A DNA stretch of 64,000 nucleotides from Bacillota bacterium. Its GTDB lineage: Bacteria; Bacillota; Negativicutes; Sporomusales; Sporomusaceae. Below the pieces are notes generated by a model. That model saw only the letters and a list, made by a program, of their open reading frames with translations, did not search any database and was not told the origin of the DNA. The stretch spans positions 1 through 64,000 of the forward strand of contig JAGGAB010000026.1 of the NCBI GenBank assembly GCA_017889705.1, read 5' to 3'. This document shows, piece after piece, positions 1 through 64,000 of this stretch. The translations under genes and the position numbers were made by a program. The first letter of the stretch is position 1. Each line of letters starts with the position of its first letter.

Positions 1-981
1 TTTTTTGAAGAACTAGGAATTGCCCATAAAGTAGAAGAAGCCGGCAAGGTGTTTCCCATGTCTGATCAGGCCTCTAGTGTGCTGGATGTGCTGCGGTATG
101 AACTGGAGGAGGCCGGTGTTGCGGTTGTCTGTGATGCGTATGTTACTGAGATCAGACAGCGAAATGGTATGTTTACACTTAGTGCTGAAAACGGCTCAAC
201 CTGGCAAGGTGATGCCGTTGTTTTAACTGCTGGCGGAAAAGCCATGCCGTCTACCGGTTCAGATGGTAATGGTTATGTATTGGCGCAGAAACTCGGACAC
301 ACGATTATCGATGTTTTCCCCGGCCTTGTTCAGCTAAAACTGGAAGGTGACTTTTTTAAGCAAATTGACGGGGTGAAATTTGTCGGTACGGCGGAGCTTC
401 TTCATAAGGATAAAGGTATTGTCAAAGACCGGGGCGATATTTTGTTCGGTAACTATGGTGTTTCCGGGCCACCGGTTTTGCAAATCAGCAGAAGCGCAGC
501 CCAGCTATTGCATGAGAATAAAGAAGCGCAGTTAAAAATTACGCTGATTGATACGCTGACCACCGAAGAACTAAAAGCGCTGGTGACAACACGTTGGGAG
601 CAACGACCTGCTAAGACGATTGAATTTAGTCTGGTCGGACTCATCAATAAACGCTTAATTCCGGTTGTGCTGAGGGAAGCGGGAGTTGGAGAGATAAAGC
701 GACCTGTTGTCGAATTGTCTGTCCGGGAACGAGAAAATATTATTGCGATTTTGACAGATTGGCGATTCAAAGTAACAGGTACGAAAAGCTGGCCTAGTGC
801 GCAGGTGACAGCCGGAGGCATTGCAACGAAAGAAATCAATCCTGCTACCATGGAGTCAAAACTGGTACAAGGATTGTTTTTGGCAGGTGAAATAATCGAC
901 ATAGACGGCCAGTGCGGTGGCTTTAATCTTCAATGGGCATGGTCTTCTGGCTATACCGCCGGACTTAATGCAACTCTCTAA
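1..981 (+). CDS. NAD(P)/FAD-dependent oxidoreductase, HI0933/YhiN family (5' end outside window)
   Basis: This is the C-terminal part of a flavoprotein of the HI0933-like (YhiN/BaiN-type) family, whose physiological substrate is usually unknown. The reading frame is open from base 1, so the start and the N-terminal FAD-binding glycine motif lie upstream of the window. Visible family features are GKVFPMSDQASSV, the TAGGKAMPSTGSDGNGY segment typical of the family, and the C-terminal GGFNLQWAWSSGYTAG, which closes the second FAD-binding region. About 326 residues are present of the usual 400 or so. The frame is intact and ends before a strong terminator. The family assignment is firm; the function is not known. 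Confidence 0.9.
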   Translation, partial: FFEELGIAHKVEEAGKVFPMSDQASSVLDVLRYELEEAGVAVVCDAYVTEIRQRNGMFTLSAENGSTWQGDAVVLTAGGKAMPSTGSDGNGYVLAQKLGHTIIDVFPGLVQLKLEGDFFKQIDGVKFVGTAELLHKDKGIVKDRGDILFGNYGVSGPPVLQISRSAAQLLHENKEAQLKITLIDTLTTEELKALVTTRWEQRPAKTIEFSLVGLINKRLIPVVLREAGVGEIKRPVVELSVRERENIIAILTDWRFKVTGTKSWPSAQVTAGGIATKEINPATMESKLVQGLFLAGEIIDIDGQCGGFNLQWAWSSGYTAGLNATL

Positions 982-1051
982 ACAAGAGAAAAGTTGCGAG
1001 ACTTATTTCCTAGGAAATGTCGAATTAGAATACTGTATGGCAGTAATGAAA

Positions 1052-1078
1052 AATCCTGCGGTTTTTGCAGGATTTTTT
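1052..1078 (+). terminator. Rho-independent terminator of the flavoprotein gene
   Basis: An 8-bp stem AATCCTGC/GCAGGATT with a short loop is followed by a run of T, about 70 bases after the stop codon. Confidence 0.85.
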
Positions 1079-1097
1079 TGCGTTTATGCGAATCTAA

Positions 1098-1480
1098 AAC
1101 ATTCCTGAATTTGTGCCGTTTATGGTTATGGCCTTTGCCAAAATTCCGCCGGTATTGACCATCTTGCAGATAGTAGCGATTGATATTGGTGCTGACTATG
1201 CTGTCGGCATTGGCTTTAGGGGAAGAGCAGCGGAAAAGGAATACTTGCCTTGCTGGCATTGCCGTTTCATGGTAATCATTTACTCTGGATCGGTCTGGGC
1301 ATGGAATGGGTACTTGCAGCTGGTTTTATTTATGCCCCGTTTTTAGCTGCTTTGTTTATGATGCAGCCGTTAACCTTGCATGACTAGCGTTTGCGGGCAT
1401 TTTGCCCGATTATTTTGGTTGCGGTGGAAGAACTGCGCCGTTATGTATGTCGGCACCTCGAGGTTCAGTCACCTAACTAG
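1098..1480 (+). pseudogene. Decayed C-terminal remnant of a P-type cation-transporting ATPase
   Basis: Conceptual translation with frame changes recovers the tail of a P-type cation ATPase. The first frame gives NIPEFVPFMVMAFAKIPP, then LTILQIVAIDIGAD. A +1 shift gives MLSALALGEEQ, matching the family DMLPALALG segment. A further shift gives LLWIGLGMEWVLAAGFIY with APFLAALFMMQPLT, and another gives ILVAVEELRRYVCRH before a TAG at 1478-1480. At least three frameshifts and the absence of everything upstream (an in-frame TAA lies at 1095-1097) show this is a dead fragment. It follows the terminator of an unrelated gene. Family recognition rests on known conserved segments and was not searched. 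Confidence 0.75.
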
Positions 1481-1485
1481 TCAAA

Positions 1486-1608
1486 TTAATCGGCTCTGTC
1501 TTCAAACAGGTATTTTAAAGTTTGTAAATAAGCGCCGTCTTGCAGCGTGGTTTTAGGAACAGTCGATTTTCTGCGATGCTTATCGGACTTTTTAGCGGTT
1601 TTACGCAT
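1486..1608 (-). CDS. Small basic hypothetical protein (40 aa)
   Basis: A short reading frame has a textbook ribosome site (TTAGGAGGTGTG) 6 bases before its ATG. The product starts MRKTAKKSDKHRRKSTVPK and ends in LFEDRAD, so it has a very basic N-terminal half and an acidic tail, with no membrane segment. It lies immediately downstream of the DMT transporter terminator on the same strand and abuts the ATPase remnant. I do not recognise the family. The strong ribosome site is the main reason for calling it real. Confidence 0.55.
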   Translation of the reverse strand: MRKTAKKSDKHRRKSTVPKTTLQDGAYLQTLKYLFEDRAD

Positions 1609-1671
1609 AAAACACACCTCCTAATTTAGTATGGTGCTTACAGCTGGTTGCTCATGCATTATTTTGAATAA

Positions 1672-1708
1672 CAAAAGCCATCATTCTTTAAATGAATTGA
1701 TGGCTTTG
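1672..1708 (-). terminator. Terminator of the DMT transporter gene
   Basis: Stem AAAGCCATCA/TGATGGCTTT about 20 bases past the transporter stop codon. On the minus strand the 3' arm ends in a short T run. Confidence 0.75.
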
Positions 1709-1729
1709 TGAGTTATTGACAGTTTGGGG

Positions 1730-2596
1730 TTAGTCTTTGATAACCAGCAAGACTCCGGCTAAGATTAATCCGGTACCTGTCCAAAAAGAAATTCCGACTT
1801 GTTCCCCCAGGAATAGCCAGCCAAGCAGTGTTCCCACCAAGGGTTGAAAGAAGAAATACAGTCCGCCGCGGGAAGCGTCAACAAATTGTAAGCCCTTGTT
1901 CCACAAGTAAAAAGCTCCGGCTGTGGCAACTGTCCCTAGGTATAGGATTCCGCCCCATACTACAGGCTGTGATAACAAGACCAGATGCTCACTGGTTAAT
2001 GAGGGTGATGCCAGAGGTGTGATGATAATGGTCGCAATAAGAATGGCGTAGGTTGTGGTCACAAGTTGTGAATAGTGACTGGGAATGCGTTTGACCAAAA
2101 CTGACATTAGTGCCCAGGTTAAAGCAGCTATGCCTAAAACCAGACCGCCCAACTGAAAGGGAGAACCAGTATCGCCAATGCCGACAATAAACAGTACGCC
2201 TATTGTTGCTAGGCAAACCGATATACCTTTTTTTATCGTGAGAGTTTCTTGGAGCAAGAAGCGGGCAAAGATAACCATAAATGCCGGTGTGGCTGAAGTA
2301 ATGACAGCTCCCATCTGAGCAGTTGACAGCTGAGTTCCGGCAAACTGTGTCCAGATAGAAACAAAATAACCGATTACGCCAATTGCGAGAATCAGTGGAA
2401 TATCCCGCCACGCGATTTTCCAGGACTGATGGGTGGCAATGCCGATAACAGCCAAAGTACACAAGGCAACAACATAGCGAAACCAGACTAATTCGAGAGG
2501 GGAGATAACGTCAAGGACAACTTTGCTTACTACATAGGTACCGCCCCAACTGCTGGCAGCCAATGTTAAATATATTGGGCCAAGATAATTTTTCAA
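1730..2596 (-). CDS. DMT superfamily transporter, EamA type (10 TM)
   Basis: A 288-residue inner-membrane protein of the drug/metabolite transporter superfamily with two EamA repeats (about residues 8-136 and 148-286) and ten predicted hydrophobic helices. The start of each repeat shows the typical pattern (ASSWGGTYVVSK; ALTWALMSVLVKRI), and FFFQPLVGTLLGWLFLGE near the C-terminus is characteristic. These proteins usually export amino acids, nucleotides or other metabolites, and the substrate cannot be read from sequence. The start is TTG at 2594-2596, chosen because GGAGGG sits just upstream and no better ATG is available. The gene is monocistronic with its own terminator. Confidence 0.9.
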   Translation of the reverse strand: MKNYLGPIYLTLAASSWGGTYVVSKVVLDVISPLELVWFRYVVALCTLAVIGIATHQSWKIAWRDIPLILAIGVIGYFVSIWTQFAGTQLSTAQMGAVITSATPAFMVIFARFLLQETLTIKKGISVCLATIGVLFIVGIGDTGSPFQLGGLVLGIAALTWALMSVLVKRIPSHYSQLVTTTYAILIATIIITPLASPSLTSEHLVLLSQPVVWGGILYLGTVATAGAFYLWNKGLQFVDASRGGLYFFFQPLVGTLLGWLFLGEQVGISFWTGTGLILAGVLLVIKD

Positions 2597-2887
2597 TAGG
2601 TTTTCCCTCCGTTTTGGTAGTTAGTTTAATAACGGAAGGGAATGCGATAATGCAATCCGATCCATTTAAGAATGGACTGCGGGAACATCATTTTCAAACA
2701 AAGGCTTATAGTACACAATACTTCCCTCCAGCAAAAAAAATAGAATAATTCTATTATAGCATATCGTTGCGGCAGCTACCATTGTGACAGGCGGGGACGA
2801 GCAAGCAGATCAATATAATTTTTTGTGCAGGAGGAATGATAGTTCTTTTTTTCGGACAAACTAGAGGAAAACGGAGGAGGCAGAAAT

Positions 2888-3373
2888 ATGACATTGCAAT
2901 TGAGCCAAAAAGAAAGACAATTGCTGCAGGATCAGCAGTCACACGAAAAAGTTTGTATTCAAAAATATCAGAGCAATGCGCAGCAAGCTAGTGACCCGCA
3001 ACTAAAACAACTGTTTCAGTCTTATGCACAGCAAGAACAGCAGCATTTAAACACAATCACATCTATTTTAAGTGGTCAGGTTCCGAACACCAATCAAAAT
3101 CAGCAGGGCCAACAGAACCAGCAGCAATCGCAACAGCCCCAGAAACCACAGCAAAGTGGTACTCAGGCGACGGCTGCCAGTCAAGCTGATGCCATGCTGT
3201 GCAGTGATATGCTTATGACAGAAAAATTTGTCTCAGGTGCTTATGACACGGCTATCTTTGAGTTCAAGGATTCTAACGTGCGTCAGGCCTTAAATCATAT
3301 TCAAAAAGAAGAACAGCAGCACGGTGAAGGAATTTACAATTATATGAGCAGTAAAGGTACCTATAGTAGTTAA
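2888..3373 (+). CDS. Spore coat protein, CotF family
   Basis: A 161-residue protein related to the Coat_F family of the endospore coat. The N-terminal helix pair (about residues 5-60, with HEKVCIQKY and QEQQHLNTI) resembles a ferritin-like bundle. It is followed by a Gln/Pro/Asn-rich linker (70-100) and the conserved C-terminal helices containing SDMLMTEKFVSGAYDTAIFE and HGEGIYNYMSSKGTY. A GGAGGAGG ribosome site lies 8 bases before ATG. The gene is single, with a strong bidirectional terminator behind it. It is direct evidence that the host belongs to an endospore-forming lineage. Expression would be expected in the mother cell late in sporulation, but I could not identify a sigma-E or sigma-K promoter with confidence. 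Confidence 0.88.
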   Translation: MTLQLSQKERQLLQDQQSHEKVCIQKYQSNAQQASDPQLKQLFQSYAQQEQQHLNTITSILSGQVPNTNQNQQGQQNQQQSQQPQKPQQSGTQATAASQADAMLCSDMLMTEKFVSGAYDTAIFEFKDSNVRQALNHIQKEEQQHGEGIYNYMSSKGTYSS

Positions 3374-3393
3374 ACCAGCAGATTGAAGACAAT

Positions 3394-3441
3394 AATAATA
3401 CAAGAGACTCGGTCGATAATGGCTGAGTCTCTTGTATTATT
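3394..3441. terminator. Bidirectional terminator between convergent genes
   Basis: A 17-bp near-perfect stem (AATAATACAAGAGACTC and its complement) has A/T-rich arms. It serves the coat gene on the plus strand and the AsnC gene on the minus strand. Confidence 0.9.
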
Positions 3442-3855
3442 TTATTTAATTTTCCCGATAGAAATGTTTACCCGATAGTTGCCATATTGCAGCACAGCAT
3501 CTAAAAAACAGCTCAATTCTTCTTGTGAGCATGCCAGGATTTTTAGCAGATAACAACCCTCGCCACTGATTCGGCAGGCTTCTGTTACTGATTCGCTGTT
3601 TTTGAGGAAGGTGTGAAATGCAGTATGATCGGTGGTTTTCATAAATACCGTTATGTAGGCGGTTATTGTTTTGCCGAGAGCATTATCATCAAGTAGAATT
3701 GAATAGCCTTTTATTACGCCGGACTCTTCCATTTTTGCGATTCGGTTAGATACAGCTTGACCGGTTAGATGAACTTGTTCGCCGATATCTCGATATTGTG
3801 TTTTGCAATTTGCTTGTAATAGTTTTAAGATTTCCCAATCTGTCTTATCAAGCAT
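3442..3855 (-). CDS. Lrp/AsnC family transcriptional regulator
   Basis: A 137-residue feast/famine regulator. The N-terminal winged helix-turn-helix (MLDKTDWEILKLLQANCK to VSNRIAKMEESGVIKGY, residues 1-52) is followed by an alpha/beta RAM ligand-binding domain (about 60-135). Family members bind amino acids and act as dimers or octamers. It lies 30 bases downstream of the FeeM/cNMP fusion gene on the same strand with no terminator between, so the two are probably co-transcribed. That association suggests, but does not prove, that it responds to an amino acid or acyl-amino acid connected with that enzyme. Confidence 0.9.
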   Translation of the reverse strand: MLDKTDWEILKLLQANCKTQYRDIGEQVHLTGQAVSNRIAKMEESGVIKGYSILLDDNALGKTITAYITVFMKTTDHTAFHTFLKNSESVTEACRISGEGCYLLKILACSQEELSCFLDAVLQYGNYRVNISIGKIK

Positions 3856-3885
3856 GAATGCTGAACATAACGGCGGTTGGCAGTG

Positions 3886-5067
3886 CTAGCTGGGCCTGTC
3901 CGCTTTGGATGGGTTCCTTGAGGTCAGTTTGAGGGTAGTTTGAATGATTTTATGAGCAATATCGGGGTGAGTCCGCGTGAATTTTTGAAAGGAAAGACCG
4001 GATAGTACCAATAGTTCTGCCACACCTATTGCCGCAATATCTTCGGTATGTTTATTATGCTCGGTTAATCCGTTTGCGCCAAAGGTTTGGCCGGGAGTGG
4101 TATATTCTTTAGTTGGCCGGATGAAAGTTAGCGATTTTAATTTTCCTGAAATTAGTATATTGTAGGAATAACTGATATCACCCTGGAAAGTAATTAAATC
4201 ACCGGGATTGCATTGGACAAAGATGCCGCAGCTATGAAGGAATTTTTTCGCCTCTGCGTCAGATAGTTCATGCAGCAGGGGGATAACTGCGGTAGGTGGA
4301 CTTTGCAGTTGTTTGCAAAGGATAGACCATAACTCTTCCGGATTGACTAGCTGGCTGTTAACAATGTCTGACTTATTGGTAAATGTGGACTCAAACCATT
4401 TGCAGGCAGGGGTATTTAAGTGTTTTCTTTTTCGGGCAATGCGGAAAATAGGGGAACGTACCTTACGCAGGTATTCAACATCATCAGTCAGCAGGACAAT
4501 AGGAACAGCTAAACCATTGTTGGGTAGGAAAAAATTTTTATAGTATCTGCGGCAGCCTATTTGCTCATAGAGGCTCAGTAAATGAAAATGGCTGATGCCG
4601 AATATGAACTGGATATGGTTGTGGCAACAAATCTCGTAGGCTTTTGCCATAAGCAGATAAAGGGCAGGCGAGCTGCGATAAACGGGAGAAACCATTACTT
4701 TTGTTATAAAGGCAAATTCTTGCTGACTAGGCATAGAGTTGTTTTTCGCAAATGTTTCTAATGATAAAAAATCAATTATTTCCGGAGAAAAATCACCAAT
4801 TGTGCCAATGGTAATACGTTTTGTGGCGATTATTTTTGAACCGATTTTTGCATAGAGCAGCGTAGACCATTCATCCATGTCATCATGCAGCTGCATGTTC
4901 TCGTAATCTACTTCAGGTAAATGTTTAGACATTTCTTCAATATAAATTTGGTAACGGAAACGATAGATTTCTCTTTTTTCGGCCAGGGTTACAGCGACAC
5001 CAATCTTGATTGTACCTTCAGCGGCTTCTGCTGCACCAGGCATGAGGGCTAATTCATTATTTGACAT
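3886..5067 (-). CDS. FeeM-like N-acyltransferase fused to a cyclic-nucleotide-binding domain
   Basis: A 393-residue two-domain protein. Residues about 20-215 resemble the N-acyl amino acid synthase (FeeM) / acyl-homoserine-lactone-synthase branch of the GNAT fold: the LuxI-like RFRYQIYIEEM (36-46), an acidic stretch, TKRITIG (82-88) and the strand KVMVSPVYR (123-131). Residues about 266-385 form a cNMP-binding (CAP-like) beta-roll with CNPGDLITFQGD (286-297) and SGKLKSLTF. The canonical RxA phosphate-binding cassette is not evident, so binding of a cyclic nucleotide is uncertain. AAAGGAGAG precedes the ATG. It probably forms an operon with the AsnC gene. The family is inferred from motifs. 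A GNAT acetyltransferase gated by the beta-roll is an alternative. Confidence 0.7.
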   Translation of the reverse strand: MSNNELALMPGAAEAAEGTIKIGVAVTLAEKREIYRFRYQIYIEEMSKHLPEVDYENMQLHDDMDEWSTLLYAKIGSKIIATKRITIGTIGDFSPEIIDFLSLETFAKNNSMPSQQEFAFITKVMVSPVYRSSPALYLLMAKAYEICCHNHIQFIFGISHFHLLSLYEQIGCRRYYKNFFLPNNGLAVPIVLLTDDVEYLRKVRSPIFRIARKRKHLNTPACKWFESTFTNKSDIVNSQLVNPEELWSILCKQLQSPPTAVIPLLHELSDAEAKKFLHSCGIFVQCNPGDLITFQGDISYSYNILISGKLKSLTFIRPTKEYTTPGQTFGANGLTEHNKHTEDIAAIGVAELLVLSGLSFQKFTRTHPDIAHKIIQTTLKLTSRNPSKADRPS

Positions 5068-5223
5068 ATTTTTCTCTCCTTTATAAATAGTTATTGGGAA
5101 AAAATGTTGTAAGCTAGGTATCCATAACTATCACCCCCTCCAAATAGGGGTTACGGGAGAAAAAAGTATAATCCCTCTAATAATGTAAAAAAATGGGGCG
5201 AAGAATAGAAAAAGAAAAAATAA

Positions 5224-5259
5224 AGCCCTTTTTCGGAGGTTTATGTCCGAAAAAGGGCT
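5224..5259. terminator. Terminator of the histidine kinase gene
   Basis: A 14-bp perfect stem AGCCCTTTTTCGGA with its complement lies about 40 bases beyond the kinase stop codon, between two minus-strand genes. Confidence 0.85.
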
Positions 5260-5295
5260 AAAAGATTTTACGGGTAGATATTAGGATAATTTCTA

Positions 5296-6981
5296 CTACA
5301 ATTCAGGCGGCATTGATTGTAACGGGTGGTTGAAATAAACAAAGAAGGTCGTACCTTGCACGCTGGTGTCAATTTTAATACTGGCGTTATGCCGGTGAGC
5401 TATTTGGTAGCAGATGGGAAGTCCTAGACCGGTGCCGTTTTCCTTCGTGGTAAAAAAAGGTGTGCCAAGCTGCTCCAGCATATCTGGCGGTATGCCTGAA
5501 CCCTGGTCGCTGACAGATAAAACCGCTTTATTTTCATCAAGGAAGGTACGGATGGTCAACTTGCCGCCTGTTGGCATTGCCTCAATACCATTGCGCACCA
5601 AATTTAATAATAACTGGCGAATTTCATTCTTATCCAGTGGCAAATCCGGAATATTTTCCAGGGTGAGGCTGGCAGATACTTTAGACGAAGTGGCATCTGC
5701 CTGGATTAAGGGAAATAAGGTTTCAATGATATGGTTTAACGAGCATGGTTCCAAACTAACAAATTTTTCGCGTGACAGCGCTAAGTATTCACGGATAATA
5801 GTGTTGGCTCTGTCGATTTCTTCAATCATTAAACGAAAATTTTCTTTTTCGGTTTGATATTTTTCCTTTCGTTCCAGGAATTGGAGGTAGCCGCGCACTG
5901 TTGTCATCGGATTTCTGATTTCATGAGCAACCGTTGCCGCCATGCTGCCTACCATATTCATTCTGTCAAAGGTTGAGGCCATCTGTTCAAGTTTTTTGCG
6001 TTGACTGACATCACGGATAATACCCTCCACCGCAATAAGGTGACCTGTTTTATCATAAATGGGAAGACATTTGTGCTCGACCCATAGGGTGTTTTTATCT
6101 TTGCAGAGCAGCCTCAGTGTAAGTGGTGTCGAGAGCGTGTGCGGCAGATTAGCAATAAAATCGCCAAGCAAGGTTTTGTCTTCCGGATGAATTATAGTAA
6201 AAATCAGCCTGTTGTTGGCATAGTATTCAGTGGGAGTATACCCAGTAACCGCCAACGCAGAGGGGCTTACATACTCAAGAGTGGCTGGCGGCAGCAGCCG
6301 ATAATAATAGATTACATCTATAGCGTTTTCCGCCAGATGGCGATATTGGAGTTCCTTTGCCGACAAAGCGTTCCTGGTTTTTTCAAAATACAGCATTAGT
6401 GTTCCAATAGCAACTGTTAGCCGCAATATTCCGCCCAAAGCATAACCCCAAGGCAGCACCCAGGAGCCAGGTATGATAAAAGGTGCAGAAAAATTGATGA
6501 GACTTATGAGAAGATATGCATATCCGGTAATTAAGCGGCTAAATATCGGTAGTTCCTGGTTGCGCAAAAAAGTCAAACCAATCCATATGCCGGCAATACA
6601 GCAGACATAGATGGGGAGTAGCAATTTGTAGGTTAATGGCAAAGGCAGGAGATTCAGAGCGGTGCTTATGACGAAACTGCCGGCAGCGCCATACAGCCAA
6701 AATTTATTAAGCGGTTTATTGATAAAACTGTACGTACTCCAGACAATTAGCAAAACATAAATAAAAGTTAACAGTAAGTAAAAGGTCAATCCAAGGAATG
6801 ATTGTTTCCAGGGTAAGTATCCGGTATCCATAATTGCATGCCTTATAACCAGGATAAGCCAGCCAATAGCCCAGATACCCATGTAACGTTTGCGGTATAG
6901 TACGTATAAATACAAGGAAATCAATACTATTGCAATTGTTCCAATTAAAGATCCTATCACAGATAAGTAAGTATAGTTCAT
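5296..6981 (-). CDS. Membrane PAS-domain sensor histidine kinase
   Basis: A 561-residue orphan sensor kinase. Residues 1-200 contain about seven hydrophobic helices (an integral-membrane sensor, not a periplasmic loop). Residues 210-328 form a PAS domain (YVSPSALAVTGYTPTEYY, HPEDKTLL) with a PAC tail ending IIRDVSQRKKLEQ. HisKA follows with phospho-acceptor His353 in VAHEIRNPMTTVRGYLQFLE, then HATPase_c with N box NLVRNGIEAMP (460-470), G1 DQGSGIP (492-498) and G2 GTGLGLPI (516-523). The architecture resembles KinB-type or other sporulation phosphorelay kinases. No response regulator is adjacent, as is usual for such kinases. A role in sporulation is inference. The start is the ATG at 6979-6981; the ribosome site is weak. 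Confidence 0.88.
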   Translation of the reverse strand: MNYTYLSVIGSLIGTIAIVLISLYLYVLYRKRYMGIWAIGWLILVIRHAIMDTGYLPWKQSFLGLTFYLLLTFIYVLLIVWSTYSFINKPLNKFWLYGAAGSFVISTALNLLPLPLTYKLLLPIYVCCIAGIWIGLTFLRNQELPIFSRLITGYAYLLISLINFSAPFIIPGSWVLPWGYALGGILRLTVAIGTLMLYFEKTRNALSAKELQYRHLAENAIDVIYYYRLLPPATLEYVSPSALAVTGYTPTEYYANNRLIFTIIHPEDKTLLGDFIANLPHTLSTPLTLRLLCKDKNTLWVEHKCLPIYDKTGHLIAVEGIIRDVSQRKKLEQMASTFDRMNMVGSMAATVAHEIRNPMTTVRGYLQFLERKEKYQTEKENFRLMIEEIDRANTIIREYLALSREKFVSLEPCSLNHIIETLFPLIQADATSSKVSASLTLENIPDLPLDKNEIRQLLLNLVRNGIEAMPTGGKLTIRTFLDENKAVLSVSDQGSGIPPDMLEQLGTPFFTTKENGTGLGLPICYQIAHRHNASIKIDTSVQGTTFFVYFNHPLQSMPPEL

Positions 6982-7156
6982 AGGCTACTCCTATTTTTTA
7001 AAAAAAAATTTACATTTTCTGTATTCTGTGTAAAGTGCTTAGTTCCTGCTCGTATATAATTTTTACATGATTTTTAAGATCATCTCATTTGTGTTAACTG
7101 AATAAAGTAGAAAAATGTAACGATAAAATAGTAAATGCTTATTAAACAAAAAATGT

Positions 7157-7162
7157 GTATAA
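7157..7162 (+). promoter_or_regulatory. Candidate -10 box for the PIN-like gene
   Basis: A TATAAT lies about 150 bases before the GTG start of the PIN-like gene. The expected -35 position has only a weak match (ATGCTT near 7135). If used, transcription would begin just before repeat copy A, placing that repeat in the 5' untranslated region. Confidence 0.4.
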
Positions 7163-7176
7163 TTTAGGTAAACTTT

Positions 7177-7267
7177 CGCTTCTACAAGCGGGAGTGAGAG
7201 CGGCTAAGTCTTTGGATAAGGGCGACTAACCTTCAGATGGGGGTAAAACCCCACCTGAAGGTTAGTT
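7177..7267 (-). repeat. R1 structured repeat, copy A (partial, in the 5' leader of the PIN-like gene)
   Basis: The hairpin ACTAACCTTCAG...CTGAAGGTTAGT (7225-7266) is followed on the minus strand by CGCCCTTATCC, a shortened second hairpin (GACTTAGCCGCTCT) and CCGCTTGTAGAAGCG. It matches copy H at 38.4 kb over most of its length, but the distal arm of hairpin 2 is missing. It ends 45 bases before the PIN-like start codon. Confidence 0.85.
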
Positions 7268-7312
7268 TTGTAGAATAAGTGAAGTAATTAGTTATAGAGG
7301 GAGAGCAAAACT

Positions 7313-8524
7313 GTGCAAGCTATAATCCAACATATTCATACAGAAGTATCGAAAATAAAGACACTATTAAATGGCCTTAAGGAATATTCTGATCTTATTC
7401 GCTGGAACCATTCCCGGATAAAAATTTCCGGGTTGGGGGATTACCAATGGGATAAGCTAAATGCTGCTGGGCGAGATATTCAGGAACAACTTTTGAAGGC
7501 GTATAACCGCCTATCAGAACAGATTGGCTTTTTGGCAACCCGTCTACCAAGTGAGCAGCAACGTGCTTTGGAAGCTGCATCCGCAAAAATAGTTGCTGTT
7601 ATTACCCAGACAGGTAACTCTTTTTCGATGGATAAAGAAGAATTGTTTGATAATGCAGTACGGGCGCTTGATCTGCAATTGCAAATAGTATCGGCAGCAT
7701 ATGAAATACTGGATAGTCAGTGCCTGATAATTCCCGATATAGCTGCGCTGGTTGCCAATCCGGAGATTGAGGAATGGAAATTCGAAGGCATTGAGAGTTT
7801 CAAGCTGTTATTGCTGCCGACGATAGTGAATGAACTTGATGAAAATACTACAAATACGATGCAAGTAAAGAATAAAATTAAAAATAAAATATTAGAATAT
7901 GCAAAACAAGGCAATATTGCGGTTGGTGTCAACATCAACGGGAATAATGTAATCAAGTTTGCTGGTAATATAAAAGAAATAAAAGAAACACTGCCGGAAC
8001 TTGATGTTCATAACCAATTGGATCAGTTATTAGCAGCTTATTTCGAATTTGTAAGAACCAACCCGCATTCACAGGTTTTGCTTATAACTAACAATCCGGC
8101 TTTGCAGGAAAGAGCACGTGTAGCGAAAGTAAGTTATTTGACAGCACCGGCTTTGCCTGCTGCTAACCCGAGTGTAGCTGTGCAGGCTGCCGATAAACCG
8201 CCGGAAGTCAAACAGGCACAGGTTACCCCAAACCCTGCCGACAGTAGTAATGTTGCCAGACCTACAAGGACGAGGTCGCAAAGAAACAGGGCAGCTGATA
8301 AATTGGCCGCAAATAAGCTGGTGGAAAATAAGGCGGCAGAAAATAAAGCGGTTGCAGCTAAACCTACAAAAATAAAACCGGCAGATAATCGGCCGGATAC
8401 TACTGCGATAAAGATTTCAATGCCACCCGCAATTCCGCAAAGTTCAAAAGTTAAAGCGCCAAAAATAAAGTCAGATCTTTTTAAATCTGATGCCAAGCCA
8501 TTAATCCCAAAACCCAAAAGGTAA
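7313..8524 (+). CDS. PIN-like domain protein with a basic low-complexity tail
   Basis: A 403-residue protein. Residues 1-130 are helical and unrecognised. Residues about 140-275 resemble a PIN nuclease fold: a strand with IIPDIAALVANPEIEEW, then LLLLPTIVNELDEN supplying the second acidic site, and a final strand VLLITNNPALQERARVAKV. In active PIN enzymes the last motif usually has TND; here it is TNN, so one metal-binding Asp may be lost. Residues about 285-403 are a Lys/Ala/Pro-rich disordered tail with repeated ADKLAANKLVENKAAENK-like units, probably binding nucleic acid. The start is GTG with GAGGGAGAG upstream. It is monocistronic, with a repeat hairpin in its leader. The PIN assignment is moderate; a toxin role is not supported because no antitoxin gene is adjacent. 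Confidence 0.6.
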   Translation: MQAIIQHIHTEVSKIKTLLNGLKEYSDLIRWNHSRIKISGLGDYQWDKLNAAGRDIQEQLLKAYNRLSEQIGFLATRLPSEQQRALEAASAKIVAVITQTGNSFSMDKEELFDNAVRALDLQLQIVSAAYEILDSQCLIIPDIAALVANPEIEEWKFEGIESFKLLLLPTIVNELDENTTNTMQVKNKIKNKILEYAKQGNIAVGVNINGNNVIKFAGNIKEIKETLPELDVHNQLDQLLAAYFEFVRTNPHSQVLLITNNPALQERARVAKVSYLTAPALPAANPSVAVQAADKPPEVKQAQVTPNPADSSNVARPTRTRSQRNRAADKLAANKLVENKAAENKAVAAKPTKIKPADNRPDTTAIKISMPPAIPQSSKVKAPKIKSDLFKSDAKPLIPKPKR

Positions 8525-8541
8525 AATATTTGAGCCAACCG

Positions 8542-8577
8542 AAACATAGGCTGTCGTAGATAGCCTATGTTTTTTTG
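8542..8577 (+). terminator. Terminator of the PIN-like gene
   Basis: Stem AAACATAGGCT/AGCCTATGTTT followed by a T run, 18 bases after the stop codon. Confidence 0.9.
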
Positions 8578-8615
8578 TTAGCCAACCAGATAGGCCATTG
8601 CGGTTTGTACTTATC

Positions 8616-8984
8616 TTAAAGATCAGCGCAAGCCGTGTGTTCTTTATTAATTTCCTTTGCGGTAGTGGCATAGTTAAAGCCCCATTGACATAAAGTATCT
8701 AATATCGGCAGAAGGCTTTTGCCGGCAGGGGTAAGTGAATATTCCACTTTAGGTGGAATTTGGGTATAGATATAGCGGTTTACAAGGCCACTTGCCTCCA
8801 ATTCCCGCAACTGCTGTGTTAACATTTTTTGCGTTATTTTGGGTAAGGTTTTCTTTAATTCGCTAAACCGGAGGGTGTTTTCCCCTAAATGCCAGAGAAT
8901 CAGCGCTTTCCACTTACCGCCAATAAGGTCTAAGGTTAATTCCATCGAGCACTGGTACTCTATATGGTTAAAGGTAATCTTCAT
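8616..8984 (-). CDS. HxlR family winged-helix regulator
   Basis: A 122-residue HxlR-type DNA-binding protein. It has the family N-terminus ([20 protein letters not shown]), the recognition region ([20 protein letters not shown]) and the wing ([19 protein letters not shown]). The Cys before the first helix is often the redox or electrophile sensor in this family. I start at the ATG at 8982-8984 because GGGAGTG lies 7 bases upstream; an earlier in-frame ATG at 9057-9059 would add 25 unusual residues. It is divergent from the flavin reductase gene, a common regulator-target arrangement. The last nine codons (KEHTACADL) lie inside a copy of repeat R2. Confidence 0.9.
8618..8649. repeat. R2 repeat fragment within the 3' end of the HxlR gene
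   Basis: AAAGATCAGCGCAAGCCGTG and the following GTTCTTTATTA match the outer arms of the two R2 copies around the phosphofructokinase gene (25.2 and 26.7 kb) with only a few differences over about 30 bases. It supplies the stop region of the HxlR frame. Confidence 0.6.
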
Positions 8985-9215
8985 AGTAATCACTCCCAAT
9001 TTGTCATATTCAAAGCTAGGCTTGTTCAAGACGGTATACAAATAGATACTATCCCACATTAAAGTGCGTACTTGCCTAATTATAGCCTATCATTTAATAT
9101 TAACAGAGAAGACATTTTTTGGGAAGTATTTAATTTCCGCCAGGCACTCATTGCATGACGGAAATGGTTGCCAACACAGTTTCGCCAGTAAAACATGAGA
9201 GGAAGTGTGACTAAG

Positions 9216-9800
9216 TTGAAAGTCATCGCATTTAACGGAAGTCCAAGAGCTAATGGGAATACTGCGCAAAGCCTGCGCTTTGTGCTTGATGAACTGGAAA
9301 AGGAAGGAATCGAGACTGAACTCATTCAATTGGGTGGGCGCAAAGTATTTGGCTGTCTTGCTTGTACCAAATGTTTTAAGAACAAGGATAATCGCTGTAT
9401 TCGGCAGGACGATGAAATGAACACCTTTATTGAAAAAATGATTGAAGCCGACGGCATTCTTATTGGTTCGCCAACATATTTCAGTAATGTTTCTACCGAA
9501 GTTAAGGCCTTAATTGATCGCTGCGGCTTTGTTTCAAAGGCTAACGATGGTAATATACTGCGTGGCAAAGTTGGTGCGGCGGTGGTTTCCGTGCGTAGAG
9601 CGGGTTCAACTTTTGCCTATTCAGCAATTAACTTCTTCTTCGGTATTGCCGAGATGACAATTGCTACCTCCAGCTATTGGAATATGACTTTAGCGCTGCA
9701 TCCGGGCGATGTGCAAAAAGATGAAGAGGGTATCGATACCTTTAAGACTCTTGGGAAAAACATGGCAAAGCTGTTAAAACAAAGAGATGCTAATCGTTAA
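9216..9800 (+). CDS. NADPH-dependent FMN reductase / flavodoxin-like fold protein
   Basis: A flavodoxin-fold oxidoreductase of about 194 residues. The N-terminal phosphate-binding loop is LKVIAFNGSPRANGNTAQS. A cysteine pair follows (GCLACTKCFK plus a third Cys in NRC), as in the iron-sulfur-flavoprotein-related reductases, and the ribityl/FMN loop is GSPTYFSNVSTEVKALIDR. It probably reduces flavins, quinones or nitro compounds with NAD(P)H. The start is uncertain: ATG 9195 has no ribosome site, while TTG 9216 has GAGAGGAAG at good spacing and starts exactly at the conserved strand. It is divergent from HxlR, a likely regulator, and followed 32 bases later by the DUF2148 gene without a terminator. 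Confidence 0.85.
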   Translation: MKVIAFNGSPRANGNTAQSLRFVLDELEKEGIETELIQLGGRKVFGCLACTKCFKNKDNRCIRQDDEMNTFIEKMIEADGILIGSPTYFSNVSTEVKALIDRCGFVSKANDGNILRGKVGAAVVSVRRAGSTFAYSAINFFFGIAEMTIATSSYWNMTLALHPGDVQKDEEGIDTFKTLGKNMAKLLKQRDANR

Positions 9801-9832
9801 GTTATTTAACAAAAACGCAAGGAGGACAGTCG

Positions 9833-10360
9833 ATGATTACTACCAGTCAGGAAATTGAGGAACGTGCAGTGAAACAAATTGCCGACATGATGTGTGTGGC
9901 CGCAAGAACTGCTCCTAAAGCGCGTGGTGTTGACAATTTGGAGACGGCAATTGTTAATGGCAAAGTAAAAGACCAATTAGCAGAAGAAATGCGGCGTATT
10001 GCCCAGGAATCCGGCATGCAGTTTTTTGAGCGTGACGCCAACTGTATTGATAAAGCGCCGTTAGTTGTATTATTAGGTCAGAAAGTAAAACCTATCGGTG
10101 TAAAACCTTGCGGTTTCTGTGGCTATGCGGACTGTGGCGAGTGTGCCCAAGGTTCTGGTAGTTGTGCTATCAGTACCGGGGATTTGGGAATCGCTATTGG
10201 TTCGGCAGTCAACGCGGCTGCTTTGTATCATGCCGATAACCGGGTAATGTTCAGTATTGGTAAAGCGGCTATTAATATTGGCATTTTTGGTGATGAAGTC
10301 AAAATTGCCTATGGAATTCCACTTAGTATAACCGGTAAAAGCCCATTTTTTGATCGCTAA
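9833..10360 (+). CDS. DUF2148 ferredoxin-domain protein
   Basis: A 175-residue cytoplasmic protein of the DUF2148 family, described as containing a ferredoxin domain and found mainly in anaerobes. The N-terminal helix AARTAPKARGVDNLETAIV (24-42) is typical, and the Cys cluster PCGFCGYADCGECAQGSGSC (residues about 92-111) probably binds an Fe-S cluster. The C-terminal half is Ala/Gly-rich (IAIGSAVNAAALY). AAGGAGGACAG precedes the ATG. It is co-oriented with the flavin reductase and likely in one transcript with it. Function is unknown; a redox role fits both composition and context. Confidence 0.88.
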   Translation: MITTSQEIEERAVKQIADMMCVAARTAPKARGVDNLETAIVNGKVKDQLAEEMRRIAQESGMQFFERDANCIDKAPLVVLLGQKVKPIGVKPCGFCGYADCGECAQGSGSCAISTGDLGIAIGSAVNAAALYHADNRVMFSIGKAAINIGIFGDEVKIAYGIPLSITGKSPFFDR

Positions 10361-10399
10361 GTAGCTATTGGGTTAATGTGACGGATTAGGTATTAGCTA

Positions 10400-10454
10400 A
10401 AAACCTGCGAGATAGCTTCCGAAATTGCTTCGGAGTTATTTCGCAGGTTTTTTT
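10400..10454 (+). terminator. Terminator of the flavin reductase/DUF2148 unit
   Basis: Outer stem AAACCTGCGA/TCGCAGGTTT with an inner hairpin (GCTTCCGAA/TTCGGAG), then a T run. Confidence 0.85.
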
Positions 10455-10598
10455 GAAGAGTGGTCGGGTGGTAGTAATGCCGCGTCAAAGTGGCAAGATA
10501 TCTTGGATTATTATAAAATTTTACAAATTAATCCAAGACTTTTCCAACAATAAGATGCGATAGTAATAGTAGGACAATAATTAATAGGGGGCAAAATT

Positions 10599-11129
10599 AT
10601 GAATGCTTTATCTAGTGTAAGTACAGCGGTAACAAACAGTGCCGCTCAGATTAATACTAATCAGACTGCGCAGCAACAAAGTGAAGCTGTAACTGAGCAG
10701 ACTGGTTCAACCACCAGCACGGTTACCGGCACTTCAACTGTTGAAACAAGTGCAACCCAAACAGCTTCCACCGCAGCCAAAATTTCTGCTGCCTATTCGG
10801 TTGAAATTAGCCAGGAAGGCGCACAGCTTGCTGCAGCAGCTGCCTCTACCACAACAACAGATACTTCGACCAGCAGCACGACAGCAACGGCGGCAGCACC
10901 GGCCAGTGCACCTGCAGGCAGTACTGTGGAGACCGAGGAAAGTTCCGAATCCACAACTACTGATCTTTCGCAATATAGTGAAGCCCAGTTAAAAGAAATG
11001 CTGAGTAGCGGTGAAATTACGCAGGCAGAATATGCTGCGGAAATAACTAGTCGCAAGCAGGAAGAAGCGGCAGAGGAAGCTGCTGAAGCTAGCGAATCTG
11101 CCGGATCAGCAATTGATGCTGTGCAATAA
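10599..11129 (+). CDS. Ser/Thr/Ala-rich low-complexity protein with a SHOCT-like motif
   Basis: A 176-residue protein dominated by Ser, Thr, Ala and Gln, without a clear signal peptide or membrane helix. The only recognisable element is near residue 128: YSEAQLKEMLSSGEITQAEY resembles the short C-terminal (SHOCT) oligomerisation motif, pattern LxxMLxxGxITxxEY. The tail is Glu/Ala-rich and likely helical. ATAGGGGGC precedes the ATG. Proteins of this style are seen in Sporomusa-like genomes, but I cannot name a family. Codon use is not obviously foreign. Whether it is cytoplasmic or exported by another route is open. Confidence 0.7.
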   Translation: MNALSSVSTAVTNSAAQINTNQTAQQQSEAVTEQTGSTTSTVTGTSTVETSATQTASTAAKISAAYSVEISQEGAQLAAAAASTTTTDTSTSSTTATAAAPASAPAGSTVETEESSESTTTDLSQYSEAQLKEMLSSGEITQAEYAAEITSRKQEEAAEEAAEASESAGSAIDAVQ

Positions 11130-11133
11130 ATGA

Positions 11134-11372
11134 GACTTAATTCAGATGGGGGGTTAATCCCGCCTGAATTTTAGTCGAATTATCCTAACGTCTAGCCGTT
11201 CGCCTGTGCCCGTAGGGGTATTACACCCGCCTGCTTAAGTGAGCCTTGGGTTTGAAGACCCTTAGAGTGAACTTATTTCGAATTTTACAACCTGTTCCCT
11301 GGACGCCAAGGACAGGGATTACAGGTTGTTAATGAGATAAGGACGGGAGTATTAGAACGGGTTAGTCATCGG
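11134..11372 (+). repeat. R1 structured repeat, copy B, carrying an internal insertion
   Basis: Hairpin 1 is at 11134-11176 (GACTTAATTCAG...CTGAATTTTAGTC). GAATTATCC and the 5' half of hairpin 2 follow (11181-11226), and the 3' half GGACGGGAGTATTAGAACGG lies at 11341-11360. Compared with copy C, about 110 extra bases separate the two halves. These contain their own hairpin, ACAACCTGTTCCCTG...CAGGGATTACAGGTTGT (11287-11329). Confidence 0.8.
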
Positions 11373-11450
11373 AAATATTGCTTTAGAACTTTGCAGGATT
11401 TTATTCCCTTTTGTCTAATAATTTAAAAAATAACAAAAGGGGATGAGGCA

Positions 11451-11645
11451 GTGGAGGCACAATATTTTTGGAAGAGCACGGACGATTTGGAACAAGTGGT
11501 AATTGGCAACGGGGAAATACTTTTGCTTGACAAAAATGGAGCCGCAACAGTAATTGGTGCCACACTTGATGATGCCAGAAGGAGATTGGCAGAGTTAGGT
11601 AAGGATGAAGAGTTTCCTGATTTTATGAATGATTATAATTGGTAA
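11451..11645 (+). CDS. Small hypothetical protein (64 aa)
   Basis: A GTG-start frame with AAAAGGGGATGAGG upstream. The product begins VEAQYFWKSTDDLEQVV and ends DFMNDYNW; it is acidic, soluble and lacks Cys pairs or membrane segments. A good terminator follows immediately. It lies between inverted R1 copies B and C together with a GNAT gene and a carbonic anhydrase gene. I do not recognise the family. Confidence 0.65.
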   Translation: MEAQYFWKSTDDLEQVVIGNGEILLLDKNGAATVIGATLDDARRRLAELGKDEEFPDFMNDYNW

Positions 11646-11670
11646 GCCGCCCGGAGGGCGGCTATTTGTT
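11645..11670 (+). terminator. Terminator of the 64-aa gene
   Basis: A GC-rich 8-bp stem AGCCGCCC/GGGCGGCT overlaps the stop codon and is followed by a T-rich stretch. Confidence 0.75.
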
Positions 11671-11714
11671 TACTCTATTAAGTTGCAAACACAAATGAGG
11701 TAAGGTGTGATAAT

Positions 11715-12143
11715 GTGGAAAATAAAATTGTAATAACTGCAATGGTTATGGCAGACTACAACCAGGTTATCCAGCTTTGGTCAACTTCGGAAGGAATCGG
11801 TTTAAGTGACGCCGATAGTAAAGAAAACCTAGAAAGATTTTTGCAGCGAAATTTGGGACTGAGCTTTGTTGCCAAATCAGGAAGCCAAATCATTGGGGCG
11901 GTACTGGCTGGCCATGACGGACGAAGAGGTTATCTCCATCATCTCTGTGTAAGTTCGGCTTACCGCAGACACGGAATTGGCAGTACTCTGGTGGAAACTT
12001 GTTTGGGAAAACTTAAAGAGCAAGGCATAAAAAAGTGCCACTTGTTTGTCTTTACTACTAACCGGGATGGCCTTATATTCTGGAATAAAATTAAATTTAA
12101 CAGGCGAGAAGAACTGTACCTGTTGTCGAGAAACTTAGATTAA
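11715..12143 (+). CDS. GNAT family N-acetyltransferase
   Basis: A 142-residue GCN5-related acetyltransferase. The acetyl-CoA pyrophosphate loop is YRRHGIGSTLVE (about residues 93-104), preceded by the strand GYLHHLCVSSAYR; the C-terminal FTTNRDGLIFWNKIKFNRRE is the usual final helix-strand. The substrate is unknown. The start is GTG at 11715: the overlapping ATG at 11714 is out of frame and soon hits a stop, and AGGTAAGG lies upstream. The stop overlaps the convergent carbonic anhydrase stop by four bases, so there is no room for a terminator between them. Confidence 0.88.
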   Translation: MENKIVITAMVMADYNQVIQLWSTSEGIGLSDADSKENLERFLQRNLGLSFVAKSGSQIIGAVLAGHDGRRGYLHHLCVSSAYRRHGIGSTLVETCLGKLKEQGIKKCHLFVFTTNRDGLIFWNKIKFNRREELYLLSRNLD

Positions 12144-12769
12144 TAGCTAAATAGTACTTCGCCGGATTCAAAATGATATTTAGCACCAATTGTTTTAACT
12201 CCGGCAGTAGTGACAATGACCTGGTCGTCTTTCAAAACTTTTACCATGTTGGTAATATGGGCATCGGTTGCCGCTTCGTAAATATTGACTGGATTACCTG
12301 CTCGAGCAAAATCGACTGCCGGCTGAATTTTTGCGGCAATGGCACCAATATTGGGGGGGACATGGCCGCCGTCCACGGCTGCTTTTACCGCGCCGCATTT
12401 TTCATGACCCATTACTACCACTAGCTTGGTATTCAAGTGTTCCACCGCATATTCCACACTGCCTAGAGTAATGGCGTCCAGCACATTGCCGGCAACCCGG
12501 ACAACAAAAATAGAGCCTAATGCTTGGTCGAAAATCAGCTCTGGTGGCACCCGGGAATCAGAGCAGGTTATTACTATGGCAAATGGATACTGGCCGTGAG
12601 AAAGCTGGAGGCGTCGTCCTATTCCCACATCATATGTCGATAGTTTTCCCTCAACAAAGCGTTTATTGCCGTCAATTAGCATTTGTTGAGCCACATCGGC
12701 AGGAACAACCGGGTATTCCGTAAGCGTTGAAGCTGCGAGTAGAGGGGCGCTCAGGGTTAGGGTTTGCAT
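12140..12769 (-). CDS. Beta-class carbonic anhydrase
   Basis: A 209-residue beta-carbonic anhydrase, catalysing reversible CO2 hydration. The zinc ligands and catalytic dyad are visible: Cys and Asp in ITCSDSRVPPELIFD, and His and Cys in VVVMGHEKCGAVKAA. The conserved FVVRVAGNVLD and GSVEYAVEHL segments are also present. The chosen ATG at 12767-12769 has AAAGGAGATGACC directly upstream; an earlier in-frame ATG at 12802 would read through that ribosome site. The N-terminus is mildly hydrophobic but not a convincing signal peptide. The gene is convergent with the GNAT gene and overlaps its stop codon. Confidence 0.93.
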   Translation of the reverse strand: MQTLTLSAPLLAASTLTEYPVVPADVAQQMLIDGNKRFVEGKLSTYDVGIGRRLQLSHGQYPFAIVITCSDSRVPPELIFDQALGSIFVVRVAGNVLDAITLGSVEYAVEHLNTKLVVVMGHEKCGAVKAAVDGGHVPPNIGAIAAKIQPAVDFARAGNPVNIYEAATDAHITNMVKVLKDDQVIVTTAGVKTIGAKYHFESGEVLFSY

Positions 12770-12928
12770 TTGGTCATCTCCTTTGTCTGTTGTAAGTACC
12801 ATTGGTTAAAGCTCGCATGGTTAACAGGCTAGTTAGGAAATGTGCACGTGCAAAGAAGCGTCAGCGGTATTTGAACCCTGTAATGAATGGGGCTTAAGCG
12901 TGGGTGTTCTGCAAACTGGCTTGATTTG

Positions 12929-13070
12929 CCCGATACCTAACCCGTTCTAATACTCCCGTCCTATGTAGGGGGGAGTAATACCTTTACGGGCACAGGCGAA
13001 CGGATAGACGTTAGGCTAATTCGACTAAGATTCAGGTGGGGTTAGAACCCCATCTGAATCTTAGTTGAAT
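12929..13070 (-). repeat. R1 structured repeat, copy C (complete)
   Basis: Read on the minus strand: hairpin 1 ACTAAGATTCAG...CTGAATCTTAGT, then GAATTAGCCTAACG, then a hairpin 2 from CCGTTCGCCTGTGCCCG to GGACGGGAGTATTAGAACGG, ending GGTTAGGTATCGG. It is in opposite orientation to copy B and is the nearest sequence relative of B. The remaining bases of this 525-base gap (12770-13294) hold no gene I trust. Confidence 0.85.
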
Positions 13071-13294
13071 TTATGGCGTCAAGTCGTTTGGTTCAAATCA
13101 AAGGAGGGGTGTATTTATTAAAAGTGCATCAATTCTGTAGAGATATCGTAACAAAAGCAATGCCTACCTACAAACAGATTATTCTGAAAGGTCGGAAAAA
13201 TGAACCGAAATGCTTGTTTTTAAGTCTCAGTTCCTGCCATAAAAAACTTATCTGCCGTTTGCTGAATACAGAACACTAAGGGAGGGGTAAGTTG

Positions 13295-13645
13295 ATGATT
13301 AACTACAATAATAGAGTTTTTAAATCGGTGAGTAATACAAGTAATGGTGAAGTTTCCTCAGAAACAATTTTTCATTACTATCAGGAAAACGATATTGTGT
13401 GGGCAACTTATAAAGGTGGAGAAATTCTTTTTGGAAACCTAATTGCCAAAGCCGATAGACAAGGCTGTTTGCATATGAGGTACCAGCATATCAATATTGA
13501 CAATGATTTCCGGACTGGTGAGTGTGTTTCTAAACCAGAAGAGTTAGAAGATAGAAGGCTGCGAATGCATGAAACATGGCAATGGACAAGTGGTGATTAC
13601 TCGAAAGGTACATCGATTTTAGAAGAAATAATAGCCGAAGCATAA
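13295..13645 (+). CDS. Conserved protein annotated in relatives as 'N-acetylglutamate synthase'-like
   Basis: A 116-residue single-domain protein. Its sequence (YNNRVFKSVSNTSNGEVS, ENDIVWATYKGGEILFG, MRYQHINIDND, HETWQWTSGDYSKGTSI) matches a widespread small family often labelled n-acetylglutamate synthase in databases although it lacks a GNAT fold; that label is doubtful. The WATYxGGEI and WQWTSGD motifs suggest a small beta-barrel. I start at ATG 13295, which has GGGAGGGG 8 bases upstream, rather than TTG 13292. It is monocistronic. Biochemical function is unknown. Confidence 0.82.
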   Translation: MINYNNRVFKSVSNTSNGEVSSETIFHYYQENDIVWATYKGGEILFGNLIAKADRQGCLHMRYQHINIDNDFRTGECVSKPEELEDRRLRMHETWQWTSGDYSKGTSILEEIIAEA

Positions 13646-13823
13646 ATTCGTTGACGGGCTTGCATTTGCGCAAGGGAATGGCAATTAACGTCGCATTTGT
13701 ATCTTCAAATGAATACATTAGATTATAGGATGCTGGATGAGGTAATGTGTGCAGCCGTTGGTTTGCGCAGATTTCCTCAACATACTTAGGGAGCAGTCTA
13801 TGACTAAGTAAGGAGGATACAAA

Positions 13824-14486
13824 ATGATGCGGAAAGCAATTAATAAACGTGTACCGGCCGGTAAACATCGGTTGCCGCCATTACCCTATTCTTATGATGC
13901 ACTGGAACCGGTTATTAGTGAAGATACACTGAGAATGCATCATGATTATCATCATAAAGCTTATGTAGATGGACTTAATAAAGCAGAACTGGCAGTAGCG
14001 CAAGCTAGAAAAGAAAAAGACTATACTTTTATAAGTTACTGGGAAAACCAGTTGGCATTCCATGGCTCTGGCCATATTCTGCATAGTATTTACTGGACAG
14101 TGCTGGCGCCACCAAACGCAGGCGGTGAACCAAGGACAAATACGTTAAACGAAATTAACAGACGGTTCGGTAGTTTTGACAATTTTATTGAACAACTGCT
14201 TGCTGCTACCACTAAGGTGGAGGGATCGGGGTGGGGCATTCTTGTGTGGAATCCTGCCTGGAATAGCTTAGAAATACTAACTGCTGAGAAACATCAAAAC
14301 CTTACTCAGTGGGGAGCTATTCCCATACTGGTAATTGATGTGTGGGAACATGCTTATTATCTGGACTATCAATACAAACGGGAAGAATATGTCCGCAAAA
14401 TACTGGGGATTATCAACTGGGATGAAGTGGAGCGAAGGCTGCTTTTAGCGATAAACGGAAAACTGCCATTATATCCAGAGGTGTAA
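13824..14486 (+). CDS. Superoxide dismutase, Fe/Mn family
   Basis: A 220-residue cytoplasmic superoxide dismutase. The four metal ligands are identifiable: His in MHHDYHHKAYVDGLN, His in HGSGHILHSIYW, and Asp and His in VIDVWEHAYYLDYQ. The active-site tryptophan region is GWGILVWNP. The N-terminal extension (about 15 basic residues before LPPLPYSYDALEP) is longer than usual. Fe versus Mn specificity cannot be settled by eye, so no symbol is given. AAGGAGG precedes the ATG. The enzyme suits an anaerobe's defence against oxygen, and the gene stands alone with its own terminator. Confidence 0.93.
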   Translation: MMRKAINKRVPAGKHRLPPLPYSYDALEPVISEDTLRMHHDYHHKAYVDGLNKAELAVAQARKEKDYTFISYWENQLAFHGSGHILHSIYWTVLAPPNAGGEPRTNTLNEINRRFGSFDNFIEQLLAATTKVEGSGWGILVWNPAWNSLEILTAEKHQNLTQWGAIPILVIDVWEHAYYLDYQYKREEYVRKILGIINWDEVERRLLLAINGKLPLYPEV

Positions 14487-14500
14487 GTTGCTCAAAAAAA

Positions 14501-14534
14501 GAAACTACTTTCACCAGAGGGTGAAAGTAGTTTC
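14501..14534. terminator. Bidirectional terminator after superoxide dismutase
   Basis: A 15-bp perfect stem GAAACTACTTTCACC with its complement lies between convergent genes, with A-rich and T-rich flanks. Confidence 0.88.
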
Positions 14535-14545
14535 GCTTATTATAC

Positions 14546-15040
14546 CTATTCAGCTTTTTCCGGGTAGATATATCCTTTAAAAATATAGCCGTTTTTTACA
14601 CCGCTCAACTCATTAAAGGAAATATTTCTTTCCTTAACACCTTTTTTTGTTAATACAGCTATTCTGACGCCGTCTTCCAGAATTTCGCGCACAATATACA
14701 GATTTGCATAATTATCGGCGTGATTTACCTGTATAGCGATAGCGCCAACTTTAGGCTGGGTTGCTATTGTATTGATAACCCACCCTTTTTTCATCGCTTT
14801 ATCTAACCATTCACGTACCTTAGCTGGATAAGCAACATGTTCTGTCCAGTCTGAGCCTGGTGCTGGCGCATACTTGTCAAACTCTTGTAGATACCAGCTT
14901 GCCCACCAATCTGTTGATAGGCCTTTGTATTTAGGACCTTCAGGTTGATTGCCGGAGAAAACATAATCATTTGCAAATGCCGTTTGCATAAATAAAAGAA
15001 TGATAACTGTAAGAATACTGATAAGTTTAGCCTTATGCAC
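14546..15040 (-). CDS. Exported CHAP-like protein lacking the catalytic Cys
   Basis: A 164-residue secreted protein. The GTG start at 15038-15040, with AGAAGGG upstream, gives a clean signal peptide (HKAKLISILTVIILLFMQT then AFAND). The mature part resembles a CHAP amidase/peptidase core: WWASWYLQEFDKY where CHAP enzymes have CTWY, then WLDKAMKKGWVINT, QPKVGAIAIQ (the conserved PxxGAI strand) and ANLYIVREI where the catalytic His normally sits. Both the nucleophilic Cys and the His are absent, so it is probably a non-catalytic relative or a wall-binding protein. A longer in-frame ATG (15133) would add a non-signal stretch and is rejected. Confidence 0.65.
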   Translation of the reverse strand: MHKAKLISILTVIILLFMQTAFANDYVFSGNQPEGPKYKGLSTDWWASWYLQEFDKYAPAPGSDWTEHVAYPAKVREWLDKAMKKGWVINTIATQPKVGAIAIQVNHADNYANLYIVREILEDGVRIAVLTKKGVKERNISFNELSGVKNGYIFKGYIYPEKAE

Positions 15041-15189
15041 GTTTATCCCTTCTTCTAATAAAAATATATTCTCATTATCAGTATTCTTTTGGTAATTATC
15101 AAAACCCTCTAAAATTATGCTGATATTCCACAATATTGAAAAACGATATATTTAAACCGATCTGGGGAGCTTAGAATCGGCTTGTAAAA

Positions 15190-15729
15190 CTATTGGGGAC
15201 GGGCTATTCTATAACGCAGCAGGGGTTTACATATAGCATAGATAGCAGCAATCTGAACAGGAAGCAGTACTAGGCACTTGATAAGCCTACCGAACAAAAA
15301 CGCTGAGGCGGCTTTGTGGTAAAGTAGGGACAGCCACACTGTGTTTAACGCCAGGTCAACAAGTAAAAGGATGACTATACTTGCTAAGCTGAGGTTTAGC
15401 AAGGTTATTTTTTTATTATGCAAAAAATAGCCGTAAATCATGCCGGTTATGAACGCGCTAAGGGTAAAACCAGGGAAATATAAACCAGGAGAAAAGAGCA
15501 AGCAGCCAAGAATATCGGCAATAGCCGCAACTGTACCTCCTGGCAGCGGTCCATAAAGCATGGCAAACAAAGCGATTGGCAAAAAGCTGAAGCTGACGCG
15601 GACAAAAGGAGTCTGGATGGCAATAACATGAGTAAAAATAATGATTAAAGCAACGAAGATCGCCGAAACAATTAAGGTATTAGTATTGATGACAGGCTGA
15701 TACGGGTGACGGCTTTTTAATAAATGCAT
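15190..15729 (-). CDS. folT: Folate-family ECF transporter S component
   Basis: A 179-residue integral-membrane substrate-capture protein of an energy-coupling-factor transporter, with six hydrophobic helices. The signature FVRVSFSFLPIALFAMLYGP and AIADILGCLLFSPGLYFPGF with TLSAFITGMIYGYFL matches the folate S component FolT. It needs the EcfA/A'/T module encoded elsewhere. TGGAGGTG sits 7 bases before the ATG. The upstream leader contains a short sequence like the 3' end of the THF riboswitch next to an R1 repeat, described separately. Folate specificity is inferred from family similarity. Confidence 0.85.
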   Translation of the reverse strand: MHLLKSRHPYQPVINTNTLIVSAIFVALIIIFTHVIAIQTPFVRVSFSFLPIALFAMLYGPLPGGTVAAIADILGCLLFSPGLYFPGFTLSAFITGMIYGYFLHNKKITLLNLSLASIVILLLVDLALNTVWLSLLYHKAASAFLFGRLIKCLVLLPVQIAAIYAICKPLLRYRIARPQ

Positions 15730-15800
15730 TGAGGCACCTCCATAAAGAGTAAATTGCTACATATTGCTACATAGTTAAAGGAGTTTCCTTCTAATGCAGC

Positions 15801-15814
15801 AGCGGGATGCAATG
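15801..15814 (-). promoter_or_regulatory. THF-riboswitch-like 3' motif in the folT leader (tentative)
   Basis: On the minus strand the leader reads CATTGCATCCCGCT, close to the conserved 3' segment of the type I tetrahydrofolate riboswitch that controls folT in other Firmicutes. The 5' half of that aptamer is not visible: R1 copy D begins only 25 bases further upstream. Confidence 0.25.
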
Positions 15815-15838
15815 TTTGTATCGCAAACTATAAATGGC

Positions 15839-15957
15839 GACTTAATTCTGACGGCGTTTTAACGTCGTCTGAATTTTAGTTGAAATTATCCGGGGACTTA
15901 GCCGCACTTTACTCACCGCTTGTAAAGCGGGAGTATTAGAGCAGGTTAGTCATCGGT
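15839..15957 (+). repeat. R1 structured repeat, copy D (complete)
   Basis: Hairpin 1 is GACTTAATTCTGACGGCG...CGTCGTCTGAATTTTAGT, followed by GAAATTATCC, GGGGACTTAGCCGC, the inner hairpin CCGCTTGTAAAGCGG and the closing GAGTATTAGAGCAGGTTAGTC. It divides folT from the accessory genes to the right. The 200 bases after it (15958-16170) show nothing I recognise. Confidence 0.85.
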
Positions 15958-16170
15958 CCAAAATAGTTTTTCGTTCAGTGACAACTCCCCATTTACATGA
16001 CACTTAACGCACAAACATTTACTCTGCAATTTATTTAGGAAGATTAGAGATTGGATGTATCAATTCCTTCTTTTTCCATGTGAAAATTTTGAATATATAA
16101 TAAATTAATACTTTTAGAGGACAGCATCAATAGTTTTTGCAGGGATTTTTTTGATAAGCCCGAATATTGC

Positions 16171-16226
16171 TCTTATCGATGACTAATCTTCAGAATGGGG
16201 TTAAAACCTCACCTGAAAGCTAAGTC
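16171..16226 (-). repeat. R1 structured repeat, copy E (hairpin 1 only)
   Basis: GACTAATCTTCAG...CTGAAAGCTAAGTC forms hairpin 1. On its other side is ATCGATAAG, resembling the tail of hairpin 2. It appears to be a deletion derivative, 33 bases upstream of the Cys-rich gene. Confidence 0.75.
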
Positions 16227-16258
16227 TACTTTATTAACAAATACAGGAGGTAATACAC

Positions 16259-16402
16259 ATGGCTGACACTAACTGTAATGAGGAGAATTGCACCTGTCCC
16301 AAAACTACCTGTGAACGGCATGGTAAATGCTGCCAATGTATTAACTTTCACCGCAGCCGGGAAGACAAAGTATTCTGTATGCGGGATAATGAAAGTAAAT
16401 AG
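16259..16402 (+). CDS. Cys-rich small protein, DUF6485-like (47 aa)
   Basis: A 47-residue protein with eight cysteines: CTCPKTTCERHGKCCQCINF followed by HR and a final VFCMRDN. The pattern C-x-C-P-x4-C-x2-HGKCC-x-C-x4-H matches the DUF6485 family of small metal-binding proteins common in anaerobes. It probably binds zinc or an Fe-S cluster. CAGGAGG precedes the ATG at good distance. It lies just after R1 copy E and before a hairpin at 16421-16468. Confidence 0.75.
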   Translation: MADTNCNEENCTCPKTTCERHGKCCQCINFHRSREDKVFCMRDNESK

Positions 16403-16420
16403 CCACTAAATAACGTCTTA

Positions 16421-16468
16421 AGGACGGAGGTAATGGCATTGTATTTCAGGTGGCAATAACTCCGTCCT
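16421..16468 (+). terminator. Hairpin after the Cys-rich gene (weak terminator)
   Basis: The AGGACGGAG/CTCCGTCCT stem has a long loop and no good T run. It may stop or stabilise the upstream transcript. Confidence 0.4.
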
Positions 16469-16520
16469 CTGGATAGCTGGGGCTGGGTGAGTGTGAAATA
16501 AAGGAGAGTTAATCGATAAA

Positions 16521-16712
16521 ATGGTTGGCAGCAACATTATAACAAGAGTAACAGCTAGCAACATATTGCGGGAGCGTGTCTGGTATCGCTGCAATCAATG
16601 CGGCCATAAGTTTGAGCAGTATACTGAGCTTTTCAGTCAATCCAAAGCTAAAGTCAGTTGTCCGCAATGTCAAAATGAGTTAAGGGAAAACAATCTTGCT
16701 ATACTTGATTAA
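16521..16712 (+). CDS. Zinc-ribbon protein (63 aa)
   Basis: A 63-residue protein with a rubredoxin-like zinc ribbon: CNQCGHKFEQY (first knuckle) and VSCPQCQNEL (second), about 22 residues apart. The N-terminus NIITRVTASNILRERVWYR is basic. AAAGGAGAG precedes the ATG. Such proteins often serve as small nucleic-acid-binding or regulatory adaptors; no specific role can be assigned. It sits alone between the Cys-rich gene and the large REC/PPDK gene. Confidence 0.75.
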   Translation: MVGSNIITRVTASNILRERVWYRCNQCGHKFEQYTELFSQSKAKVSCPQCQNELRENNLAILD

Positions 16713-16907
16713 ATAAAGCAGGCGTGCACAGGGAAAAGGTGCAGGTATTAGAACTGTCTACGGGTTTTAGCCTAGTAGGCGTTTTTTTTATTGCTTATTC
16801 CATTCTATAGAAATTCTAAAAAAAGGAGGCTATAATTCTAAACATAGAAAATTCATAGAGCGGTAAGTCCTCTCTATTGAACATAGATATTCATATTCAC
16901 CTCCCCC

Positions 16908-16950
16908 AAAAAGCACTTAACAACTGATGTTGTTGAGTGCTTTTTATTTT
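16908..16950. terminator. Strong terminator hairpin upstream of the REC/PPDK gene
   Basis: A 17-bp near-perfect stem AAAAAGCACTTAACAAC with its complement, then T-rich. It lies 196 bases after the zinc-ribbon stop; the stretch 16713-16907 has no gene. Confidence 0.85.
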
Positions 16951-17040
16951 TTACGTTACTCCTAATCGATTCCTAATTCAATTTGGTATATACTGATAAT
17001 AAGGCTTGTTGAAAATATTTCAAGAAATAGGGGAAGTGCA

Positions 17041-19986
17041 ATGAAGAAATTTGGTGATATGAAGGCGCGCTTTTCAGGGATTCATGACCTGATGAAAAAC
17101 AGGGTTACCGAAATATTGTTAATATCTACTGAGTATGATGCATATGTCCTTGAAGAAGATGGGCGCTTAATTGAACAGATTTACCACCATTTCAGCGACC
17201 TGAGCATTCCTTTTATACCCAGGATTCATTGGGTGGATAACGGCGAAGATGCTTGCGAAGAATTAAAAACAAGCACAATCCATTTAATTATCACCATGTC
17301 GCGTATTAGTGATATGAGTTCCTTTGATTTTGAAACAACAATCCACAAGGCCTATCCTAATATTCCAATTGTTATGCTTTCCTATGACCGGTTGACTCCG
17401 GAAATGATTGCCCGTATCAGGGGGATTTCCTGTATAGACCGGGTGTTTCACTGGTCGGGAGACAATAAGGTTTTGGTAGCTATTATAAAATACATAGAGG
17501 ATAAGCAAAATGTTGAGGCAGACAGTAAGCTCGGTGTGCAAGCCATCCTCTTAGTGGATGATTCGCCGGCCTATTATTCGCAAATTTTGCCTACTATTTA
17601 TACAGAAATTTTGACACAGACCCGCTGCTTGGTGTTACATGCCATGAATCTTAACCATGGTCTGCTGCGGGTTCGTCTGAGGCCGAAGATTCTGCTTGCA
17701 GAAACCTATGAAGAAGCCATGGTGATTATTAGCAAGTATCGTTACAATCTGTTGGGCGTAATTTCCGATGTAAGGTTTCCTAAGGATGGAGTATTAAATG
17801 CGCAGGCTGGTTTTGAATTAAGTCAAGTAGTGCGGACAATGATTCCTGACCTTCCGTTCTTATTGCAGTCTGAGGAAGCGGAAAATGAAGAAAAAGCCAG
17901 AGAGCTGCAGTTAAAGTTTTTGAACAAGAACTCCCATAACCTCCTGCATAATTTGCGTACTTATATTATGGAAAACTATGGGTTTGGCGCTTTTGTATTT
18001 AAGTATCCTGACGGCAAAGTGATTGATGAAGCTAATGACATTACAAGTCTAGAACGAATAATCCGTGATCTGCCGGAAGAGAGTTTATATTATCATGCAA
18101 CTAAAAATCATTTTTCACGCTGGTTTCGTGCGCGGGCCGAAGTTGAAGTGGCAGACAAACTAAGATTTGTGGATATTGGTCAGGTTGGCAATGTTTCCGA
18201 TATTAGATCTTATATCCTAAAAGTGTTGAATGATTATTTTAAAAAGTACCAATCAGGTTTGGTGCTTGACTTTGAAGGGCTTTCCAAAAAAGATATGGAA
18301 AATGCTTTTATTAAACTGGGGACAGGCTCTTTGGGCGGAAAGGCCAGAGGGGTTGCTTTTATGAACGTCATGATTGCCAAAGCACTTTTGGCAGATAAAT
18401 ATGAAGATATGAAAGTTAAGGTGCCACGCTCGTTTGTTATTGGTAGTGATGTTTTTGAAAAATTCATTGAAGAAAATAAGCTATATTCTTTTTTGTCCAC
18501 GAATCCCACAGAAGCAGCAATTGCCCAAAAGTTTACGGAAAGTCCCTTGCCGGCTGCAACTCAAGAAAATCTGCGGGTATTGACACAGCATATCAAATGT
18601 CCGCTCGCAGTTCGTTCTTCGAGCATCTTGGAAGATTCAAGAGTATTGCCTTTTGCCGGTATCTATAATACCTATGTAGTGCCCAACAGCCACGAAGACT
18701 ATGAAGTTCGGTTTAAACAGCTGGCCGATGCGGTTAAGCTGGTGTATGCTTCGGTGTTTTATGCGGCTCCTGTGCAATATGCCAAAAATGCAGATATTCG
18801 GATTGAAGAAGAAAAAATGGCTGTTTTGATTCAGGAACTGGTTGGAGAAAGCTACGGTGATCTTTACTATCCTGCTATTTCCGGGGTTGCTCAGTCCTAT
18901 AACTTTTATCCCTATTATCCATTAAAGCCGGAGAACGGAACAGTAAGCCTGGCTTTAGGTTTAGGGAAAGCCATTGTTGAGGGAGAGCGGGTATACCGTT
19001 TTTCCCCGGCCTACCCGAAGATCAACCCGCTTGTTTCCGGTCCCCGGGAATACTTAAAAAAATCGCAAAATGCATTTTATGCGGTAAATCTTAATGATTC
19101 TGCCGATATAACCCTGCGCGCCGACGAAGACTATATTTACAAGAAGCTGCCGATCTCCCAGGCGCATAAAGATCAATCGCTGGAGTATACCGGAAGCACC
19201 TATTCGGCGGAAAATGACTGCATTTATGACAATGTGTATCAACCCGGCCCTAAACTAGTGACCTTTGCGCCTATTCTTAAGTATAACAGGCTGCCACTGA
19301 CGCAAATTATAAAAGACCTAATGAGGCTGGGGAAGCAGTCATTTGGCACCGATGTTGAAATTGAATTTGCCGTTAATATCCCTAAGGATCCAAGTAAACC
19401 CAAGGAGTTTAATTTTCTGCAAATCAGGCCAATGGTGGTTGGCAAAGAAGCGTTTCAGGTTACTATGGATGAGCCGCTGGAATCCTGGTGTTTCAGCCGG
19501 CGTACTATTGGCAACGGAATTTATCAAAATATCCACGATATTATTTTTGTAGATCCTGAGACTTTTAATCTGCAGAACAGTGTGCAAATCGCCAGTGAAA
19601 TCAGTGAACTGAACAAGCGATTGTTTACAGAAGGACGGCGCTGTATTCTTATTGGCTTTGGTCGGATGGGAACTGCAGATAAGTGGCTGGGAATTCCTTT
19701 GACCTGGGAGCAAATGTCACAAGCCTTGGTTATTGTGGAGGTCGATCTTAAAGATCTCCGACCAGAGCCATCACTGGGCAGTCATTTCTTTCATAATTTA
19801 ACAGCTACGCATATGGGATATTTCCATATTCAATATGATAATGAAACCGAAGGGCTGTTGGATTGGGATTGGTTGTGTAGCCAACCTGTTCTGCAGCAGA
19901 CCCAATATGTTAAGCTGGTGAGAAGAGAGGAACCCTTCAACACCAAAATCGACGGACGAAGCTTTAAAGGGATTATTTATAAATAA
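17041..19986 (+). CDS. Receiver domains fused to a PEP/pyruvate-binding (PPDK N-terminal) domain
   Basis: A 981-residue cytoplasmic protein. Residues about 15-155 form a degenerate receiver-like domain and about 167-320 a second one with the acidic pair LLVDDSP (near 170) and a candidate phospho-Asp in GVISDVRFPKDG (near 242). From about 425 a PPDK N-terminal/ATP-grasp domain follows: TGSLGGKARGVAFMN, LAVRSSSILEDSRVLPFAG (near 522) and FNFLQIRPMVV (near 795). The His swivel domain and the PEP-binding barrel of PEP synthase are absent, so it cannot be a complete PEP synthase or PPDK. Similar REC-PPDK_N proteins are known in Bacteroidetes and Firmicutes but are uncharacterised. AGGGGAAG precedes the ATG. 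It is monocistronic. Confidence 0.8.
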   Translation: MKKFGDMKARFSGIHDLMKNRVTEILLISTEYDAYVLEEDGRLIEQIYHHFSDLSIPFIPRIHWVDNGEDACEELKTSTIHLIITMSRISDMSSFDFETTIHKAYPNIPIVMLSYDRLTPEMIARIRGISCIDRVFHWSGDNKVLVAIIKYIEDKQNVEADSKLGVQAILLVDDSPAYYSQILPTIYTEILTQTRCLVLHAMNLNHGLLRVRLRPKILLAETYEEAMVIISKYRYNLLGVISDVRFPKDGVLNAQAGFELSQVVRTMIPDLPFLLQSEEAENEEKARELQLKFLNKNSHNLLHNLRTYIMENYGFGAFVFKYPDGKVIDEANDITSLERIIRDLPEESLYYHATKNHFSRWFRARAEVEVADKLRFVDIGQVGNVSDIRSYILKVLNDYFKKYQSGLVLDFEGLSKKDMENAFIKLGTGSLGGKARGVAFMNVMIAKALLADKYEDMKVKVPRSFVIGSDVFEKFIEENKLYSFLSTNPTEAAIAQKFTESPLPAATQENLRVLTQHIKCPLAVRSSSILEDSRVLPFAGIYNTYVVPNSHEDYEVRFKQLADAVKLVYASVFYAAPVQYAKNADIRIEEEKMAVLIQELVGESYGDLYYPAISGVAQSYNFYPYYPLKPENGTVSLALGLGKAIVEGERVYRFSPAYPKINPLVSGPREYLKKSQNAFYAVNLNDSADITLRADEDYIYKKLPISQAHKDQSLEYTGSTYSAENDCIYDNVYQPGPKLVTFAPILKYNRLPLTQIIKDLMRLGKQSFGTDVEIEFAVNIPKDPSKPKEFNFLQIRPMVVGKEAFQVTMDEPLESWCFSRRTIGNGIYQNIHDIIFVDPETFNLQNSVQIASEISELNKRLFTEGRRCILIGFGRMGTADKWLGIPLTWEQMSQALVIVEVDLKDLRPEPSLGSHFFHNLTATHMGYFHIQYDNETEGLLDWDWLCSQPVLQQTQYVKLVRREEPFNTKIDGRSFKGIIYK

Positions 19987-20066
19987 ATCAAGCTGATGAT
20001 TGTTTCATCAACAAACAGAGACAGTTGTGGCAATGGAAAACCCAAAAATCGGCCATAATAAAAGGA

Positions 20067-20205
20067 GACTACAATACAACAGACGGCGTTAAAGCGCCGT
20101 CTGTATTGTAGTCGAAATTATCCTGATACTCAGCCGTTCTCCTGTGTCCGTGGGTTATGCTCGCACTTGCAGAAGTAGGAATGGTAAAGCGGTTTAGTCA
20201 GTGGG
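20067..20205 (+). repeat. R1 structured repeat, copy F (diverged)
   Basis: Hairpin 1 (20067-20113) has arms GACTACAATACA..AGACGGCG and their complement around TTAAAG. Then come GAAATTATCC, CAGCCGTTCTCCTGTG and a distal AGTAGGAATGGTAAAGCGGTTTAGTC. The arm sequence differs from the other copies but pairing is kept. The rest of the 530-base gap (19987-20516) holds only the gdhA promoter region. Confidence 0.8.
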
Positions 20206-20457
20206 GGACATACAGAAATTGAAAAAATTTAAAATATTTTTCAAGAAATATTTGTTTGTATTCAAAATACAATAATGCATTTAGAAAAAACAAAATAAGC
20301 AGTGTTTCTTGTAACAGGAAAATATAGGTGGGCTGTTTTTAATTAGAATGAATCTGTTCTTTGAGAAGAAACTATAGTGCGCGTTCAGTAGAATAAGGGG
20401 TGGCGATCTGATTGAAAATTCCGTTAAATACAGGTATGCAAAATACAAAACAGGTTG

Positions 20458-20463
20458 TATAAT
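20458..20463 (+). promoter_or_regulatory. Candidate -10 box for gdhA
   Basis: A TATAAT lies 54 bases before the gdhA start in an A/T-rich stretch. No good -35 box is visible at the expected spacing. Confidence 0.4.
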
Positions 20464-20516
20464 GAAATTAACCTAGATTGACAAGATTGGACAAAAAACT
20501 TTAGGGGGATTGGAAC

Positions 20517-21872
20517 ATGACTATAAATGCTCAAAAATACTGTGATGAACTTTATCGCCGTGTTGTTGAACGTAATGCAAACGAACCTGAGTTTCACCAA
20601 ACAGTCCAGGAAGTGCTTAGCTCTTTGGTGCCTGTTCTCGAGAAAAATCCCGAATATATTGAGCTTGGAATTGTTGAGCGCATTGTTGAACCTGAGCGCC
20701 AGTTCATATTTCGTGTACCCTGGATGGATGACACCGGCAGGGTAAGAGTGAACCGTGGATTCCGGGTGCAATTCAATAGTGCGATTGGACCTTATAAAGG
20801 CGGCTTGCGTTTTCACCCGTCCGTTAATGTCGGTATTATCAAGTTTCTTGGTTTTGAACAAACCTTCAAGAATTCATTGACAAGCTTACCAATGGGCGGT
20901 GGCAAAGGTGGATCGGATTTTGATCCCAAAGGCAAATCAGATGCGGAAGTTATGCGATTTTGCCAAAGCTTCATGACAGAATTGTACCGGTATATTGGGC
21001 CTAATACAGATGTGCCGGCCGGTGACCTTGGTGTAGGCGGCAGAGAGATTGGCTACATGTTCGGGCAATACAAAAGAATCAAAGGCGCTTATGAAAATGG
21101 CGTTTTAACCGGAAAAGGCATTGCTTATGGCGGCAGCTTGGCTCGTCCGGAAGCAACCGGCTACGGGATTGTTTATTTCTGTCAGGAAATGTTGAAAGCT
21201 AAAGGTACTTCCTTTGAAGGCAAAACCGTTGCTGTGTCCGGATTCGGCAATGTTACCTGGGGTACAATCAAAAAAGTCACCGAACTGGGCGGCAAAGTCG
21301 TTACGATTTCTGGTCCGGACGGTTACATTTACGATGAGAACGGCATCAGCGGCGACAAGATTGAGTTCCTGCTAGAAATGAGAGCATCCTGCAACGATAG
21401 GGTAGAAGATTATGTCGAACAATTTGATGCCAAGTTCTATCCTGGAGAAAAGCCCTGGAATACTAAGGTTGATGTTATTATTCCGTGTGCTACACAAAAT
21501 GAGATACTTATTGAAGATGCCAAAAAGATTGTTGCCAACGGGGTAAAATTTGTTTGCGAAGGTTCAAATATGCCTTGCACTAATGATGCAATCGAATACA
21601 TGTTGGAAAACGGCGTATATCTTGGGCCGTCAAAAGCGGCTAATGCCGGCGGCGTAGCTGTTTCCGGCCTTGAAATGTCACAAAACAGCATGCGACTTGC
21701 CTGGTCGTTTGAAGAAGTTGATGAAAAACTAAAAACCATTATGCTCAATATTTACAAAAACTCTAGTAAAGCCGCCGAAGATTATGGTTTCAAGGACAAC
21801 CTGGTGGTTGGTGCCAATATTGCCGGCTTTATTAAAGTCGCTGAAGCAATGAAAGCGCAAGGGTTGGTATAG
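20517..21872 (+). CDS. gdhA: NADP-specific glutamate dehydrogenase
   Basis: A 451-residue hexameric-type glutamate dehydrogenase that interconverts 2-oxoglutarate plus ammonia and glutamate. The substrate-binding region is intact: YKGGLRFHPSVN and the catalytic lysine segment LPMGGGKGGSDFDPKGKSD, plus PAGDLGVGGREIGYMFGQYK. The Rossmann motif is VAVSGFGNVTWGTIKKV, and the C-terminal AANAGGVAVSGLEMSQN is typical. The length and the KSDAEVMRFCQSFM segment fit the bacterial NADP-dependent family. TAGGGGGA precedes the ATG. Single gene with its own terminator. Confidence 0.95.
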   Translation: MTINAQKYCDELYRRVVERNANEPEFHQTVQEVLSSLVPVLEKNPEYIELGIVERIVEPERQFIFRVPWMDDTGRVRVNRGFRVQFNSAIGPYKGGLRFHPSVNVGIIKFLGFEQTFKNSLTSLPMGGGKGGSDFDPKGKSDAEVMRFCQSFMTELYRYIGPNTDVPAGDLGVGGREIGYMFGQYKRIKGAYENGVLTGKGIAYGGSLARPEATGYGIVYFCQEMLKAKGTSFEGKTVAVSGFGNVTWGTIKKVTELGGKVVTISGPDGYIYDENGISGDKIEFLLEMRASCNDRVEDYVEQFDAKFYPGEKPWNTKVDVIIPCATQNEILIEDAKKIVANGVKFVCEGSNMPCTNDAIEYMLENGVYLGPSKAANAGGVAVSGLEMSQNSMRLAWSFEEVDEKLKTIMLNIYKNSSKAAEDYGFKDNLVVGANIAGFIKVAEAMKAQGLV

Positions 21873-21923
21873 AAAAGCGGTAGGGTAAGTTTACTTTCCT
21901 TACGTAAGTACTGCAAACTACAA

Positions 21924-21963
21924 AGAACCAGAAATATCTCAAAGCTGAGGTGTTTCTGGTTCT
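21924..21963 (+). terminator. Terminator of gdhA
   Basis: The outer stem AGAACCAGAAA/TTTCTGGTTCT encloses an inner CTCA/TGAG hairpin; A/T-rich sequence follows. Confidence 0.8.
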
Positions 21964-22065
21964 TATATTTTAAGTAAAACAGACGCCTGCGATAATAGTA
22001 GACTTACAAGGAGTTTATGGTTAGCTGCTAGAATCTAAGCTATTAAAGTTGAAAGGAGTGAGAAC

Positions 22066-22656
22066 ATGAGTAAATCAGTTAAAAAAGTGATCCTTCTATT
22101 AACCTGTTTCATGTCTGTTTTGGTGTTTGCAACAACAGCCGCAGCCATAAGTTTCTCCGCCGATATTGTAAGTTCTGACGACGGCAAAACTATTAGTAAA
22201 CAAAAAATGTATATGACAACTAACAAAATACGTATGGAAACCAAGGAAATGGCTAATATTGTACGGATGGACAAAAAACTGGTATGGATGGTAATGTTTG
22301 AAGATAAAATGTATATGGAACAGCCATTTAATACAGCAAATACTAAAAGCAACAGACAAAATATGGACGCTGAGCCACCTGCTGATGATGTTGAAAAAAA
22401 TTTTATTCTAAGGGAAACAATAAACGGTTATGCTGCTGATAAATACCGAGTTACAACAAAAGATAAAAACTCGCATTATATATGGATATCAAGCGACCCC
22501 GGTATTACCATGCAAGTGAAGACTGCAGCCATTGATGGCAGCTGGTGGCAGGAATTCCGCAATATACGTCTTGGCGAACCAGACCCGGCCTTGTTTGAAG
22601 TCCCGGTTGGCTTCGAAAAAATGTTAATGCCGGCTATGTTTGGTCATGGGTACTAG
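22066..22656 (+). CDS. Exported DUF4412-type (LolA-fold-like) protein
   Basis: A 196-residue protein with a signal peptide (basic SKSVKKV, then a hydrophobic core, cleavage likely after TTAAA). The mature part begins ISFSADIVSSDDGKTIS and contains MYMTTNKIRMETKEMANI and WMVMFEDKMYMEQ, the beta-strand pattern of DUF4412 proteins, which share a LolA/LppX-like fold. A late segment YIWISSDPGITMQVKTA is also typical. It may bind a lipid or hydrophobic ligand in the periplasm; that role is inference. AAAGGAGTG precedes the ATG. Methionine is unusually frequent. Confidence 0.75.
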   Translation: MSKSVKKVILLLTCFMSVLVFATTAAAISFSADIVSSDDGKTISKQKMYMTTNKIRMETKEMANIVRMDKKLVWMVMFEDKMYMEQPFNTANTKSNRQNMDAEPPADDVEKNFILRETINGYAADKYRVTTKDKNSHYIWISSDPGITMQVKTAAIDGSWWQEFRNIRLGEPDPALFEVPVGFEKMLMPAMFGHGY

Positions 22657-22711
22657 CGTAAAATGATGTTAAATTGATGTTAATTTTGTCTAAAAATATG
22701 GTACATTTTAC

Positions 22712-22738
22712 TTGACGAGTTAGTTTGCGTAGTATAAA
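22712..22738 (+). promoter_or_regulatory. Candidate promoter of the MCP gene
   Basis: TTGACG (22712-22717) and TATAAA (22733-22738) are separated by 15 bases. A leader of about 220 bases would follow. Confidence 0.45.
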
Positions 22739-22757
22739 ATTTAGTCAACAGGTCAAA

Positions 22758-22800
22758 GAAGACGGTCGTTACTCAATTTGAGTAAAGGGCGTCTTTTTTA
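22758..22800 (+). terminator. Terminator-like hairpin in the MCP leader
   Basis: Arms AAGACG/CGTCTT and TTACTC/GAGTAA, followed by six T. It lies downstream of the candidate promoter and 170 bases before the start codon, so it could be an attenuator rather than the end of the upstream gene. Confidence 0.65.
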
Positions 22801-22862
22801 TATACACAGACACTATGTAGGGGGAAAGCGGGGGTGTGATTATCAAAAAAAATAATCAAGTA

Positions 22863-22935
22863 ATGCCAGGACTCATTGTAGTCAACTTTCTACCTAATGT
22901 ATCTGTTACAGATAGGTAATACCTGGTATTGAAGC
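22863..22935 (+). promoter_or_regulatory. Structured leader segment before the MCP gene
   Basis: Nested complementary segments: ATGCCAGG pairs with CCTGGTAT, ACCTA with TAGGT, and TATCTG with CAGATA around TTA. It ends 35 bases before the ATG. I cannot match it to a known riboswitch class. Confidence 0.35.
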
Positions 22936-22969
22936 TTTGGAGTCAGTATATTTTTAGGAGTGATAAGAA

Positions 22970-24949
22970 ATGAAATTAAAAGCGAAATTAACATTAGTAT
23001 TTTCTTCTTTGACTCTAATTGTTTTGTTAGTTTCATCAATGACCGGGTATATGTTTGCCAAACAGCAGCTTCATGCTGGCATTCAAAAGGAGTTATTATC
23101 CAGTACTAATGCGCAAGTAAACAAACTAAATGGCTGGCTTGCCGGCAAGGTCAAAATATTAGAGATTACTTATTCCAATATACAAAGCAGCATCGGAGAT
23201 AATGAAATAACCGTACCGATGTTAGCCGGATACAAAGCTGTTGATAAAGAATTGTCTGATATGTATTTTGGAACTATTGAAGGAAAAATGATTGATGGAA
23301 GTGGCTGGACGCCGCCGGCAGGCTTCGATCCCCGTACTCGCAGCTGGTACAAACAAGCCCTGGAGCAATCCAAACTTACTTTCACCGATCCTTATTTAGA
23401 TTCTGTCACAAAAAAAATGGCAGTATCGGTGGCTATGCCGATTAAGAGTGCATCAGGACAATTGCGTGGAGTTATGGCAGAAGATATTTTGCTCGAAACG
23501 CTCGTAGAGGATATGAAAAACATCAAATTGTATGAAGCAGGATATTCCTATTTGGTTGATGCCAAAGGGGTGTTATTAACATATCCTGAGGCGGAACTGG
23601 TATCTAAGAGTGTTTTTGAAATAGAAAAATTAAAACCGCTTACCGCTACCTTTAAAGAAATTATGAGTAATGATAAAGGGGTTGCAAGTTATTCGTATGA
23701 TGGTGAAGCTAAGTTAGCTGTTTACCAAAAGATTCCTTTGACCAGTTGGACAATGGTAACGGTTGTGCCTGAGAATGTTATTTATCAGCCGTTGGTGACT
23801 TTGAAGTGGCTGCTTTCAGCCGTAACACTGGCCTTTGTATTTATTGTGATATTGGTTACTTTCTTTATGATGAAACGCATAATGAAACCGATAGAAATAT
23901 TAACCGGTCAAGTTAATATTGTAGCCGGTGGTGATCTTACGGTGCAGACAACTGTCAGCGGAAAGGACGAAATTGCAGAACTGGCCAGTGGTTTCAACAA
24001 AATGGTGCTAAACTTGCGCAGTTTGATCTCCCATGTCCAAAGCAGCTCTGAACAAGTGGCAGCCTCCAGTGAGGAACTTTCAGCTAGTGCAGAACAATCG
24101 GCGCTGGCAGCTAACCAGGTCGCTACATCGATAACCGGTGTGGCCAGCGGGACAAATGAGCAACTGGCTGCCGCTAATGCAGCAGCGGTTGTGGTAGAAC
24201 AGATGTCAGCAAGTATCCAGCAGGTTGCTGCCAGCACGAATCAAGTGGCTAACCAGTCGGCTTTAGCGGAAGATAAGGCGCGAGAAGGTGGCACAGCCGT
24301 TGATAAGGCTGTCAAACAAATGGGTAATATTGAGTCTACTGTTAACACTTCGGCCAAGGTTGTAGCCAAACTAGGTGATCGTTCCAAGGAAATTGGTCAT
24401 ATTGTTGATACGATTTCAGGGATTGCAGGTCAGACCAATCTGTTAGCTCTCAATGCTGCCATTGAGGCCGCGCGGGCGGGTGAGCAAGGCCGTGGGTTTG
24501 CCGTTGTGGCTGAGGAAGTAAGAAAACTGGCAGAACAGTCGCAGGACGCAACTAAAAAAATTACCAGTCTGATAGCTGAAATTCAGGGAGATACCCAAGA
24601 AGCGGTTATTGCTATGAATGATGGAACAAGAGAAGTAAAAACAGGAGCTGAAGTTGTCAATGCGGCCGGGGTGGCTTTTGCTGAAATTGCCGAGTTGGTA
24701 ACTCATGTGACTGGCCAAGTAAAAGAGATTTCAGCTGAGATTCAAGAAATTGCTTTAAGCAGTCAGCAAATTGTGAGTTCCGTGCAGCGAATTGATGAGC
24801 AAAGTAAAATTTCAGCAAGTGAATCACAAAGCGTTTCCGCTGCGACTGAGGAGCAAATGGCTTCCATGGAGGAGATAGCCAGTTCTAGTGAGGCCTTGTC
24901 AAAATTAGCCTATGATTTGCAGACGGCTGTGTCAAAATTTAAAATATAG
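22970..24949 (+). CDS. Methyl-accepting chemotaxis protein with a Cache sensor
   Basis: A 659-residue transmembrane chemoreceptor. TM1 is at about 8-30. A periplasmic double-Cache domain follows (about 35-275), with the landmark [18 protein letters not shown] and [19 protein letters not shown], typical for amino-acid- or carboxylate-sensing dCache_1. TM2 is near 283-305, then HAMP ([19 protein letters not shown]) and a long cytoplasmic coiled coil with the conserved hairpin tip ([20 protein letters not shown] and [19 protein letters not shown], near 485-525). It feeds CheA/CheW. The ligand is unknown. TAGGAGTG precedes the ATG. Its leader carries two hairpins. Confidence 0.93.
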
Positions 24950-25003
24950 TCTAGGTTAAGCCGGGCACGTACCACTTGGTGCAGCCGGGAAATGGTGATT
25001 AAT

Positions 25004-25033
25004 AAGTCTCAACCTGTTCGCAGGTTGAGACTT
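25004..25033 (+). terminator. Terminator of the MCP gene
   Basis: A 13-bp perfect stem AAGTCTCAACCTG with its complement around TTCG, then T-rich. Confidence 0.88.
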
Positions 25034-25206
25034 GTTATTTTGTGCCAGAACAATAGCCGGAAAAATATATAGAGTGATACAGTTATACCAGAAAAACTTG
25101 GACATCATATTAAAAATAACAGATACTGCAGGAAAAAGAAGTCTTTTAGCGAAATAGAGGCATAGTCTGCTTATGACAGACTGTTCAGAAATTATCTATA
25201 TAACGA

Positions 25207-25274
25207 CATAAAGAAAACACGGCTTCGCTGAGCTTTAGCGAGATCTCAAGTCTCATTTATACTTTCTGTTAGGG
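25207..25274 (+). repeat. R2 repeat, left copy (upstream of PPi-PFK)
   Basis: It begins ATAAAGAAAACACGGCTT, contains the TCGCTGAGCTTTAGCGA hairpin, and ends TTATACTTTCTGTTAGG. The right copy after the gene is inverted and shares both ends. The rest of the gap 25034-25361 shows no gene. Confidence 0.75.
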
Positions 25275-25361
25275 AAATAAAAGGCCCAAACAACGGAAGC
25301 CTTTGGCTTTAGCATAATTAGCAACTCGAAAATAACTGCAGTATGACATGGGGGAGATAGT

Positions 25362-26573
25362 GTGGTATTAAAAGGTAAGGTACTGATTGCCCAAGGCGGA
25401 GGACCGACCGCGGTTATCAATCAATCGTTGGCTGGCATTGTTTCAGAATCCCGCAAATATGGAGAAATGCTTCGGACGTACGGTGCGATTCATGGTGTGG
25501 AAGGTATTATCAATGAGGATTTCCTGGATTTGACCCAGGAAACCAGTCATAATTTGGAGCAGGTAGCCCTCACTCCTTCGTCAGCCTTGTGGTCTACACG
25601 GATAAAGCCTGATGTAAAATACTGCCATGAAATTTTTAAAGTATTGCAGGCCCATGATATTAGGTATTTCTTTTACATTGGCGGCAACGACTCTGCTGAC
25701 ACTGTCCGGATTGTGGGCGAGGAAGCCAGGAAAGTCAACTATGATTTGCGGACAATTCATGTTCCCAAAACAATTGACAACGATTTAGTGTTAAATGATC
25801 ATACGCCGGGATATGGTTCGGCCGCCAGATTTGTAGCGCAGGCTTTCATGGGAGTTAACCTTGATATGCGGGCACTTAACGGCGTATATATCGGAGTAGT
25901 GATGGGGCGTAACGCCGGGTTTCTGACTGCGGCTTCAGCTATTGCTCAAAGGTATCCGGATGATGGGCCGCATCTTATCTATCTTCCCGAACGTGCCTTT
26001 CACATGGACAAATTCCTGGCTGATGTCAAACAGGTATACGAACGTCATGGCATGTGTATTATTGCCGTATCAGAAGGAATTCGTGATGCTAATGGCAGGC
26101 TGATGATTTCTACTCTGCACAATGATCTCGAAGTTGATGCCCATGGCAACGTGTGCCTTTCAGGCACAGGTGCTTTAGGCGAGTTATTATCACAACAAAT
26201 CAAGGTGAAGCTGGGAATTTCCCGGGTGCGGAGTGATACCTTCGGTTATCTGCAGCGATCTTTTGTAGGCTGTGTATCTGATATTGATCAACACGAAGCC
26301 AGGGAAGTCGGCGAGAGAGCCGTTCAATTAGCATATTGGAATAATTGCAATGGGTCACTTACCATCAATCGTACCGGCAATTATTCGGTTGATTATCGCC
26401 TGGTTGGTGTGGAAGAAATTGCGGCAAAAACAAAACTAATGCCGGACGAATACATTACTAGCGAAGGCAACCAGGTTACCGATGCTTTTAAATTTTATGT
26501 AAGGCCGCTGATTGGGGCAGGCCTGCAATTTCCGGCGCACTTACGGGCGCCCCGGGTGCCCAAGCTACTGTAA
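25362..26573 (+). CDS. pfp: PPi-dependent 6-phosphofructokinase
   Basis: A 403-residue phosphofructokinase of the pyrophosphate-using branch, acting reversibly on fructose 6-phosphate in glycolysis. GKVLIAQGGGPTAVINQS is the N-terminal phosphate loop. YFFYIGGNDSADT carries the GGxDS region, where ATP enzymes have GGDGS. HVPKTIDNDL contains the PKTIDND motif diagnostic of PPi enzymes (ATP enzymes have PGTIDND). MGRNAGFLTAAS and AVSEGIRDANG complete the active site. The start is GTG with GGGGGAGAT upstream. It is monocistronic, bracketed by inverted R2 repeats. PPi use is inferred from motifs. Confidence 0.9.
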   Translation: MVLKGKVLIAQGGGPTAVINQSLAGIVSESRKYGEMLRTYGAIHGVEGIINEDFLDLTQETSHNLEQVALTPSSALWSTRIKPDVKYCHEIFKVLQAHDIRYFFYIGGNDSADTVRIVGEEARKVNYDLRTIHVPKTIDNDLVLNDHTPGYGSAARFVAQAFMGVNLDMRALNGVYIGVVMGRNAGFLTAASAIAQRYPDDGPHLIYLPERAFHMDKFLADVKQVYERHGMCIIAVSEGIRDANGRLMISTLHNDLEVDAHGNVCLSGTGALGELLSQQIKVKLGISRVRSDTFGYLQRSFVGCVSDIDQHEAREVGERAVQLAYWNNCNGSLTINRTGNYSVDYRLVGVEEIAAKTKLMPDEYITSEGNQVTDAFKFYVRPLIGAGLQFPAHLRAPRVPKLL

Positions 26574-26617
26574 TGAGATAAGAAGTGTGTGTTGTTATAA
26601 CTGGCGCTATGACAGAG

Positions 26618-26650
26618 GCCCTAGACTTTGTGTGAAGTCTAGGGCTTTTT
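26618..26650 (+). terminator. Terminator of the PPi-PFK gene
   Basis: An 11-bp stem GCCCTAGACTT/AAGTCTAGGGC followed by seven T. Confidence 0.92.
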
Positions 26651-26651
26651 T

Positions 26652-26747
26652 TCCTAACAGAAAGTATAACTTTCTTAAAAACAGGATAAGGGCAACATCG
26701 ACTTGCGCTTTAGCCAAAGCTCGGCGCAAGCCGTGTTTTCTTTATAT
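26652..26747 (-). repeat. R2 repeat, right copy (downstream of PPi-PFK)
   Basis: It begins CCTAACAGAAAGTATAA and ends AAGCCGTGTTTTCTTTATAT, the exact inverse order of the left copy. The internal arms CTTGCGC/GCGCAAG form a hairpin. The middle part is about 30 bases longer than in the left copy. Confidence 0.75.
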
Positions 26748-26893
26748 CAGCAAACGCTAACTCTTGACGGATTATGTAATAACAGCTAAAATTACAAATA
26801 ATACTAATAGAAAATAAATATCCGTACAATCAAGAGGCGGTTATCATCCTAGTGGTTTTGCTTTACAAAATAGAACTTTTGGGGGTAAGAGCA

Positions 26894-27313
26894 ATGGAAA
26901 TGAAAAGATTTGCTTCGAAAATCATAGTTCGCTGTGATAAAGACGACGAAATTGTGCAGACCATAACAAAAGTTTGCCGTGAGAATAATGTAAAGCTTGC
27001 AGCCATAACCGGTATTGGCGCTGTTAATGAAGTAACTATTGGACTATTTAATCCAACTACACGTGAATATCATTCCATGCAGTTTAAAAAAGATATGGAA
27101 ATCGCCGGACTTGTCGGCAACGTGAGCAGAATGAATGATGAAGTTTACATACATGTGCACATTACTTTAACTGATAGTTCCTATAACGCTATTGGCGGCC
27201 ATTTAAGTTATGCTAAAGTGAGTTGCACTGCTGAATTAATTATTGATGTTATCGAAGGCGAAGTTAATCGGAGCTATAATGATGAAGTAGGGTTAAATTT
27301 ATTACAGTTCTGA
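26894..27313 (+). CDS. PPC (DUF296) domain protein
   Basis: A 139-residue protein made of a single plant-and-prokaryote-conserved (PPC/DUF296) domain, which forms trimers and is found alone in bacteria and on AT-hook proteins in plants. Recognisable parts are FASKIIVRCDKDDEIVQTI, AAITGIGAVNEVTIGLFNP, the DEVYIHVHITLTDSS strand (His residues at the putative metal site) and GGHLSYAKVSCTAELIIDV. I start at the second ATG (26894) because GGGGGTAAGAG lies in front of it; the upstream GTG would add 14 residues. The function of stand-alone bacterial PPC proteins is unknown. It is monocistronic. Confidence 0.88.
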   Translation: MEMKRFASKIIVRCDKDDEIVQTITKVCRENNVKLAAITGIGAVNEVTIGLFNPTTREYHSMQFKKDMEIAGLVGNVSRMNDEVYIHVHITLTDSSYNAIGGHLSYAKVSCTAELIIDVIEGEVNRSYNDEVGLNLLQF

Positions 27314-27377
27314 TGAAGTAAATCTTTTATTTTGAAACAGTGATTTTACAAAACATCATAGTGCTGTAAAGAAAGAG

Positions 27378-27406
27378 AACTCCTGCTATAGTTGTAGCAG
27401 GAGTTT
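27378..27406 (+). terminator. Terminator of the PPC-domain gene
   Basis: A 10-bp stem AACTCCTGCT/AGCAGGAGTT, followed by a short T stretch. Confidence 0.75.
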
Positions 27407-27492
27407 GCATATTTCTGGCAAATATTACAAAATAACATAGTAAAACTATCTAATACAATGAGCAGGTATTAATAGAATTAAAGGAGTAAGGA

Positions 27493-29256
27493 ATGGCAAA
27501 GGCGCTTAATGGTGCTGCGTTCCGAGAATTCAGACAGATGGATAAGGCCGAGAAGAAACCGATAAATATACGTTATGGAATTTATGATAAAATTCCCGGT
27601 AGAGTGGCAATTCCGGTTGTAATTCAACAAATAGTGGTATTGTCAATGGATCTGGTGCTGCCGGTTTTGCTTATAAGTATGGTGGGCGGTTCGCGAGAGA
27701 TTGCCCAGAATTTTGTAAGTGTAATGATGATTGGGATAGGACTGGGTACACTTTTGCAAGTTTTGCATAAAAGAGTAATCGGCTCTGGATATTTTTGCGC
27801 GGAAGAAACCGGATTCTTGTATTATCAGGCATCTGCGTTGGCTGTGCAGGCAGGTGGATTGCCACTACTGTTTGGTATGACTACTATCGCCGGTTTTTTT
27901 CAAATGCTGCTAAGCAGAATAATTCCCCGGATACGATTTTTGTTTCCCACCGAGGTAGCAGGTCTAATGGTTGTTATGACAGGAGTTGCCGGGATTGCTC
28001 CCGGGGTTTCGGCGATATTTGGCGTCGATGATTTAAAAAATACAATAGATAGTTCATCAATGGTGGTTGGACTTATAACCATAATGATTATGGTTTCTCT
28101 AAGCGTATGGGGAAATTCCTCTATGCGCCAATACGCTATACTTGCGGGCATAATTGTAGGGTATGTATTGTCATATGTATTAGGAATTTTTAATTTAGAC
28201 CATATAAGACAATTGGCTGCTGCGCCATATATAGCCATGCCTGTTATGACTATGGAATGGTCTTTTGATGAAAGATTACTGTTGCCCTTTTTGGTTGCGG
28301 TTATCTGCTCCACTTTGAAAACAATGGGGAATTTAGCTACCTGTCAAAAAACTAATAATACAAATTGGAAACGTATTGATTTAAAAAATGTCGGAAATGG
28401 CGTTTTTGCTGAAGGTGTCGGGACGTCAATGTGTGGAATTCTTGGCTGTATGGGGCTAAATAGTAGTTCGGGCAGTGTGGGGCTGTCTATTCTCAATGGT
28501 GTGACAAGTCGTTATTTGGCATATTTCGTAAGCAGTGTGTTTGTTGCAATGGCGTTTTGTCCGAAAGCAGCTGCGTTACTAGCCATCATGCCTTCGCCCG
28601 TAATGGGAGCGGTGCTGTTAATAAATCTTGGCTATTTTATTATTGAAGGGTTTCAGATAATTGTTTCGCGCATGCTTGATGAAAGAAAAATATTTGTAGT
28701 TGGGTTATCTATGGTGTTGGGATTAAGTGTAGATCTCGTGCCAGGTATTTATGCTCAATTTCCGGTGCAGTTTCAGTCTTTATTTAAATCTTCCCTTGCA
28801 GTGGTTTCGTTAACGGCTATCTTTTTAAATCTGCTATTCCGCATTGGCATAAAACAAAAAAATGTCATTGTATTGGCGATAGGAACAGATTCTACAGAAA
28901 AAGCGATAGAGTTTATGGAAGCTAATGGCGCGGCTTGGGGCGCGCGAAGAGAGGTTATACACCGGGCCTCATCTGCCATTATCGAATTTTTCGAAACCGC
29001 AAGTAGTCTAGAACTGGTTAGTGAGGGAAAGGTAAGACTGGAAGTCAGTTTTGATGAATATAATGTAGCTGTTAAAATTATATATAATGGATTTCTGGTG
29101 GAATTGCCTGAAAGACGTCCAACAGAAGAGGAACTGCTTAATGATGATAATGCACTGCTAAGATTATCAGGGTATTTAATGCGTAAGTATGCTAACAAGA
29201 TAACTGCTTATATTGAGGATGAGAATTGCATATTGCAATTTCATTTTGAGCATTGA
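27493..29256 (+). CDS. NCS2-family (uracil/xanthine) permease with an extra C-terminal ATPase-like domain
   Basis: A 587-residue protein. Residues about 35-460 form an NCS2 nucleobase:cation symporter core with about 12-14 hydrophobic helices. Landmarks are IPVVIQQIVVLSMDLVLPVL, FLFPTEVAGLMVVMTG, the Q-like region CQKTNNTNWKRID and NGVFAEGVGTSMCGILGCMG (the family motif before helix 10). The last 130 residues are not part of a normal NCS2 carrier. HRASSAIIEFFETASSL, EVSFDEYNVAVKIIYNG and LSGYLMRKYANKITAYIEDE resemble a GHKL/RsbW-type ATP-binding fold. Substrate and role of the tail are unknown. AAAGGAGT precedes the ATG. Monocistronic. Confidence 0.8.
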   Translation: MAKALNGAAFREFRQMDKAEKKPINIRYGIYDKIPGRVAIPVVIQQIVVLSMDLVLPVLLISMVGGSREIAQNFVSVMMIGIGLGTLLQVLHKRVIGSGYFCAEETGFLYYQASALAVQAGGLPLLFGMTTIAGFFQMLLSRIIPRIRFLFPTEVAGLMVVMTGVAGIAPGVSAIFGVDDLKNTIDSSSMVVGLITIMIMVSLSVWGNSSMRQYAILAGIIVGYVLSYVLGIFNLDHIRQLAAAPYIAMPVMTMEWSFDERLLLPFLVAVICSTLKTMGNLATCQKTNNTNWKRIDLKNVGNGVFAEGVGTSMCGILGCMGLNSSSGSVGLSILNGVTSRYLAYFVSSVFVAMAFCPKAAALLAIMPSPVMGAVLLINLGYFIIEGFQIIVSRMLDERKIFVVGLSMVLGLSVDLVPGIYAQFPVQFQSLFKSSLAVVSLTAIFLNLLFRIGIKQKNVIVLAIGTDSTEKAIEFMEANGAAWGARREVIHRASSAIIEFFETASSLELVSEGKVRLEVSFDEYNVAVKIIYNGFLVELPERRPTEEELLNDDNALLRLSGYLMRKYANKITAYIEDENCILQFHFEH

Positions 29257-29332
29257 TTTAATGAGGCAGCCCAAGAAGGACAACCAGTACTCTTGCGGAT
29301 GGTTAAAATTAGTACACTAGCCATAGATGGAA

Positions 29333-29374
29333 AAATAGCGTGATCCTCGTAACAATTGAGGATTCACGCTATTT
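29333..29374. terminator. Bidirectional terminator after the NCS2 permease
   Basis: A 16-bp stem AAATAGCGTGATCCTC with its near-complement lies between convergent genes. Confidence 0.88.
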
Positions 29375-29429
29375 CATTGTGCGCAACTAACAATGATTAA
29401 TACTATAGCTCTGGTGGAATGTAAGAGGT

Positions 29430-30089
29430 TCAGATCGTTATATTTACGGTTTTTTTCTTTGTTTTTTTCGCATTTTGACAGGCAGCTTCTTCTATATCAG
29501 CTTTTAATTGATTCTTTTTGCGGCGGCGGGCAACTTCTGCTGCCGCAATACCATACTCAACAGATTCTTTAAGATCGCGTTCTGTAGCTTCAATTTTTCC
29601 TTCGAGACTATATTGCGAATGAACATGGCTAGTTACTTCTGAAGAGGGCTGGACAAAGGAAAAGGACATGCCGGACTTAGCCATGCTTTGAGCATGGGCG
29701 CTATTAGAAATGGCCGAAGATAGTTTAGTCATACTGGCATTAGTAAGAGTCCGCTCATGCTTAGCTAGCGCTTTTTCCCGTTCGCGTGCGCTTTTGGCCA
29801 TAGCCTCTTCTTGTTTCAATCGTTCTAACTCAAGTTTTCGGGTTGTTTCTTCATACACAGATTGTTGAATCTGTGTATCAACTGCTGCTAGTTCTAAAAT
29901 AACCTGTTTACTGTCAGTTGGCGTATTATTGCTGTCTACGGGGTTTGTCAGCGCATTTGGGGTAGTATAAGCTGCTGCTTGGTTAAGCTTTCTTTGTAAC
30001 TGTTCACGCTGTTTTCTTAATGCGGTTAAAGTGTTTTGCGGATTGACCATCGTTAGTAAGTTATTTAAGCCCATTTGATCTATAGGCAT
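29430..30089 (-). CDS. Coiled-coil hypothetical protein
   Basis: A 219-residue soluble protein. The central part (about residues 80-130) is a charged coiled coil (RKLELERLKQEEAMAKSARE), and the C-terminus is a second basic helix (EVARRRKKNQLKADIEEA) ending in a Lys-rich stretch. The segment LTMVNPQNTLTALRKQREQL near the N-terminus is another heptad-like helix. No signal peptide or known domain is visible. I start at the ATG at 30087-30089 because ACAGGAGAG lies 8 bases upstream; an earlier in-frame TTG would add nine residues. Motility- or flagellum-related proteins can look like this, but I cannot support that assignment. Confidence 0.7.
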   Translation of the reverse strand: MPIDQMGLNNLLTMVNPQNTLTALRKQREQLQRKLNQAAAYTTPNALTNPVDSNNTPTDSKQVILELAAVDTQIQQSVYEETTRKLELERLKQEEAMAKSAREREKALAKHERTLTNASMTKLSSAISNSAHAQSMAKSGMSFSFVQPSSEVTSHVHSQYSLEGKIEATERDLKESVEYGIAAAEVARRRKKNQLKADIEEAACQNAKKTKKKTVNITI

Positions 30090-30278
30090 ATATCCACTCT
30101 CCTGTATCTGTAGCATCGTAATATTTATGTTTCTATAGAAAATATCGAATGAAATGTGGAAATAGTTAACAGTAATTACTGAATTTATACAGTGATGAAA
30201 AGTTGCATCCAGGGTGGGACAGATAAGGTAATAAAAAAGTAGTGGACTAGGAGATTGTAAGCCGCTGGTTTATTGCTG

Positions 30279-30308
30279 TTGACAGCGGCCGAGTGTCAAT
30301 GCTATATT
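30279..30308 (+). promoter_or_regulatory. gntR promoter
   Basis: TTGACA (30279-30284) and TATATT (30303-30308) with an 18-base spacer, 92 bases before the gntR start. The rest of the 310-base gap 30090-30399 shows no other feature. Confidence 0.7.
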
Positions 30309-30316
30309 TGATTCTA

Positions 30317-30341
30317 TAATCAATATTGATGAGCAATTTTG
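30317..30341 (+). promoter_or_regulatory. Putative GntR operator at its own promoter
   Basis: A 25-base site (TAATCAATATTG followed by ATGAGCAATTTTG) begins 8 bases after the -10 box, at the transcription start. All but about four bases recur at 31152-31176 before galB with identical spacing. The half-sites AATATTG and CAATTTT give it an imperfect dyad. Confidence 0.65.
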
Positions 30342-30399
30342 TTTAGGAATACTTTGATATTAGTATTAGAGTAAGTAAATATATATTTCCGGAGGAAAA

Positions 30400-31038
30400 A
30401 TGAAGCAGACTGATGCGGCGTACCATTATATCAAAGATAGAATATTAGAAGGCACCTTTAAACCTGCCCAAAAACTTGTTGAGATGCAGTTGGCAGAATC
30501 AATTGGCGTTAGCAGAAATACGGTAAAACAGGCACTATTAAAACTTGCCCAAGAGAACTTAGTAGCAATCGAAGAAAACAAAGGGGCTACAATAAAATCG
30601 TTCACTCTTGAGGAAGTTTTAAATTATCTTGAAATACGTGAAGTGTTAGAAGGCTTGGTAGCTAGGTCGGCAACCAGTAATGTTACGGAAAACGATCTTG
30701 CGAGAATGAAAAGTATTTTAGAGCAGATGAAAGCTCATCTTGATAAACAGGAATTTGATAAATATTCTGCGCTAAATACTGAGTTTCATGGTATTATCTA
30801 TAAATCGACCCAAAATGTTCAGGCAGTTGAGCTTATTAATATGATCAGAACTCAGCTAATACGTTATCAATTTCGTACTATTTTGGTTCCGGGCCGGAGT
30901 CAGTCATCGTTTGGTGAACACACGGACATTTATAAAGCTTTTGCTGCCAGAAATGAGCTTGATGCTGAGGCGGCAGTGAGAAAACATGTTTTAACAGTCA
31001 GAGAGACAATAAGGAATAATTACCATTATTTGGCTTAA
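30400..31038 (+). CDS. GntR family regulator, FCD (FadR-like) subfamily
   Basis: A 212-residue repressor-type regulator. The N-terminal winged helix (AAYHYIKDRILEGTFKPAQK, then LAESIGVSRNTVKQALLKL, residues about 5-60) is GntR. The C-terminal all-helical FCD domain (about 75-205) carries metal/ligand residues in EFHGIIYKSTQN and GEHTDIYKAF with a final HVLTVRE. FCD domains of this group commonly sense carboxylic acids. CGGAGGAAAA precedes the ATG. It is the first gene of the galB-like cluster. A pair of near-identical sites at its own and the galB promoter suggests autoregulation and control of the next operon. Confidence 0.92.
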   Translation: MKQTDAAYHYIKDRILEGTFKPAQKLVEMQLAESIGVSRNTVKQALLKLAQENLVAIEENKGATIKSFTLEEVLNYLEIREVLEGLVARSATSNVTENDLARMKSILEQMKAHLDKQEFDKYSALNTEFHGIIYKSTQNVQAVELINMIRTQLIRYQFRTILVPGRSQSSFGEHTDIYKAFAARNELDAEAAVRKHVLTVRETIRNNYHYLA

Positions 31039-31056
31039 TAAAAAAAGATATTCTGA

Positions 31057-31088
31057 AATCTCCCAGTTTTGCTGGGAGATTTTTTTTG
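31057..31088 (+). terminator. Terminator of gntR
   Basis: A 10-bp stem AATCTCCCAG/CTGGGAGATT followed by eight T. Confidence 0.92.
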
Positions 31089-31114
31089 CCCCATCCATTT
31101 GGCAATAATCATTG

Positions 31115-31143
31115 TTGACACAAAAATGAAAATATTGTACATT
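31115..31143 (+). promoter_or_regulatory. galB-operon promoter
   Basis: TTGACA (31115-31120) and TACATT (31138-31143) with a 17-base spacer. Confidence 0.7.
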
Positions 31144-31151
31144 ATTATTGT

Positions 31152-31176
31152 TAATCAAAATTGTTGAGCAATATTG
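31152..31176 (+). promoter_or_regulatory. Putative GntR operator at the galB promoter
   Basis: A 25-base site (TAATCAAAATTG then TTGAGCAATATTG) starts 8 bases after the -10 box, as in the gntR promoter. A repressor here would block transcription start. Confidence 0.65.
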
Positions 31177-31296
31177 CAAGCAAAAACAAAAAAAGGAGGG
31201 GAAGACGTCTTAGTACGCAAGTCGAAACCCACAAGCAGGAATTATGAAAGCATTATATTTTTAAAACAAAAGCAATAAAACAGAGGGTGTGAAAGT

Positions 31297-32028
31297 ATGA
31301 GCGACAGTAATGTAAATGTATTGGTAGTAAGTGCTCACGCAGCAGATTTTGTATGGCGTGCCGGCGGAACTATGGCTAAATACATAAAGAAGGGAGCAAA
31401 TGTTTCGCTGGTTATTTTGAGCTATGGTGTTCGCGGAGAATCCAATGATCTGTGGAAAGAAGACGGACAAACCGCCGAGAACGTCAAAAAACATCGTGCC
31501 GGCGAAGTAGACAAGGCACTAGATATTCTTGGAATTAAGCAGGTTGAGTTTTGGGATTTAGATGATTACAATATGGAATTTAGTGCGGATTGTATGGAGC
31601 GCATGGTAAAGAAAATCCGGGAAGTAAAACCGCAGCACATAATAACCCATGGACCCAAGGACGCATTTAATCCGGATCATGAACGGGTAGCAAAGTTTGT
31701 GTGGGAAGCCAGTGTACTTTCGATCTCAAATGGTGTAAAACTAAAGGGATATCCTACAGCAAAGCAAGCGCGTATTTTTGGGTTTGAGCCTCATCAGACA
31801 GAAGTATCAGGTTTTAATCCGGACGTAATTATTGATATAACCGAAACCTATCCTCAGAAAGAAGCCGCAATGAAGTGTTTTGCAGCGCAAAAACATTTAA
31901 TTGAGTATTATATGGATCGGGCAAAAATGCGGGGCAATCATGCCAGACGCTGTTCAGGAAATAGTGAATACAAATATGCGGAAACCTTTAGCAGATTGTA
32001 CCCTTATGTTGGAGACGCACTGGTGTAA
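31297..32028 (+). CDS. galB: PIG-L family protein, 4-oxalomesaconate hydratase (GalB)-like
   Basis: A 243-residue zinc-dependent protein of the PIG-L/LmbE superfamily. The opening VLVVSAHAADFVWRAGGTMA replaces the usual AHPDDE and closely resembles GalB of Pseudomonas putida, which hydrates 4-oxalomesaconate to 4-carboxy-4-hydroxy-2-oxoadipate. GVRGESNDLWKEDG and FWDLDDYNM support this. The second zinc-site segment is THGPKDAFNPDHERVAKFVW. It is the first gene of an operon followed by a carboxylate carrier and an RraA/GalC-like aldolase, which would act on its product. The GalB relation is from recalled family sequence, not a search. A deacetylase of another substrate is the alternative. Confidence 0.72.
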   Translation: MSDSNVNVLVVSAHAADFVWRAGGTMAKYIKKGANVSLVILSYGVRGESNDLWKEDGQTAENVKKHRAGEVDKALDILGIKQVEFWDLDDYNMEFSADCMERMVKKIREVKPQHIITHGPKDAFNPDHERVAKFVWEASVLSISNGVKLKGYPTAKQARIFGFEPHQTEVSGFNPDVIIDITETYPQKEAAMKCFAAQKHLIEYYMDRAKMRGNHARRCSGNSEYKYAETFSRLYPYVGDALV

Positions 32029-32075
32029 TCTCACTTAATATTAGAATTAAGTATAAATAATAGGAGTTGATAAGG

Positions 32076-33503
32076 ATGAGTACTGACGCTAATAAGAGTT
32101 TTTTCGCTGAGAACAAGAAAACAATAGGCGGAATTCTCGGGATACTTATTGCAATTGCCATCGCAATTCAGCCGCTGCCAGCAGGGTTATCGGCTGCAGG
32201 GTTAAAGGCTGTGGCGATTTTATGTTGGGCGGTAGTCTACTGGGTATTTGATGTATTTCCTGACTATGTAGTAGGCCTGGCTATGAGCGCCTTATTTGTA
32301 ATTACGAAAACCGCGCCAATGAATGTGGCTTTTGCCGCTTATTCAAGTGATGCCTGGTGGCTGTTGGTTGCCGCTATCGGTCTAGGCGCAGCAGCCACTA
32401 AAACAGGACTCTTAACAAGAATATCGTTGGTAGTGCTCAAGATATTTCCAGCTACCTACAAGGGCCAGGTTATGGCACTTATTGGCTGCGGCACATTTTT
32501 AGGAACACTGATTCCGAGCACAACCGCTAAGATGGCAATTATGTCACCAGTGGCACTATCGATCAGTAATGCGTTGGGTTTCGAAAAGAAAAGCCCGGGA
32601 GCAACCGGAATTTTTGCCGCCTGTGGAACTGGTTTTAATTTAAGCTCGCCGTTTTTAATGAGCTCATCATTTTTGGCTTATGTTGCGGTTTCCCTGCTTC
32701 CTAAGGCTGAACAAGCGCAATTTACCTGGAGCTATTGGTTTTTATGTGCTGCAACCTGGGGTATTGTGTTGCTAATAGGCTGCACGTTAGCTATCTTTTA
32801 TTTATACAAACCCAGTGGTGAGGTCAAGCTTGCACCCGGATTTATTGATGAAAAACTTAATGAGCTTGGACCTTTTACCAAAGAGCAGAAATTAACTCTG
32901 GGAGTTGCTTTAGCTTGTTTGGCGTTCTGGATGACCCAGTCGCTCCACAATCTTTCGGCATCAATTGTTGGCATAGCCGGTCTTTGTATTTTACTGGCAC
33001 TTAATGTATGCACCAGAGAAGATTTTAGAAAACTTATTGTGTGGGATGCCATCATTTTCTTAGGATCGGTTACCAGCCTGGGTTCGATATTCAGCTCGCT
33101 CAAGATAGATGCCTGGCTGGGATCTCTGTTTGGCCCAATTCTGGCACCGTTTGCATCAAATATTTTCTTATATCTTGCAACCTTATCCATCATTGTGTAT
33201 ATTCTGCGGTTCTTTGTTATTTCCGTTGGCTCGGCCGTAGCTGTCCTAACGCTTGTGTTTGCTCCGGTGAGCGCAGCACAAGGGATTGATCCGTTTATTG
33301 CTGCCTTCACTGTTTATTGTGCAGGCAACGTATGGAATGTTTTCTATAATTCGATAGTTTGGGTAGTGGCTTATTATGCTACTGGCGGCGATATGGTGGA
33401 ATTCAAGGAAATGCGAAAGTTTTCCATCGCGTACATGATTATATCCATTATCGGCTTGATGGCAAGTGTACCAGCCTGGCGTATGCTAGGATTATTGAAG
33501 TAA
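32076..33503 (+). CDS. DASS (SLC13) family carboxylate:cation carrier
   Basis: A 475-residue inner-membrane carrier with about 12 hydrophobic helices. DASS family hallmarks are LIGCGTFLGTLIPSTTAKMA (the first SNT-like hairpin region, here with STTAK), GTGFNLSSPFLMSSSFLAY, and a C-terminal region with VISVGSAVAVLTLVFAPV and CAGNVWNVFYNS. It probably imports a di- or tricarboxylate. The start is ATG 32076, with TAGGAG ten bases upstream; an in-frame TTG nine bases earlier is less likely. It sits between galB-like and galC-like genes in one operon, so its substrate is likely related to the acid those enzymes process. Confidence 0.88.
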   Translation: MSTDANKSFFAENKKTIGGILGILIAIAIAIQPLPAGLSAAGLKAVAILCWAVVYWVFDVFPDYVVGLAMSALFVITKTAPMNVAFAAYSSDAWWLLVAAIGLGAAATKTGLLTRISLVVLKIFPATYKGQVMALIGCGTFLGTLIPSTTAKMAIMSPVALSISNALGFEKKSPGATGIFAACGTGFNLSSPFLMSSSFLAYVAVSLLPKAEQAQFTWSYWFLCAATWGIVLLIGCTLAIFYLYKPSGEVKLAPGFIDEKLNELGPFTKEQKLTLGVALACLAFWMTQSLHNLSASIVGIAGLCILLALNVCTREDFRKLIVWDAIIFLGSVTSLGSIFSSLKIDAWLGSLFGPILAPFASNIFLYLATLSIIVYILRFFVISVGSAVAVLTLVFAPVSAAQGIDPFIAAFTVYCAGNVWNVFYNSIVWVVAYYATGGDMVEFKEMRKFSIAYMIISIIGLMASVPAWRMLGLLK

Positions 33504-33516
33504 AAGGAGAGAAAGT

Positions 33517-34194
33517 ATGTCAAACGTTGGGTTTCGTATATTTACCATAGCAAACCGCCCAGATAAGGTGCTGGTAGAGAGCTTTAAAGGGCTGCCGGTT
33601 GCCAATATCGCAGATGAGATGAATCGTCTTTATTGCGTAAACTCACGGATAAAATCAGTAAATGGGTTGCCTCTTCTTGGCACAGCGTTTACGGTTAAAA
33701 CCAGAGTGGGAGATAATCTGATGCTTCACAAAGCCATTGATATGGCACAACCGGGAGAAATCATTGTTGTAGATGTACAAGGTGACTTGACCAACTCTGT
33801 TACCGGTGAAATTATGATGCGGCAAGCAGTAAAGCGAGGGATTTCCGGAGTGGTTGTCGATGGAGCTGTGCGTGATGCAGAGGCTTTACGGGAACTAACA
33901 ATGCCTATTTTTGCTGCGGGAATTCAGCCTAATGGTCCCTATAAGGATGGCCCCGGAGAAATTAATGTTCCTGTCTGCTGCGGCGGTATTGTAGTAAAAC
34001 CTGGTGACATTTTGGTTGGCGACGCCGATGGCATTGTTGTGATAGATCCGCAGGATGCTCCTGAAATTCTTGAGAAGGCAAGAGAAAAATACCGGCAGGA
34101 ACAAGTTAAGTTTAAGGCTATAGAAGACGGAACTATGGACAGAAGCTGGGTTGACAAGACATTAATAAAACTCGGCTGCGAGTATGTTCGGTAG
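33517..34194 (+). CDS. RraA-like aldolase (4-carboxy-4-hydroxy-2-oxoadipate / HMG aldolase type)
   Basis: A 225-residue RraA-fold protein. VANIADEMNRLYCVN is the N-terminal signature, followed by DNLMLHKAIDMAQPGEIIVV, the core SGVVVDGAVRDAEALRELTM (divalent metal-binding D and catalytic R) and ADGIVVIDPQDAPEILEKA. These residues are kept in the class II pyruvate aldolases GalC/LigK/ProA, which cleave 4-carboxy-4-hydroxy-2-oxoadipate to pyruvate and oxaloacetate; RNase-E-inhibitor RraA is shorter. Adjacent galB-like and carboxylate-carrier genes strengthen the aldolase reading. AAGGAGAG precedes the ATG. The exact substrate is unproven. Confidence 0.8.
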   Translation: MSNVGFRIFTIANRPDKVLVESFKGLPVANIADEMNRLYCVNSRIKSVNGLPLLGTAFTVKTRVGDNLMLHKAIDMAQPGEIIVVDVQGDLTNSVTGEIMMRQAVKRGISGVVVDGAVRDAEALRELTMPIFAAGIQPNGPYKDGPGEINVPVCCGGIVVKPGDILVGDADGIVVIDPQDAPEILEKAREKYRQEQVKFKAIEDGTMDRSWVDKTLIKLGCEYVR

Positions 34195-34235
34195 CAGTCA
34201 GTGCCTGGGGTAAGATAGACCGGAGGAGGGATTTT

Positions 34236-35048
34236 GTGTATAATAACATAATCAAAGTTTTGTTAAGCATGATGTTGCTAGTGACACTGGCTTTTACGGC
34301 TTATGCGGAAACGCCGACTAAAAGTGACGGAGGAACGATTGAAATAAAAGTAATGAGTTCAGGTGGCTTCTTCTCAGCATTACAGGAGCTTGCGCCTAGC
34401 TATGAACAAAAAACAGGGAAGAAAGTCATCTTAATACCAGGCGCTTCGATGGGTTCTTCACCAACCTCTATCCCGGCAAGACTGGCGCGAGGTGAAGAGG
34501 CCGATCTTGTCATTATGGCAGGGTCAGAACTTAATAAAATGGTTAGTGACGGATTTGTTGTGCCAGGCAGTCAACAAGACCTTGTGCTATCCAAAATAGG
34601 AATGGTTGTGCGGGCAGGGGAGCCAAAACCTGATATTAGTACGACTGATGCCGTTGTTCGCACCTTATTAGACGCAAAGTCCATCGGCTATTCTGCCAGT
34701 GCAAGCGGAAATTATCTGGCAAATGAGCTATTTCCAAGGCTTGGTGTGTGGGAGCAAATTAAAGCTAAGTCTGAGATGGTCACCAAAGGCCGTGTTGCCG
34801 AATGGGTGGCAAGAGGCGACTTAGAGATTGGCTTTCAACAGGTAAGTGAATTATTATCCGTTCCGGGGAGCGACTTTGTCGGAACATTGCCGGAGGATAT
34901 ACAAAAGATTACCGTGTTTTCAGCAGGGATTGCTATAACTTCAAAAACACCAGGAGAAGGCGAGAAATTTATACAATTCCTGACTTCGTCGGAAGCGTGT
35001 CCTATCATTATCAAGCAGGGGTTAGAGCCTGCCGGAGAATTAAAGTAA
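34236..35048 (+). CDS. ModA-like periplasmic substrate-binding protein (orphan)
   Basis: A 270-residue exported binding protein. A signal peptide (IIKVLLSMMLLVTLAFTAYA) precedes a type II periplasmic-binding fold: IKVMSSGGFFSALQELAPSY, the ModA-like LARGEEADLVIMAGSELNKM, SIGYSASASGNYLANELF and LEIGFQQVSELLSVPGSDFV. It is of the molybdate/tungstate-binding family but lies in a carboxylate cluster with no ABC permease or ATPase near, so it probably binds an organic anion. The start is GTG with CGGAGGAGGG upstream. It is the last gene of the galB operon and is followed by a long hairpin. Confidence 0.83.
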   Translation: MYNNIIKVLLSMMLLVTLAFTAYAETPTKSDGGTIEIKVMSSGGFFSALQELAPSYEQKTGKKVILIPGASMGSSPTSIPARLARGEEADLVIMAGSELNKMVSDGFVVPGSQQDLVLSKIGMVVRAGEPKPDISTTDAVVRTLLDAKSIGYSASASGNYLANELFPRLGVWEQIKAKSEMVTKGRVAEWVARGDLEIGFQQVSELLSVPGSDFVGTLPEDIQKITVFSAGIAITSKTPGEGEKFIQFLTSSEACPIIIKQGLEPAGELK

Positions 35049-35104
35049 AAGCGTGTTGGCATTTGCTTAGGGTTTTACTATGCATAATTAATGCTCAGAA
35101 TTAT

Positions 35105-35166
35105 ACTGCTACAAAAGGGATGAGGGAAACTTGATTGCAAGTTTCCCTCATCCCTTTTGTAGCAGT
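35105..35166 (+). terminator. Perfect 29-bp hairpin closing the galB operon
   Basis: Arms at 35105-35133 and 35138-35166 are perfectly complementary around ATTG (arm starts ACTGCTACAAAAGGGATGAG). No T run follows directly, so it may act as a stabiliser or processing site as well as a terminator. Confidence 0.7.
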
Positions 35167-35238
35167 AAAGGTTTTTAAAAGAATAAAGGGGAATAGATAA
35201 TTACCAAAGGACAACGCAAGGATTGGAGGGGCGCGTTT

Positions 35239-36108
35239 ATGAAGGGCATTAGTAAATTAGGCAATCGGGGTGTTGTCTTTACCTTTGAAGATGATATTGG
35301 GGTTTACCTGATCCAAACCGATACCTATTGGTTCTTGTGTGACACTCATCTGGGGCCGCAATCTATGGAGATTATCAAGCAATATATTGCGGAACAAGCA
35401 AATAATAAAGCGGTTATTGTGTTTAACTCTCATTCAGATTGGGATCATATATGGGGGAATTGTGCGTTTCCGGGCGCGCTCATTATTGGACATGAAACCT
35501 GCCGCAAAAGGATGCAGGAGATTGGGGAGTTTGAGTTAGAGTTAGAGTCATTGCGGCAACAGCACTGCGGCAATATAAAGTTGATGCTGCCTAATGTAAC
35601 CTTTAATGACAGACTGCTGTTTGCCGACGAGGAAATTGAATTTATCTATGCGCCCGGGCATACTGTCGATTCGGCCATTTGTTTTGACAGAAAGGATGCG
35701 GTATTGTTTGTCGGAGACTTGGTCGAGCAGCCAATTCCTTATCTGGATTATCATGATTTAGCAACATATATTGAAACACTGGAATTTATTAAAAGTTTTC
35801 CGGCAAAGAGTAAGTTATCGGCACATTCCGGCATAGTTGACAATGACTTAATTGAGCGCAATATCGCCTATATAACAACCATCTTACAAGAAAATCCGAC
35901 TAACCCGGAAATCTACCAAGCAACCCCGAATGTTCATAATTTTAATATCAATAATCGGCTGTTCTTACGGTATGAAAATAGGGTTAGGGAAAAGCTGAAA
36001 GATAACTTTAACTATGCGCTGTTCCGCAGAAATTTCAAAGATTTGAAAGAAGTGACTTACACGGATTTGCAGGCAGAATTAGAGCAATATATGCGCAAAA
36101 TAGTTTAG
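35239..36108 (+). CDS. Metallo-beta-lactamase fold hydrolase
   Basis: A 289-residue MBL-fold protein. The zinc motif is VFNSHSDWDHIWGN (HxxxDH type: His, Asp and His present, with Ser-Asp-Trp replacing the usual HxHxDH order). The next ligand regions are YAPGHTVDSAICF, VGDLVE (Asp) and LSAHSGIVDNDLIERN (His). The C-terminal 60 residues are a helical extension. The substrate is unknown; the general fold suggests a thioesterase or lactonase. GGAGGGGCG precedes the ATG. The gene is monocistronic and convergent with the LysR gene, separated only by R1 copy G. Confidence 0.85.
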   Translation: MKGISKLGNRGVVFTFEDDIGVYLIQTDTYWFLCDTHLGPQSMEIIKQYIAEQANNKAVIVFNSHSDWDHIWGNCAFPGALIIGHETCRKRMQEIGEFELELESLRQQHCGNIKLMLPNVTFNDRLLFADEEIEFIYAPGHTVDSAICFDRKDAVLFVGDLVEQPIPYLDYHDLATYIETLEFIKSFPAKSKLSAHSGIVDNDLIERNIAYITTILQENPTNPEIYQATPNVHNFNINNRLFLRYENRVREKLKDNFNYALFRRNFKDLKEVTYTDLQAELEQYMRKIV

Positions 36109-36132
36109 CACTTATACTGCGCCTTGTCCGAC

Positions 36133-36173
36133 AACTAACCTGCAGATGGGGTTAAACCCAATCTGCAGGTTAG
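36133..36173. repeat. R1 structured repeat, copy G (hairpin 1 only, between convergent genes)
   Basis: ACTAACCTGCAGATGGGG...CCAATCTGCAGGTTAGT. The T-A pair of copies A and H (CTTCAG/CTGAAG) is replaced by G-C (CTGCAG/CTGCAG), a compensatory change. With T-rich flanks on both sides it may serve as a bidirectional terminator. Confidence 0.82.
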
Positions 36174-36179
36174 TCTGCT

Positions 36180-37067
36180 TTATTTTGAGGGGAATTTGCT
36201 GCGAATTAGTTCGAGAAAGCTTAACATCGCAGGTGTGAGCCATTTGTCTTTATGATAAACGATTTGGGTATGCATCCCAATCTCCGGGCCTTTCCAAGGC
36301 AGTTCGACCAACAGGTTAGCCGTTACTTCTTTTTCAACATAAATTTGAGGCAAAATAGCAATTCCCAGTCCGCTGATAACAAATTGCTTGATTGCCTCAA
36401 TATTTTTTACTTTCATAAAGGAACGAGGCTTTATCGTATTGGCGCTAAGCAGATTCTCGATAAATGTCCGATAAGCGCAGCCTTCCTGGGTAACAATGAA
36501 ATCTTCGGCGCTAAAATCGGAGATATTGATGGCGGCTTGCTGGGCAAGTGGATGGTCAACAGCAGCAATAAAAGCCATAGGTTCTGGGCACAGTATTTCT
36601 GTATAGAGATTGGGGTAAGGTACTTTATCAGTTAAAATAACAGATATATCGATAACATTATTCTTGAGCGCGGCATAGAACTTAGTAATATCACCAAAGG
36701 TAAGCTCTACTTCAATTGCCGGATGTTTTTTGCGGAATTCTTTTAACAGCGAAGGCAGGCGGACAACCGAGAAAGTTTCACTGGCGCCAATAATAATTTT
36801 GCCGCTGGTGGCTTTTGCAGATACGGAATCAGCAGCTTCGTCTATTAGTTTGAGAATTCTTTCGGCATAGCTGATAAAATGTTCGCCTTCGCGAGTTAGG
36901 CGGATACGATGGCCAAGCCTGTCAAATAATTTAACCTGCAGTTCTTTTTCTAATGCTTGAATATGTGCTGTCAGGGTTGGCTGTGTATAGCCCAGATGTT
37001 CGGCGGCTTGAGCAAAGCTTCCGGCAGCTTTAATGGCAACAAGGGTTTGTAGTTGTCTGATTTCCAA
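36180..37067 (-). CDS. LysR family transcriptional regulator
   Basis: A 295-residue LysR-type regulator: N-terminal helix-turn-helix IRQLQTLVAIKAAGSFAQAA and YTQPTLTAHIQALEKELQVK, then a PBP2-type effector domain (about 90-290) containing GKIIIGASETFSVVRLPSLL. It is divergent from the LUD-domain gene, which is the natural candidate for control from the shared 120-base region. The start is the ATG at 37065-37067; the ribosome site is AGGAAGTG. Confidence 0.92.
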   Translation of the reverse strand: MEIRQLQTLVAIKAAGSFAQAAEHLGYTQPTLTAHIQALEKELQVKLFDRLGHRIRLTREGEHFISYAERILKLIDEAADSVSAKATSGKIIIGASETFSVVRLPSLLKEFRKKHPAIEVELTFGDITKFYAALKNNVIDISVILTDKVPYPNLYTEILCPEPMAFIAAVDHPLAQQAAINISDFSAEDFIVTQEGCAYRTFIENLLSANTIKPRSFMKVKNIEAIKQFVISGLGIAILPQIYVEKEVTANLLVELPWKGPEIGMHTQIVYHKDKWLTPAMLSFLELIRSKFPSK

Positions 37068-37187
37068 AGCAACACTTCCTATAATTTTTTTCTATTGTAA
37101 TAATACGAACTATTAATTATACATATGGAGAATATCATGTTAAAGTTGATATAGCAAGCATAGGTTTTAAAATAGGGAGGAAGAACA

Positions 37188-37829
37188 ATGTCAGAATACG
37201 TAGATGCAAAACAACAAGCTCATGGAGCAAAGACGGTAGAGGTACTTAAAAAAAATAGATTTGAGGCTGCTTATTACCCAAGTATGCAAGCTGCGTTAGA
37301 AGAACTCTTTGCAGTTATCCCAATGGATGCAACTGTTGGGATTGGCGGCTCGTGGACATTAATAGAGTCGCAGGTTGCAGAAAAATTAGAAGCGCGCGGC
37401 AACATTGTCTATTGTCATCATACACCAGGGTTAAGTCCGGAGGAGATATTAGATATCCGGCGCAAACAGCTTACTTGTGACGTGTTTTTGACAAGCGCTA
37501 ATGCTATTACCGAAGATGGCTGTCTGGTCAATACAGACGCTACCGGCAACCGGGTGGCGGCTATGACTTTTGGGCCAAAAAAGGTTATCGTTCTTGCCGG
37601 TATTAATAAAATTGTGCCTACTGTTGCCGATGCGCAAGAACGTATTCGATCTACAGCAGCACCGCTTAATAATAAGCGGCTAAAACGCCCTAATCCATGT
37701 GTGCAGACTGGGCATTGTATGGATTGCCAGGGCCCAACCCGCTTGTGTAATGTTATGTCTATTATTCACAAACGGCCACCGGCGTCTAACATTCATGTGT
37801 GGATAATTGGTGAAGAAGTGGGATATTAA
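37188..37829 (+). CDS. LUD-domain protein (lactate utilisation LutC/YkgG family)
   Basis: A 213-residue LUD (DUF162) protein. Landmarks are IPMDATVGIGGSWTLIESQV, LTSANAITEDGCLVNTDATG, NRVAAMTFGPKKVIVLAG and a Cys-rich tail with NPCVQTGHCMDCQGPTRLC that may bind an Fe-S cluster. Related proteins take part in lactate oxidation complexes (LutABC), but this single-gene version with the Cys tail is common in anaerobes and uncharacterised. GGGAGGAAG precedes the ATG. Divergent from a LysR regulator. Confidence 0.87.
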   Translation: MSEYVDAKQQAHGAKTVEVLKKNRFEAAYYPSMQAALEELFAVIPMDATVGIGGSWTLIESQVAEKLEARGNIVYCHHTPGLSPEEILDIRRKQLTCDVFLTSANAITEDGCLVNTDATGNRVAAMTFGPKKVIVLAGINKIVPTVADAQERIRSTAAPLNNKRLKRPNPCVQTGHCMDCQGPTRLCNVMSIIHKRPPASNIHVWIIGEEVGY

Positions 37830-37967
37830 AGCTTTGAAACAATTTAGGGACAAACAGAGAATTTGTGTACAGATGCCAGCATGAAACATGCTGGTTTCTT
37901 GTTTTCGTGAGAAATAAGGGATATAATGCAAAGTAACATATACAGACAGGTTACAGAGGGGATAGTT

Positions 37968-38327
37968 ATGAAATCTAAAGAGCTATTTTTATATTGCATG
38001 ACAAAACTCGGTGCTATTGAGGATTACCCGTTTGGACCAGATGTTATTGTTATTAAAATAGCATCCAAAATGTTCGCCTTGATGTCGCGAAGAAATGGTC
38101 AGGATACGCTTTCGTTAAAATGCGATCCTGATTATTCGGAGGTATTAAGGAAGCAATATCGAAGTATAATTCCGGGTTATCACTTAAGCAAGCGTCATTG
38201 GAACACCATAGTGCTTGATGGCAGCGTTGCCGAAAGAGATATTAAGCAGCTAATCGATCATTCTTATGACTTGGTCTATAAGTCTCTTCCCAAGAGGATG
38301 AGAACAGCAGCGAGTGGGGATTGGTGA
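37968..38327 (+). CDS. MmcQ/YjbR family DNA-binding protein
   Basis: A 119-residue protein of the MmcQ/YjbR (CyaY-like fold) family: YCMTKLGAIEDYPFGPDVIV, KMFALMSRRNGQDTLSLKCD, GYHLSKRHWNTIVLDGS and the final HSYDLVYKSLPKRMR are typical. I start at ATG 37968 with GAGGGG upstream; an earlier in-frame ATG (37926) has no ribosome site. The biological role is not established for the family. It has its own strong terminator. Confidence 0.9.
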   Translation: MKSKELFLYCMTKLGAIEDYPFGPDVIVIKIASKMFALMSRRNGQDTLSLKCDPDYSEVLRKQYRSIIPGYHLSKRHWNTIVLDGSVAERDIKQLIDHSYDLVYKSLPKRMRTAASGDW

Positions 38328-38356
38328 TGATTGTACAGGTGGAAATAAACACAGAA

Positions 38357-38394
38357 AAAACGCTAATTGTCGGTAGCAGACAATTAGCGTTTTT
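38357..38394 (+). terminator. Terminator of the YjbR gene
   Basis: A 15-bp stem AAAACGCTAATTGTC with its complement, followed by T. Confidence 0.92.
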
Positions 38395-38419
38395 GCATTT
38401 GTAAAAAAAATATAAAGTA

Positions 38420-38543
38420 GACTTATCTTCAGGTGGGGTTTTAACCCTATCTGAAGGTTAGTCGCCCTTATCCAGGGACTTAGCCGCTCTTACTTCCGCT
38501 TGTAGAAGCGGGAGTCTTAGAGCGGGTTAGTCTCAGGATAAAG
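38420..38543 (+). repeat. R1 structured repeat, copy H (complete; best reference copy)
   Basis: Hairpin 1 is at 38420-38463. Hairpin 2 (38466-38543) is closed by CCTTATCC/GGATAAAG and GACT/AGTC, and continues with CCGCTCT/AGAGCGG and CCGCTT/AAGCGG around GTAG. It overlaps the last 11 bases of the SGNH hydrolase gene, which ends in the distal arm. Confidence 0.9.
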
Positions 38544-39771
38544 AATGTTTCTTAATATAGTCCGATACTTTTTGTCCGATGATTCGTTTGCCTGAAATAT
38601 CTAAATGCAGGCCGTCTTGTGCGTATTTTACAGGTAATAAGCCTTGTTCATCAACCACAGGTGAATAGATATCGACATAATCAGGCTGTTGTTTTATAAA
38701 TGCATTTACCTTGAGTAATTCAGTTTGCCAGTTAGGTGCTGTTCCTTCGTTAAAAACACGTTGAATTCGTTCGGGATTTACCGGCGGCAGGGTTAAAAAG
38801 ATGGGGCGGATATTATTCTCGCGGCACTTTTGTTTAATGGCGGCTAATGACTGTACTACATCTTCCGCGCTTGTTCCTCCACGAATACTGTTGCTGCCTC
38901 CCAGGATGAGTAAGTATTTCGGTTTAAACGGCAGTACTTCCTGGTCAAAACGGTTTTCCAAGGCTTCCGCAGTATCACCGCTTTTACCCAGGTTTTTTAC
39001 TTCATAAGGCAAATAGGTTGAGTAATCAAACCGGCCATCAGAAGGGGGATTGGATATTGCGCCACCGCCATGAGTGATACTGTCACCGAAGGTTGCCCAG
39101 TCATAGCCTTCGGTTTTGACTTCTAGTAAAACAGGATCAGAATATACACCAATTGGTCGATTGTCTTTATCATAGGCGAGAACCCGCCAATAATAAATTC
39201 CCTCTTTTAACAGGGGTTCCGGATCATAAAAATCAAATCCCTGGGTGAGAGCATAGGAACGTATTCTATGCTTTGAAGGTTTTATTCCATTTGGCGATTC
39301 AGGAACTTGATCAGTGACTTCCACTTCATATTTGGCAGCACCTTTTACTGGGATCCAGGAATATACAGGGTATAAAGGGACTGGGCGGTCATTATAAAGA
39401 GCTGTAGGTGTTGGTTTGAGTGGATTCAGGGTCATATCACCGAGAACTGCCGGTTGGGAAAAAGGGCCTACAGGGTTTTCATCTAAATCTAGCGGGCGGG
39501 CCCGGAAATAAAGCTTTTTGAGGTCCTGTCCTTCAAATAAGGAAAGTGGTAATTGGACACCAGGGGTATAAATGTTGGATCTGGTATACACAACGTGTTT
39601 TTCCCTTGCCGGAATATCCTTATTTACTGCTACTGTAGCAATTTCTAACTCATACATTACAGCATCTTCAGCATTAGACCATGCCAGTTCGATTCTTCCT
39701 GTCTGCGCACAAGCAAACAGCGTCAGAAAAGTAAAAAGAGCTGTAAACACAATTGTTTTTTTTAGTTGCAA
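38533..39771 (-). CDS. Exported SGNH/GDSL hydrolase with FnIII-like repeats
   Basis: A 412-residue secreted protein. The N-terminal signal (KKTIVFTALFTFLTLFAC) may be a lipoprotein signal with LFAC as lipobox. Two fibronectin-III-like regions follow (IELAWSNAEDAVMYELEIAT; PVYSWIPVKGAAKYEVEVTD with YYWRVLAYDKDNRPIG). The SGNH esterase domain starts at about 228: block I FGDSITHGGG (Ser), block II NLGKSGDT (Gly), block III LILGGSNSIRGG (Asn), block V QDGLHLDISG (Asp, His). The catalytic set is complete. It probably deacylates envelope glycans or lipids. The start is TTG with CTGGAGGCG upstream. Confidence 0.88.
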   Translation of the reverse strand: MQLKKTIVFTALFTFLTLFACAQTGRIELAWSNAEDAVMYELEIATVAVNKDIPAREKHVVYTRSNIYTPGVQLPLSLFEGQDLKKLYFRARPLDLDENPVGPFSQPAVLGDMTLNPLKPTPTALYNDRPVPLYPVYSWIPVKGAAKYEVEVTDQVPESPNGIKPSKHRIRSYALTQGFDFYDPEPLLKEGIYYWRVLAYDKDNRPIGVYSDPVLLEVKTEGYDWATFGDSITHGGGAISNPPSDGRFDYSTYLPYEVKNLGKSGDTAEALENRFDQEVLPFKPKYLLILGGSNSIRGGTSAEDVVQSLAAIKQKCRENNIRPIFLTLPPVNPERIQRVFNEGTAPNWQTELLKVNAFIKQQPDYVDIYSPVVDEQGLLPVKYAQDGLHLDISGKRIIGQKVSDYIKKHSLS

Positions 39772-40002
39772 AATAGTTCGCCTCCAGATAAATATGCAAA
39801 TAAGTCTTTACATACATTCTATACAACAGCTTCAGTTTCCTGTAACAGACCTAAAGAGAGCAGTATCGCCATTTTGGGGGGATTTTTAGAGGAAATTAAT
39901 ATTTAATGTCGAATATTAATATGAGTTATAGCAAAAAAAGGAGGGATAAAGCCCAACTGCTTTCTCATTTTAGCTTTATTAAAACTATATGGAGGCATGT
40001 AC

Positions 40003-42033
40003 ATGAAACTTAGTATTCGGATGAAACTCACGGCAATTATTGGCATAGTCCTGTTTTTGTCATCAGGAATATTGGGAGGAGCGAGTCTTTACTTTGCGCA
40101 AGATTATCTTGGCAGAAGTGTCAATGAAACAATTTCTTCCATTGCCGCAGGCGGAGCAGAAGCTGTAAGCAGAGACGTAAGTATCATAGTTACGCAACTT
40201 GAGGGCGTCGCCAATCATCCGGTTATCAAGGACGGCACAAACACCAATGCCGTTGTTGGGGTCATGTCTAGTGAATTAAAACGCCTGGATAAACTAACTA
40301 ATATAAACTACATATTTTTAAATGGCTCTGCTGTGCGGGCAAATGGGACAAAGTCGAATGTGGCAGACCGGGATTATTACAAAAAGGTATTAGAAACTAA
40401 AAAACCGGTAATCTCAAGTGTAATTACATCAGGATCATCCAATAAACTGGCCGTTATTGTGGCAGTACCAGTACTGGAAAATGGTCAGCTCAAAGGGATC
40501 CTTGGGGGAACATTACCTTTAGAAAACATTTTATCGATTATTGATGATATAAAATATAAAGAAACAGGTTTTGCTTACTTAGTAGATGACTCCGGACTGG
40601 TACTAAGCTATCCTAAATATCCGGATATTATTGGCAAGCTTACTGTAACGGAAAAAACAATTCAACCGGAACTGAAGTTGCCTGCAAAAGAAATTGACAG
40701 TAAGTTTATCGGTTATTTTAAAAATGTGACTGATGGAGCAAAACAAGTATTAGGGACATATACTGCGTTTGATGGCACTACTTACTTATCAGCTCTTGTC
40801 CCGGTTGAACTGTCAAATCAGCGTTGGATACTTGTTGTCAATGTTGCTGAAAAAGAAGCCGGCGCAGAGACAAGACATTTGGCCATTTTAATTGTCGGTA
40901 TAACCGTGGTTTGTTTGGTGCTGAGCTTTATCATTTCAGCTTGGATTGGCCAGAAATTTTCAGCCTCTATTATAAAACTTAGAGATGAGGCCATGCTTAT
41001 TGCCAAAGGCGATATTCGTGAGCGTTCCGTAATTTCTAACAGCACAGATGAAGTGGGAGATTTAGCGCGCAGCATCAACGACATGGCAGCTCAATTACGG
41101 CAGCTATTGCGACGGGTTCAAAATGCTGCTGAAAATTTGGCAGCATCTTCTGAGGAACTAACCGCAAGCACGGAGCAATCAGCAACAGCCAATGTTCATG
41201 TTGCGGAAACAATAGCAGATCTGACCGAGGGTATTCAAACACAGGCTGAATCAGTAAATGCAACCCGATCAGCAACTGAACAGGTATCAGACCGGATCGA
41301 ACAGGTTGCGGCAAGCGCAGTTCTTGTATCAGGGATTTCTGATGAAGCGTTTAATGCTGCTCAGCGGGGTGGAGATGCCCTAGGGGCAGCTATATCGCAG
41401 ATGAATAATATTGAAAAGACAGTAGCAAAATCAGCGCAAGAGGTAATCCAACTGGGCAACCAATCCCGGGAAATCGGTCAGATTGTGGATACGATTTCGG
41501 GAATTGCCGGACAAACTAATTTGCTTGCCTTAAATGCGGCCATTGAGGCTGCACGTGCCGGTGAACAAGGCCGCGGTTTTGCCGTCGTTGCCGATGAGGT
41601 TAGAAAATTAGCGGAACAGTCACAGACTGCAGCCAAACAAATCGCTGATCTTATTTCTGAAACGCAATTAGGCACTGATCAGGCCGTAATGGCCATGAAT
41701 GAAGGCACCCAGGAAGTAAAAGCCGGTGTTGAGGTTGTTGTGGCAGCCGATCAGGCCTTTAAAGAAATCGTGAAAAAAGTGGAACAAGTTTCCAGTCAAA
41801 TTCAAAGTATTTCTGATGCTATACGGCAAATGTCCGAAGGAAGCCAGCAGATTGTGGTAGCCATCCGCAGGATTGATGATGTCAGTCAAAACACAACTGA
41901 GCACACTCAGTCCGTGTCTGCCACCACCGAAGAGCAGAGCGCATCGATGGAACAGATTGCGGCTTCTAGTCTGGCATTGGCTCGGATGGCGGAAGAGTTA
42001 AAGAATGAAGTGCAAAGCTTTAAGATAGTATAG
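40003..42033 (+). CDS. Methyl-accepting chemotaxis protein with a Cache sensor (second)
   Basis: A 676-residue chemoreceptor. TM1 is at about 10-32. A periplasmic dCache_1 sensor follows (about 38-275), with [20 protein letters not shown] and [20 protein letters not shown]2 is near 290-310, then HAMP ([20 protein letters not shown]) and a methylation/signalling coiled coil with the conserved tip [20 protein letters not shown] near residue 500. It is a distant paralogue of the receptor at 22.97 kb. I start at ATG 40003 because GGAGG lies 7 bases upstream; ATG 39997 would be too close. The ligand is unknown. Confidence 0.93.
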
Positions 42034-42073
42034 AAGAACGCCAAGTTCTTCTACTATTGTCACGGTAAACTAA

Positions 42074-42110
42074 AAGAGGTTCTGCAGGCATGATGTCTGC
42101 AGAACCTCTT
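42074..42110. terminator. Bidirectional terminator between the MCP and HD-GYP genes
   Basis: A 14-bp perfect stem AAGAGGTTCTGCAG with its complement. Confidence 0.9.
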
Positions 42111-42145
42111 TGTATCACTTAATAAAACAGTTAAAATAGAAAAGC

Positions 42146-42988
42146 TTAAGATATGCTGGGTGGCAGTGTGTAAATCCGGGACCAATCAATTGTTGAGCCA
42201 AATACATCGATCATACCGGGATCGAAAAATTTACCCTTTTTCTCGATGGTCTGAAACATGGCTTTGCGCGGCTCAACATCTTTTATCAATAAGCGGTCAT
42301 AATAATCGACTACGGCAACCAGTGAAGAAAACTCGGTGATTTGTGTGCGGCTGAAGGAAAAGGGATAACCGCTGCCATCATAATGCTCATGATGTTGCAG
42401 GCAAACCAAGGCTACCAACATATCAATATCCAGATTCTTCCGCAACTTATCAAAGCCTAAAAAAGGATGATCCAAATCAGTTTCATTAAACTTTTTCTCC
42501 ATGCCGCAGTCATGCAAAAGAGTACATATGGCAAGTTTTTCGAGATTATCAATAGAATACCGCTTAATTAACCCTATGTTTGTGCTGAGTATTGCGGTAC
42601 GCAGACTGTGCCGAAACAGTGGTTCGTCGCTGGAACACGCAGTCATAAAGTCTTGAACGCAAGGTCTATCTAAGGCAGACGCTAGAATTTCTTCAATAGC
42701 CGTAATGTTTTTTTTGATAGCAATGGCCTGGCAATCAAAAATGCCATCGGTAATATTTCTGATAGCAGCTAGGGGTTTGGAGGGCGCTGAGGTGTTTGCG
42801 CTGGACTCCTGTACTAACTCCTGTTCGTCTTTAACGCTGACTGTTTCAATATCGAAATTTCGTAGCTGTCGAATAATAAAATTGGTGAAGGTAACCCCGC
42901 TTGCCACCAGAATGAGACCTTGATCATTAAAAATTGTCTGATCTGATACCATGCCTTCACGTAGTTGGTCAATAGCAACTTTTCCCAA
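42146..42988 (-). CDS. HD-GYP-type domain protein (putative c-di-GMP phosphodiesterase)
   Basis: A 280-residue protein. Residues 1-55 (IDQLREGMVSDQTIFNDQGL) resemble the DUF3391-like N-terminal region of HD-GYP proteins. The HD-GYP core follows: HSLRTAILSTNIG, the metal dyad LLHDCGM, HPFLGFDKLR and the signature HHEHYDGSGYPF (HHExxDGxGYP), then VVDYYDRLL. Metal and GYP residues look intact, so c-di-GMP hydrolysis is plausible. It starts 2 bases after the receiver gene, so the two are translationally coupled: a split two-component output. AGGAGGATT precedes the ATG. Confidence 0.85.
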   Translation of the reverse strand: MGKVAIDQLREGMVSDQTIFNDQGLILVASGVTFTNFIIRQLRNFDIETVSVKDEQELVQESSANTSAPSKPLAAIRNITDGIFDCQAIAIKKNITAIEEILASALDRPCVQDFMTACSSDEPLFRHSLRTAILSTNIGLIKRYSIDNLEKLAICTLLHDCGMEKKFNETDLDHPFLGFDKLRKNLDIDMLVALVCLQHHEHYDGSGYPFSFSRTQITEFSSLVAVVDYYDRLLIKDVEPRKAMFQTIEKKGKFFDPGMIDVFGSTIDWSRIYTLPPSIS

Positions 42989-42990
42989 CG

Positions 42991-43365
42991 TTAATCCTCC
43001 TGATTATTCAACTTCAGTATTTGGATCACTTTTACAACATTCTCCGGGGTTATCGGTTTTGAGAGTATCGCAAGGGCGCCATTTGCCAGACAATCCTTAT
43101 AGATAAATTTTTGCTTCCCTAATGTAGTAGTCATAACTATTTTTACTTTCTTATCAATTTTGGATAAAATCTTGAGAACGGCTAACCCGTCAGGAGCATC
43201 CATAATATAATCTAAAATAACAACATGTGGTTTAAAGGTGCGATGCTTTTCTAAGGCTTCAACCCCATTAACTGCCTCTTCAAACTCAGCAGAAAGCAGG
43301 CTTGCCAGTAAATCCTTTAACTGTGTTCTTATCAGCAATGAGTCATCCGCAATAAGAATGCGCAA
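42991..43365 (-). CDS. Single-domain response regulator (CheY-like)
   Basis: A 124-residue receiver without an output domain: ILIADDSLLIRTQL (acidic pair), VVILDYIMDAPDG (phospho-Asp about residue 52), the Thr switch in IVMTTTLGKQ and the Lys in ILSKPITPENV. It is the upstream partner of the adjacent HD-GYP gene, probably controlling it in trans. AAGGAGGGAC precedes the ATG. No kinase is adjacent. Confidence 0.93.
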   Translation of the reverse strand: MRILIADDSLLIRTQLKDLLASLLSAEFEEAVNGVEALEKHRTFKPHVVILDYIMDAPDGLAVLKILSKIDKKVKIVMTTTLGKQKFIYKDCLANGALAILSKPITPENVVKVIQILKLNNQED

Positions 43366-43532
43366 AGTCAGTCCCTCCTTGTTTTAGGACTAAAAATTCA
43401 TAACTATGAGTGGTAAAGCTGCTCGAACAAGGTGTTTAACTAGTACTTAATTCAGATAGGATATTTTGAATTTTCCCTATTGTAATGACAAATTCCTCCT
43501 GAATGTCGCATAATTCTACAAAATATTAAAAC

Positions 43533-43578
43533 AAACATCCTGTTGGCCAATTAAGGCCGGCAGGCCGGCGGGATGTTT
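43533..43578. terminator. GC-rich hairpin in the gap before the FMN-binding operon
   Basis: AAACATCC/GGATGTTT arms enclose further GC-rich complementary sequence (GGCC/GGCC). It lies in the 310-base region 43366-43675, which otherwise shows no gene. Confidence 0.5.
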
Positions 43579-43675
43579 ATACTTTTTTTCATTGCGTTGG
43601 CTCATAAAAGGTGGCATAATTTAATGGTCGAAACAGCATGGCGACAAACAAGGGCTATTAGTAGGAGGTAACACC

Positions 43676-43849
43676 GTGAAAGAGGTTGGCAATTATATAC
43701 TTACGTTTTTAGTTTTTGGCGCCTTTATGTACTTGGTACTGCCTATATTCCGCAAAGGCATGGAAAATCACCAGCGAATGCTTAAGGCTGCCTGGGGGGC
43801 ATTAGTATTTACGCTTGTTAAGGCGCTGCTTGCTTTTCTTCCGCGGTAA
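43676..43849 (+). CDS. Small two-helix membrane protein (57 aa)
   Basis: A GTG-start frame with TAGGAGGTAAC upstream. The product has two hydrophobic helices: YILTFLVFGAFMYLVLPIF and a second ending LVFTLVKALLAFLPR, separated by the charged RKGMENHQRMLK. The stop overlaps the ATG of the FMN-binding gene by one base (TAATG), so the two are translationally coupled. It may anchor or partner the FMN-binding protein. Not recognised as a named family. Confidence 0.75.
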   Translation: MKEVGNYILTFLVFGAFMYLVLPIFRKGMENHQRMLKAAWGALVFTLVKALLAFLPR

Positions 43850-44280
43850 TGGTACTAGTCAGGAGGCTAGGGAAAATAGATAAGTTTAAAAAAGGAATTA
43901 TTGCCCTATGCTGCATAGGGGCTTTGAGTGGCGGAACTTATCTCTATTCCTATATTGCAGAGCTTAATAACTATAAAACTATAGTTGCAGGATTACAAAT
44001 TAATGAGCTAGATTTATCCCAGGTAAAAGATGGTACCTTTCGCGGCAACTGTGATGCAATTTTTGTGGCGGCAGATGTAAGTGTTACTGTAAAAGATCAT
44101 AAGATAACCGAGATTCAGCTTATCAGGCACAAGACTGAGAGAGGTCAAACAGCTGAGATGATTCCTGCGAAGGTGATAAAGGCTCAGTCCTTGCAGGTCG
44201 ACACTATTTCCGGCGCTACCAACAGCAGTAAAGTAATCTTAAAGGCAATAGAAATCGCAGTAAACAGTGGAAGACAGTAG
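43849..44280 (+). CDS. FMN-binding domain protein (covalent flavin type)
   Basis: A 143-residue membrane-anchored protein: one N-terminal helix (GIIALCCIGALSGGTYLY) and a C-terminal FMN_bind domain (about 60-140) as in RnfG/NqrC and PplA-like proteins. The flavin-attachment motif VDTISGATNSSKVILKAIE contains SGAT, where ApbE would attach FMN to Thr. VKDGTFRGNCDAIFVAADV and ITEIQLIRHKTERG are typical. It probably carries electrons outside the membrane. Translationally coupled to the small membrane protein before it. ApbE is not in this window. Confidence 0.88.
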   Translation: MVLVRRLGKIDKFKKGIIALCCIGALSGGTYLYSYIAELNNYKTIVAGLQINELDLSQVKDGTFRGNCDAIFVAADVSVTVKDHKITEIQLIRHKTERGQTAEMIPAKVIKAQSLQVDTISGATNSSKVILKAIEIAVNSGRQ

Positions 44281-44294
44281 GGGAGAAGCAAATT

Positions 44295-44702
44295 ATGGTA
44301 ATAAAGCAGATTGCTGCAGAACAGACCTGGGAGTTAAGGCAAAGAGTTATGTGGCCGGATAAAAGTATTGACTATGTAAAATTAACCGATGATCTATCAG
44401 GAATTCATTACGGATTGTATGTAGAGCAAGAGCTCGTCTCCGTGATTTCCCTATTTATAAACAATAACGTAATTCAATTCCGCAAATTTGCCACTTCCAG
44501 CGAAAGACAGGGGGAAGGATGCAGTACTAAGCTACTAAATTATGTAGTCTCGGAAGCTGAAAAAATGGGAACCAAAGCCATCTGGTGTCATGCGCGGACC
44601 GAGAAAGTGCCGTTCTATAGAAGATTTGGACTGTATGAAGAGGGCGAGGAATTTGAGCGGGACGGAAAACGGTATGTAAAGATGACTCGAAGCTTTGAGT
44701 AG
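44295..44702 (+). CDS. GNAT family N-acetyltransferase
   Basis: A 135-residue acetyltransferase. The CoA-binding segment is SSERQGEGCSTKLLNYVVSE, preceded by FRKFATS, and the final strand is YRRFGLYEEGEEFERDGKRY. The substrate is unknown. It starts 15 bases after the FMN-binding gene, with GGGGAG upstream, so it may be co-transcribed with it. Confidence 0.88.
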   Translation: MVIKQIAAEQTWELRQRVMWPDKSIDYVKLTDDLSGIHYGLYVEQELVSVISLFINNNVIQFRKFATSSERQGEGCSTKLLNYVVSEAEKMGTKAIWCHARTEKVPFYRRFGLYEEGEEFERDGKRYVKMTRSFE

Positions 44703-44710
44703 TAGGGAAA

Positions 44711-44746
44711 AGATATAGCCAGCACAAAATAGTGCTGGCTATATCT
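44711..44746 (+). terminator. Terminator after the GNAT gene
   Basis: A 15-bp perfect stem AGATATAGCCAGCAC with its complement, followed by TTTT. Confidence 0.9.
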
Positions 44747-44944
44747 TTTGGGGTACCAAACCTGAAACTTGCCACCTTGCAATAATAAGAAAATAGGGGA
44801 CGGAGTGTCGATCACTCTGCCTCCTATTCATGTATTACAAGCCCTTTTTATGATTGTATTGATACATGATTTTTCCTGGAAGTGGCAATTCTAAATTAAG
44901 GTTAGCTTACTTGCTGCTGCATATAAAGCTGAGGACTGAAAGTA

Positions 44945-45100
44945 ATGAGTGTAGATGTATTTCTTAATTTTAATGGGAACTGTCGCGAAGCAGTTGAGTT
45001 TTATGCGCAGGTTTTCGGAACTGAAAAGCCACAATTTATGACCTTTGGAGATGCTCCCCCCGATAACTGCAATGCATTGTTTAAAACTATATTAATATAG
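44945..45100 (+). pseudogene. Truncated VOC (PhnB-like) protein
   Basis: The 51-residue frame starts SVDVFLNFNGNCREAVEFYA and continues QVFGTEKPQFMTFGDAPPD, the N-terminal motif of PhnB/DUF-type glyoxalase-fold proteins of about 140 residues. After NCNALF the similarity ends in KTILI and a stop, so roughly two thirds of the gene is missing. The ribosome site is poor. The rest of the gap 44747-45182 has a GC-rich hairpin near 44793-44830 and nothing else. Confidence 0.7.
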
Positions 45101-45182
45101 ATAATATATATTTTTAATTAATGATGTATTGCGATATAGTATGGCTAACAGGAACTATAGTAGAGGAACAGGAGGCTATACT

Positions 45183-45335
45183 ATGTACAATAAAACAATA
45201 AATAGAGATTTGATAATAGAAAAAATGAAAGATGACACTAACTGCGGCAAGTTGGCAAAGTTGATTTTGAGCCGTTATTCCATTCTGGGAGGATTCTGGT
45301 ATGAGATTCTGGATTGGGACGAGGTTTATAGCTGA
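45183..45335 (+). CDS. Small hypothetical protein (50 aa)
   Basis: An ATG with ACAGGAGGCTATACT upstream. The product (YNKTINRDLIIEKMKDDTNC, then GKLAKLILSRYSILGGFWYE) is a small mostly helical protein ending in an acidic DWDEVYS. A longer in-frame start at 45129 lacks a ribosome site. A degenerate piece of a related gene lies at 51486-51530. The family is unknown to me. Confidence 0.65.
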   Translation: MYNKTINRDLIIEKMKDDTNCGKLAKLILSRYSILGGFWYEILDWDEVYS

Positions 45336-45401
45336 TTTGACTACGACTGAAGTACACTATTACCGCCTAAAGATGACGCAAACATTTGTGCAATAATTAA
45401 T

Positions 45402-45438
45402 AAGGCACCACCTCAAATGTTATTTGAAGTGGTGCCTT
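45402..45438. terminator. Terminator of the malic enzyme gene
   Basis: A 17-base near-perfect stem AAGGCACCACCTCAAAT with its complement, just past the malic enzyme stop codon. Confidence 0.9.
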
Positions 45439-45461
45439 GCTGTTTGTATTTTAAAAGAAAT

Positions 45462-46691
45462 CTAACGTCCTAGCTTAATGCGGGCAGCCGCATTGGCTCT
45501 CACTTGTTCAGGATCAATTTGTATTCTGGCCACTCCTGTTTCCATAGCAGCGCGGGCTACGGCGGCAGCTACTGCCGGAGCAACACGTGGGTCAAAAGCA
45601 TCTGGCACAACATAATCTTCTCTAAGTTCATTTTCCGGAATTAAATTGGCAATGGCATGAACAGCGGCAATTTTCATTTCTTCGTTAATTTGACGGGCAC
45701 GAACATCGATAGCGCCGCGGAACACTCCGGGGAAAACGTTAACGTTGTTGACTTGGTTGGGGGCATCTGAGCGGCCTGTGCCTGCTACTTTAGCTCCGGC
45801 AGCCTTGGCTTCGTCATAGCTGATTTCCGGTACCGGATTAGCCATGGCAATTACAATAGAATCGGCATTCATTGTGCCGATAATTTCTTTGGTAAATGAG
45901 CCTGGAGCCGAGACACCAATGATAGCGTCGGCGCCCTTAGCTATCTCAGCTAAGTTGCCTTGGCGTTTTTCCTGGTTGGTAACCTTGGCAAGCTCTTCCT
46001 GGATGCGATTTAGGCCTGGCATCCCGGCATATAAAGCACCGTTGATGTCAACCATGGTAACATTTTTAGCTCCGGCATTTACGAGTAAACGGCCAATAGC
46101 TGTACCGGCTGCGCCTGCGCCGTTAACGACAATTTTGGCAGCTGCCAGATCTTTTTTCACAAAGCGTAATGCGCCAATAAGCGCAGATAAAGCGGCGATA
46201 GCAGTGCCATGCTGGTCATCATGGAATACCGGAATATCCATGGTTGCTTTTAATGCATCTTCAATGTCATAACATTTTGGCGAGGATATGTCTTCCAGGT
46301 TAATGCCGGCAAAAGTCGGCTGCAACAGTTTTACAGTCTCGATAAACTTGGCAGGATCTTTGGTATCGAGGCAAATTGGCACAGCATCAACATCGCCGAA
46401 AACTTTAAATAAAACAGACTTTCCTTCCATTACAGGCATGGCGGCTTCTGGGCCAATATCACCCAAACCCAGTACCCGGGTTCCGTCACTGACTACCGCT
46501 ACCATGTTGCCGCGGCAAGTATATTCAAAGGATAAATCTTTATTATCTTTGATATCCTTACAAGGTTCAGCTACACCTGGCGTGTAAGCCAAGCTCAAAT
46601 CATGCCGGCTAGAGAGCGGCACTTTGCTGGCTACTGCTAATTTTCCCTGATGATCCTTATGCAGCTTAATCGCTTCTTCTCTTATACTCAT
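45462..46691 (-). CDS. NAD(P)-dependent malic enzyme (short bacterial type)
   Basis: A 409-residue malic enzyme that oxidatively decarboxylates malate to pyruvate. Motifs: SLAYTPGVAEPCKDI, the metal-binding and catalytic LEDISSPKCYDIED, PVFHDDQHGTAIAALSA (with the metal Asp), the Rossmann loop VVNGAGAAGTAIGRLLV and IVIAMANPVPEISYDEA. The length lacks the phosphotransacetylase extension of MaeB. AAAAAAGGATGTG precedes the ATG. It lies 35 bases after the DASS carrier gene and is the last gene of a malate-uptake and malate-use unit under a two-component system. NADP versus NAD preference is not certain. Confidence 0.95.
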   Translation of the reverse strand: MSIREEAIKLHKDHQGKLAVASKVPLSSRHDLSLAYTPGVAEPCKDIKDNKDLSFEYTCRGNMVAVVSDGTRVLGLGDIGPEAAMPVMEGKSVLFKVFGDVDAVPICLDTKDPAKFIETVKLLQPTFAGINLEDISSPKCYDIEDALKATMDIPVFHDDQHGTAIAALSALIGALRFVKKDLAAAKIVVNGAGAAGTAIGRLLVNAGAKNVTMVDINGALYAGMPGLNRIQEELAKVTNQEKRQGNLAEIAKGADAIIGVSAPGSFTKEIIGTMNADSIVIAMANPVPEISYDEAKAAGAKVAGTGRSDAPNQVNNVNVFPGVFRGAIDVRARQINEEMKIAAVHAIANLIPENELREDYVVPDAFDPRVAPAVAAAVARAAMETGVARIQIDPEQVRANAAARIKLGR

Positions 46692-46726
46692 AGAAACACA
46701 TCCTTTTTTAGTTTTTCATATATACC

Positions 46727-48130
46727 TTACCATAAGCCGAGAACTTTCCACCACATAGAGCCAATACCTACCCAGATAACCATGTTAACAATTGATACTA
46801 TAAAGCCCAGACGCCACCAAGTGCTCTGATCGACATAACCGGCACCAAAATAGATGGGCGAAGGTCCGGCGGCGTAATGGGTAAGGGACATACAGAGATT
46901 AGACATAAATGCAAGTGCCAAGGCTACCAGATAGGCCGGTGCGCCAGCGGCTACCGCAACTGCGGCGAAGGCGGCATACATAGCGGTAATATGGGCGGTA
47001 AGACTGGCAAAACCGTAATGCGCATACATGTAAACCACCAAGAGTACTACCAGGGCAGGAACCCATGCTACTCCTACAATGCTGCTGCTTACTGTTTTGG
47101 CAAACCAAGCAATGAAGCCAAGCTTGTCAAGGAAGCCGGCAAGTGCCACAATACTTCCCATCCATACCAGCGTGTCCCAGGCGCCTTTTTCATCAAGAAC
47201 ATCTTTCCATTCCAATACTTTGGTTGCTAACATTATCGATACAGCCAAGATGGCCACAAAAGTTGCGTCAAATTTGGTATATTGCGAGGTACCCCACAGA
47301 AGTAGCGCGCCGACAAAGACGGCGGCAATAATTTTCTCTGCTGTGCTCATAGGGCCCATTTTGCTTAACTCATCAGCGGCCATTTGCTTTGCTTCCGGCG
47401 TTTTGGTAATTTCAGGCGGATATATCTTATACAATAAATAAGGTACTACAATCAGGGAAAGGATTCCGGGAACACTGGCCGCAGCAGCCCAAAGCCCCCA
47501 ACTGATATTAATTTTAAGAGTTTTGGCGGCAAATTCTACACATAATGGATTGCCGGCCATTGCTGTCATGAACATAGCAGACGTAATGGTGTTGCCCTGG
47601 TAAGCTGTTTGCATCAAATACGCGCCAACTTTACGGGCGGACGCTCCCGGTTCGGAACCGAAGGCTGCACTCAAACTGCGTACAATCGGAAATAAAATGC
47701 CGCCGGCACGCGCGGTGTTGGAAGGGGTTGCCGGACTTATAATAAGATCACTAATTACCATGGAATAACCCAGTTTTAAAGTGCTGTCCCCAATTGCCTT
47801 GATAATCATGTAGGCAATACGGCGTCCCAAGCCGGTTTTGATAAATCCTTTGGCAAATAGAAAAGCAGCAACAATCAGCCAAATGGTAGTATTGCTAAAA
47901 CCACTCAGTGCTTCAGCCGGCTTTAAGATACCGGCAAAAACAGAAAAGGTAAGGCTGAAAATCGCCACAGCTCCAATTGGGACAGGTTGCAGTATGAAGC
48001 CTGCAATGGTTGCAACAAATACGGCAAATAATTGCCAGGCCTGTGGCTTGACGCCGGCAGGTATAGGGATAAACCAAATAATAATACCAATAGCAACCGT
48101 TAGCAGCGCATTTCGCAAGTCCTTATTCAT
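46727..48130 (-). CDS. DASS family dicarboxylate carrier (CitT/malate-type)
   Basis: A 467-residue carrier with about 12-13 hydrophobic helices. It shows DASS signatures: SGFSNTTIWLIVAAFLFAKG, the first binding hairpin region SPATPSNTARAGGILFPIV, GNPLCVEFAAKTLKI and the C-terminal SLTHYAAGPSPIYFGAGYVD with STWWRLGF. This pattern is that of the CitT/2-oxoglutarate-malate subgroup, an exchanger or symporter of C4-C6 acids. GGAGAGTGAG precedes the ATG. It is followed by malic enzyme and preceded by a CitB/DcuR-type regulator, so malate is the likely substrate. Confidence 0.93.
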   Translation of the reverse strand: MNKDLRNALLTVAIGIIIWFIPIPAGVKPQAWQLFAVFVATIAGFILQPVPIGAVAIFSLTFSVFAGILKPAEALSGFSNTTIWLIVAAFLFAKGFIKTGLGRRIAYMIIKAIGDSTLKLGYSMVISDLIISPATPSNTARAGGILFPIVRSLSAAFGSEPGASARKVGAYLMQTAYQGNTITSAMFMTAMAGNPLCVEFAAKTLKINISWGLWAAAASVPGILSLIVVPYLLYKIYPPEITKTPEAKQMAADELSKMGPMSTAEKIIAAVFVGALLLWGTSQYTKFDATFVAILAVSIMLATKVLEWKDVLDEKGAWDTLVWMGSIVALAGFLDKLGFIAWFAKTVSSSIVGVAWVPALVVLLVVYMYAHYGFASLTAHITAMYAAFAAVAVAAGAPAYLVALALAFMSNLCMSLTHYAAGPSPIYFGAGYVDQSTWWRLGFIVSIVNMVIWVGIGSMWWKVLGLW

Positions 48131-48244
48131 AGCTCACTCTCCTCCAATATTATTTTTATATAACCCCCTTTTATAGTACCTGCAATTTACCAGTCGGTAT
48201 AGTTTTCTCAACTTTCTAAATAGTTTAGTAAGTAAAGTAAGTGA

Positions 48245-48270
48245 AAAACCAGCCGCTTGGGCTGGTTAAA
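48245..48270 (-). terminator. Terminator of the response regulator gene
   Basis: AAAACCAGCC/GGCTGGTT stem overlapping the regulator stop codon. On the minus strand it ends in a T run. It separates the regulator from the carrier operon. Confidence 0.8.
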
Positions 48271-48970
48271 GATAATGCTTTATTATGCTTGCATCAGTAT
48301 CGACACATTGATATCTATATACTGGCCTGCCTATTGAGCCATAGGTGATTTCTAAATGTAAAACTTCTAAGTTTCTTAAAAAATCCAGATATTTGCGCAT
48401 GGAAACCCGAGAAATGCCCACTCGTCTTGCCATTTCTTCGGTTGTGAAACCGTTGCCCTGCTCAGCCAGAATATTTTCCCACACAACCTTTAGTGTATTG
48501 CGGTCAAGGCCTTTCATCAGCTCAACCTTGCTTGACTGCTCCTTACCTAAAATGCAATGATCAAGCTCGGATTGATTCAAGGTAGGCTGTTCACGCATAC
48601 ATTCGGCACGTGTCTTATAAGCAGAGAGTGCAGCTTCCAGTCTCTCAAATTCAAAGGGCTTAATTAAGTAATCTACTGCTCCGTATTGTAAAGCTTTTTT
48701 TATACTGGGACTGTCACTGGCGGCTGTCACCGCAAGAACATCTACGCTTTTTCCCAGTGTTCGGATTTGTTTTAGCAAATCAAGTCCATCCATTCCCGGC
48801 ATATAGATGTCAAGTAGAACCAGATCAATATCATGCTTATCTAAGAGTTGCAGCGCTGCATCACCTGAACCTGCGGCAGCGATCACTTTGAAGCCTGTCA
48901 TCCGGGCAAGATAGCGCCGGTTTAACTCGGCAACCATTGGGTCATCTTCTACAATCAGCACCTTAATCAT
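48266..48970 (-). CDS. Response regulator, CitB/DcuR/MalR family
   Basis: A 234-residue regulator. Receiver (1-120): IKVLIVEDDPMVAELNRRYL, VLLDIYMPGMDG (phospho-Asp) and YLIKPFEFERL. The C-terminal half contains TLKVVWENILAEQGNGFTTE and the helix-turn-helix EMARRVGISRVSMRKYLDFL, typical of the CitB/DcuR group. The ATG is at 48968-48970, preceded by AAGGGTG; it overlaps the kinase 3' end by eight bases, so the pair is translationally coupled. It is expected to activate the downstream carrier and malic enzyme in response to a C4- or C6-dicarboxylate. Confidence 0.92.
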   Translation of the reverse strand: MIKVLIVEDDPMVAELNRRYLARMTGFKVIAAAGSGDAALQLLDKHDIDLVLLDIYMPGMDGLDLLKQIRTLGKSVDVLAVTAASDSPSIKKALQYGAVDYLIKPFEFERLEAALSAYKTRAECMREQPTLNQSELDHCILGKEQSSKVELMKGLDRNTLKVVWENILAEQGNGFTTEEMARRVGISRVSMRKYLDFLRNLEVLHLEITYGSIGRPVYRYQCVDTDASIIKHYL

Positions 48971-50573
48971 TCTGCACACCCTTGCTTTCGTATGGTAAAG
49001 TTACGATAAACCGTGTACCTTTCCCAGGTTCTGAAAGAACTTCGATTTCGCCGCCAAGTCTGTCCAAACTGCTTTGTACCAGGAAAAGCCCTAAGCCACG
49101 ATTATCGGCTTTGGTGGAATAGCCCTTCGTAAAGATAGCTTCTTGCAATTGTGGACTCATGCCGGGGCCGGTATCGATTACTTCTATATTTAATTCGCTG
49201 TTATCATAGTGAAAATATACGTTAACCCGTTTTACTGTAGAATTGGCTACTGCTTCTAACGCATTCGCCAAAAGATTGCCGACTATTGTGATCAATTCAT
49301 GGTTAACCTCAGGATGATTTGATTCCGGCAGGAAGCTATCTTTTGCCAGTGTAAGTTCTACTCCCAATTCCCTTGCACGGCTTAGTTTTCCTAGCAAAAA
49401 TCCTGCCACTACCGGATCTTTAATCCGGATGCCGACAAAGTTGACTTCGGTTTGCTGGTCATGCGCAATGGTTTTAATATAACTGGCAAGCTGGTCATAA
49501 GACTCCATGCGCACAAGGCCGAGAATTACATGTAACTTATTTCTAAACTCATGAGCCTGGGAACGAAGTGCTTCGGCATAATTACGTACGCCGGTAAGCT
49601 GTTCAGCCAACTGGCTCATTTCGGTTTTGTCCCTAAAAGTGGCAATAGCTCCCACAATCTCACCATTAACAATGATCGGAAAACGATTGGTTAAGATGAT
49701 TACTCCGTGAATATCCTGCTCCTGATCCAATTCGGCCTGGCCGGATGCAAGTACATCGGTAAGTCGGGTGTTGGGGATACATTCATCAACCTTTTTTCCG
49801 GCCGGATCAATGTCGATGCCGGCAAGCTGAAAGAGGCGTGCCGCTTCCTGGTTAACCAAGGTAATGCGAGATTCTTTGTCCACTGAGAGAATGCCCTCCC
49901 TAACCGATTGGAGCATGGCGCTGCGTTCTTCAAGCAGCTTGGCAATCGTAAAAGGCTCTAGGCCAAATAAGGTCTTTTTTATATTGCGGGCCAGCAGCAC
50001 GGCGCCGATAATGCCTACTAGCAGGCCAAGGCCTGTGCCAAAGTAGATAATACTCCGGCCTTGGGCAACTGTTTGCTCAACATCATCAAGCAATATACCA
50101 ACAGAAACCGCGCCCAGTTGTCTACCATCAGGGGCAAATATCGGAGCAAAGGCGCGTAAGGATGGGCCTAATGTCCCCGCAGCAACAGAGACATATTCTT
50201 GGCCCTGGAGTGCCGCAATTTCATCACCGCCGACAAAATGCTGCCCAATTTTGGTTGGATCAGGGTGCGATTTGCGAATACCGTTCATATCCATCACGAC
50301 AATAAACTCTACCTTGGTTACTCCCAAGAGATAGTTGGTAAAGGTCTGTATATCTGTGTCATCGCGCTGCGTATTTAACGCCTCAATCACTACAAGTGAA
50401 CAGGCTGTCATGCGGGCAATGTCAGAGGCTTTTTCAGCCAGATTTTTTTGCGTATTTTCAGCGATGTGACTGCTGATCAGCACATTGGTCATCAGCAACG
50501 CCAGAGCAACAACCCCGCATACCAGCAGAGTGATTTTAGTTTGCAAACTGACATATGGTTTTTTTAACGCCAA
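48963..50573 (-). CDS. Sensor histidine kinase, CitA/DcuS/MalK family
   Basis: A 536-residue membrane kinase. TM1 is at about 15-35. The periplasmic single-Cache (PDC) domain (about 40-175) contains FIVVMDMNGIRKSHPDPTKI and GQHFVGGDEI, the DcuS/CitA ligand-pocket region. TM2 is at about 178-198, then a PAS domain (SVREGILSVDKESRITLVNQ). The HisKA-like SPOB region with acceptor His is in EALRSQAHEFRNKLHVILGL. HATPase_c follows (GNLLANALEAV, DTGPGMSPQ, NRGLGLFLV). It probably senses malate, fumarate, succinate or citrate. It is paired with the following regulator. Confidence 0.93.
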   Translation of the reverse strand: MALKKPYVSLQTKITLLVCGVVALALLMTNVLISSHIAENTQKNLAEKASDIARMTACSLVVIEALNTQRDDTDIQTFTNYLLGVTKVEFIVVMDMNGIRKSHPDPTKIGQHFVGGDEIAALQGQEYVSVAAGTLGPSLRAFAPIFAPDGRQLGAVSVGILLDDVEQTVAQGRSIIYFGTGLGLLVGIIGAVLLARNIKKTLFGLEPFTIAKLLEERSAMLQSVREGILSVDKESRITLVNQEAARLFQLAGIDIDPAGKKVDECIPNTRLTDVLASGQAELDQEQDIHGVIILTNRFPIIVNGEIVGAIATFRDKTEMSQLAEQLTGVRNYAEALRSQAHEFRNKLHVILGLVRMESYDQLASYIKTIAHDQQTEVNFVGIRIKDPVVAGFLLGKLSRARELGVELTLAKDSFLPESNHPEVNHELITIVGNLLANALEAVANSTVKRVNVYFHYDNSELNIEVIDTGPGMSPQLQEAIFTKGYSTKADNRGLGLFLVQSSLDRLGGEIEVLSEPGKGTRFIVTLPYESKGVQND

Positions 50574-50909
50574 CTAGTATCACTCCTAATGCTAAGGTAA
50601 GTATTGGATGAACTATTTTTTACGGCTTGGGTGTAGGCTTTATTACTACAGTTATGATTTTGTTTAATTATACCGGAAACAAAGATAAAAAACCACTAAA
50701 GCAACTGTGGCTTTCTCCACTTCCGACTTATTATTTAGCCAATCAAGACGCATAGCGAAGGCAATAAAATCTTCTCAACAATTGATAATTTTAACAGGGA
50801 AACTAATACGAATATAGAATAATAACCATGTTGCTTTGAAAAGGAAACTATGGTTAGTTTTGCGTAATAGCGCTAATCATATAGAAACCCATAAAAGGAG
50901 TGTCATATT
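50574..50909. other. 336-base intergenic region between the malate system and pagL-like gene
   Basis: A/T-rich, divergent promoter region. I see no gene, RNA family or repeat in it. Promoters for the kinase (minus) and the PagL-like gene (plus) should lie here but no convincing boxes stand out. Confidence 0.5.
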
Positions 50910-51476
50910 GTGCGTAGATTGATTTGTCTAGCTATTGTCATTAATTTTCTGCTGATTTTCCTGCCTGAAAACTCTTACTGCTATGCAGCTAACTCCGAGT
51001 TTGAGCTGGAGTGGGACTACTTGAATTCTTCCAATAATGACCGTGAGCTTGATACGGTATCATTACATATACTTAAGAAAATTTCTGAAACAAAAAATAA
51101 GTCTATATATAGAGGGATTACAATCACTCGACCGCTTGGAAACGTAACTCTTGAGAACCAGACACAATCACAAGACAGTTCTGCTGTCGGCATTGGACCC
51201 ATTTACATGTTTCGCACTGAAAAACATTATCCGGGAAAGCTATCGGCGGCATTTGATATAAGCGGTGGAGTTATCTTATATGACAAACCTTTTCCCGCAG
51301 GAGGTCGATATTATGATTTCATGTGGCGGCTGGGGCCTAAATTCATTTATAAAATCAACGAAACCTCATCAATAAATGTCGGATATATGCTAATGCATGT
51401 TTCTAACGGTTTTAAAACTCATAATCCTGGGTATGATGCCCACGGACTTTCCTTGGGGTTTGTGACAAAGTTTTAA
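50910..51476 (+). CDS. PagL-like lipid A 3-O-deacylase (outer membrane)
   Basis: A 188-residue protein with a signal peptide (RRLICLAIVINFLLIFLPEN, SYCYA) and alternating beta strands of an eight-stranded outer-membrane barrel ending in FVTKF (terminal Phe). The active-site region MHVSNGFKTHNPGYDAHGLS holds the PagL/acyloxyacyl-hydrolase His-x-Ser-Asn motif and the NPG turn. It would remove an acyl chain from lipid A. The start is GTG with AAAGGAGTG upstream. Its presence shows that the host has an LPS outer membrane, fitting the Negativicutes. Confidence 0.85.
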   Translation: MRRLICLAIVINFLLIFLPENSYCYAANSEFELEWDYLNSSNNDRELDTVSLHILKKISETKNKSIYRGITITRPLGNVTLENQTQSQDSSAVGIGPIYMFRTEKHYPGKLSAAFDISGGVILYDKPFPAGGRYYDFMWRLGPKFIYKINETSSINVGYMLMHVSNGFKTHNPGYDAHGLSLGFVTKF

Positions 51477-51485
51477 ATCGTTCAA

Positions 51486-51530
51486 GATGATCTAACTGTG
51501 GTAAGTTTGCAAAGTTGATTTTGAGACGTT
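51486..51530 (+). pseudogene. Fragment related to the 50-aa gene at 45.2 kb
   Basis: Forty of 46 aligned bases match 45231-45276 (encoding DDTNCGKLAKLILSR), with one deleted base that breaks the frame. Flanks do not match. It appears to be a relic of a second copy. Confidence 0.55.
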
Positions 51531-51649
51531 AAGAAAGACATTACCACCGTCCCTGATCTTCCTATCATGGAATACCAAGGGATGGTTTATAGTTTCCTTA
51601 AAAATGGTATGATATGATTTAAGCTTTTTATCAAAGGAGGTCGACAAAT

Positions 51650-51775
51650 ATGGGAAAAGGTTCACCGAAATCCAGTTATAAAAATATCCAAAAGGCTACT
51701 AAAAGTTCTAAGTTTGCTATTGGCCGACAGGCGGAAAAAAATACAATATTTAACCGTAAAGAAAAGCAGAAGTGA
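51650..51775 (+). CDS. Small basic hypothetical protein (41 aa)
   Basis: An ATG with AAAGGAGGTCG ten bases upstream. The product GKGSPKSSYKNIQKATKSSK, then FAIGRQAEKNTIFNRKEKQK is strongly basic, without hydrophobic stretches; it could bind nucleic acid. A perfect terminator follows. The family is not recognised. Confidence 0.65.
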   Translation: MGKGSPKSSYKNIQKATKSSKFAIGRQAEKNTIFNRKEKQK

Positions 51776-51784
51776 CAGAATAGT

Positions 51785-51815
51785 AAACTTCAAGAGTAGT
51801 TAACTCTTGAAGTTT
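51785..51815 (+). terminator. Terminator of the 41-aa gene
   Basis: A 13-bp perfect stem AAACTTCAAGAGT with its complement, followed by T. Confidence 0.9.
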
Positions 51816-51970
51816 TTTGCTTAATATTATGTTTTATACAAAAAATAGTTGTGAATAAATGTATTTTCGTCATATTTTTGACACAAATCAAATGTATAAT
51901 ATGAGAAAGAAATCCGTAAATTTCCCTTAGTTTGATAAAACGACTATATCTGGTTGAAAAGAGGAATCCT

Positions 51971-52738
51971 ATGATAAAAAAAATTATCCCATTATATACT
52001 GCACTTATTATTATTTTTTCAGGCGTAACAGCTAATGCAGCGCCGGCATTAGAAAAAGAAATAATCAATGATTTAAAACAGTTTAATGGACAAGTTGGTG
52101 TATTTGCCAAAAACTTAAAAACGGAAAAAACAATAAAATATAACCAGGATACTATTTTCCCGACTGCCTCTACAAGTAAGCTTATTGTTGCTTTAGCTAC
52201 ATATAAATATCTTTATCCCAAAGCACCAACCTACAAACAGAATGAGTATGATCAAGACATTGACCTGATGATAAAAGTAAGTGATAATACTACATTTGAA
52301 GCATTGTTGAATGAGTTTGACACAACAAAAAAAGACGGGTTTGATAAAGTTGAGCGGGATTTACGCTTAAGTAAGACGGAAATCCATGATGAACAGGCGT
52401 TTAAAAAATACAGTTATCATAGTGTAACAACGCCTTATGAGATGTCAAAGGTTCTCGAGACCATATATAAGGAAAAATATATTGATAAAAAACAGGTACG
52501 GCGATTAAAGGATGATCTGGCCAACACCATCTTCCAGGATGAAATTCCCCGCTATATGCAAGTGCCGGTATTTCATAAAGTGGGTGAACTAGATGATGTG
52601 CTTTGTGATGTGGGTGTCATTCAGGACGGACATGATCCAATTTTAATCAGCTTTTACACCCGCACAGGTGATCATAGCTATTCCAGTGACTTTATTGCGA
52701 CTGTATCAGCAAAACTTTACAATGCATTGCGGAGATAA
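51971..52738 (+). CDS. Exported serine hydrolase, class A beta-lactamase-like
   Basis: A 255-residue secreted protein of the PBP/beta-lactamase fold. The signal peptide is IKKIIPLYTALIIIFSGVTA. Motif 1 SxxK is in FPTASTSKLIVALATYKYL, motif 2 SDN in MIKVSDNTTFEALLNEF, and motif 3 reads HKVGELDD, with KVG in place of KTG. The omega-loop Glu region of true class A enzymes is not clear. It may be a weak beta-lactamase or a D,D-peptidase-like enzyme. I start at ATG 51971, with AGAGGAATCC upstream, rather than 51932. Single gene with its own terminator. Confidence 0.82.
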   Translation: MIKKIIPLYTALIIIFSGVTANAAPALEKEIINDLKQFNGQVGVFAKNLKTEKTIKYNQDTIFPTASTSKLIVALATYKYLYPKAPTYKQNEYDQDIDLMIKVSDNTTFEALLNEFDTTKKDGFDKVERDLRLSKTEIHDEQAFKKYSYHSVTTPYEMSKVLETIYKEKYIDKKQVRRLKDDLANTIFQDEIPRYMQVPVFHKVGELDDVLCDVGVIQDGHDPILISFYTRTGDHSYSSDFIATVSAKLYNALRR

Positions 52739-52753
52739 TCAAAAGTAAGGGAT

Positions 52754-52807
52754 AAGGGACGATTCTTAGCTTGAATGCTTAAAAATTCAAGTCAAGAATC
52801 GTCCCTT
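52754..52807 (+). terminator. Terminator of the beta-lactamase-like gene
   Basis: Stem AAGGGACGATTCTT with its complement, plus an inner CTTGAAT/ATTCAAG stem. Confidence 0.9.
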
Positions 52808-52918
52808 TGTATCAGATGAATTTCTACCTGCCTAGTGATATAATAATGATATCGGCTTAGTGTGATTCCAAAAGGCCACGCCTAGCCTGCTCCCTTGTCC
52901 TTGAAAGGAGTAAAAAGT

Positions 52919-53434
52919 ATGAACAATACAGATATTCAAAATGTTGGACCAGCAGCCAAATATAAAATCAAAGAGCATCTTGTAAGAAATGTTTACCATG
53001 AATATCAGGAACAACAAACTCTTGGTCAGCGCATTGCTGACAACGTAGCAAGGGTAGTCGGCAGTTGGCCGTTTATTATTTGGCAAAGTATTGTGATTAC
53101 AATTTGGGTGGCAGTCAACGTATATCTGGTTTATATGAAAGTATTTGATCCTAGTTATTTTAACGCATGGGATCCGTATCCATTTATTCTACTTAACCTT
53201 GTGTTAAGTTTCCAGGCGGCTTATACAGGGCCGGTAGTGATGATGAGTCAAAATAGGCAAGCCGAAAAAGATCGATTAATGGCAGAACAAGATTACCAAA
53301 TTAATAAAAAAGCGGAAGAGGAAATTAAGGTTATAATGGCCCACTTGGTACATCAAGATGCGTTTATGGATAAGCTCATGGTCCGATTAGAAAAGCTGGG
53401 AAATGGTTATGAAAGTAAAGGTGGCGGGGAATAA
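52919..53434 (+). CDS. DUF1003 membrane protein
   Basis: A 171-residue protein of the DUF1003 family. A soluble N-terminal part (residues 1-40) leads into GQRIADNVARVVGSWPFIIW, then two membrane helices (QSIVITIWVAVNVYLVY; PFILLNLVLSFQAAYTGPVV) followed by the conserved MMSQNRQAEKDRLMAEQDYQ and a coiled-coil tail. Function is unknown. I start at ATG 52919, with GAAAGGAG upstream; the earlier in-frame start lacks a ribosome site. Confidence 0.88.
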   Translation: MNNTDIQNVGPAAKYKIKEHLVRNVYHEYQEQQTLGQRIADNVARVVGSWPFIIWQSIVITIWVAVNVYLVYMKVFDPSYFNAWDPYPFILLNLVLSFQAAYTGPVVMMSQNRQAEKDRLMAEQDYQINKKAEEEIKVIMAHLVHQDAFMDKLMVRLEKLGNGYESKGGGE

Positions 53435-53488
53435 GTGTCGAAAAGGCTGAAGCTATAAGTCCGGGCGGCTAATTCCCATAATAAATGA

Positions 53489-53580
53489 GACTACAATTCA
53501 GGCCGCATTAAACGCCATTTGAATTGTAGTCTTATTTGCATTTATGGCTAATGTTTAGGAATGGTAGAACCGTCGCACCG
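53489..53580 (+). repeat. R1 structured repeat, copy I (diverged, hairpin 2 degraded)
   Basis: Hairpin 1 is at 53489-53531 (GACTACAATTCAGGCCGC...GCCATTTGAATTGTAGTC). Downstream AGGAATGGTAGAACCG resembles the distal part of copy F. The rest of hairpin 2 is not recognisable. Confidence 0.72.
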
Positions 53581-53683
53581 TATCTTTCTAATACCGTGTA
53601 TGTAAAATCACTACTATGCAAAGCCTAAATCGGTAGGCAAAAAGAATTGTCCTTATTTTGTGCAACACATGCTGGGAGGAATA

Positions 53684-54369
53684 ATGTTGGCAAGTCTGTT
53701 AAATAATAAACCCCTGATAAATAAGAATTCGATATCGTTTGACTCTTATGAGAAAATGGCGGAGTATTATTTTAAATGTGTTGATACAAAACCATTTAAT
53801 GCGTATTATGAAAGACCGGCTACATTGTCATTGCTTCCCGGTGTTGCTGGGAAAACAGTACTAGATGCTGGCTGCGCGGCAGGCTGGTATAGCAAATGGT
53901 TGCGAGAAAAAGAATTGGTGAAAAGGCTGACATTAGAAGGGCTGATCTCAATGAACCCCTGAATTTCATAGAAAATAAATCACTAGATATTATTGTGTCA
54001 TCCTTAACCCTTCATTATATTAAAGACTGGAATCTTGTAATGTCTGAGTTTTATCGAGTATTAAAGGCAGAAGGAATTTTAGTTTTCTCTGTGCATCATC
54101 CATTTATGGACTTTACGTATTTTAACAGAGAAAATTACTTTTTAACGGAGATCATAGAAGACGAATGGGAAACTAATACAGGGAGAGTAAAAGTCCAATT
54201 TTATCGAAGGCCTTTATGTAAAATAATTTCACCTACAATAGAGGCGGGGTTTATAATTGAGAAATTAATAGAACCTATGCCGACAGAACAATTCAAGGAA
54301 TTACATCCCAAAGTATATGAAAGATTAACACGAAATCCTCAGTTTATTTTCTTGCGGGTAAGAAAATAG
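53684..54369 (+). pseudogene. SAM-dependent methyltransferase with internal deletion and frame change
   Basis: The first frame (from ATG 53684, GGGAGG upstream) gives SYEKMAEYYFKCVD and motif I LDAGCAAGWYSKWLREK, then drifts to a stop at 53962. A second frame continues from MVARKRIGEKADIRRADLNE through SLDIIVSSLTLHYIKDWNLV and YRVLKAEGILVFSVHHPF to the stop at 54369. Intact relatives have about 20 residues between motif I and MVAxAKKR, which include the acidic residue that binds the SAM ribose. The deletion removes them and shifts the frame. Enzyme activity is very unlikely. Confidence 0.82.
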
Positions 54370-54496
54370 TGAAATATAGTAGCTTTTATAATCGGAATTC
54401 ACGCAAATACTGCTAGTTTGTTATTCAGCTAGTAGGATTATTGTCTGCCTTGGAAGAATTATGAAATTTGAATAAATATACTGATGAGGGATTAGA

Positions 54497-54544
54497 ATGA
54501 GTATTAGGCCGGTAAGGAGATTTGATATAGAAAGGCGGCTATAA
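54497..54544 (+). CDS. Possible 15-aa leader peptide before merR
   Basis: An ATG with GAGGGATTAG upstream opens [14 protein letters not shown] and stops at TAA 54542-54544, overlapping the merR ATG by one base. It could couple translation of merR. This is a weak call based on position and ribosome site. Confidence 0.3.
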
Positions 54545-55362
54545 TGAAAGAGATTTTTACTATTGGCGAAATGTCAAAACTGTTTTTAGTTAAAATAGAA
54601 ACCCTTAGGTACTATGATGAGATTGGATTATTAAAACCAGAGTACACTAATGAGCAGACCAAGTACCGTTATTATACGACGCAACAGTTTGAACGGCTAA
54701 ATTCAATTAAATACCTTCGTGCTTTAGGTGTTCCGATCAAGCACCTTCTCGAGTTTTGTAATTGTCGAGACATCAATACACTTGTGACCATGTTGGAGGA
54801 TCAAAAGTCCGAAATTGCCCGTAAGAAAAGGGAACTGGAGATAATTGAGAAAAAAATATCCCGGAGGATAGGGCAACTTGAGGATGCGATGAACACTCCG
54901 CTCGATATCATTACTGAAGAGCAGTTTCCTGAGTGGCGTGTTGCTTATCTGCGGCGTGAATATGAGCTGGGTGAAGATATTGAATATCCGGTTTCTGAAT
55001 TAGTTAAAAATTATGGTATTGATGGGGAGGTTTTCTTAGGTAAGATAGGTCTTTCCATATCGGCTTCAAACTTAAAAGCCAGTACATTCAACCGGTATTC
55101 CAGTATATTTATGATTTTGGAAGATGAAGATAGAATTACAGCGTCGGACACGAGCTTTCCTGCTCGGGAATATCTGCGAATCCGTTTTAAAGGCTCCCAT
55201 ATGGACGCAGCGAAATACTATAAAAAATTGCTTACATATATGAAAACACAGCACTATGAATTAATCGGTGACTCGATAGAAATTGCCCTGATTGATTATG
55301 GTATTACTAATGATATCGATAAGTATATAACTGAAATTTTATTACCGTTTGACCGCTTATGA
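54544..55362 (+). CDS. MerR family regulator with effector-binding domain (BmrR-like)
   Basis: A 272-residue regulator. The N-terminal MerR winged helix ([40 protein letters not shown], residues 5-45) is followed by a dimerisation coiled coil (about 75-115) and a C-terminal GyrI/BmrR-like effector domain with small-molecule pocket (about 125-270). It probably senses a hydrophobic or toxic compound. The promoter right after the gene has the 19-base spacer and dyad that MerR proteins untwist. This makes the dehydrogenase and AEC permease likely targets. Confidence 0.9.
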
Positions 55363-55385
55363 TTTTGTAAGCGGATATTTTTTTC

Positions 55386-55416
55386 TTGACCCTCTAGTTA
55401 CTTGAGAGTTTATACT
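55386..55416 (+). promoter_or_regulatory. MerR-type promoter and operator before the dehydrogenase gene
   Basis: TTGACC (55386-55391) and TATACT (55411-55416) are separated by 19 bases. The spacer holds the dyad CTCTAGT-T-ACTTGAG. This is the usual layout for MerR-family activation. Confidence 0.8.
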
Positions 55417-55449
55417 GTTGCTAAATTTAATTATGTAGGGGTGGAACGA

Positions 55450-56439
55450 GTGAAGATTTTAGTTATTGGCAATGAAGATCGGTATAAAAAGTATTTGCCT
55501 GACCCGGAGCTTGTAAAGCGGAATCGTGTAATATTCTGTCCATGTAAAGCGAGTGATGAAGAGTTAGTGCAAGCTGCTCAAGATGCAGATGCGATTATTA
55601 TTGATGCTATTGCCAAACTTCCCGGTAATGTCATCCGTCAAATGCCCAATCTTAAGATTATCCAGTCAGAAGGTGTTGGCTATAATGGTATTGATTGTCA
55701 GGCAGCAAAGGAAAAAGGAGTTTATGTTTGCAATTGTAAAGGGGCAAACGCAGGCGCTGTTGCCGAACAAGCCATTTTGCTTATGCTGGCTCTTCTGCGG
55801 AGTACCATAACCGGAGATAGACTGGAACGCGAAGGACGGCAAATAGAGATGAAAGAGCGTTTGATGGTTGAAGGTATAACAGAGCTTGGAGATTGCAAAA
55901 TTGGTTTTATTGGGTTTGGGGACATTGCGAAAGCCACTGCTAAACGCCTAATCCCCTTCGGATGTAAGCTTTATTATTATGACAAGTACAAAGCCTCTCA
56001 GGAACAAGAAACAGAGTACCATGTTTCTTTCATGGAATTGAATGAACTGATCTGTATTTGTGACATTGTCAGTCTGCATTGTCCGGCCACACCGGAAACA
56101 GCGGGAATGGTCAATGCTGAGTTTCTGGCGAAAATGAAACCAACTGCTTATTTGATTAATACTGCAAGAGGAGATATTGTGGACAATCAAGCCTTATATG
56201 ATGCCATTGTTATGGGGGGGATTCGCGGAGCTGGATTGGATACGGTATATCCGGAACCAACAACAAAGGATAATATTTTGCTGAATTTACCGGATGAATT
56301 CCAAGAACATATTGTTTTTTCGCCACATATCGGAGGGATAACGACAAGCTTTTTCCGGCGGGCTCATCTATTTAACTGGGGCAATATAGAAGCTGTCTTG
56401 AAGGGTGAGCGACCAAAGAATATTGTAAATGGACTATAG
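55450..56439 (+). CDS. D-2-hydroxyacid dehydrogenase family protein
   Basis: A 329-residue NAD(P)-dependent dehydrogenase of the D-isomer 2-hydroxyacid family. The nucleotide-binding loop is CKIGFIGFGDIAKATAKRLI. The catalytic Arg is in AYLINTARGDIVDNQALYDA, the Glu in LDTVYPEPTTKDN and the His in VFSPHIGGITTSFFRRAH. The start is GTG 55450, preceded by GTAGGGGTGG. The substrate cannot be stated. It sits directly behind a MerR-type promoter and before an AEC permease, so it may reduce an acid that the permease then moves. Confidence 0.88.
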   Translation: MKILVIGNEDRYKKYLPDPELVKRNRVIFCPCKASDEELVQAAQDADAIIIDAIAKLPGNVIRQMPNLKIIQSEGVGYNGIDCQAAKEKGVYVCNCKGANAGAVAEQAILLMLALLRSTITGDRLEREGRQIEMKERLMVEGITELGDCKIGFIGFGDIAKATAKRLIPFGCKLYYYDKYKASQEQETEYHVSFMELNELICICDIVSLHCPATPETAGMVNAEFLAKMKPTAYLINTARGDIVDNQALYDAIVMGGIRGAGLDTVYPEPTTKDNILLNLPDEFQEHIVFSPHIGGITTSFFRRAHLFNWGNIEAVLKGERPKNIVNGL

Positions 56440-56497
56440 AATTATGACAGGTTGCATGTTGAGGTAGTTGGTTTGACTTTGTATAAAGGAGCAGTTT

Positions 56498-57439
56498 ATG
56501 GATTCCTTTTATCTTGTACTTAGACAATTAGAAATTTTTACACTTATAATCTTTATTGGGATTATTGGAATAAAGACAAAAGCATTACAGGAGAAAAATC
56601 TGGGTGATTTATCGAAACTGATAATGCGCTTAATTCTACCTATTATGATCTTTCATAAATCAATAAATGGTGCGACTCGGAGCGATATGCTCCTTTGTTT
56701 TAGTGAGGTTATACTATCTGCCATTTTCATGTATGCCATGCTATTCTTAACCGGACTTGCTCTGAAACGAATATTTTCGTTGCAGGGAGATTACGGACGT
56801 GTTTTTCATGCCTCAACTATGTTTGGTAATGTAGGATTTATCGGGATTCCATTAATTCTGGGTGTTTTGCCGGAACGTGGAATGCTATATATGGCTCTTT
56901 TTAGTATTATTGATCAGGTATTGCTTTGGAGTATTGGTGTCCAGCTGACTTTGCCCCAGAACAAACTTGCGAACAGCTCTTTGAGGGATAATCTCAAAAA
57001 CATAGTAAATCCGGCAATGCTGGCGATAGTTGCGGCAATTGTTTTCATTTTGATGGAATGGAGGCTGCCTGGCATAGTAAATAATGCGCTTGGAGTTGTT
57101 GGTGATATGACAACCCCGCTATCGCTCATTTACATTGGGGGAACTTTTTGTTTTTATGATGTACGGAGATTCATCGCGAAAATAGAGTACTATGCGATAG
57201 TGGTCATAAAAATGATCGCCATTCCGTTAGTGGTATTTTCGGTATTGCGCTTTTTCCATGTCCAACCGGAAATCGTTACATTCATTACTATGCTTACGGG
57301 AATGCCAAGTATGTCGGCCATTGCTATGTTGGCTCGAATTAACGAGTCTAATGAAGAATGTGCAATTGGCGCTATTATGATTACTACTATGCTGTGCTTG
57401 GTTACATTGCCGCTGGTTGCTTATTTGACAAGTTATTGA
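56498..57439 (+). CDS. AEC family transporter (auxin efflux carrier-like)
   Basis: A 313-residue inner-membrane protein of the AEC family with about ten hydrophobic helices. Landmarks are LIMRLILPIMIFHKSINGAT, STMFGNVGFIGIPLILGVLP, NPAMLAIVAAIVFIL and MTTPLSLIYIGGTFCFYDVR. Bacterial members transport malate, malonate or other small carboxylates, often by efflux. AAAGGAGC precedes the ATG. It lies 58 bases after the dehydrogenase gene in the same MerR-controlled unit. Confidence 0.92.
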   Translation: MDSFYLVLRQLEIFTLIIFIGIIGIKTKALQEKNLGDLSKLIMRLILPIMIFHKSINGATRSDMLLCFSEVILSAIFMYAMLFLTGLALKRIFSLQGDYGRVFHASTMFGNVGFIGIPLILGVLPERGMLYMALFSIIDQVLLWSIGVQLTLPQNKLANSSLRDNLKNIVNPAMLAIVAAIVFILMEWRLPGIVNNALGVVGDMTTPLSLIYIGGTFCFYDVRRFIAKIEYYAIVVIKMIAIPLVVFSVLRFFHVQPEIVTFITMLTGMPSMSAIAMLARINESNEECAIGAIMITTMLCLVTLPLVAYLTSY

Positions 57440-57482
57440 TTAATTGTCAGTGAAAAATAAAAACCATTTCTATTAGCGTTTG

Positions 57483-58178
57483 CTAGGTTGTACCCAGCAA
57501 CTCTAATAGAAATGGCACAAATCCGGGGGCGATAAGGGTTGTAATAATGCCTGCGAATATCATTGCCAGACTGGCAATGGCGGTTTCCCTTTTTCCATAT
57601 TCCTGTGCTTTGGCAGTACCTGTTCCGTGAGCAGCCACACCAAGGATTAATCCTTTGGTGATGGGGCTGACATGTTTTAGCCAGCGGAAAACCACAGGGC
57701 TAAGTATACTGCCGGTAATGCCTGTGAAAATTACAAAGGCAGCTGTCAGTGGCGGGATGCCGCCAAGCTGTCTGGACACATCAATAGCAAGCGGCGTGGT
57801 AATCGAACGGGGGGCAAGACTCTCCATCAGCTGCGGATCTAAATGTAATGCCTTTGCCAGCAGTAGTGAGGATACCATGGCAAAAACCGCACCGCAAACA
57901 ATGCTAACGGCAAATTCCGGCAAATAGATCCGTAGAATTCTTCTGTATTTATATAATGGCACAGCCAGCGCTACCGTTGCCGGCTGTAGCATGTAACTTA
58001 ACCAAGAGGCGCCGGGATCATACAAATCATAGGAAATGTGAAATAGCTTCAAGCCGGCAATTAGAAGAAGTGGGCAACTAAGTAGTGGCAGCAGAAACAC
58101 AGAGGAATAACGGTGATAAAAATGCTGTACCAGCTTATAGAGTATAACTGTTATCAAGATACTTAGCAATGTAAACAT
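57483..58178 (-). CDS. lrgB: LrgB/CidB family membrane protein
   Basis: A 231-residue integral-membrane protein of the LrgB/CidB family. SWLSYMLQPATVALAVPLYK, SLAPRSITTPLAIDVSRQLG, LTAAFVIFTGITGSILSPVV and HGTGTAKAQEYGKRETAIAS are the family's conserved regions. The LrgAB system is thought to act as a pyruvate carrier and/or in control of murein hydrolase activity. It begins 3 bases after the lrgA stop codon, so the two are coupled. The LysR gene upstream is the likely regulator. Confidence 0.92.
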   Translation of the reverse strand: MFTLLSILITVILYKLVQHFYHRYSSVFLLPLLSCPLLLIAGLKLFHISYDLYDPGASWLSYMLQPATVALAVPLYKYRRILRIYLPEFAVSIVCGAVFAMVSSLLLAKALHLDPQLMESLAPRSITTPLAIDVSRQLGGIPPLTAAFVIFTGITGSILSPVVFRWLKHVSPITKGLILGVAAHGTGTAKAQEYGKRETAIASLAMIFAGIITTLIAPGFVPFLLELLGTT

Positions 58179-58181
58179 GGA

Positions 58182-58571
58182 TTATCTCCTTTCTCGATAG
58201 CGCATGAGTGTTTCGGTTATAATCCCTACCACCAGCATAACGCCAAGTGTGCCAATGGTAATAATCAAAAAGAAAGATAATCCGTTTTGTTTCAGCAGCG
58301 GCTCAAATTGCATAACACCAACTGCGGAGGGAATAAAAAAAAGAACCAGTTCGGCAATTAATAGGCTGGCACCGGTCTCAATCCAGCGAAGCGGTAAAAT
58401 TCGTAATTCCAGGGCAATAAACAAAAAGGCAATACCCAGGATGTTTCCCGGTATGCCCCAGGCCAGGTGCCGGGCAATGAGATTGCCCAGCCAGGCGATG
58501 ACTACTAAAAAACTTATTTGGGCAACAATTTTCAGAAGCTGCTTGGCCTTTGCCAGCAATAACGGCGACAC
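58182..58571 (-). CDS. lrgA: CidA/LrgA family membrane protein
   Basis: A 129-residue four-helix membrane protein: ISFLVVIAWLGNLIARHLAW, GIPGNILGIAFLFIALELRI, TGASLLIAELVLFFIPSAVG and a last helix ending VGIITETLMRYRERR, as in the CidA/LrgA holin-like family. I choose the GTG at 58569-58571 because it gives the usual length; the open frame extends upstream, but that part overlaps the 52-aa gene and would not be hydrophobic. It starts 10 bases after the stop of the 52-aa gene, so coupling may replace a ribosome site. Confidence 0.85.
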   Translation of the reverse strand: MSPLLLAKAKQLLKIVAQISFLVVIAWLGNLIARHLAWGIPGNILGIAFLFIALELRILPLRWIETGASLLIAELVLFFIPSAVGVMQFEPLLKQNGLSFFLIITIGTLGVMLVVGIITETLMRYRERR

Positions 58572-58581
58572 TGTAGTTATA

Positions 58582-58740
58582 TTAAGAGGGAACAGCAACT
58601 TCCCAGAACCATTTTTCCCGGGTAATATCACGCATAATAACTTTTTCCGCATTAGCGGTGTTGGCGGCGTCATATTTCTTTGTTTCAGATTGCTCCTGAG
58701 TATTTATAGGGCCCATAACAGTTGTGGTTGCAGTGCTCAT
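58582..58740 (-). CDS. Small hypothetical protein (52 aa) leading the lrgAB operon
   Basis: An ATG with the strong ribosome site AAAGGAGGCTAAC upstream. The product starts STATTTVMGPINTQEQSETK and ends DITREKWFWEVAVPS; it is soluble and polar with a Trp-rich end. It lies directly before lrgA with a 10-base gap and is clearly in the same operon. I do not recognise it. It might be a regulatory leader peptide, since its stop is very near the lrgA start. Confidence 0.65.
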   Translation of the reverse strand: MSTATTTVMGPINTQEQSETKKYDAANTANAEKVIMRDITREKWFWEVAVPS

Positions 58741-58900
58741 ATAGTTAGCCTCCTTTAAAGTACGCACAATTTCTTGTGTGTCTTTATTGTACTGGCGTCG
58801 CTCGTGTAAGTGAAATAGATGTTGCGCATAGGCCTATTCTCGTTGAGAATAAGTCACTATAATTCTGAGCAGTGTGAAAATTATTGAAGGCAATGAAAAA

Positions 58901-58921
58901 AGAGACTGCACAAGCAGTCTC
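58901..58921 (-). terminator. Terminator of the LysR gene
   Basis: AGAGACTGC/GCAGTCTC stem overlapping the LysR stop codon. On the minus strand it is followed by T-rich sequence, separating LysR from the lrgAB promoter region. Confidence 0.8.
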
Positions 58922-59843
58922 ATTCTTTAGTTGCAACAATATCAATATCCATATCTTTAAAACCGGAAAAAGTACGGGCAAACTCAATCCACTGACGGGC
59001 GGCATGCGGAAGATAGCGGCCTTTTTTCCAGATAACTCCGAGTTGCAAGTAAATCGGTCTTCCAGACAAGGGTCTGCTGACTACCTGACTGCTATCCAAT
59101 TTACGGGAGATGCGGGTTGGCAACAGGACAATTCCCACATTGGCAGCGACGATTTGAATCATAAATTCTAACTGTGAAGTTTCAAACATGATTTTGGGAT
59201 CAAAGCTTTCTAAGCGGCAACGTTCAATAATCTGGTCATGCAGTCGGAAATCTCTGCTGTATAATACAAAAGACTCTGACGCCAAATCAGATATAGCAAC
59301 TGTTGATTTGCCTGCCAAAGCATGTTCAGGATGCATGACCACTTCCAACGAATCACGTGTAAGCCAAAACATCTCATACAATTCCTCATTGGTAACCGGT
59401 GCCGATACGATACCGATATCCAGTTCGCCGTCCTGAATAGCCTTTTCAATCGTTTTGGAACCAAACTCAAACAACTGTAATTCAATATTAGGATGTTCTT
59501 TCTTGAAAACGCCCAGAACTTGTGAGAACATAGTTACACTAGTAATCGGTGGAAAACCTATGCGGATTTTACCCGACTTGTCTGACAGCAAACCATCGAT
59601 GTTAGTAGTAAGGTTATCAAACAACGCAACAATTTGTTGGGCTTGCTCCAAAAAGGCAATGCCGGCATCAGTTAGTTCCACATGCTTGGTATCACGATAG
59701 AACAATTCAATATTCATTTGCGCTTCGATTTCTTTGATCATTTTACTAATTGACGGTTGGGATATATGAATCTGCTCGGCTGCTTTGGTGAAATTACCGC
59801 AGCGGGCCACTGCCATAAAACACTCCAAATGTCTGATTTCCAT
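58920..59843 (-). CDS. LysR family regulator (CidR-like position)
   Basis: A 307-residue LysR regulator. The N-terminal helix-turn-helix (IRHLECFMAVARCGNFTKAA, IHISQPSISKMIKEIEAQMN) is followed by a PBP2 effector domain (about 90-300) with IRIGFPPITSVTMFSQVLGV. It precedes the lrgAB operon in the same direction, an arrangement like cidR-cidAB in staphylococci and bacilli, where the regulator responds to weak acids such as acetate or pyruvate. Its role here is inferred from position. Confidence 0.9.
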   Translation of the reverse strand: MEIRHLECFMAVARCGNFTKAAEQIHISQPSISKMIKEIEAQMNIELFYRDTKHVELTDAGIAFLEQAQQIVALFDNLTTNIDGLLSDKSGKIRIGFPPITSVTMFSQVLGVFKKEHPNIELQLFEFGSKTIEKAIQDGELDIGIVSAPVTNEELYEMFWLTRDSLEVVMHPEHALAGKSTVAISDLASESFVLYSRDFRLHDQIIERCRLESFDPKIMFETSQLEFMIQIVAANVGIVLLPTRISRKLDSSQVVSRPLSGRPIYLQLGVIWKKGRYLPHAARQWIEFARTFSGFKDMDIDIVATKE

Positions 59844-60185
59844 AATTAATGCTCCTTATTTTGCACGGACAGCGCGCTTTATAGCTTGGTAAACTTCATA
59901 TGCAGAAAATAAATGTGAATAGTATATTTTAGCTAGGTTAACTAGATCGTGTCAATGGAAAAGAAACGATTGTTTTAAAAAAACTTAAAGAAACTGGCGG
60001 AATATCAGTTAGATAAATTGTAATAACAACCGGGATTACTTCCTAATGTAGTAGCTAAAGCATAGGAGACGCTAGAACTTTTCCTTCGTATATCCTACCT
60101 GCTCTCCGTACCCAATCCCAGGTCGGCTTACCTATCACGAAAGTATTGTTACATTAAAAAAAGTTTAGTCAAATCTAAAAAGTGC
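59844..60185. other. Intergenic stretch between LysR and the ABC transporter operon
   Basis: About 340 bases without a gene. A short region near 60060-60140 is GC-richer and could pair with itself (CCTACCTG, CCAGGTCGG), but I recognise no RNA family there. Confidence 0.4.
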
Positions 60186-60214
60186 TTGCTATAAATTTCA
60201 TATACTGCTATAAT
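60186..60214 (+). promoter_or_regulatory. Promoter of the ABC transporter operon
   Basis: TTGCTA (60186-60191) and TATAAT (60209-60214) with a 17-base spacer. The transcript would carry a leader of about 175 bases. Confidence 0.72.
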
Positions 60215-60248
60215 TCAACCAACAGTATATGATACTTATGGCAAAGAC

Positions 60249-60323
60249 GCCTCGGGATATTATCCCGGGGCTATTTTGTTTTTAATAAGGCGAAGAAGCC
60301 TCTGCATTTTTTATGCAGGGCTT
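60249..60323 (+). promoter_or_regulatory. Tandem terminator-like hairpins in the ABC operon leader
   Basis: Hairpin 1 is GCCTCGGGATA/TATCCCGGGGC (60249-60271), followed by TATTTTGTTTTT. Hairpin 2 is AGCCTCTGCAT/ATGCAGGGCTT (60298-60323), followed by TTCTGTTTG. Both lie between promoter and start codon, so they look like attenuators. No riboswitch core is recognised. Confidence 0.6.
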
Positions 60324-60395
60324 TTCTGTTTGTTAAAGGGTAATTAGGCATAAAGCCTTGTTATAAATTATAAAAATTAAGGGGAGTTGATTTTA

Positions 60396-61205
60396 ATGAA
60401 AAAGATTAAAAGGAGTATTGCTGTACTTACTATTTTAATCATGGCGATTATGCTTGTTAGTGGCTGTGGGCAGTCATCTACTACCCAGACAACGGCAAAA
60501 ACTCGGGTAGATGAAATCAAGAAAAATGGAAAACTCGTTCTAGCTACCGGAAACTATCGTCCTTTTGAATATCACGACGAACAGAGCAACAAAATTGTCG
60601 GTTATGACATAGATTTGGCTGAAGCAATTGCAAAAAAAATCGGCGTGCCTTTAGAAGTGAAGGAAATGCAGTTTACAAGCTTAATACCTACCTTGCAAAA
60701 TGGCCAGGCAGACCTAGTAATCGCTGCCATGTATATTACAGATCAGCGCAAAGAAGTTGTTGACTTTGCAGATCCGTATATGGATACAGGAATGGTATTG
60801 GTAGTAAATTCAGGTGATACCGCAATAAAAAGCGTAAATGACCTAAATGGTAAAGTTGTAGGTGTAAAAACGGGTGCAACCAGTGAAAAAGTTGCACAAG
60901 ATCTGAAAGATAAGGGTGCTAATATCACCATTAAGAGCTACAAAGAAACCGTCGACTATTTGCTTGATATGGAAAATGGGCGCTTAGACGCTTCAATTAA
61001 TGATCTTTTGAATCAGTTGGAATACAATAAGACCCATCCTAAAGTTAAGATTGTTGGCGAGCCGTTCACCAAAGCTTCACTTGGAATAGCAGTAAAAAAA
61101 GGTGATAAAGAACTAGCTGATCTGGTGAATGGCGTACTTAAAGAGATGAAGCAGAATGGTGAAGCAGATAAATTGTACCAAAAATGGCTGATAGGTAGCA
61201 AATAG
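60396..61205 (+). CDS. Polar amino acid ABC transporter, substrate-binding lipoprotein
   Basis: A 269-residue lipoprotein: signal KRSIAVLTILIMAIMLVSGC with Cys as lipid anchor, then the type II binding fold of family 3: KNGKLVLATGNYRPFEYHDE, VGYDIDLAEAIAKKIGVPLE, ITDQRKEVVDFADPYMDTGM and VGVKTGATSEKVAQDL. Ligand-binding Asp and Arg residues of the basic/polar amino acid group appear to be present; exact specificity is not certain. I start at ATG 60396 with GGGGAG upstream rather than TTG 60387. First gene of an operon with permease, ATPase and two enzymes. Confidence 0.92.
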   Translation: MKKIKRSIAVLTILIMAIMLVSGCGQSSTTQTTAKTRVDEIKKNGKLVLATGNYRPFEYHDEQSNKIVGYDIDLAEAIAKKIGVPLEVKEMQFTSLIPTLQNGQADLVIAAMYITDQRKEVVDFADPYMDTGMVLVVNSGDTAIKSVNDLNGKVVGVKTGATSEKVAQDLKDKGANITIKSYKETVDYLLDMENGRLDASINDLLNQLEYNKTHPKVKIVGEPFTKASLGIAVKKGDKELADLVNGVLKEMKQNGEADKLYQKWLIGSK

Positions 61206-61232
61206 TATTCGTTTTTTGAAGGGGAAATAACT

Positions 61233-61886
61233 ATGAGCTTAGATTACTCTATTATATTAAATAAGTTTCCTATTCTCCTTGAAGGTTGTCTGGTAACATT
61301 AGAGATTTCCTTGTATTCCTTATTACTAGGTATGGTATTCGGCATAGCGGGATCGCTATGCCGGATTTCCTCCAACCGTTTTTTATCATCGATTGCATTC
61401 TTTTATGTTTGGATCATTCGCGGTACACCGGTAATGGTGCAATTATTCATTCTGTATTTTGGCTTGCCTCAATTAGGTCTTAAGTTATCCAGTATGACCG
61501 CAGGAGTATTAGGCCTAGCCGTAAACACAGGTGCTTATATCACTGAAATTATTCGTGCCGGTATACAAGCTGTAGATAAAGGGCAAATGGAGGCAGCCTT
61601 GTCACTAGGGATGAAGCCTCGCCAAGCAATGATTAGGATTGTGGGCCCGCAGGCAATTAAAATATGTATTCCGCCTTTAGTAAATCAATTTATAATGACT
61701 TTGAAAAATTCCTCCATCGCCTCACTAGTAACCATTACAGAACTGTTTCGTACGGGAGAACAGATAATTTATACTACATTCCGCAGTTTTGAAGTATATA
61801 CTGTTATCGCCGTCCTTTACTTAATTATGAATTCGATATTTATGGTAATTGCCGACAAATTAGAAAAAAGGATGGCAAGACAATGA
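61233..61886 (+). CDS. Polar amino acid ABC transporter, permease
   Basis: A 217-residue HisM/GlnP-type permease with five hydrophobic helices. The N-terminal [40 protein letters not shown], and the EAA coupling loop [24 protein letters not shown] are typical of polar amino acid uptake systems. GAAGGGGAA precedes the ATG. The stop overlaps the ATPase start by four bases (ATGA). Confidence 0.94.
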
Positions 61887-62614
61887 GCGCGATTATTGAA
61901 ATGAATAATATTTTCAAATCTTTTGGTGCTATCCAAGTATTAAAAGACTTTACAATGAAGATACGTGACGGCGAAAAAGTAGTCATTATAGGTCCTAGTG
62001 GTTCAGGCAAAAGCACTGTGCTTCGCTGTATCAACAAGCTGGAGCCTATTCAGTCAGGTGCAATTTTATTCGAAGGAGAAGAAATAACCCTCTCCACAGA
62101 TCTAAGTAAGCTACGTACGCAGATCGGTATGGTATTTCAGCGATTCAATTTATTTCCTCATAAAACAGTGCTTGAAAATATTATAGAAGCTCCAGTTGTC
62201 GTGAAAGGCGTTACTATCTCAGAGGCGAAAGCGGCAGCTCTGCGGTTGCTTGATAGGGTCGGACTTGCCGACAAAGCTGATAATTATCCTAAGGAGTTAT
62301 CAGGCGGACAGCAACAGCGTGTGGCGATAGCTAGGGCCTTGGCCATGAATCCGAAGATTATGTTGTTCGACGAGCCGACGTCGGCACTAGATCCAGAATT
62401 GGTTGGTGAAGTTTTGTTGGTAATGAAGGCCTTGGCCGAAGAAGGAATGACAATGGTTGTTGTAACCCACGAAATGGGGTTTGCCCGTGAGGTAGCTGAC
62501 AGGGTAGTTTTTATGGATCAAGGGATGATTGTTGAGGAAGGAACGCCAGAGGATATCTTTGAGAATCCAAGAGAAGAAAGAACAAAGGTGTTTCTAAAAC
62601 GAATCCGATATTGA
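61883..62614 (+). CDS. Polar amino acid ABC transporter, ATPase
   Basis: A 243-residue GlnQ/HisP-type ATPase: Walker [22 protein letters not shown]-loop [17 protein letters not shown], signature [19 protein letters not shown], Walker [19 protein letters not shown] and the switch His in [19 protein letters not shown]. It overlaps the permease gene and is followed 14 bases later by a PLP-enzyme gene. Confidence 0.95.
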
Positions 62615-62627
62615 GCGGAGGGTGCAA

Positions 62628-63863
62628 ATGAGTTTTGTGCAAAAGTTGGTCTGTGTATGTTGTGGCCGAGAGTATAGAGATGACGAGCTGAACTACTACT
62701 GTCCTATTTGTGGCTATCAAACTGGCATTCTGGATGTTAAATATGATTATGACGCTGTTGAAAAAGTAGTTAACCCTAAATTTGATTCTAAAGACCGCTC
62801 CATGTGGCGCTATCTTCCCTTGCTGCCAGTTAGGGATGCCACTCATATCCAGCACCTGCAGGTAGGGTGGACGCCGCTTTATTCAGCGCCCCGTTTGGCT
62901 GTAGAATTGGGGGTGGCCCAGTGCTATATCAAAGACGAGGGCAGAAATCCTACCGCTTCTTTTAAAGACAGGGCAAGTGCTGTCGGAGTAATGAAGGCTC
63001 TTGAAAAGAAGGCCGAACGAATCACCTGCGCATCTACAGGAAATGCAGCATCCTCTTTGGCTGGTTTTGCCGCAGCAGCCGGACTCCCGGCCACGATCTT
63101 TGTTCCCAAGCGGGCTCCCCAAGCCAAACTTGCTCAGTTATTAGTATATGGCGCGCAGGTTTTTGTTGTAGAGGGAACTTATGATGAGGCTTGGGAATTA
63201 TGTATGGAAGCTAGTGAGGAATTTGGCTGGTATAACCGGAATTGTGCAATTAACCCTTATTTGATAGAGGGAAAAAAGACAGTATCCTTAGAGCTGATAG
63301 AGCAGATTTTAGATGAACAGGGGAAGCTTCCTGACTGGGTTGTGGTTTCAGTAGGTGACGGTTGTACAGTCGGTGGAGTATGGAAAGGACTATGGGAAAT
63401 GAAGCGATTGGGCTTTATTTCCGAGGTGCCGAAGATACTTGGTGTTCAGGCCGACGGTTGCAAACCATTTTTGACTGCCTGGCAAGATAACAAACCATTA
63501 ATTCCAGTAGCGGCAAATACTATCGCCGATTCTATCGCGGTCGGACACCCAAGAAATTTTTATAAAGGGATGCAGGCAATCCATGAATCACAAGGCAGTT
63601 TTGTTGCAGTAACTGATGAAGAAATCGGTTGGGCAATGAGGACGTTAGCCAGAGCGACTGCTGTTTTTGGTGAACCGGCAGGAGTTGCCGGTATTGCCGG
63701 AGTACGTGCTGCCGTTCAAAGCGGCATTATCAACAGCGCTGAAACGGTAGCTGTTATTATAACTGGTAACGGGTTGAAGGATATACAAAGCGCGATACAA
63801 TTTACCGGGGCGCCGAAGCGGATAGCTCCGAGTATAACTGCTGTAAAAGAGGTACTAAGGTAG
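62628..63863 (+). CDS. PLP-dependent threonine synthase-like enzyme with zinc ribbon
   Basis: A 411-residue fold-type II PLP enzyme. The N-terminal ribbon CVCCGREYRDDELNYYCPIC has two Cys pairs. The PLP lysine lies in NPTASFKDRASAVGVMKAL, the phosphate loop is CASTGNAASSLAGFAAAAGL and the second glycine loop is VVSVGDGCTVGGVWKGL. It resembles the ribbon-containing threonine synthase group, but members of this group also include 2,3-diaminopropionate ammonia-lyase-like and other beta-eliminating enzymes. Its place after an amino acid uptake system and before an amidohydrolase points to catabolism. Start at ATG 62628 with CGGAGG upstream. Confidence 0.82.
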   Translation: MSFVQKLVCVCCGREYRDDELNYYCPICGYQTGILDVKYDYDAVEKVVNPKFDSKDRSMWRYLPLLPVRDATHIQHLQVGWTPLYSAPRLAVELGVAQCYIKDEGRNPTASFKDRASAVGVMKALEKKAERITCASTGNAASSLAGFAAAAGLPATIFVPKRAPQAKLAQLLVYGAQVFVVEGTYDEAWELCMEASEEFGWYNRNCAINPYLIEGKKTVSLELIEQILDEQGKLPDWVVVSVGDGCTVGGVWKGLWEMKRLGFISEVPKILGVQADGCKPFLTAWQDNKPLIPVAANTIADSIAVGHPRNFYKGMQAIHESQGSFVAVTDEEIGWAMRTLARATAVFGEPAGVAGIAGVRAAVQSGIINSAETVAVIITGNGLKDIQSAIQFTGAPKRIAPSITAVKEVLR

Positions 63864-63873
63864 GTAATGCTAT

Positions 63874-64000
63874 ATGGAAAACATGTTAATTCGTAATGCA
63901 ACCGTTGTTGACGGAACAGGAAGGCCAGGATTTGTAGCAGATGTTGTAGTTACTGGTCAATATATTGCAGAGATAGGAACTAGGACACCTTTTTCCGATG
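63874..64000 (+). CDS. Amidohydrolase (N-acyl-D-amino-acid deacylase-like), 3' end outside window
   Basis: The first 42 codons of a gene are present: ENMLIRNATVVDGTGRPGFV then ADVVVTGQYIAEIG. This is the N-terminal beta-sandwich of the amidohydrolase superfamily and closely resembles D-aminoacylases and dihydropyrimidinases. AAGGTAGG precedes the ATG. It follows the PLP enzyme by ten bases in the ABC operon. The metal-binding HxH is beyond the window, so the exact family cannot be confirmed. Confidence 0.75.
   Translation, partial: MENMLIRNATVVDGTGRPGFVADVVVTGQYIAEIGTRTPFSD

What the first reader, a model, noticed from the sequence alone, without database searches (positions are those of the whole stretch)
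7177..53580. A family of nine two-hairpin intergenic repeats (R1) with compensatory changes
Seen directly: nine related elements lie at 7177-7267, 11134-11372, 12929-13070, 15839-15957, 16171-16226, 20067-20205, 36133-36173, 38420-38543 and 53489-53580. The full form (copies C, D, H) is hairpin 1 (ends GACTA/TAGTC, loop TTTTAA-like) followed by hairpin 2, closed by TTATCC/GGATAA and CCGCTCT/AGAGCGG. Hairpin 1 arm sequences vary (CTTCAG, CTGCAG, ATTCAG, AATACA) but each has a matching partner arm. That suggests selection for RNA or DNA structure, or mobility by a hairpin-recognising enzyme such as a TnpA_REP-like transposase. All copies are intergenic. I know of no named family that fits.
Basis: partly seen in the sequence, partly recalled or inferred. 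Interest (0 to 1): 0.85.

Follow-up and report, generated by a model that had tools for sequence, protein, structure and literature searches.

The report
Mobile two-hairpin repeat inserting after TAA
The window carries copies of a roughly 130-base, protein-free mobile DNA element that folds into two hairpins and inserts just after the sequence TAA, sometimes a gene's own stop codon; it belongs to a patchy, phylum-wide family whose moving enzyme is still unknown.

Summary
In detail: nine related two-hairpin elements lie at the stated places, plus one remnant (5270-5314). The host genome has about 100 copies. The family is patchy: 29 of 60 genomes (own and relatives), 26 of 199 of a phylum sample (own included). 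No Rfam family matches. Arms co-vary: 18 of 21 pairs change on both sides, 0 of 500 shuffles.

R1 is a non-autonomous mobile element. Between two sister genomes, 6 of 12 orthologous places compared are occupied in one and empty in the other. Five of the six join as insertion 3' of TAA without target duplication; one differs by 4 bases. The left TAA is the stop codon of a frame of at least 100 codons in 17 of 92 copies, against 30 of 572 intergenic-like control TAAs. The fold is better on the strand carrying TAA.

Long copies (window B) carry a second two-hairpin element, M, in a hairpin loop.

The enzyme is unknown. IS110 is not needed; a Y1 HUH transposase is my unproven best guess. Closest known kinds: Bacillus cereus bcr1 repeats (TTTAT motif), pneumococcal BOX, REP, IS200/IS605 derivatives.

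The parts
   Evidence: BLAST with copies B, D, F, I; sequence read
7177..7267 (-). copy A: hairpin 1 and the 5' half of hairpin 2; right end lost
   Evidence: CM hit 7152-7275 minus, 49.6 bits
11126..11373 (+). copy B: long form; left TAA is the stop codon of ORF 10599-11129
   Evidence: nine further long copies with M elsewhere in the genome
11236..11338 (+). element M nested in the loop of hairpin 2 of copy B
   Evidence: 93% match to the M module; M stands alone in other genomes
12925..13074 (-). copy C: R1 with an extra hairpin
   Evidence: CM 99 bits
15831..15961 (+). copy D: full short form
   Evidence: CM 120.4 bits
16172..16234 (-). copy E: hairpin 1 plus right end only
20059..20209 (+). 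copy F: R1 with an extra hairpin; perfect GACTACAATAC hairpin 1
   Evidence: CM 83 bits
36133..36183 (-). copy G: hairpin 1 plus right end; left TAA is the stop codon of ORF 36180-37067 (minus)
38412..38542 (+). copy H: full short form, the type copy used as query
   Evidence: CM 141.4 bits
53481..53580 (+). copy I: decayed; hairpin 1 intact, hairpin 2 degraded
   Evidence: only a weak CM hit on the mirror strand, 31.4 bits, E 0.0012

Best explanation
R1 is a non-autonomous mobile element without a protein, moved by an enzyme acting in trans. The unit begins just after a genomic TAA (usually ATAA), carries hairpin 1, an internal TTATCC, hairpin 2 and its own right end GGATAA, and ends there. 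Insertion places this unit 3' of TAA, target consensus TAA|AT, without duplicating the target. Because TAA can be a stop codon, part of the copies land harmlessly right behind genes in sense orientation. The internal TTATCC is complementary to the GGATAA right end, and its TTAT to the ATAA at the left, so one strand could bring both ends together. Shown here: the anatomy, the covariation, the target, the empty sites, the co-occurrence with M, the strand asymmetry and the patchy phylum-wide spread. Inferred: that polymorphic places are gains rather than exact losses, that the active form is the folded single TAA strand, and that the enzyme is a HUH Y1 transposase of the IS200/IS605-RAYT kind. 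I put the Y1 step at about 0.4.
For: About 100 copies. Six occupied/empty orthologous pairs between G031 and G067, with flanks 92-99% identical; five fit insertion 3' of TAA with no base duplicated or lost at the junction. Left TAA in 94 of 100 copies, against 295 of 1960 random 9-base stretches of the flanks; the right end reads TAA in 54, CAA in 16, other in 8 and is not found by the pattern in 22, and in all 16 copies with right CAA the left is TAA, so the two ends are not copies of one target. Stop-codon overlap 17 of 92 against 30 of 572 intergenic-like TAAs or 46 of 2365 TAAs of the left flanks. Covariation 0 of 500 shuffles. G-U against A-C pairs 56:14 on the union of pairs from both strand folds, and the plus strand folds better in 49 of 70 copies. 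R1-bearing genomes have a Y1 gene in 28 of 29 cases, R1-free ones in 17 of 31. The two sister genomes have only long RAYT-type Y1 genes.
Against: No transposase gene flanked by R1 ends was found. Of 52 fetched Y1 loci (some overlapping), 51 have no R1 model hit and one (G031) has an R1 about 4 kb away; a weak hairpin-1-like BLAST hit near a Y1 fragment of G043 (E 3e-4) is not a model hit. No transposase recurs among the 25 largest protein clusters next to the copies. RAYTs of G000, G003, G040 and G055 have other palindromes. No consistent replication-strand bias, which single-strand transposition often shows. One of six empty sites differs from the joined flanks by 4 bases, and one has small indels further out. 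Two genomes alone do not say whether a place was gained or exactly lost. An R1-R1 tandem (L129) is joined at GGACAA, not TAA.
Confidence: 0.75

Rival explanations
1. A site-specific recombinase (tyrosine or serine type) inserts a circular R1 unit at TAA(A), as suggested for bcr1 and its TTTAT motif.
For: ATAA(A) (TTTAT on the other strand) at both ends in many copies; exact junctions; [quoted passage not shown]
Against: A 3-5 base core is very short for such enzymes; 16 copies have right CAA with left TAA and none has CAA at both ends, unlike a shared core.
Confidence: 0.25
2. R1 is mainly a functional RNA or 3'-UTR element kept by the host, and its spread is a by-product.
For: Strong covariation, better fold on one strand, placement right after stop codons in 17 of 92 copies.
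Against: Patchy distribution, polymorphism between sister species, truncated and decayed copies, no recurring special neighbour.
Confidence: 0.1
3. R1 is a classical MITE moved by a DDE transposase.
For: Size, copy number, intergenic position, weak similarity of the two ends.
Against: No target duplication in 5 of 6 empty sites; no clear terminal inverted repeats; covariation of two internal hairpins instead.
Confidence: 0.08
4. An RNA-guided IS110-type recombinase moves R1.
For: Structured element, no target duplication.
Against: No IS110 gene at E<=1e-5 in R1-rich genomes G000, G019, G031, G040, G043, G049 and G055; 12 of 29 R1-bearing genomes lack it.
Confidence: 0.02

Closest known systems
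Bacillus cereus group repeats (bcr1 and its group)
   Same: 100-400 bp repeats, bcr1 in tens of copies per genome, mobile-element features, one or more TTTAT motifs (PMC6542083, passages). The detail that TTTAT flanks each end of bcr1 is recalled from papers not held.
   Different: R1 gave no blastn match among 72,556 plasmid records, which is only weak evidence on bcr1. bcr1 is described as restricted to the B. cereus group; R1 is patchy across the phylum.
Pneumococcal BOX elements
   Same: Modular, folded, probably parasitic repeats with a variable number of internal modules, and repeats inserted in one another (PMC3049150, passages).
   Different: BOX has been linked to ISSpn2 by terminal inverted repeats and varies by boxB number; R1 has two covarying hairpins and a TAA target.
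REP sequences with RAYT transposases
   Same: Folded palindromes; many R1 copies have GTAG or GGAG at the 5' foot of hairpin 1, like the GTAG start of many REPs (PMC2817692, passages).
   Different: REPs are 20-40 bp single palindromes (PMC3733652, abstract start in listing); RAYTs of these genomes carry other repeats.
IS200/IS605 elements and their derivatives
   Same: Sub-terminal hairpins, insertion 3' of a short fixed sequence, no target duplication (family features recalled, except sub-terminal palindromes: PMC6542083).
   Different: No transposase gene, no IS with these ends found, left guide sequence not evident.

Membership tests
Rfam RNA families | score above the gathering threshold of a family | tested here: not met
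   0 matches in the window; long form only a chance hit of 7.6 bits against a threshold of 90
classical MITE (DDE) | target-site duplication on insertion | tested here: not met
   5 of 6 occupied/empty pairs without duplication, one ambiguous
classical MITE (DDE) | clear terminal inverted repeats shared with a host IS | tested here: inconclusive
   ends only loosely similar by eye; no IS with these ends found in the fetched loci
IS200/IS605 derivative | insertion 3' of a fixed short target, no duplication | tested here: met
   (5 of 6 pairs)
IS200/IS605 derivative | ends shared with an autonomous Y1-coding element | tested here: not met
   none at 52 fetched Y1 loci, some overlapping; not an exhaustive search of all genomes
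REP/RAYT | RAYT gene flanked by the repeat | tested here: not met
   RAYT flanks read carry other repeats, a partial one or none, not R1
bcr1-type repeats | TTTAT motif at each end | tested here: met
   on the plus strand TAA at left in 94 of 100 copies (ATAA in 89% of 95) and G[AG]TAA at right in 54 of 100
bcr1-type repeats | sequence homology to bcr1 | not testable with these tools
   bcr1 sequence not at hand; papers not held
IS110 | IS110 gene in the genomes with many copies | tested here: not met
   0 matches in G000 and G031 and five other R1-rich genomes

The most novel reading that the evidence does not exclude
R1 and M represent a phylum-wide class of protein-free mobile elements in which one folded strand, held together by an internal TTAT(CC) that is complementary to both ends, is inserted 3' of TAA without duplication by an enzyme not yet recognised, so that genes' stop codons can serve as safe landing sites.
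Probability: 0.3. Interest if true: 0.85.

Novelty: new variant of a known kind. Interest (0 to 1): 0.62.

Why it matters
Small structured repeats such as bcr1, BOX and REP have long been known, but how many of them move is unsettled. R1 gives a clean case: a covarying fold, a simple target rule, natural empty sites in two sister species, and a list of genomes with and without it. The enzyme can now be sought by direct tests. Insertion outside genes, in part right behind stop codons, would also help to explain how a parasite reaches about a hundred copies without breaking genes, and it adds hairpins to the 3' ends of some transcripts.

Tried and rejected
A search for an autonomous partner failed. 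Among the fetched loci none holds both a lone hairpin 1 and a lone hairpin 2. The 25 largest clusters of proteins near copies look, by eye and not by a family search, like household families such as ABC transporters and chemoreceptors. No R1 lies in the 30 Y1 loci, and one lies about 4 kb from one of the 22 further Y1 loci.

Replication-strand bias was tested on two complete genomes and none was consistent. In G031 copies are sparse near the terminus (3 of 56 in deciles 4 to 6), in G003 they are not (20 of 61), so I drew no conclusion.

Five stretches (93 kb) of four congeners that cover parts of the window's gene order hold no R1 hit at E<=1e-6 (L256-L260), but gene order there is too changed for base-level empty sites.

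M differs between the sister genomes at three shared R1 loci. I do not count these as insertions, because the loop sequences do not join exactly and exchange between copies is possible. DNA searches of plasmids and phages and exact-pattern scans of viral contigs found nothing (M was not searched in phages).

Corrected on re-check: the columns were chosen with patterns that demand TAA at the left and T or C at the right, so its '100% T' is by construction; one search repeats the comparison without that condition and adds a stricter stop-codon control (5% instead of 2%). Rows dropped: 25 of 127 overlapping, mostly mirror-strand CM hits and one duplicate; one copy fetched twice (L004, L054) is still counted twice and was removed. 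The places compared were not a random sample: they lie in stretches fetched because elements were known or expected there. Two of 19 elements had no ortholog in what I had fetched; the other 17 are 12 distinct places. RNAalifold chose the pairs used for counting, so the G-U to A-C ratio was repeated on pairs from both strands. On pairs common to both folds it is 18:6 (p 0.02) and, in the phylum alignment, 13:7 (p 0.26), so that evidence is moderate. The phylum alignment A5 leaves out one genome's short copy (L371) and includes low-scoring rows (55-61 bits) that may belong to sister families.
Full report
What is there. The nine elements are real, with a tenth remnant at 5270-5314. The unit of 131 positions reads, on its plus strand: genomic ATAA, a short link, hairpin 1 (GACTT...TTAGTC with a TTTTAA-like loop), a link with TTATCC, hairpin 2, and the right end GGATAA. 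D and H are full short copies; the others are truncated, longer or decayed. An alignment of 32 copies gave a covariance model. With it I found 127 hits at E<=1e-6 in 87 sources of the host genome, 102 after overlapping hits and 100 after two duplicates were dropped. No copy of 95 with enough flank lies inside a spanning open frame of at least 150 codons, against 269 of 475 control segments.

Structure. Within the genome 11 of 33 pairs change on both sides and no shuffle of 500 reaches the observed values. On 28 sequences (21 from different genomes of the phylum sample, 3 from named records, 4 from the own genome) 18 of 21 pairs change on both sides and 91.5% of cells pair, against 71.3% in shuffles and 31-47% when slid. 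For example the lower arms GACTTAGCCGCTCT and AGAGCGGGTTAGTC become GGCTTAGCGCCACT and AGTGGCGGTTAGCC. Some mismatches look conserved themselves: T opposite T in CTTAG/GTTAG. The plus strand, the one carrying TAA, folds better than the minus strand in 49 of 70 short copies, and G-U exceeds A-C 56 to 14 on the pairs of both folds. On pairs common to both folds the excess is smaller (18 to 6; 13 to 7 in the phylum set, not significant). The structure therefore seems to matter in one strand, as RNA or as single-stranded DNA; the data do not tell which.

Range. R1 occurs in 29 of 60 genomes, the own included, at E<=1e-4 and in 26 of 199 genomes of an even phylum sample at E<=1e-6: the own genome and 25 outside the class. 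Named records with an exact core pattern are Sporomusa malonica (15 of 24 stretches), S. silvacetica, S. acidovorans, Pectinatus haikarae, a Massilibacillus MAG, two other MAGs and Desulfosporosinus sp. PR. Equal contig lengths identify G005, G008 and G004 with the three Sporomusa species, so the window's genus is probably Sporomusa. No plasmid or phage record and no viral contig matched.

A second family. Copy B is a long form with nine further copies holding M in the genome. M is a two-hairpin element of its own: it stands alone in G019, G021 and G033, and its core occurs in 10 of 300 class genomes, the own included. M has the same plan: ATAA, hairpin, TTAT or a relative of it, hairpin, GATAA. 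In R1 it sits in the loop of hairpin 2. There are direct tandems: R1-R1 joined at GGACAA (L129) and M-M joined at GAGATAAGTG (L153, L159).

Insertion. At the left end 94 of 100 copies have TAA, against 295 of 1960 random stretches of the same length; ATAA is the rule (89% of 95) and bases further left are near random. The right end reads TAA in 54, CAA in 16, other in 8, and was not found by the pattern in 22; all 16 copies with right CAA have left TAA. Just outside the right end A (75%) then T (52%) are favoured in 56 copies. Left and right are thus not two copies of one target. In 17 of 92 copies the left TAA is the stop codon of a frame of at least 100 codons, against 30 of 572 intergenic-like TAAs or 46 of 2365 TAAs overall; in the window this holds for B and G. 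The decisive evidence is the sister pair G031 and G067. Of 19 elements tested, 17 had an ortholog, in 12 distinct places: six occupied in one genome and empty in the other (two one way, four the other), three shared, three shared but with M only in G067. In five of the six the empty site equals the joined flanks at the junction, with substitutions and, in some, small indels further out: for instance GTAGTTATAA|ATACTTTC becomes GTAGTTATAA|R1|ATACTTTC. One differs by four bases. R1 therefore inserts, or leaves, exactly 3' of TAA, without target duplication; with the high copy number I read this as insertion.

Enzyme. Absence of duplication and a fixed 5' target speak against DDE transposases. 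IS110 genes are missing from seven R1-rich genomes. Y1 genes are present in 28 of 29 R1-bearing genomes, the exception being a 72% complete one, and in 17 of 31 R1-free ones; genome size and kinship confound this. The two sister genomes have one and two Y1 genes, all of the long RAYT type, one of them shared. Yet R1 does not flank the Y1 genes examined, and RAYTs of the own genome and several relatives have other palindromes. No transposase recurs next to R1 and no consistent replication-strand bias is seen. Other enzyme families were not surveyed. The Y1 step is a guess of about 0.4.

Comparison. Rfam has no such family. In the paper searches made I saw no description of this repeat; that library lacks most subscription journals, among them the two main bcr papers. 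[quoted passage not shown] BOX is similarly modular (PMC3049150, passages). Many REPs start with GTAG at the palindrome (PMC2817692, passages). IS200/IS605 features are largely recalled. I file R1 as a new variant of the known kind of small structured non-autonomous repeats, not as a member of any named family.

Noticed in passing
L214 (G000:C106:1-3027): Intact RAYT-type Y1 gene of about 255 residues in the host genome, flanked by GGGACAAGGAACCTGTCCC-like repeats, unrelated by eye to R1.
   Followed up: partly
L139, L147, L150, L154, L157 (G033), L140 (G019), L141 (G021): Element M as an independent two-hairpin family with a conserved core near CCTTAGAGCGAACTTANTTCGA.
   Followed up: partly
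G031:C1: R1 copies are sparse around the replication terminus (3 of 56 in deciles 4 to 6); not so in G003 (20 of 61).
   Followed up: no
L153, L159 (G031): Two M units in tandem inside one R1, which suggests step-wise nesting.
   Followed up: partly
window 38417-38420; L006:1498-1501: GTAG or GGAG directly at the foot of hairpin 1, resembling the GTAG start of many REP sequences.
   Followed up: no
L092 (Desulfosporosinus sp. PR): A close R1 copy in a record named for a genus that is, from memory, outside this class; the contig could be a contaminant of the assembly.
   Followed up: no
window 38533-38543: The right end of copy H supplies the end of ORF 38533-39771 on the minus strand.
   Followed up: no
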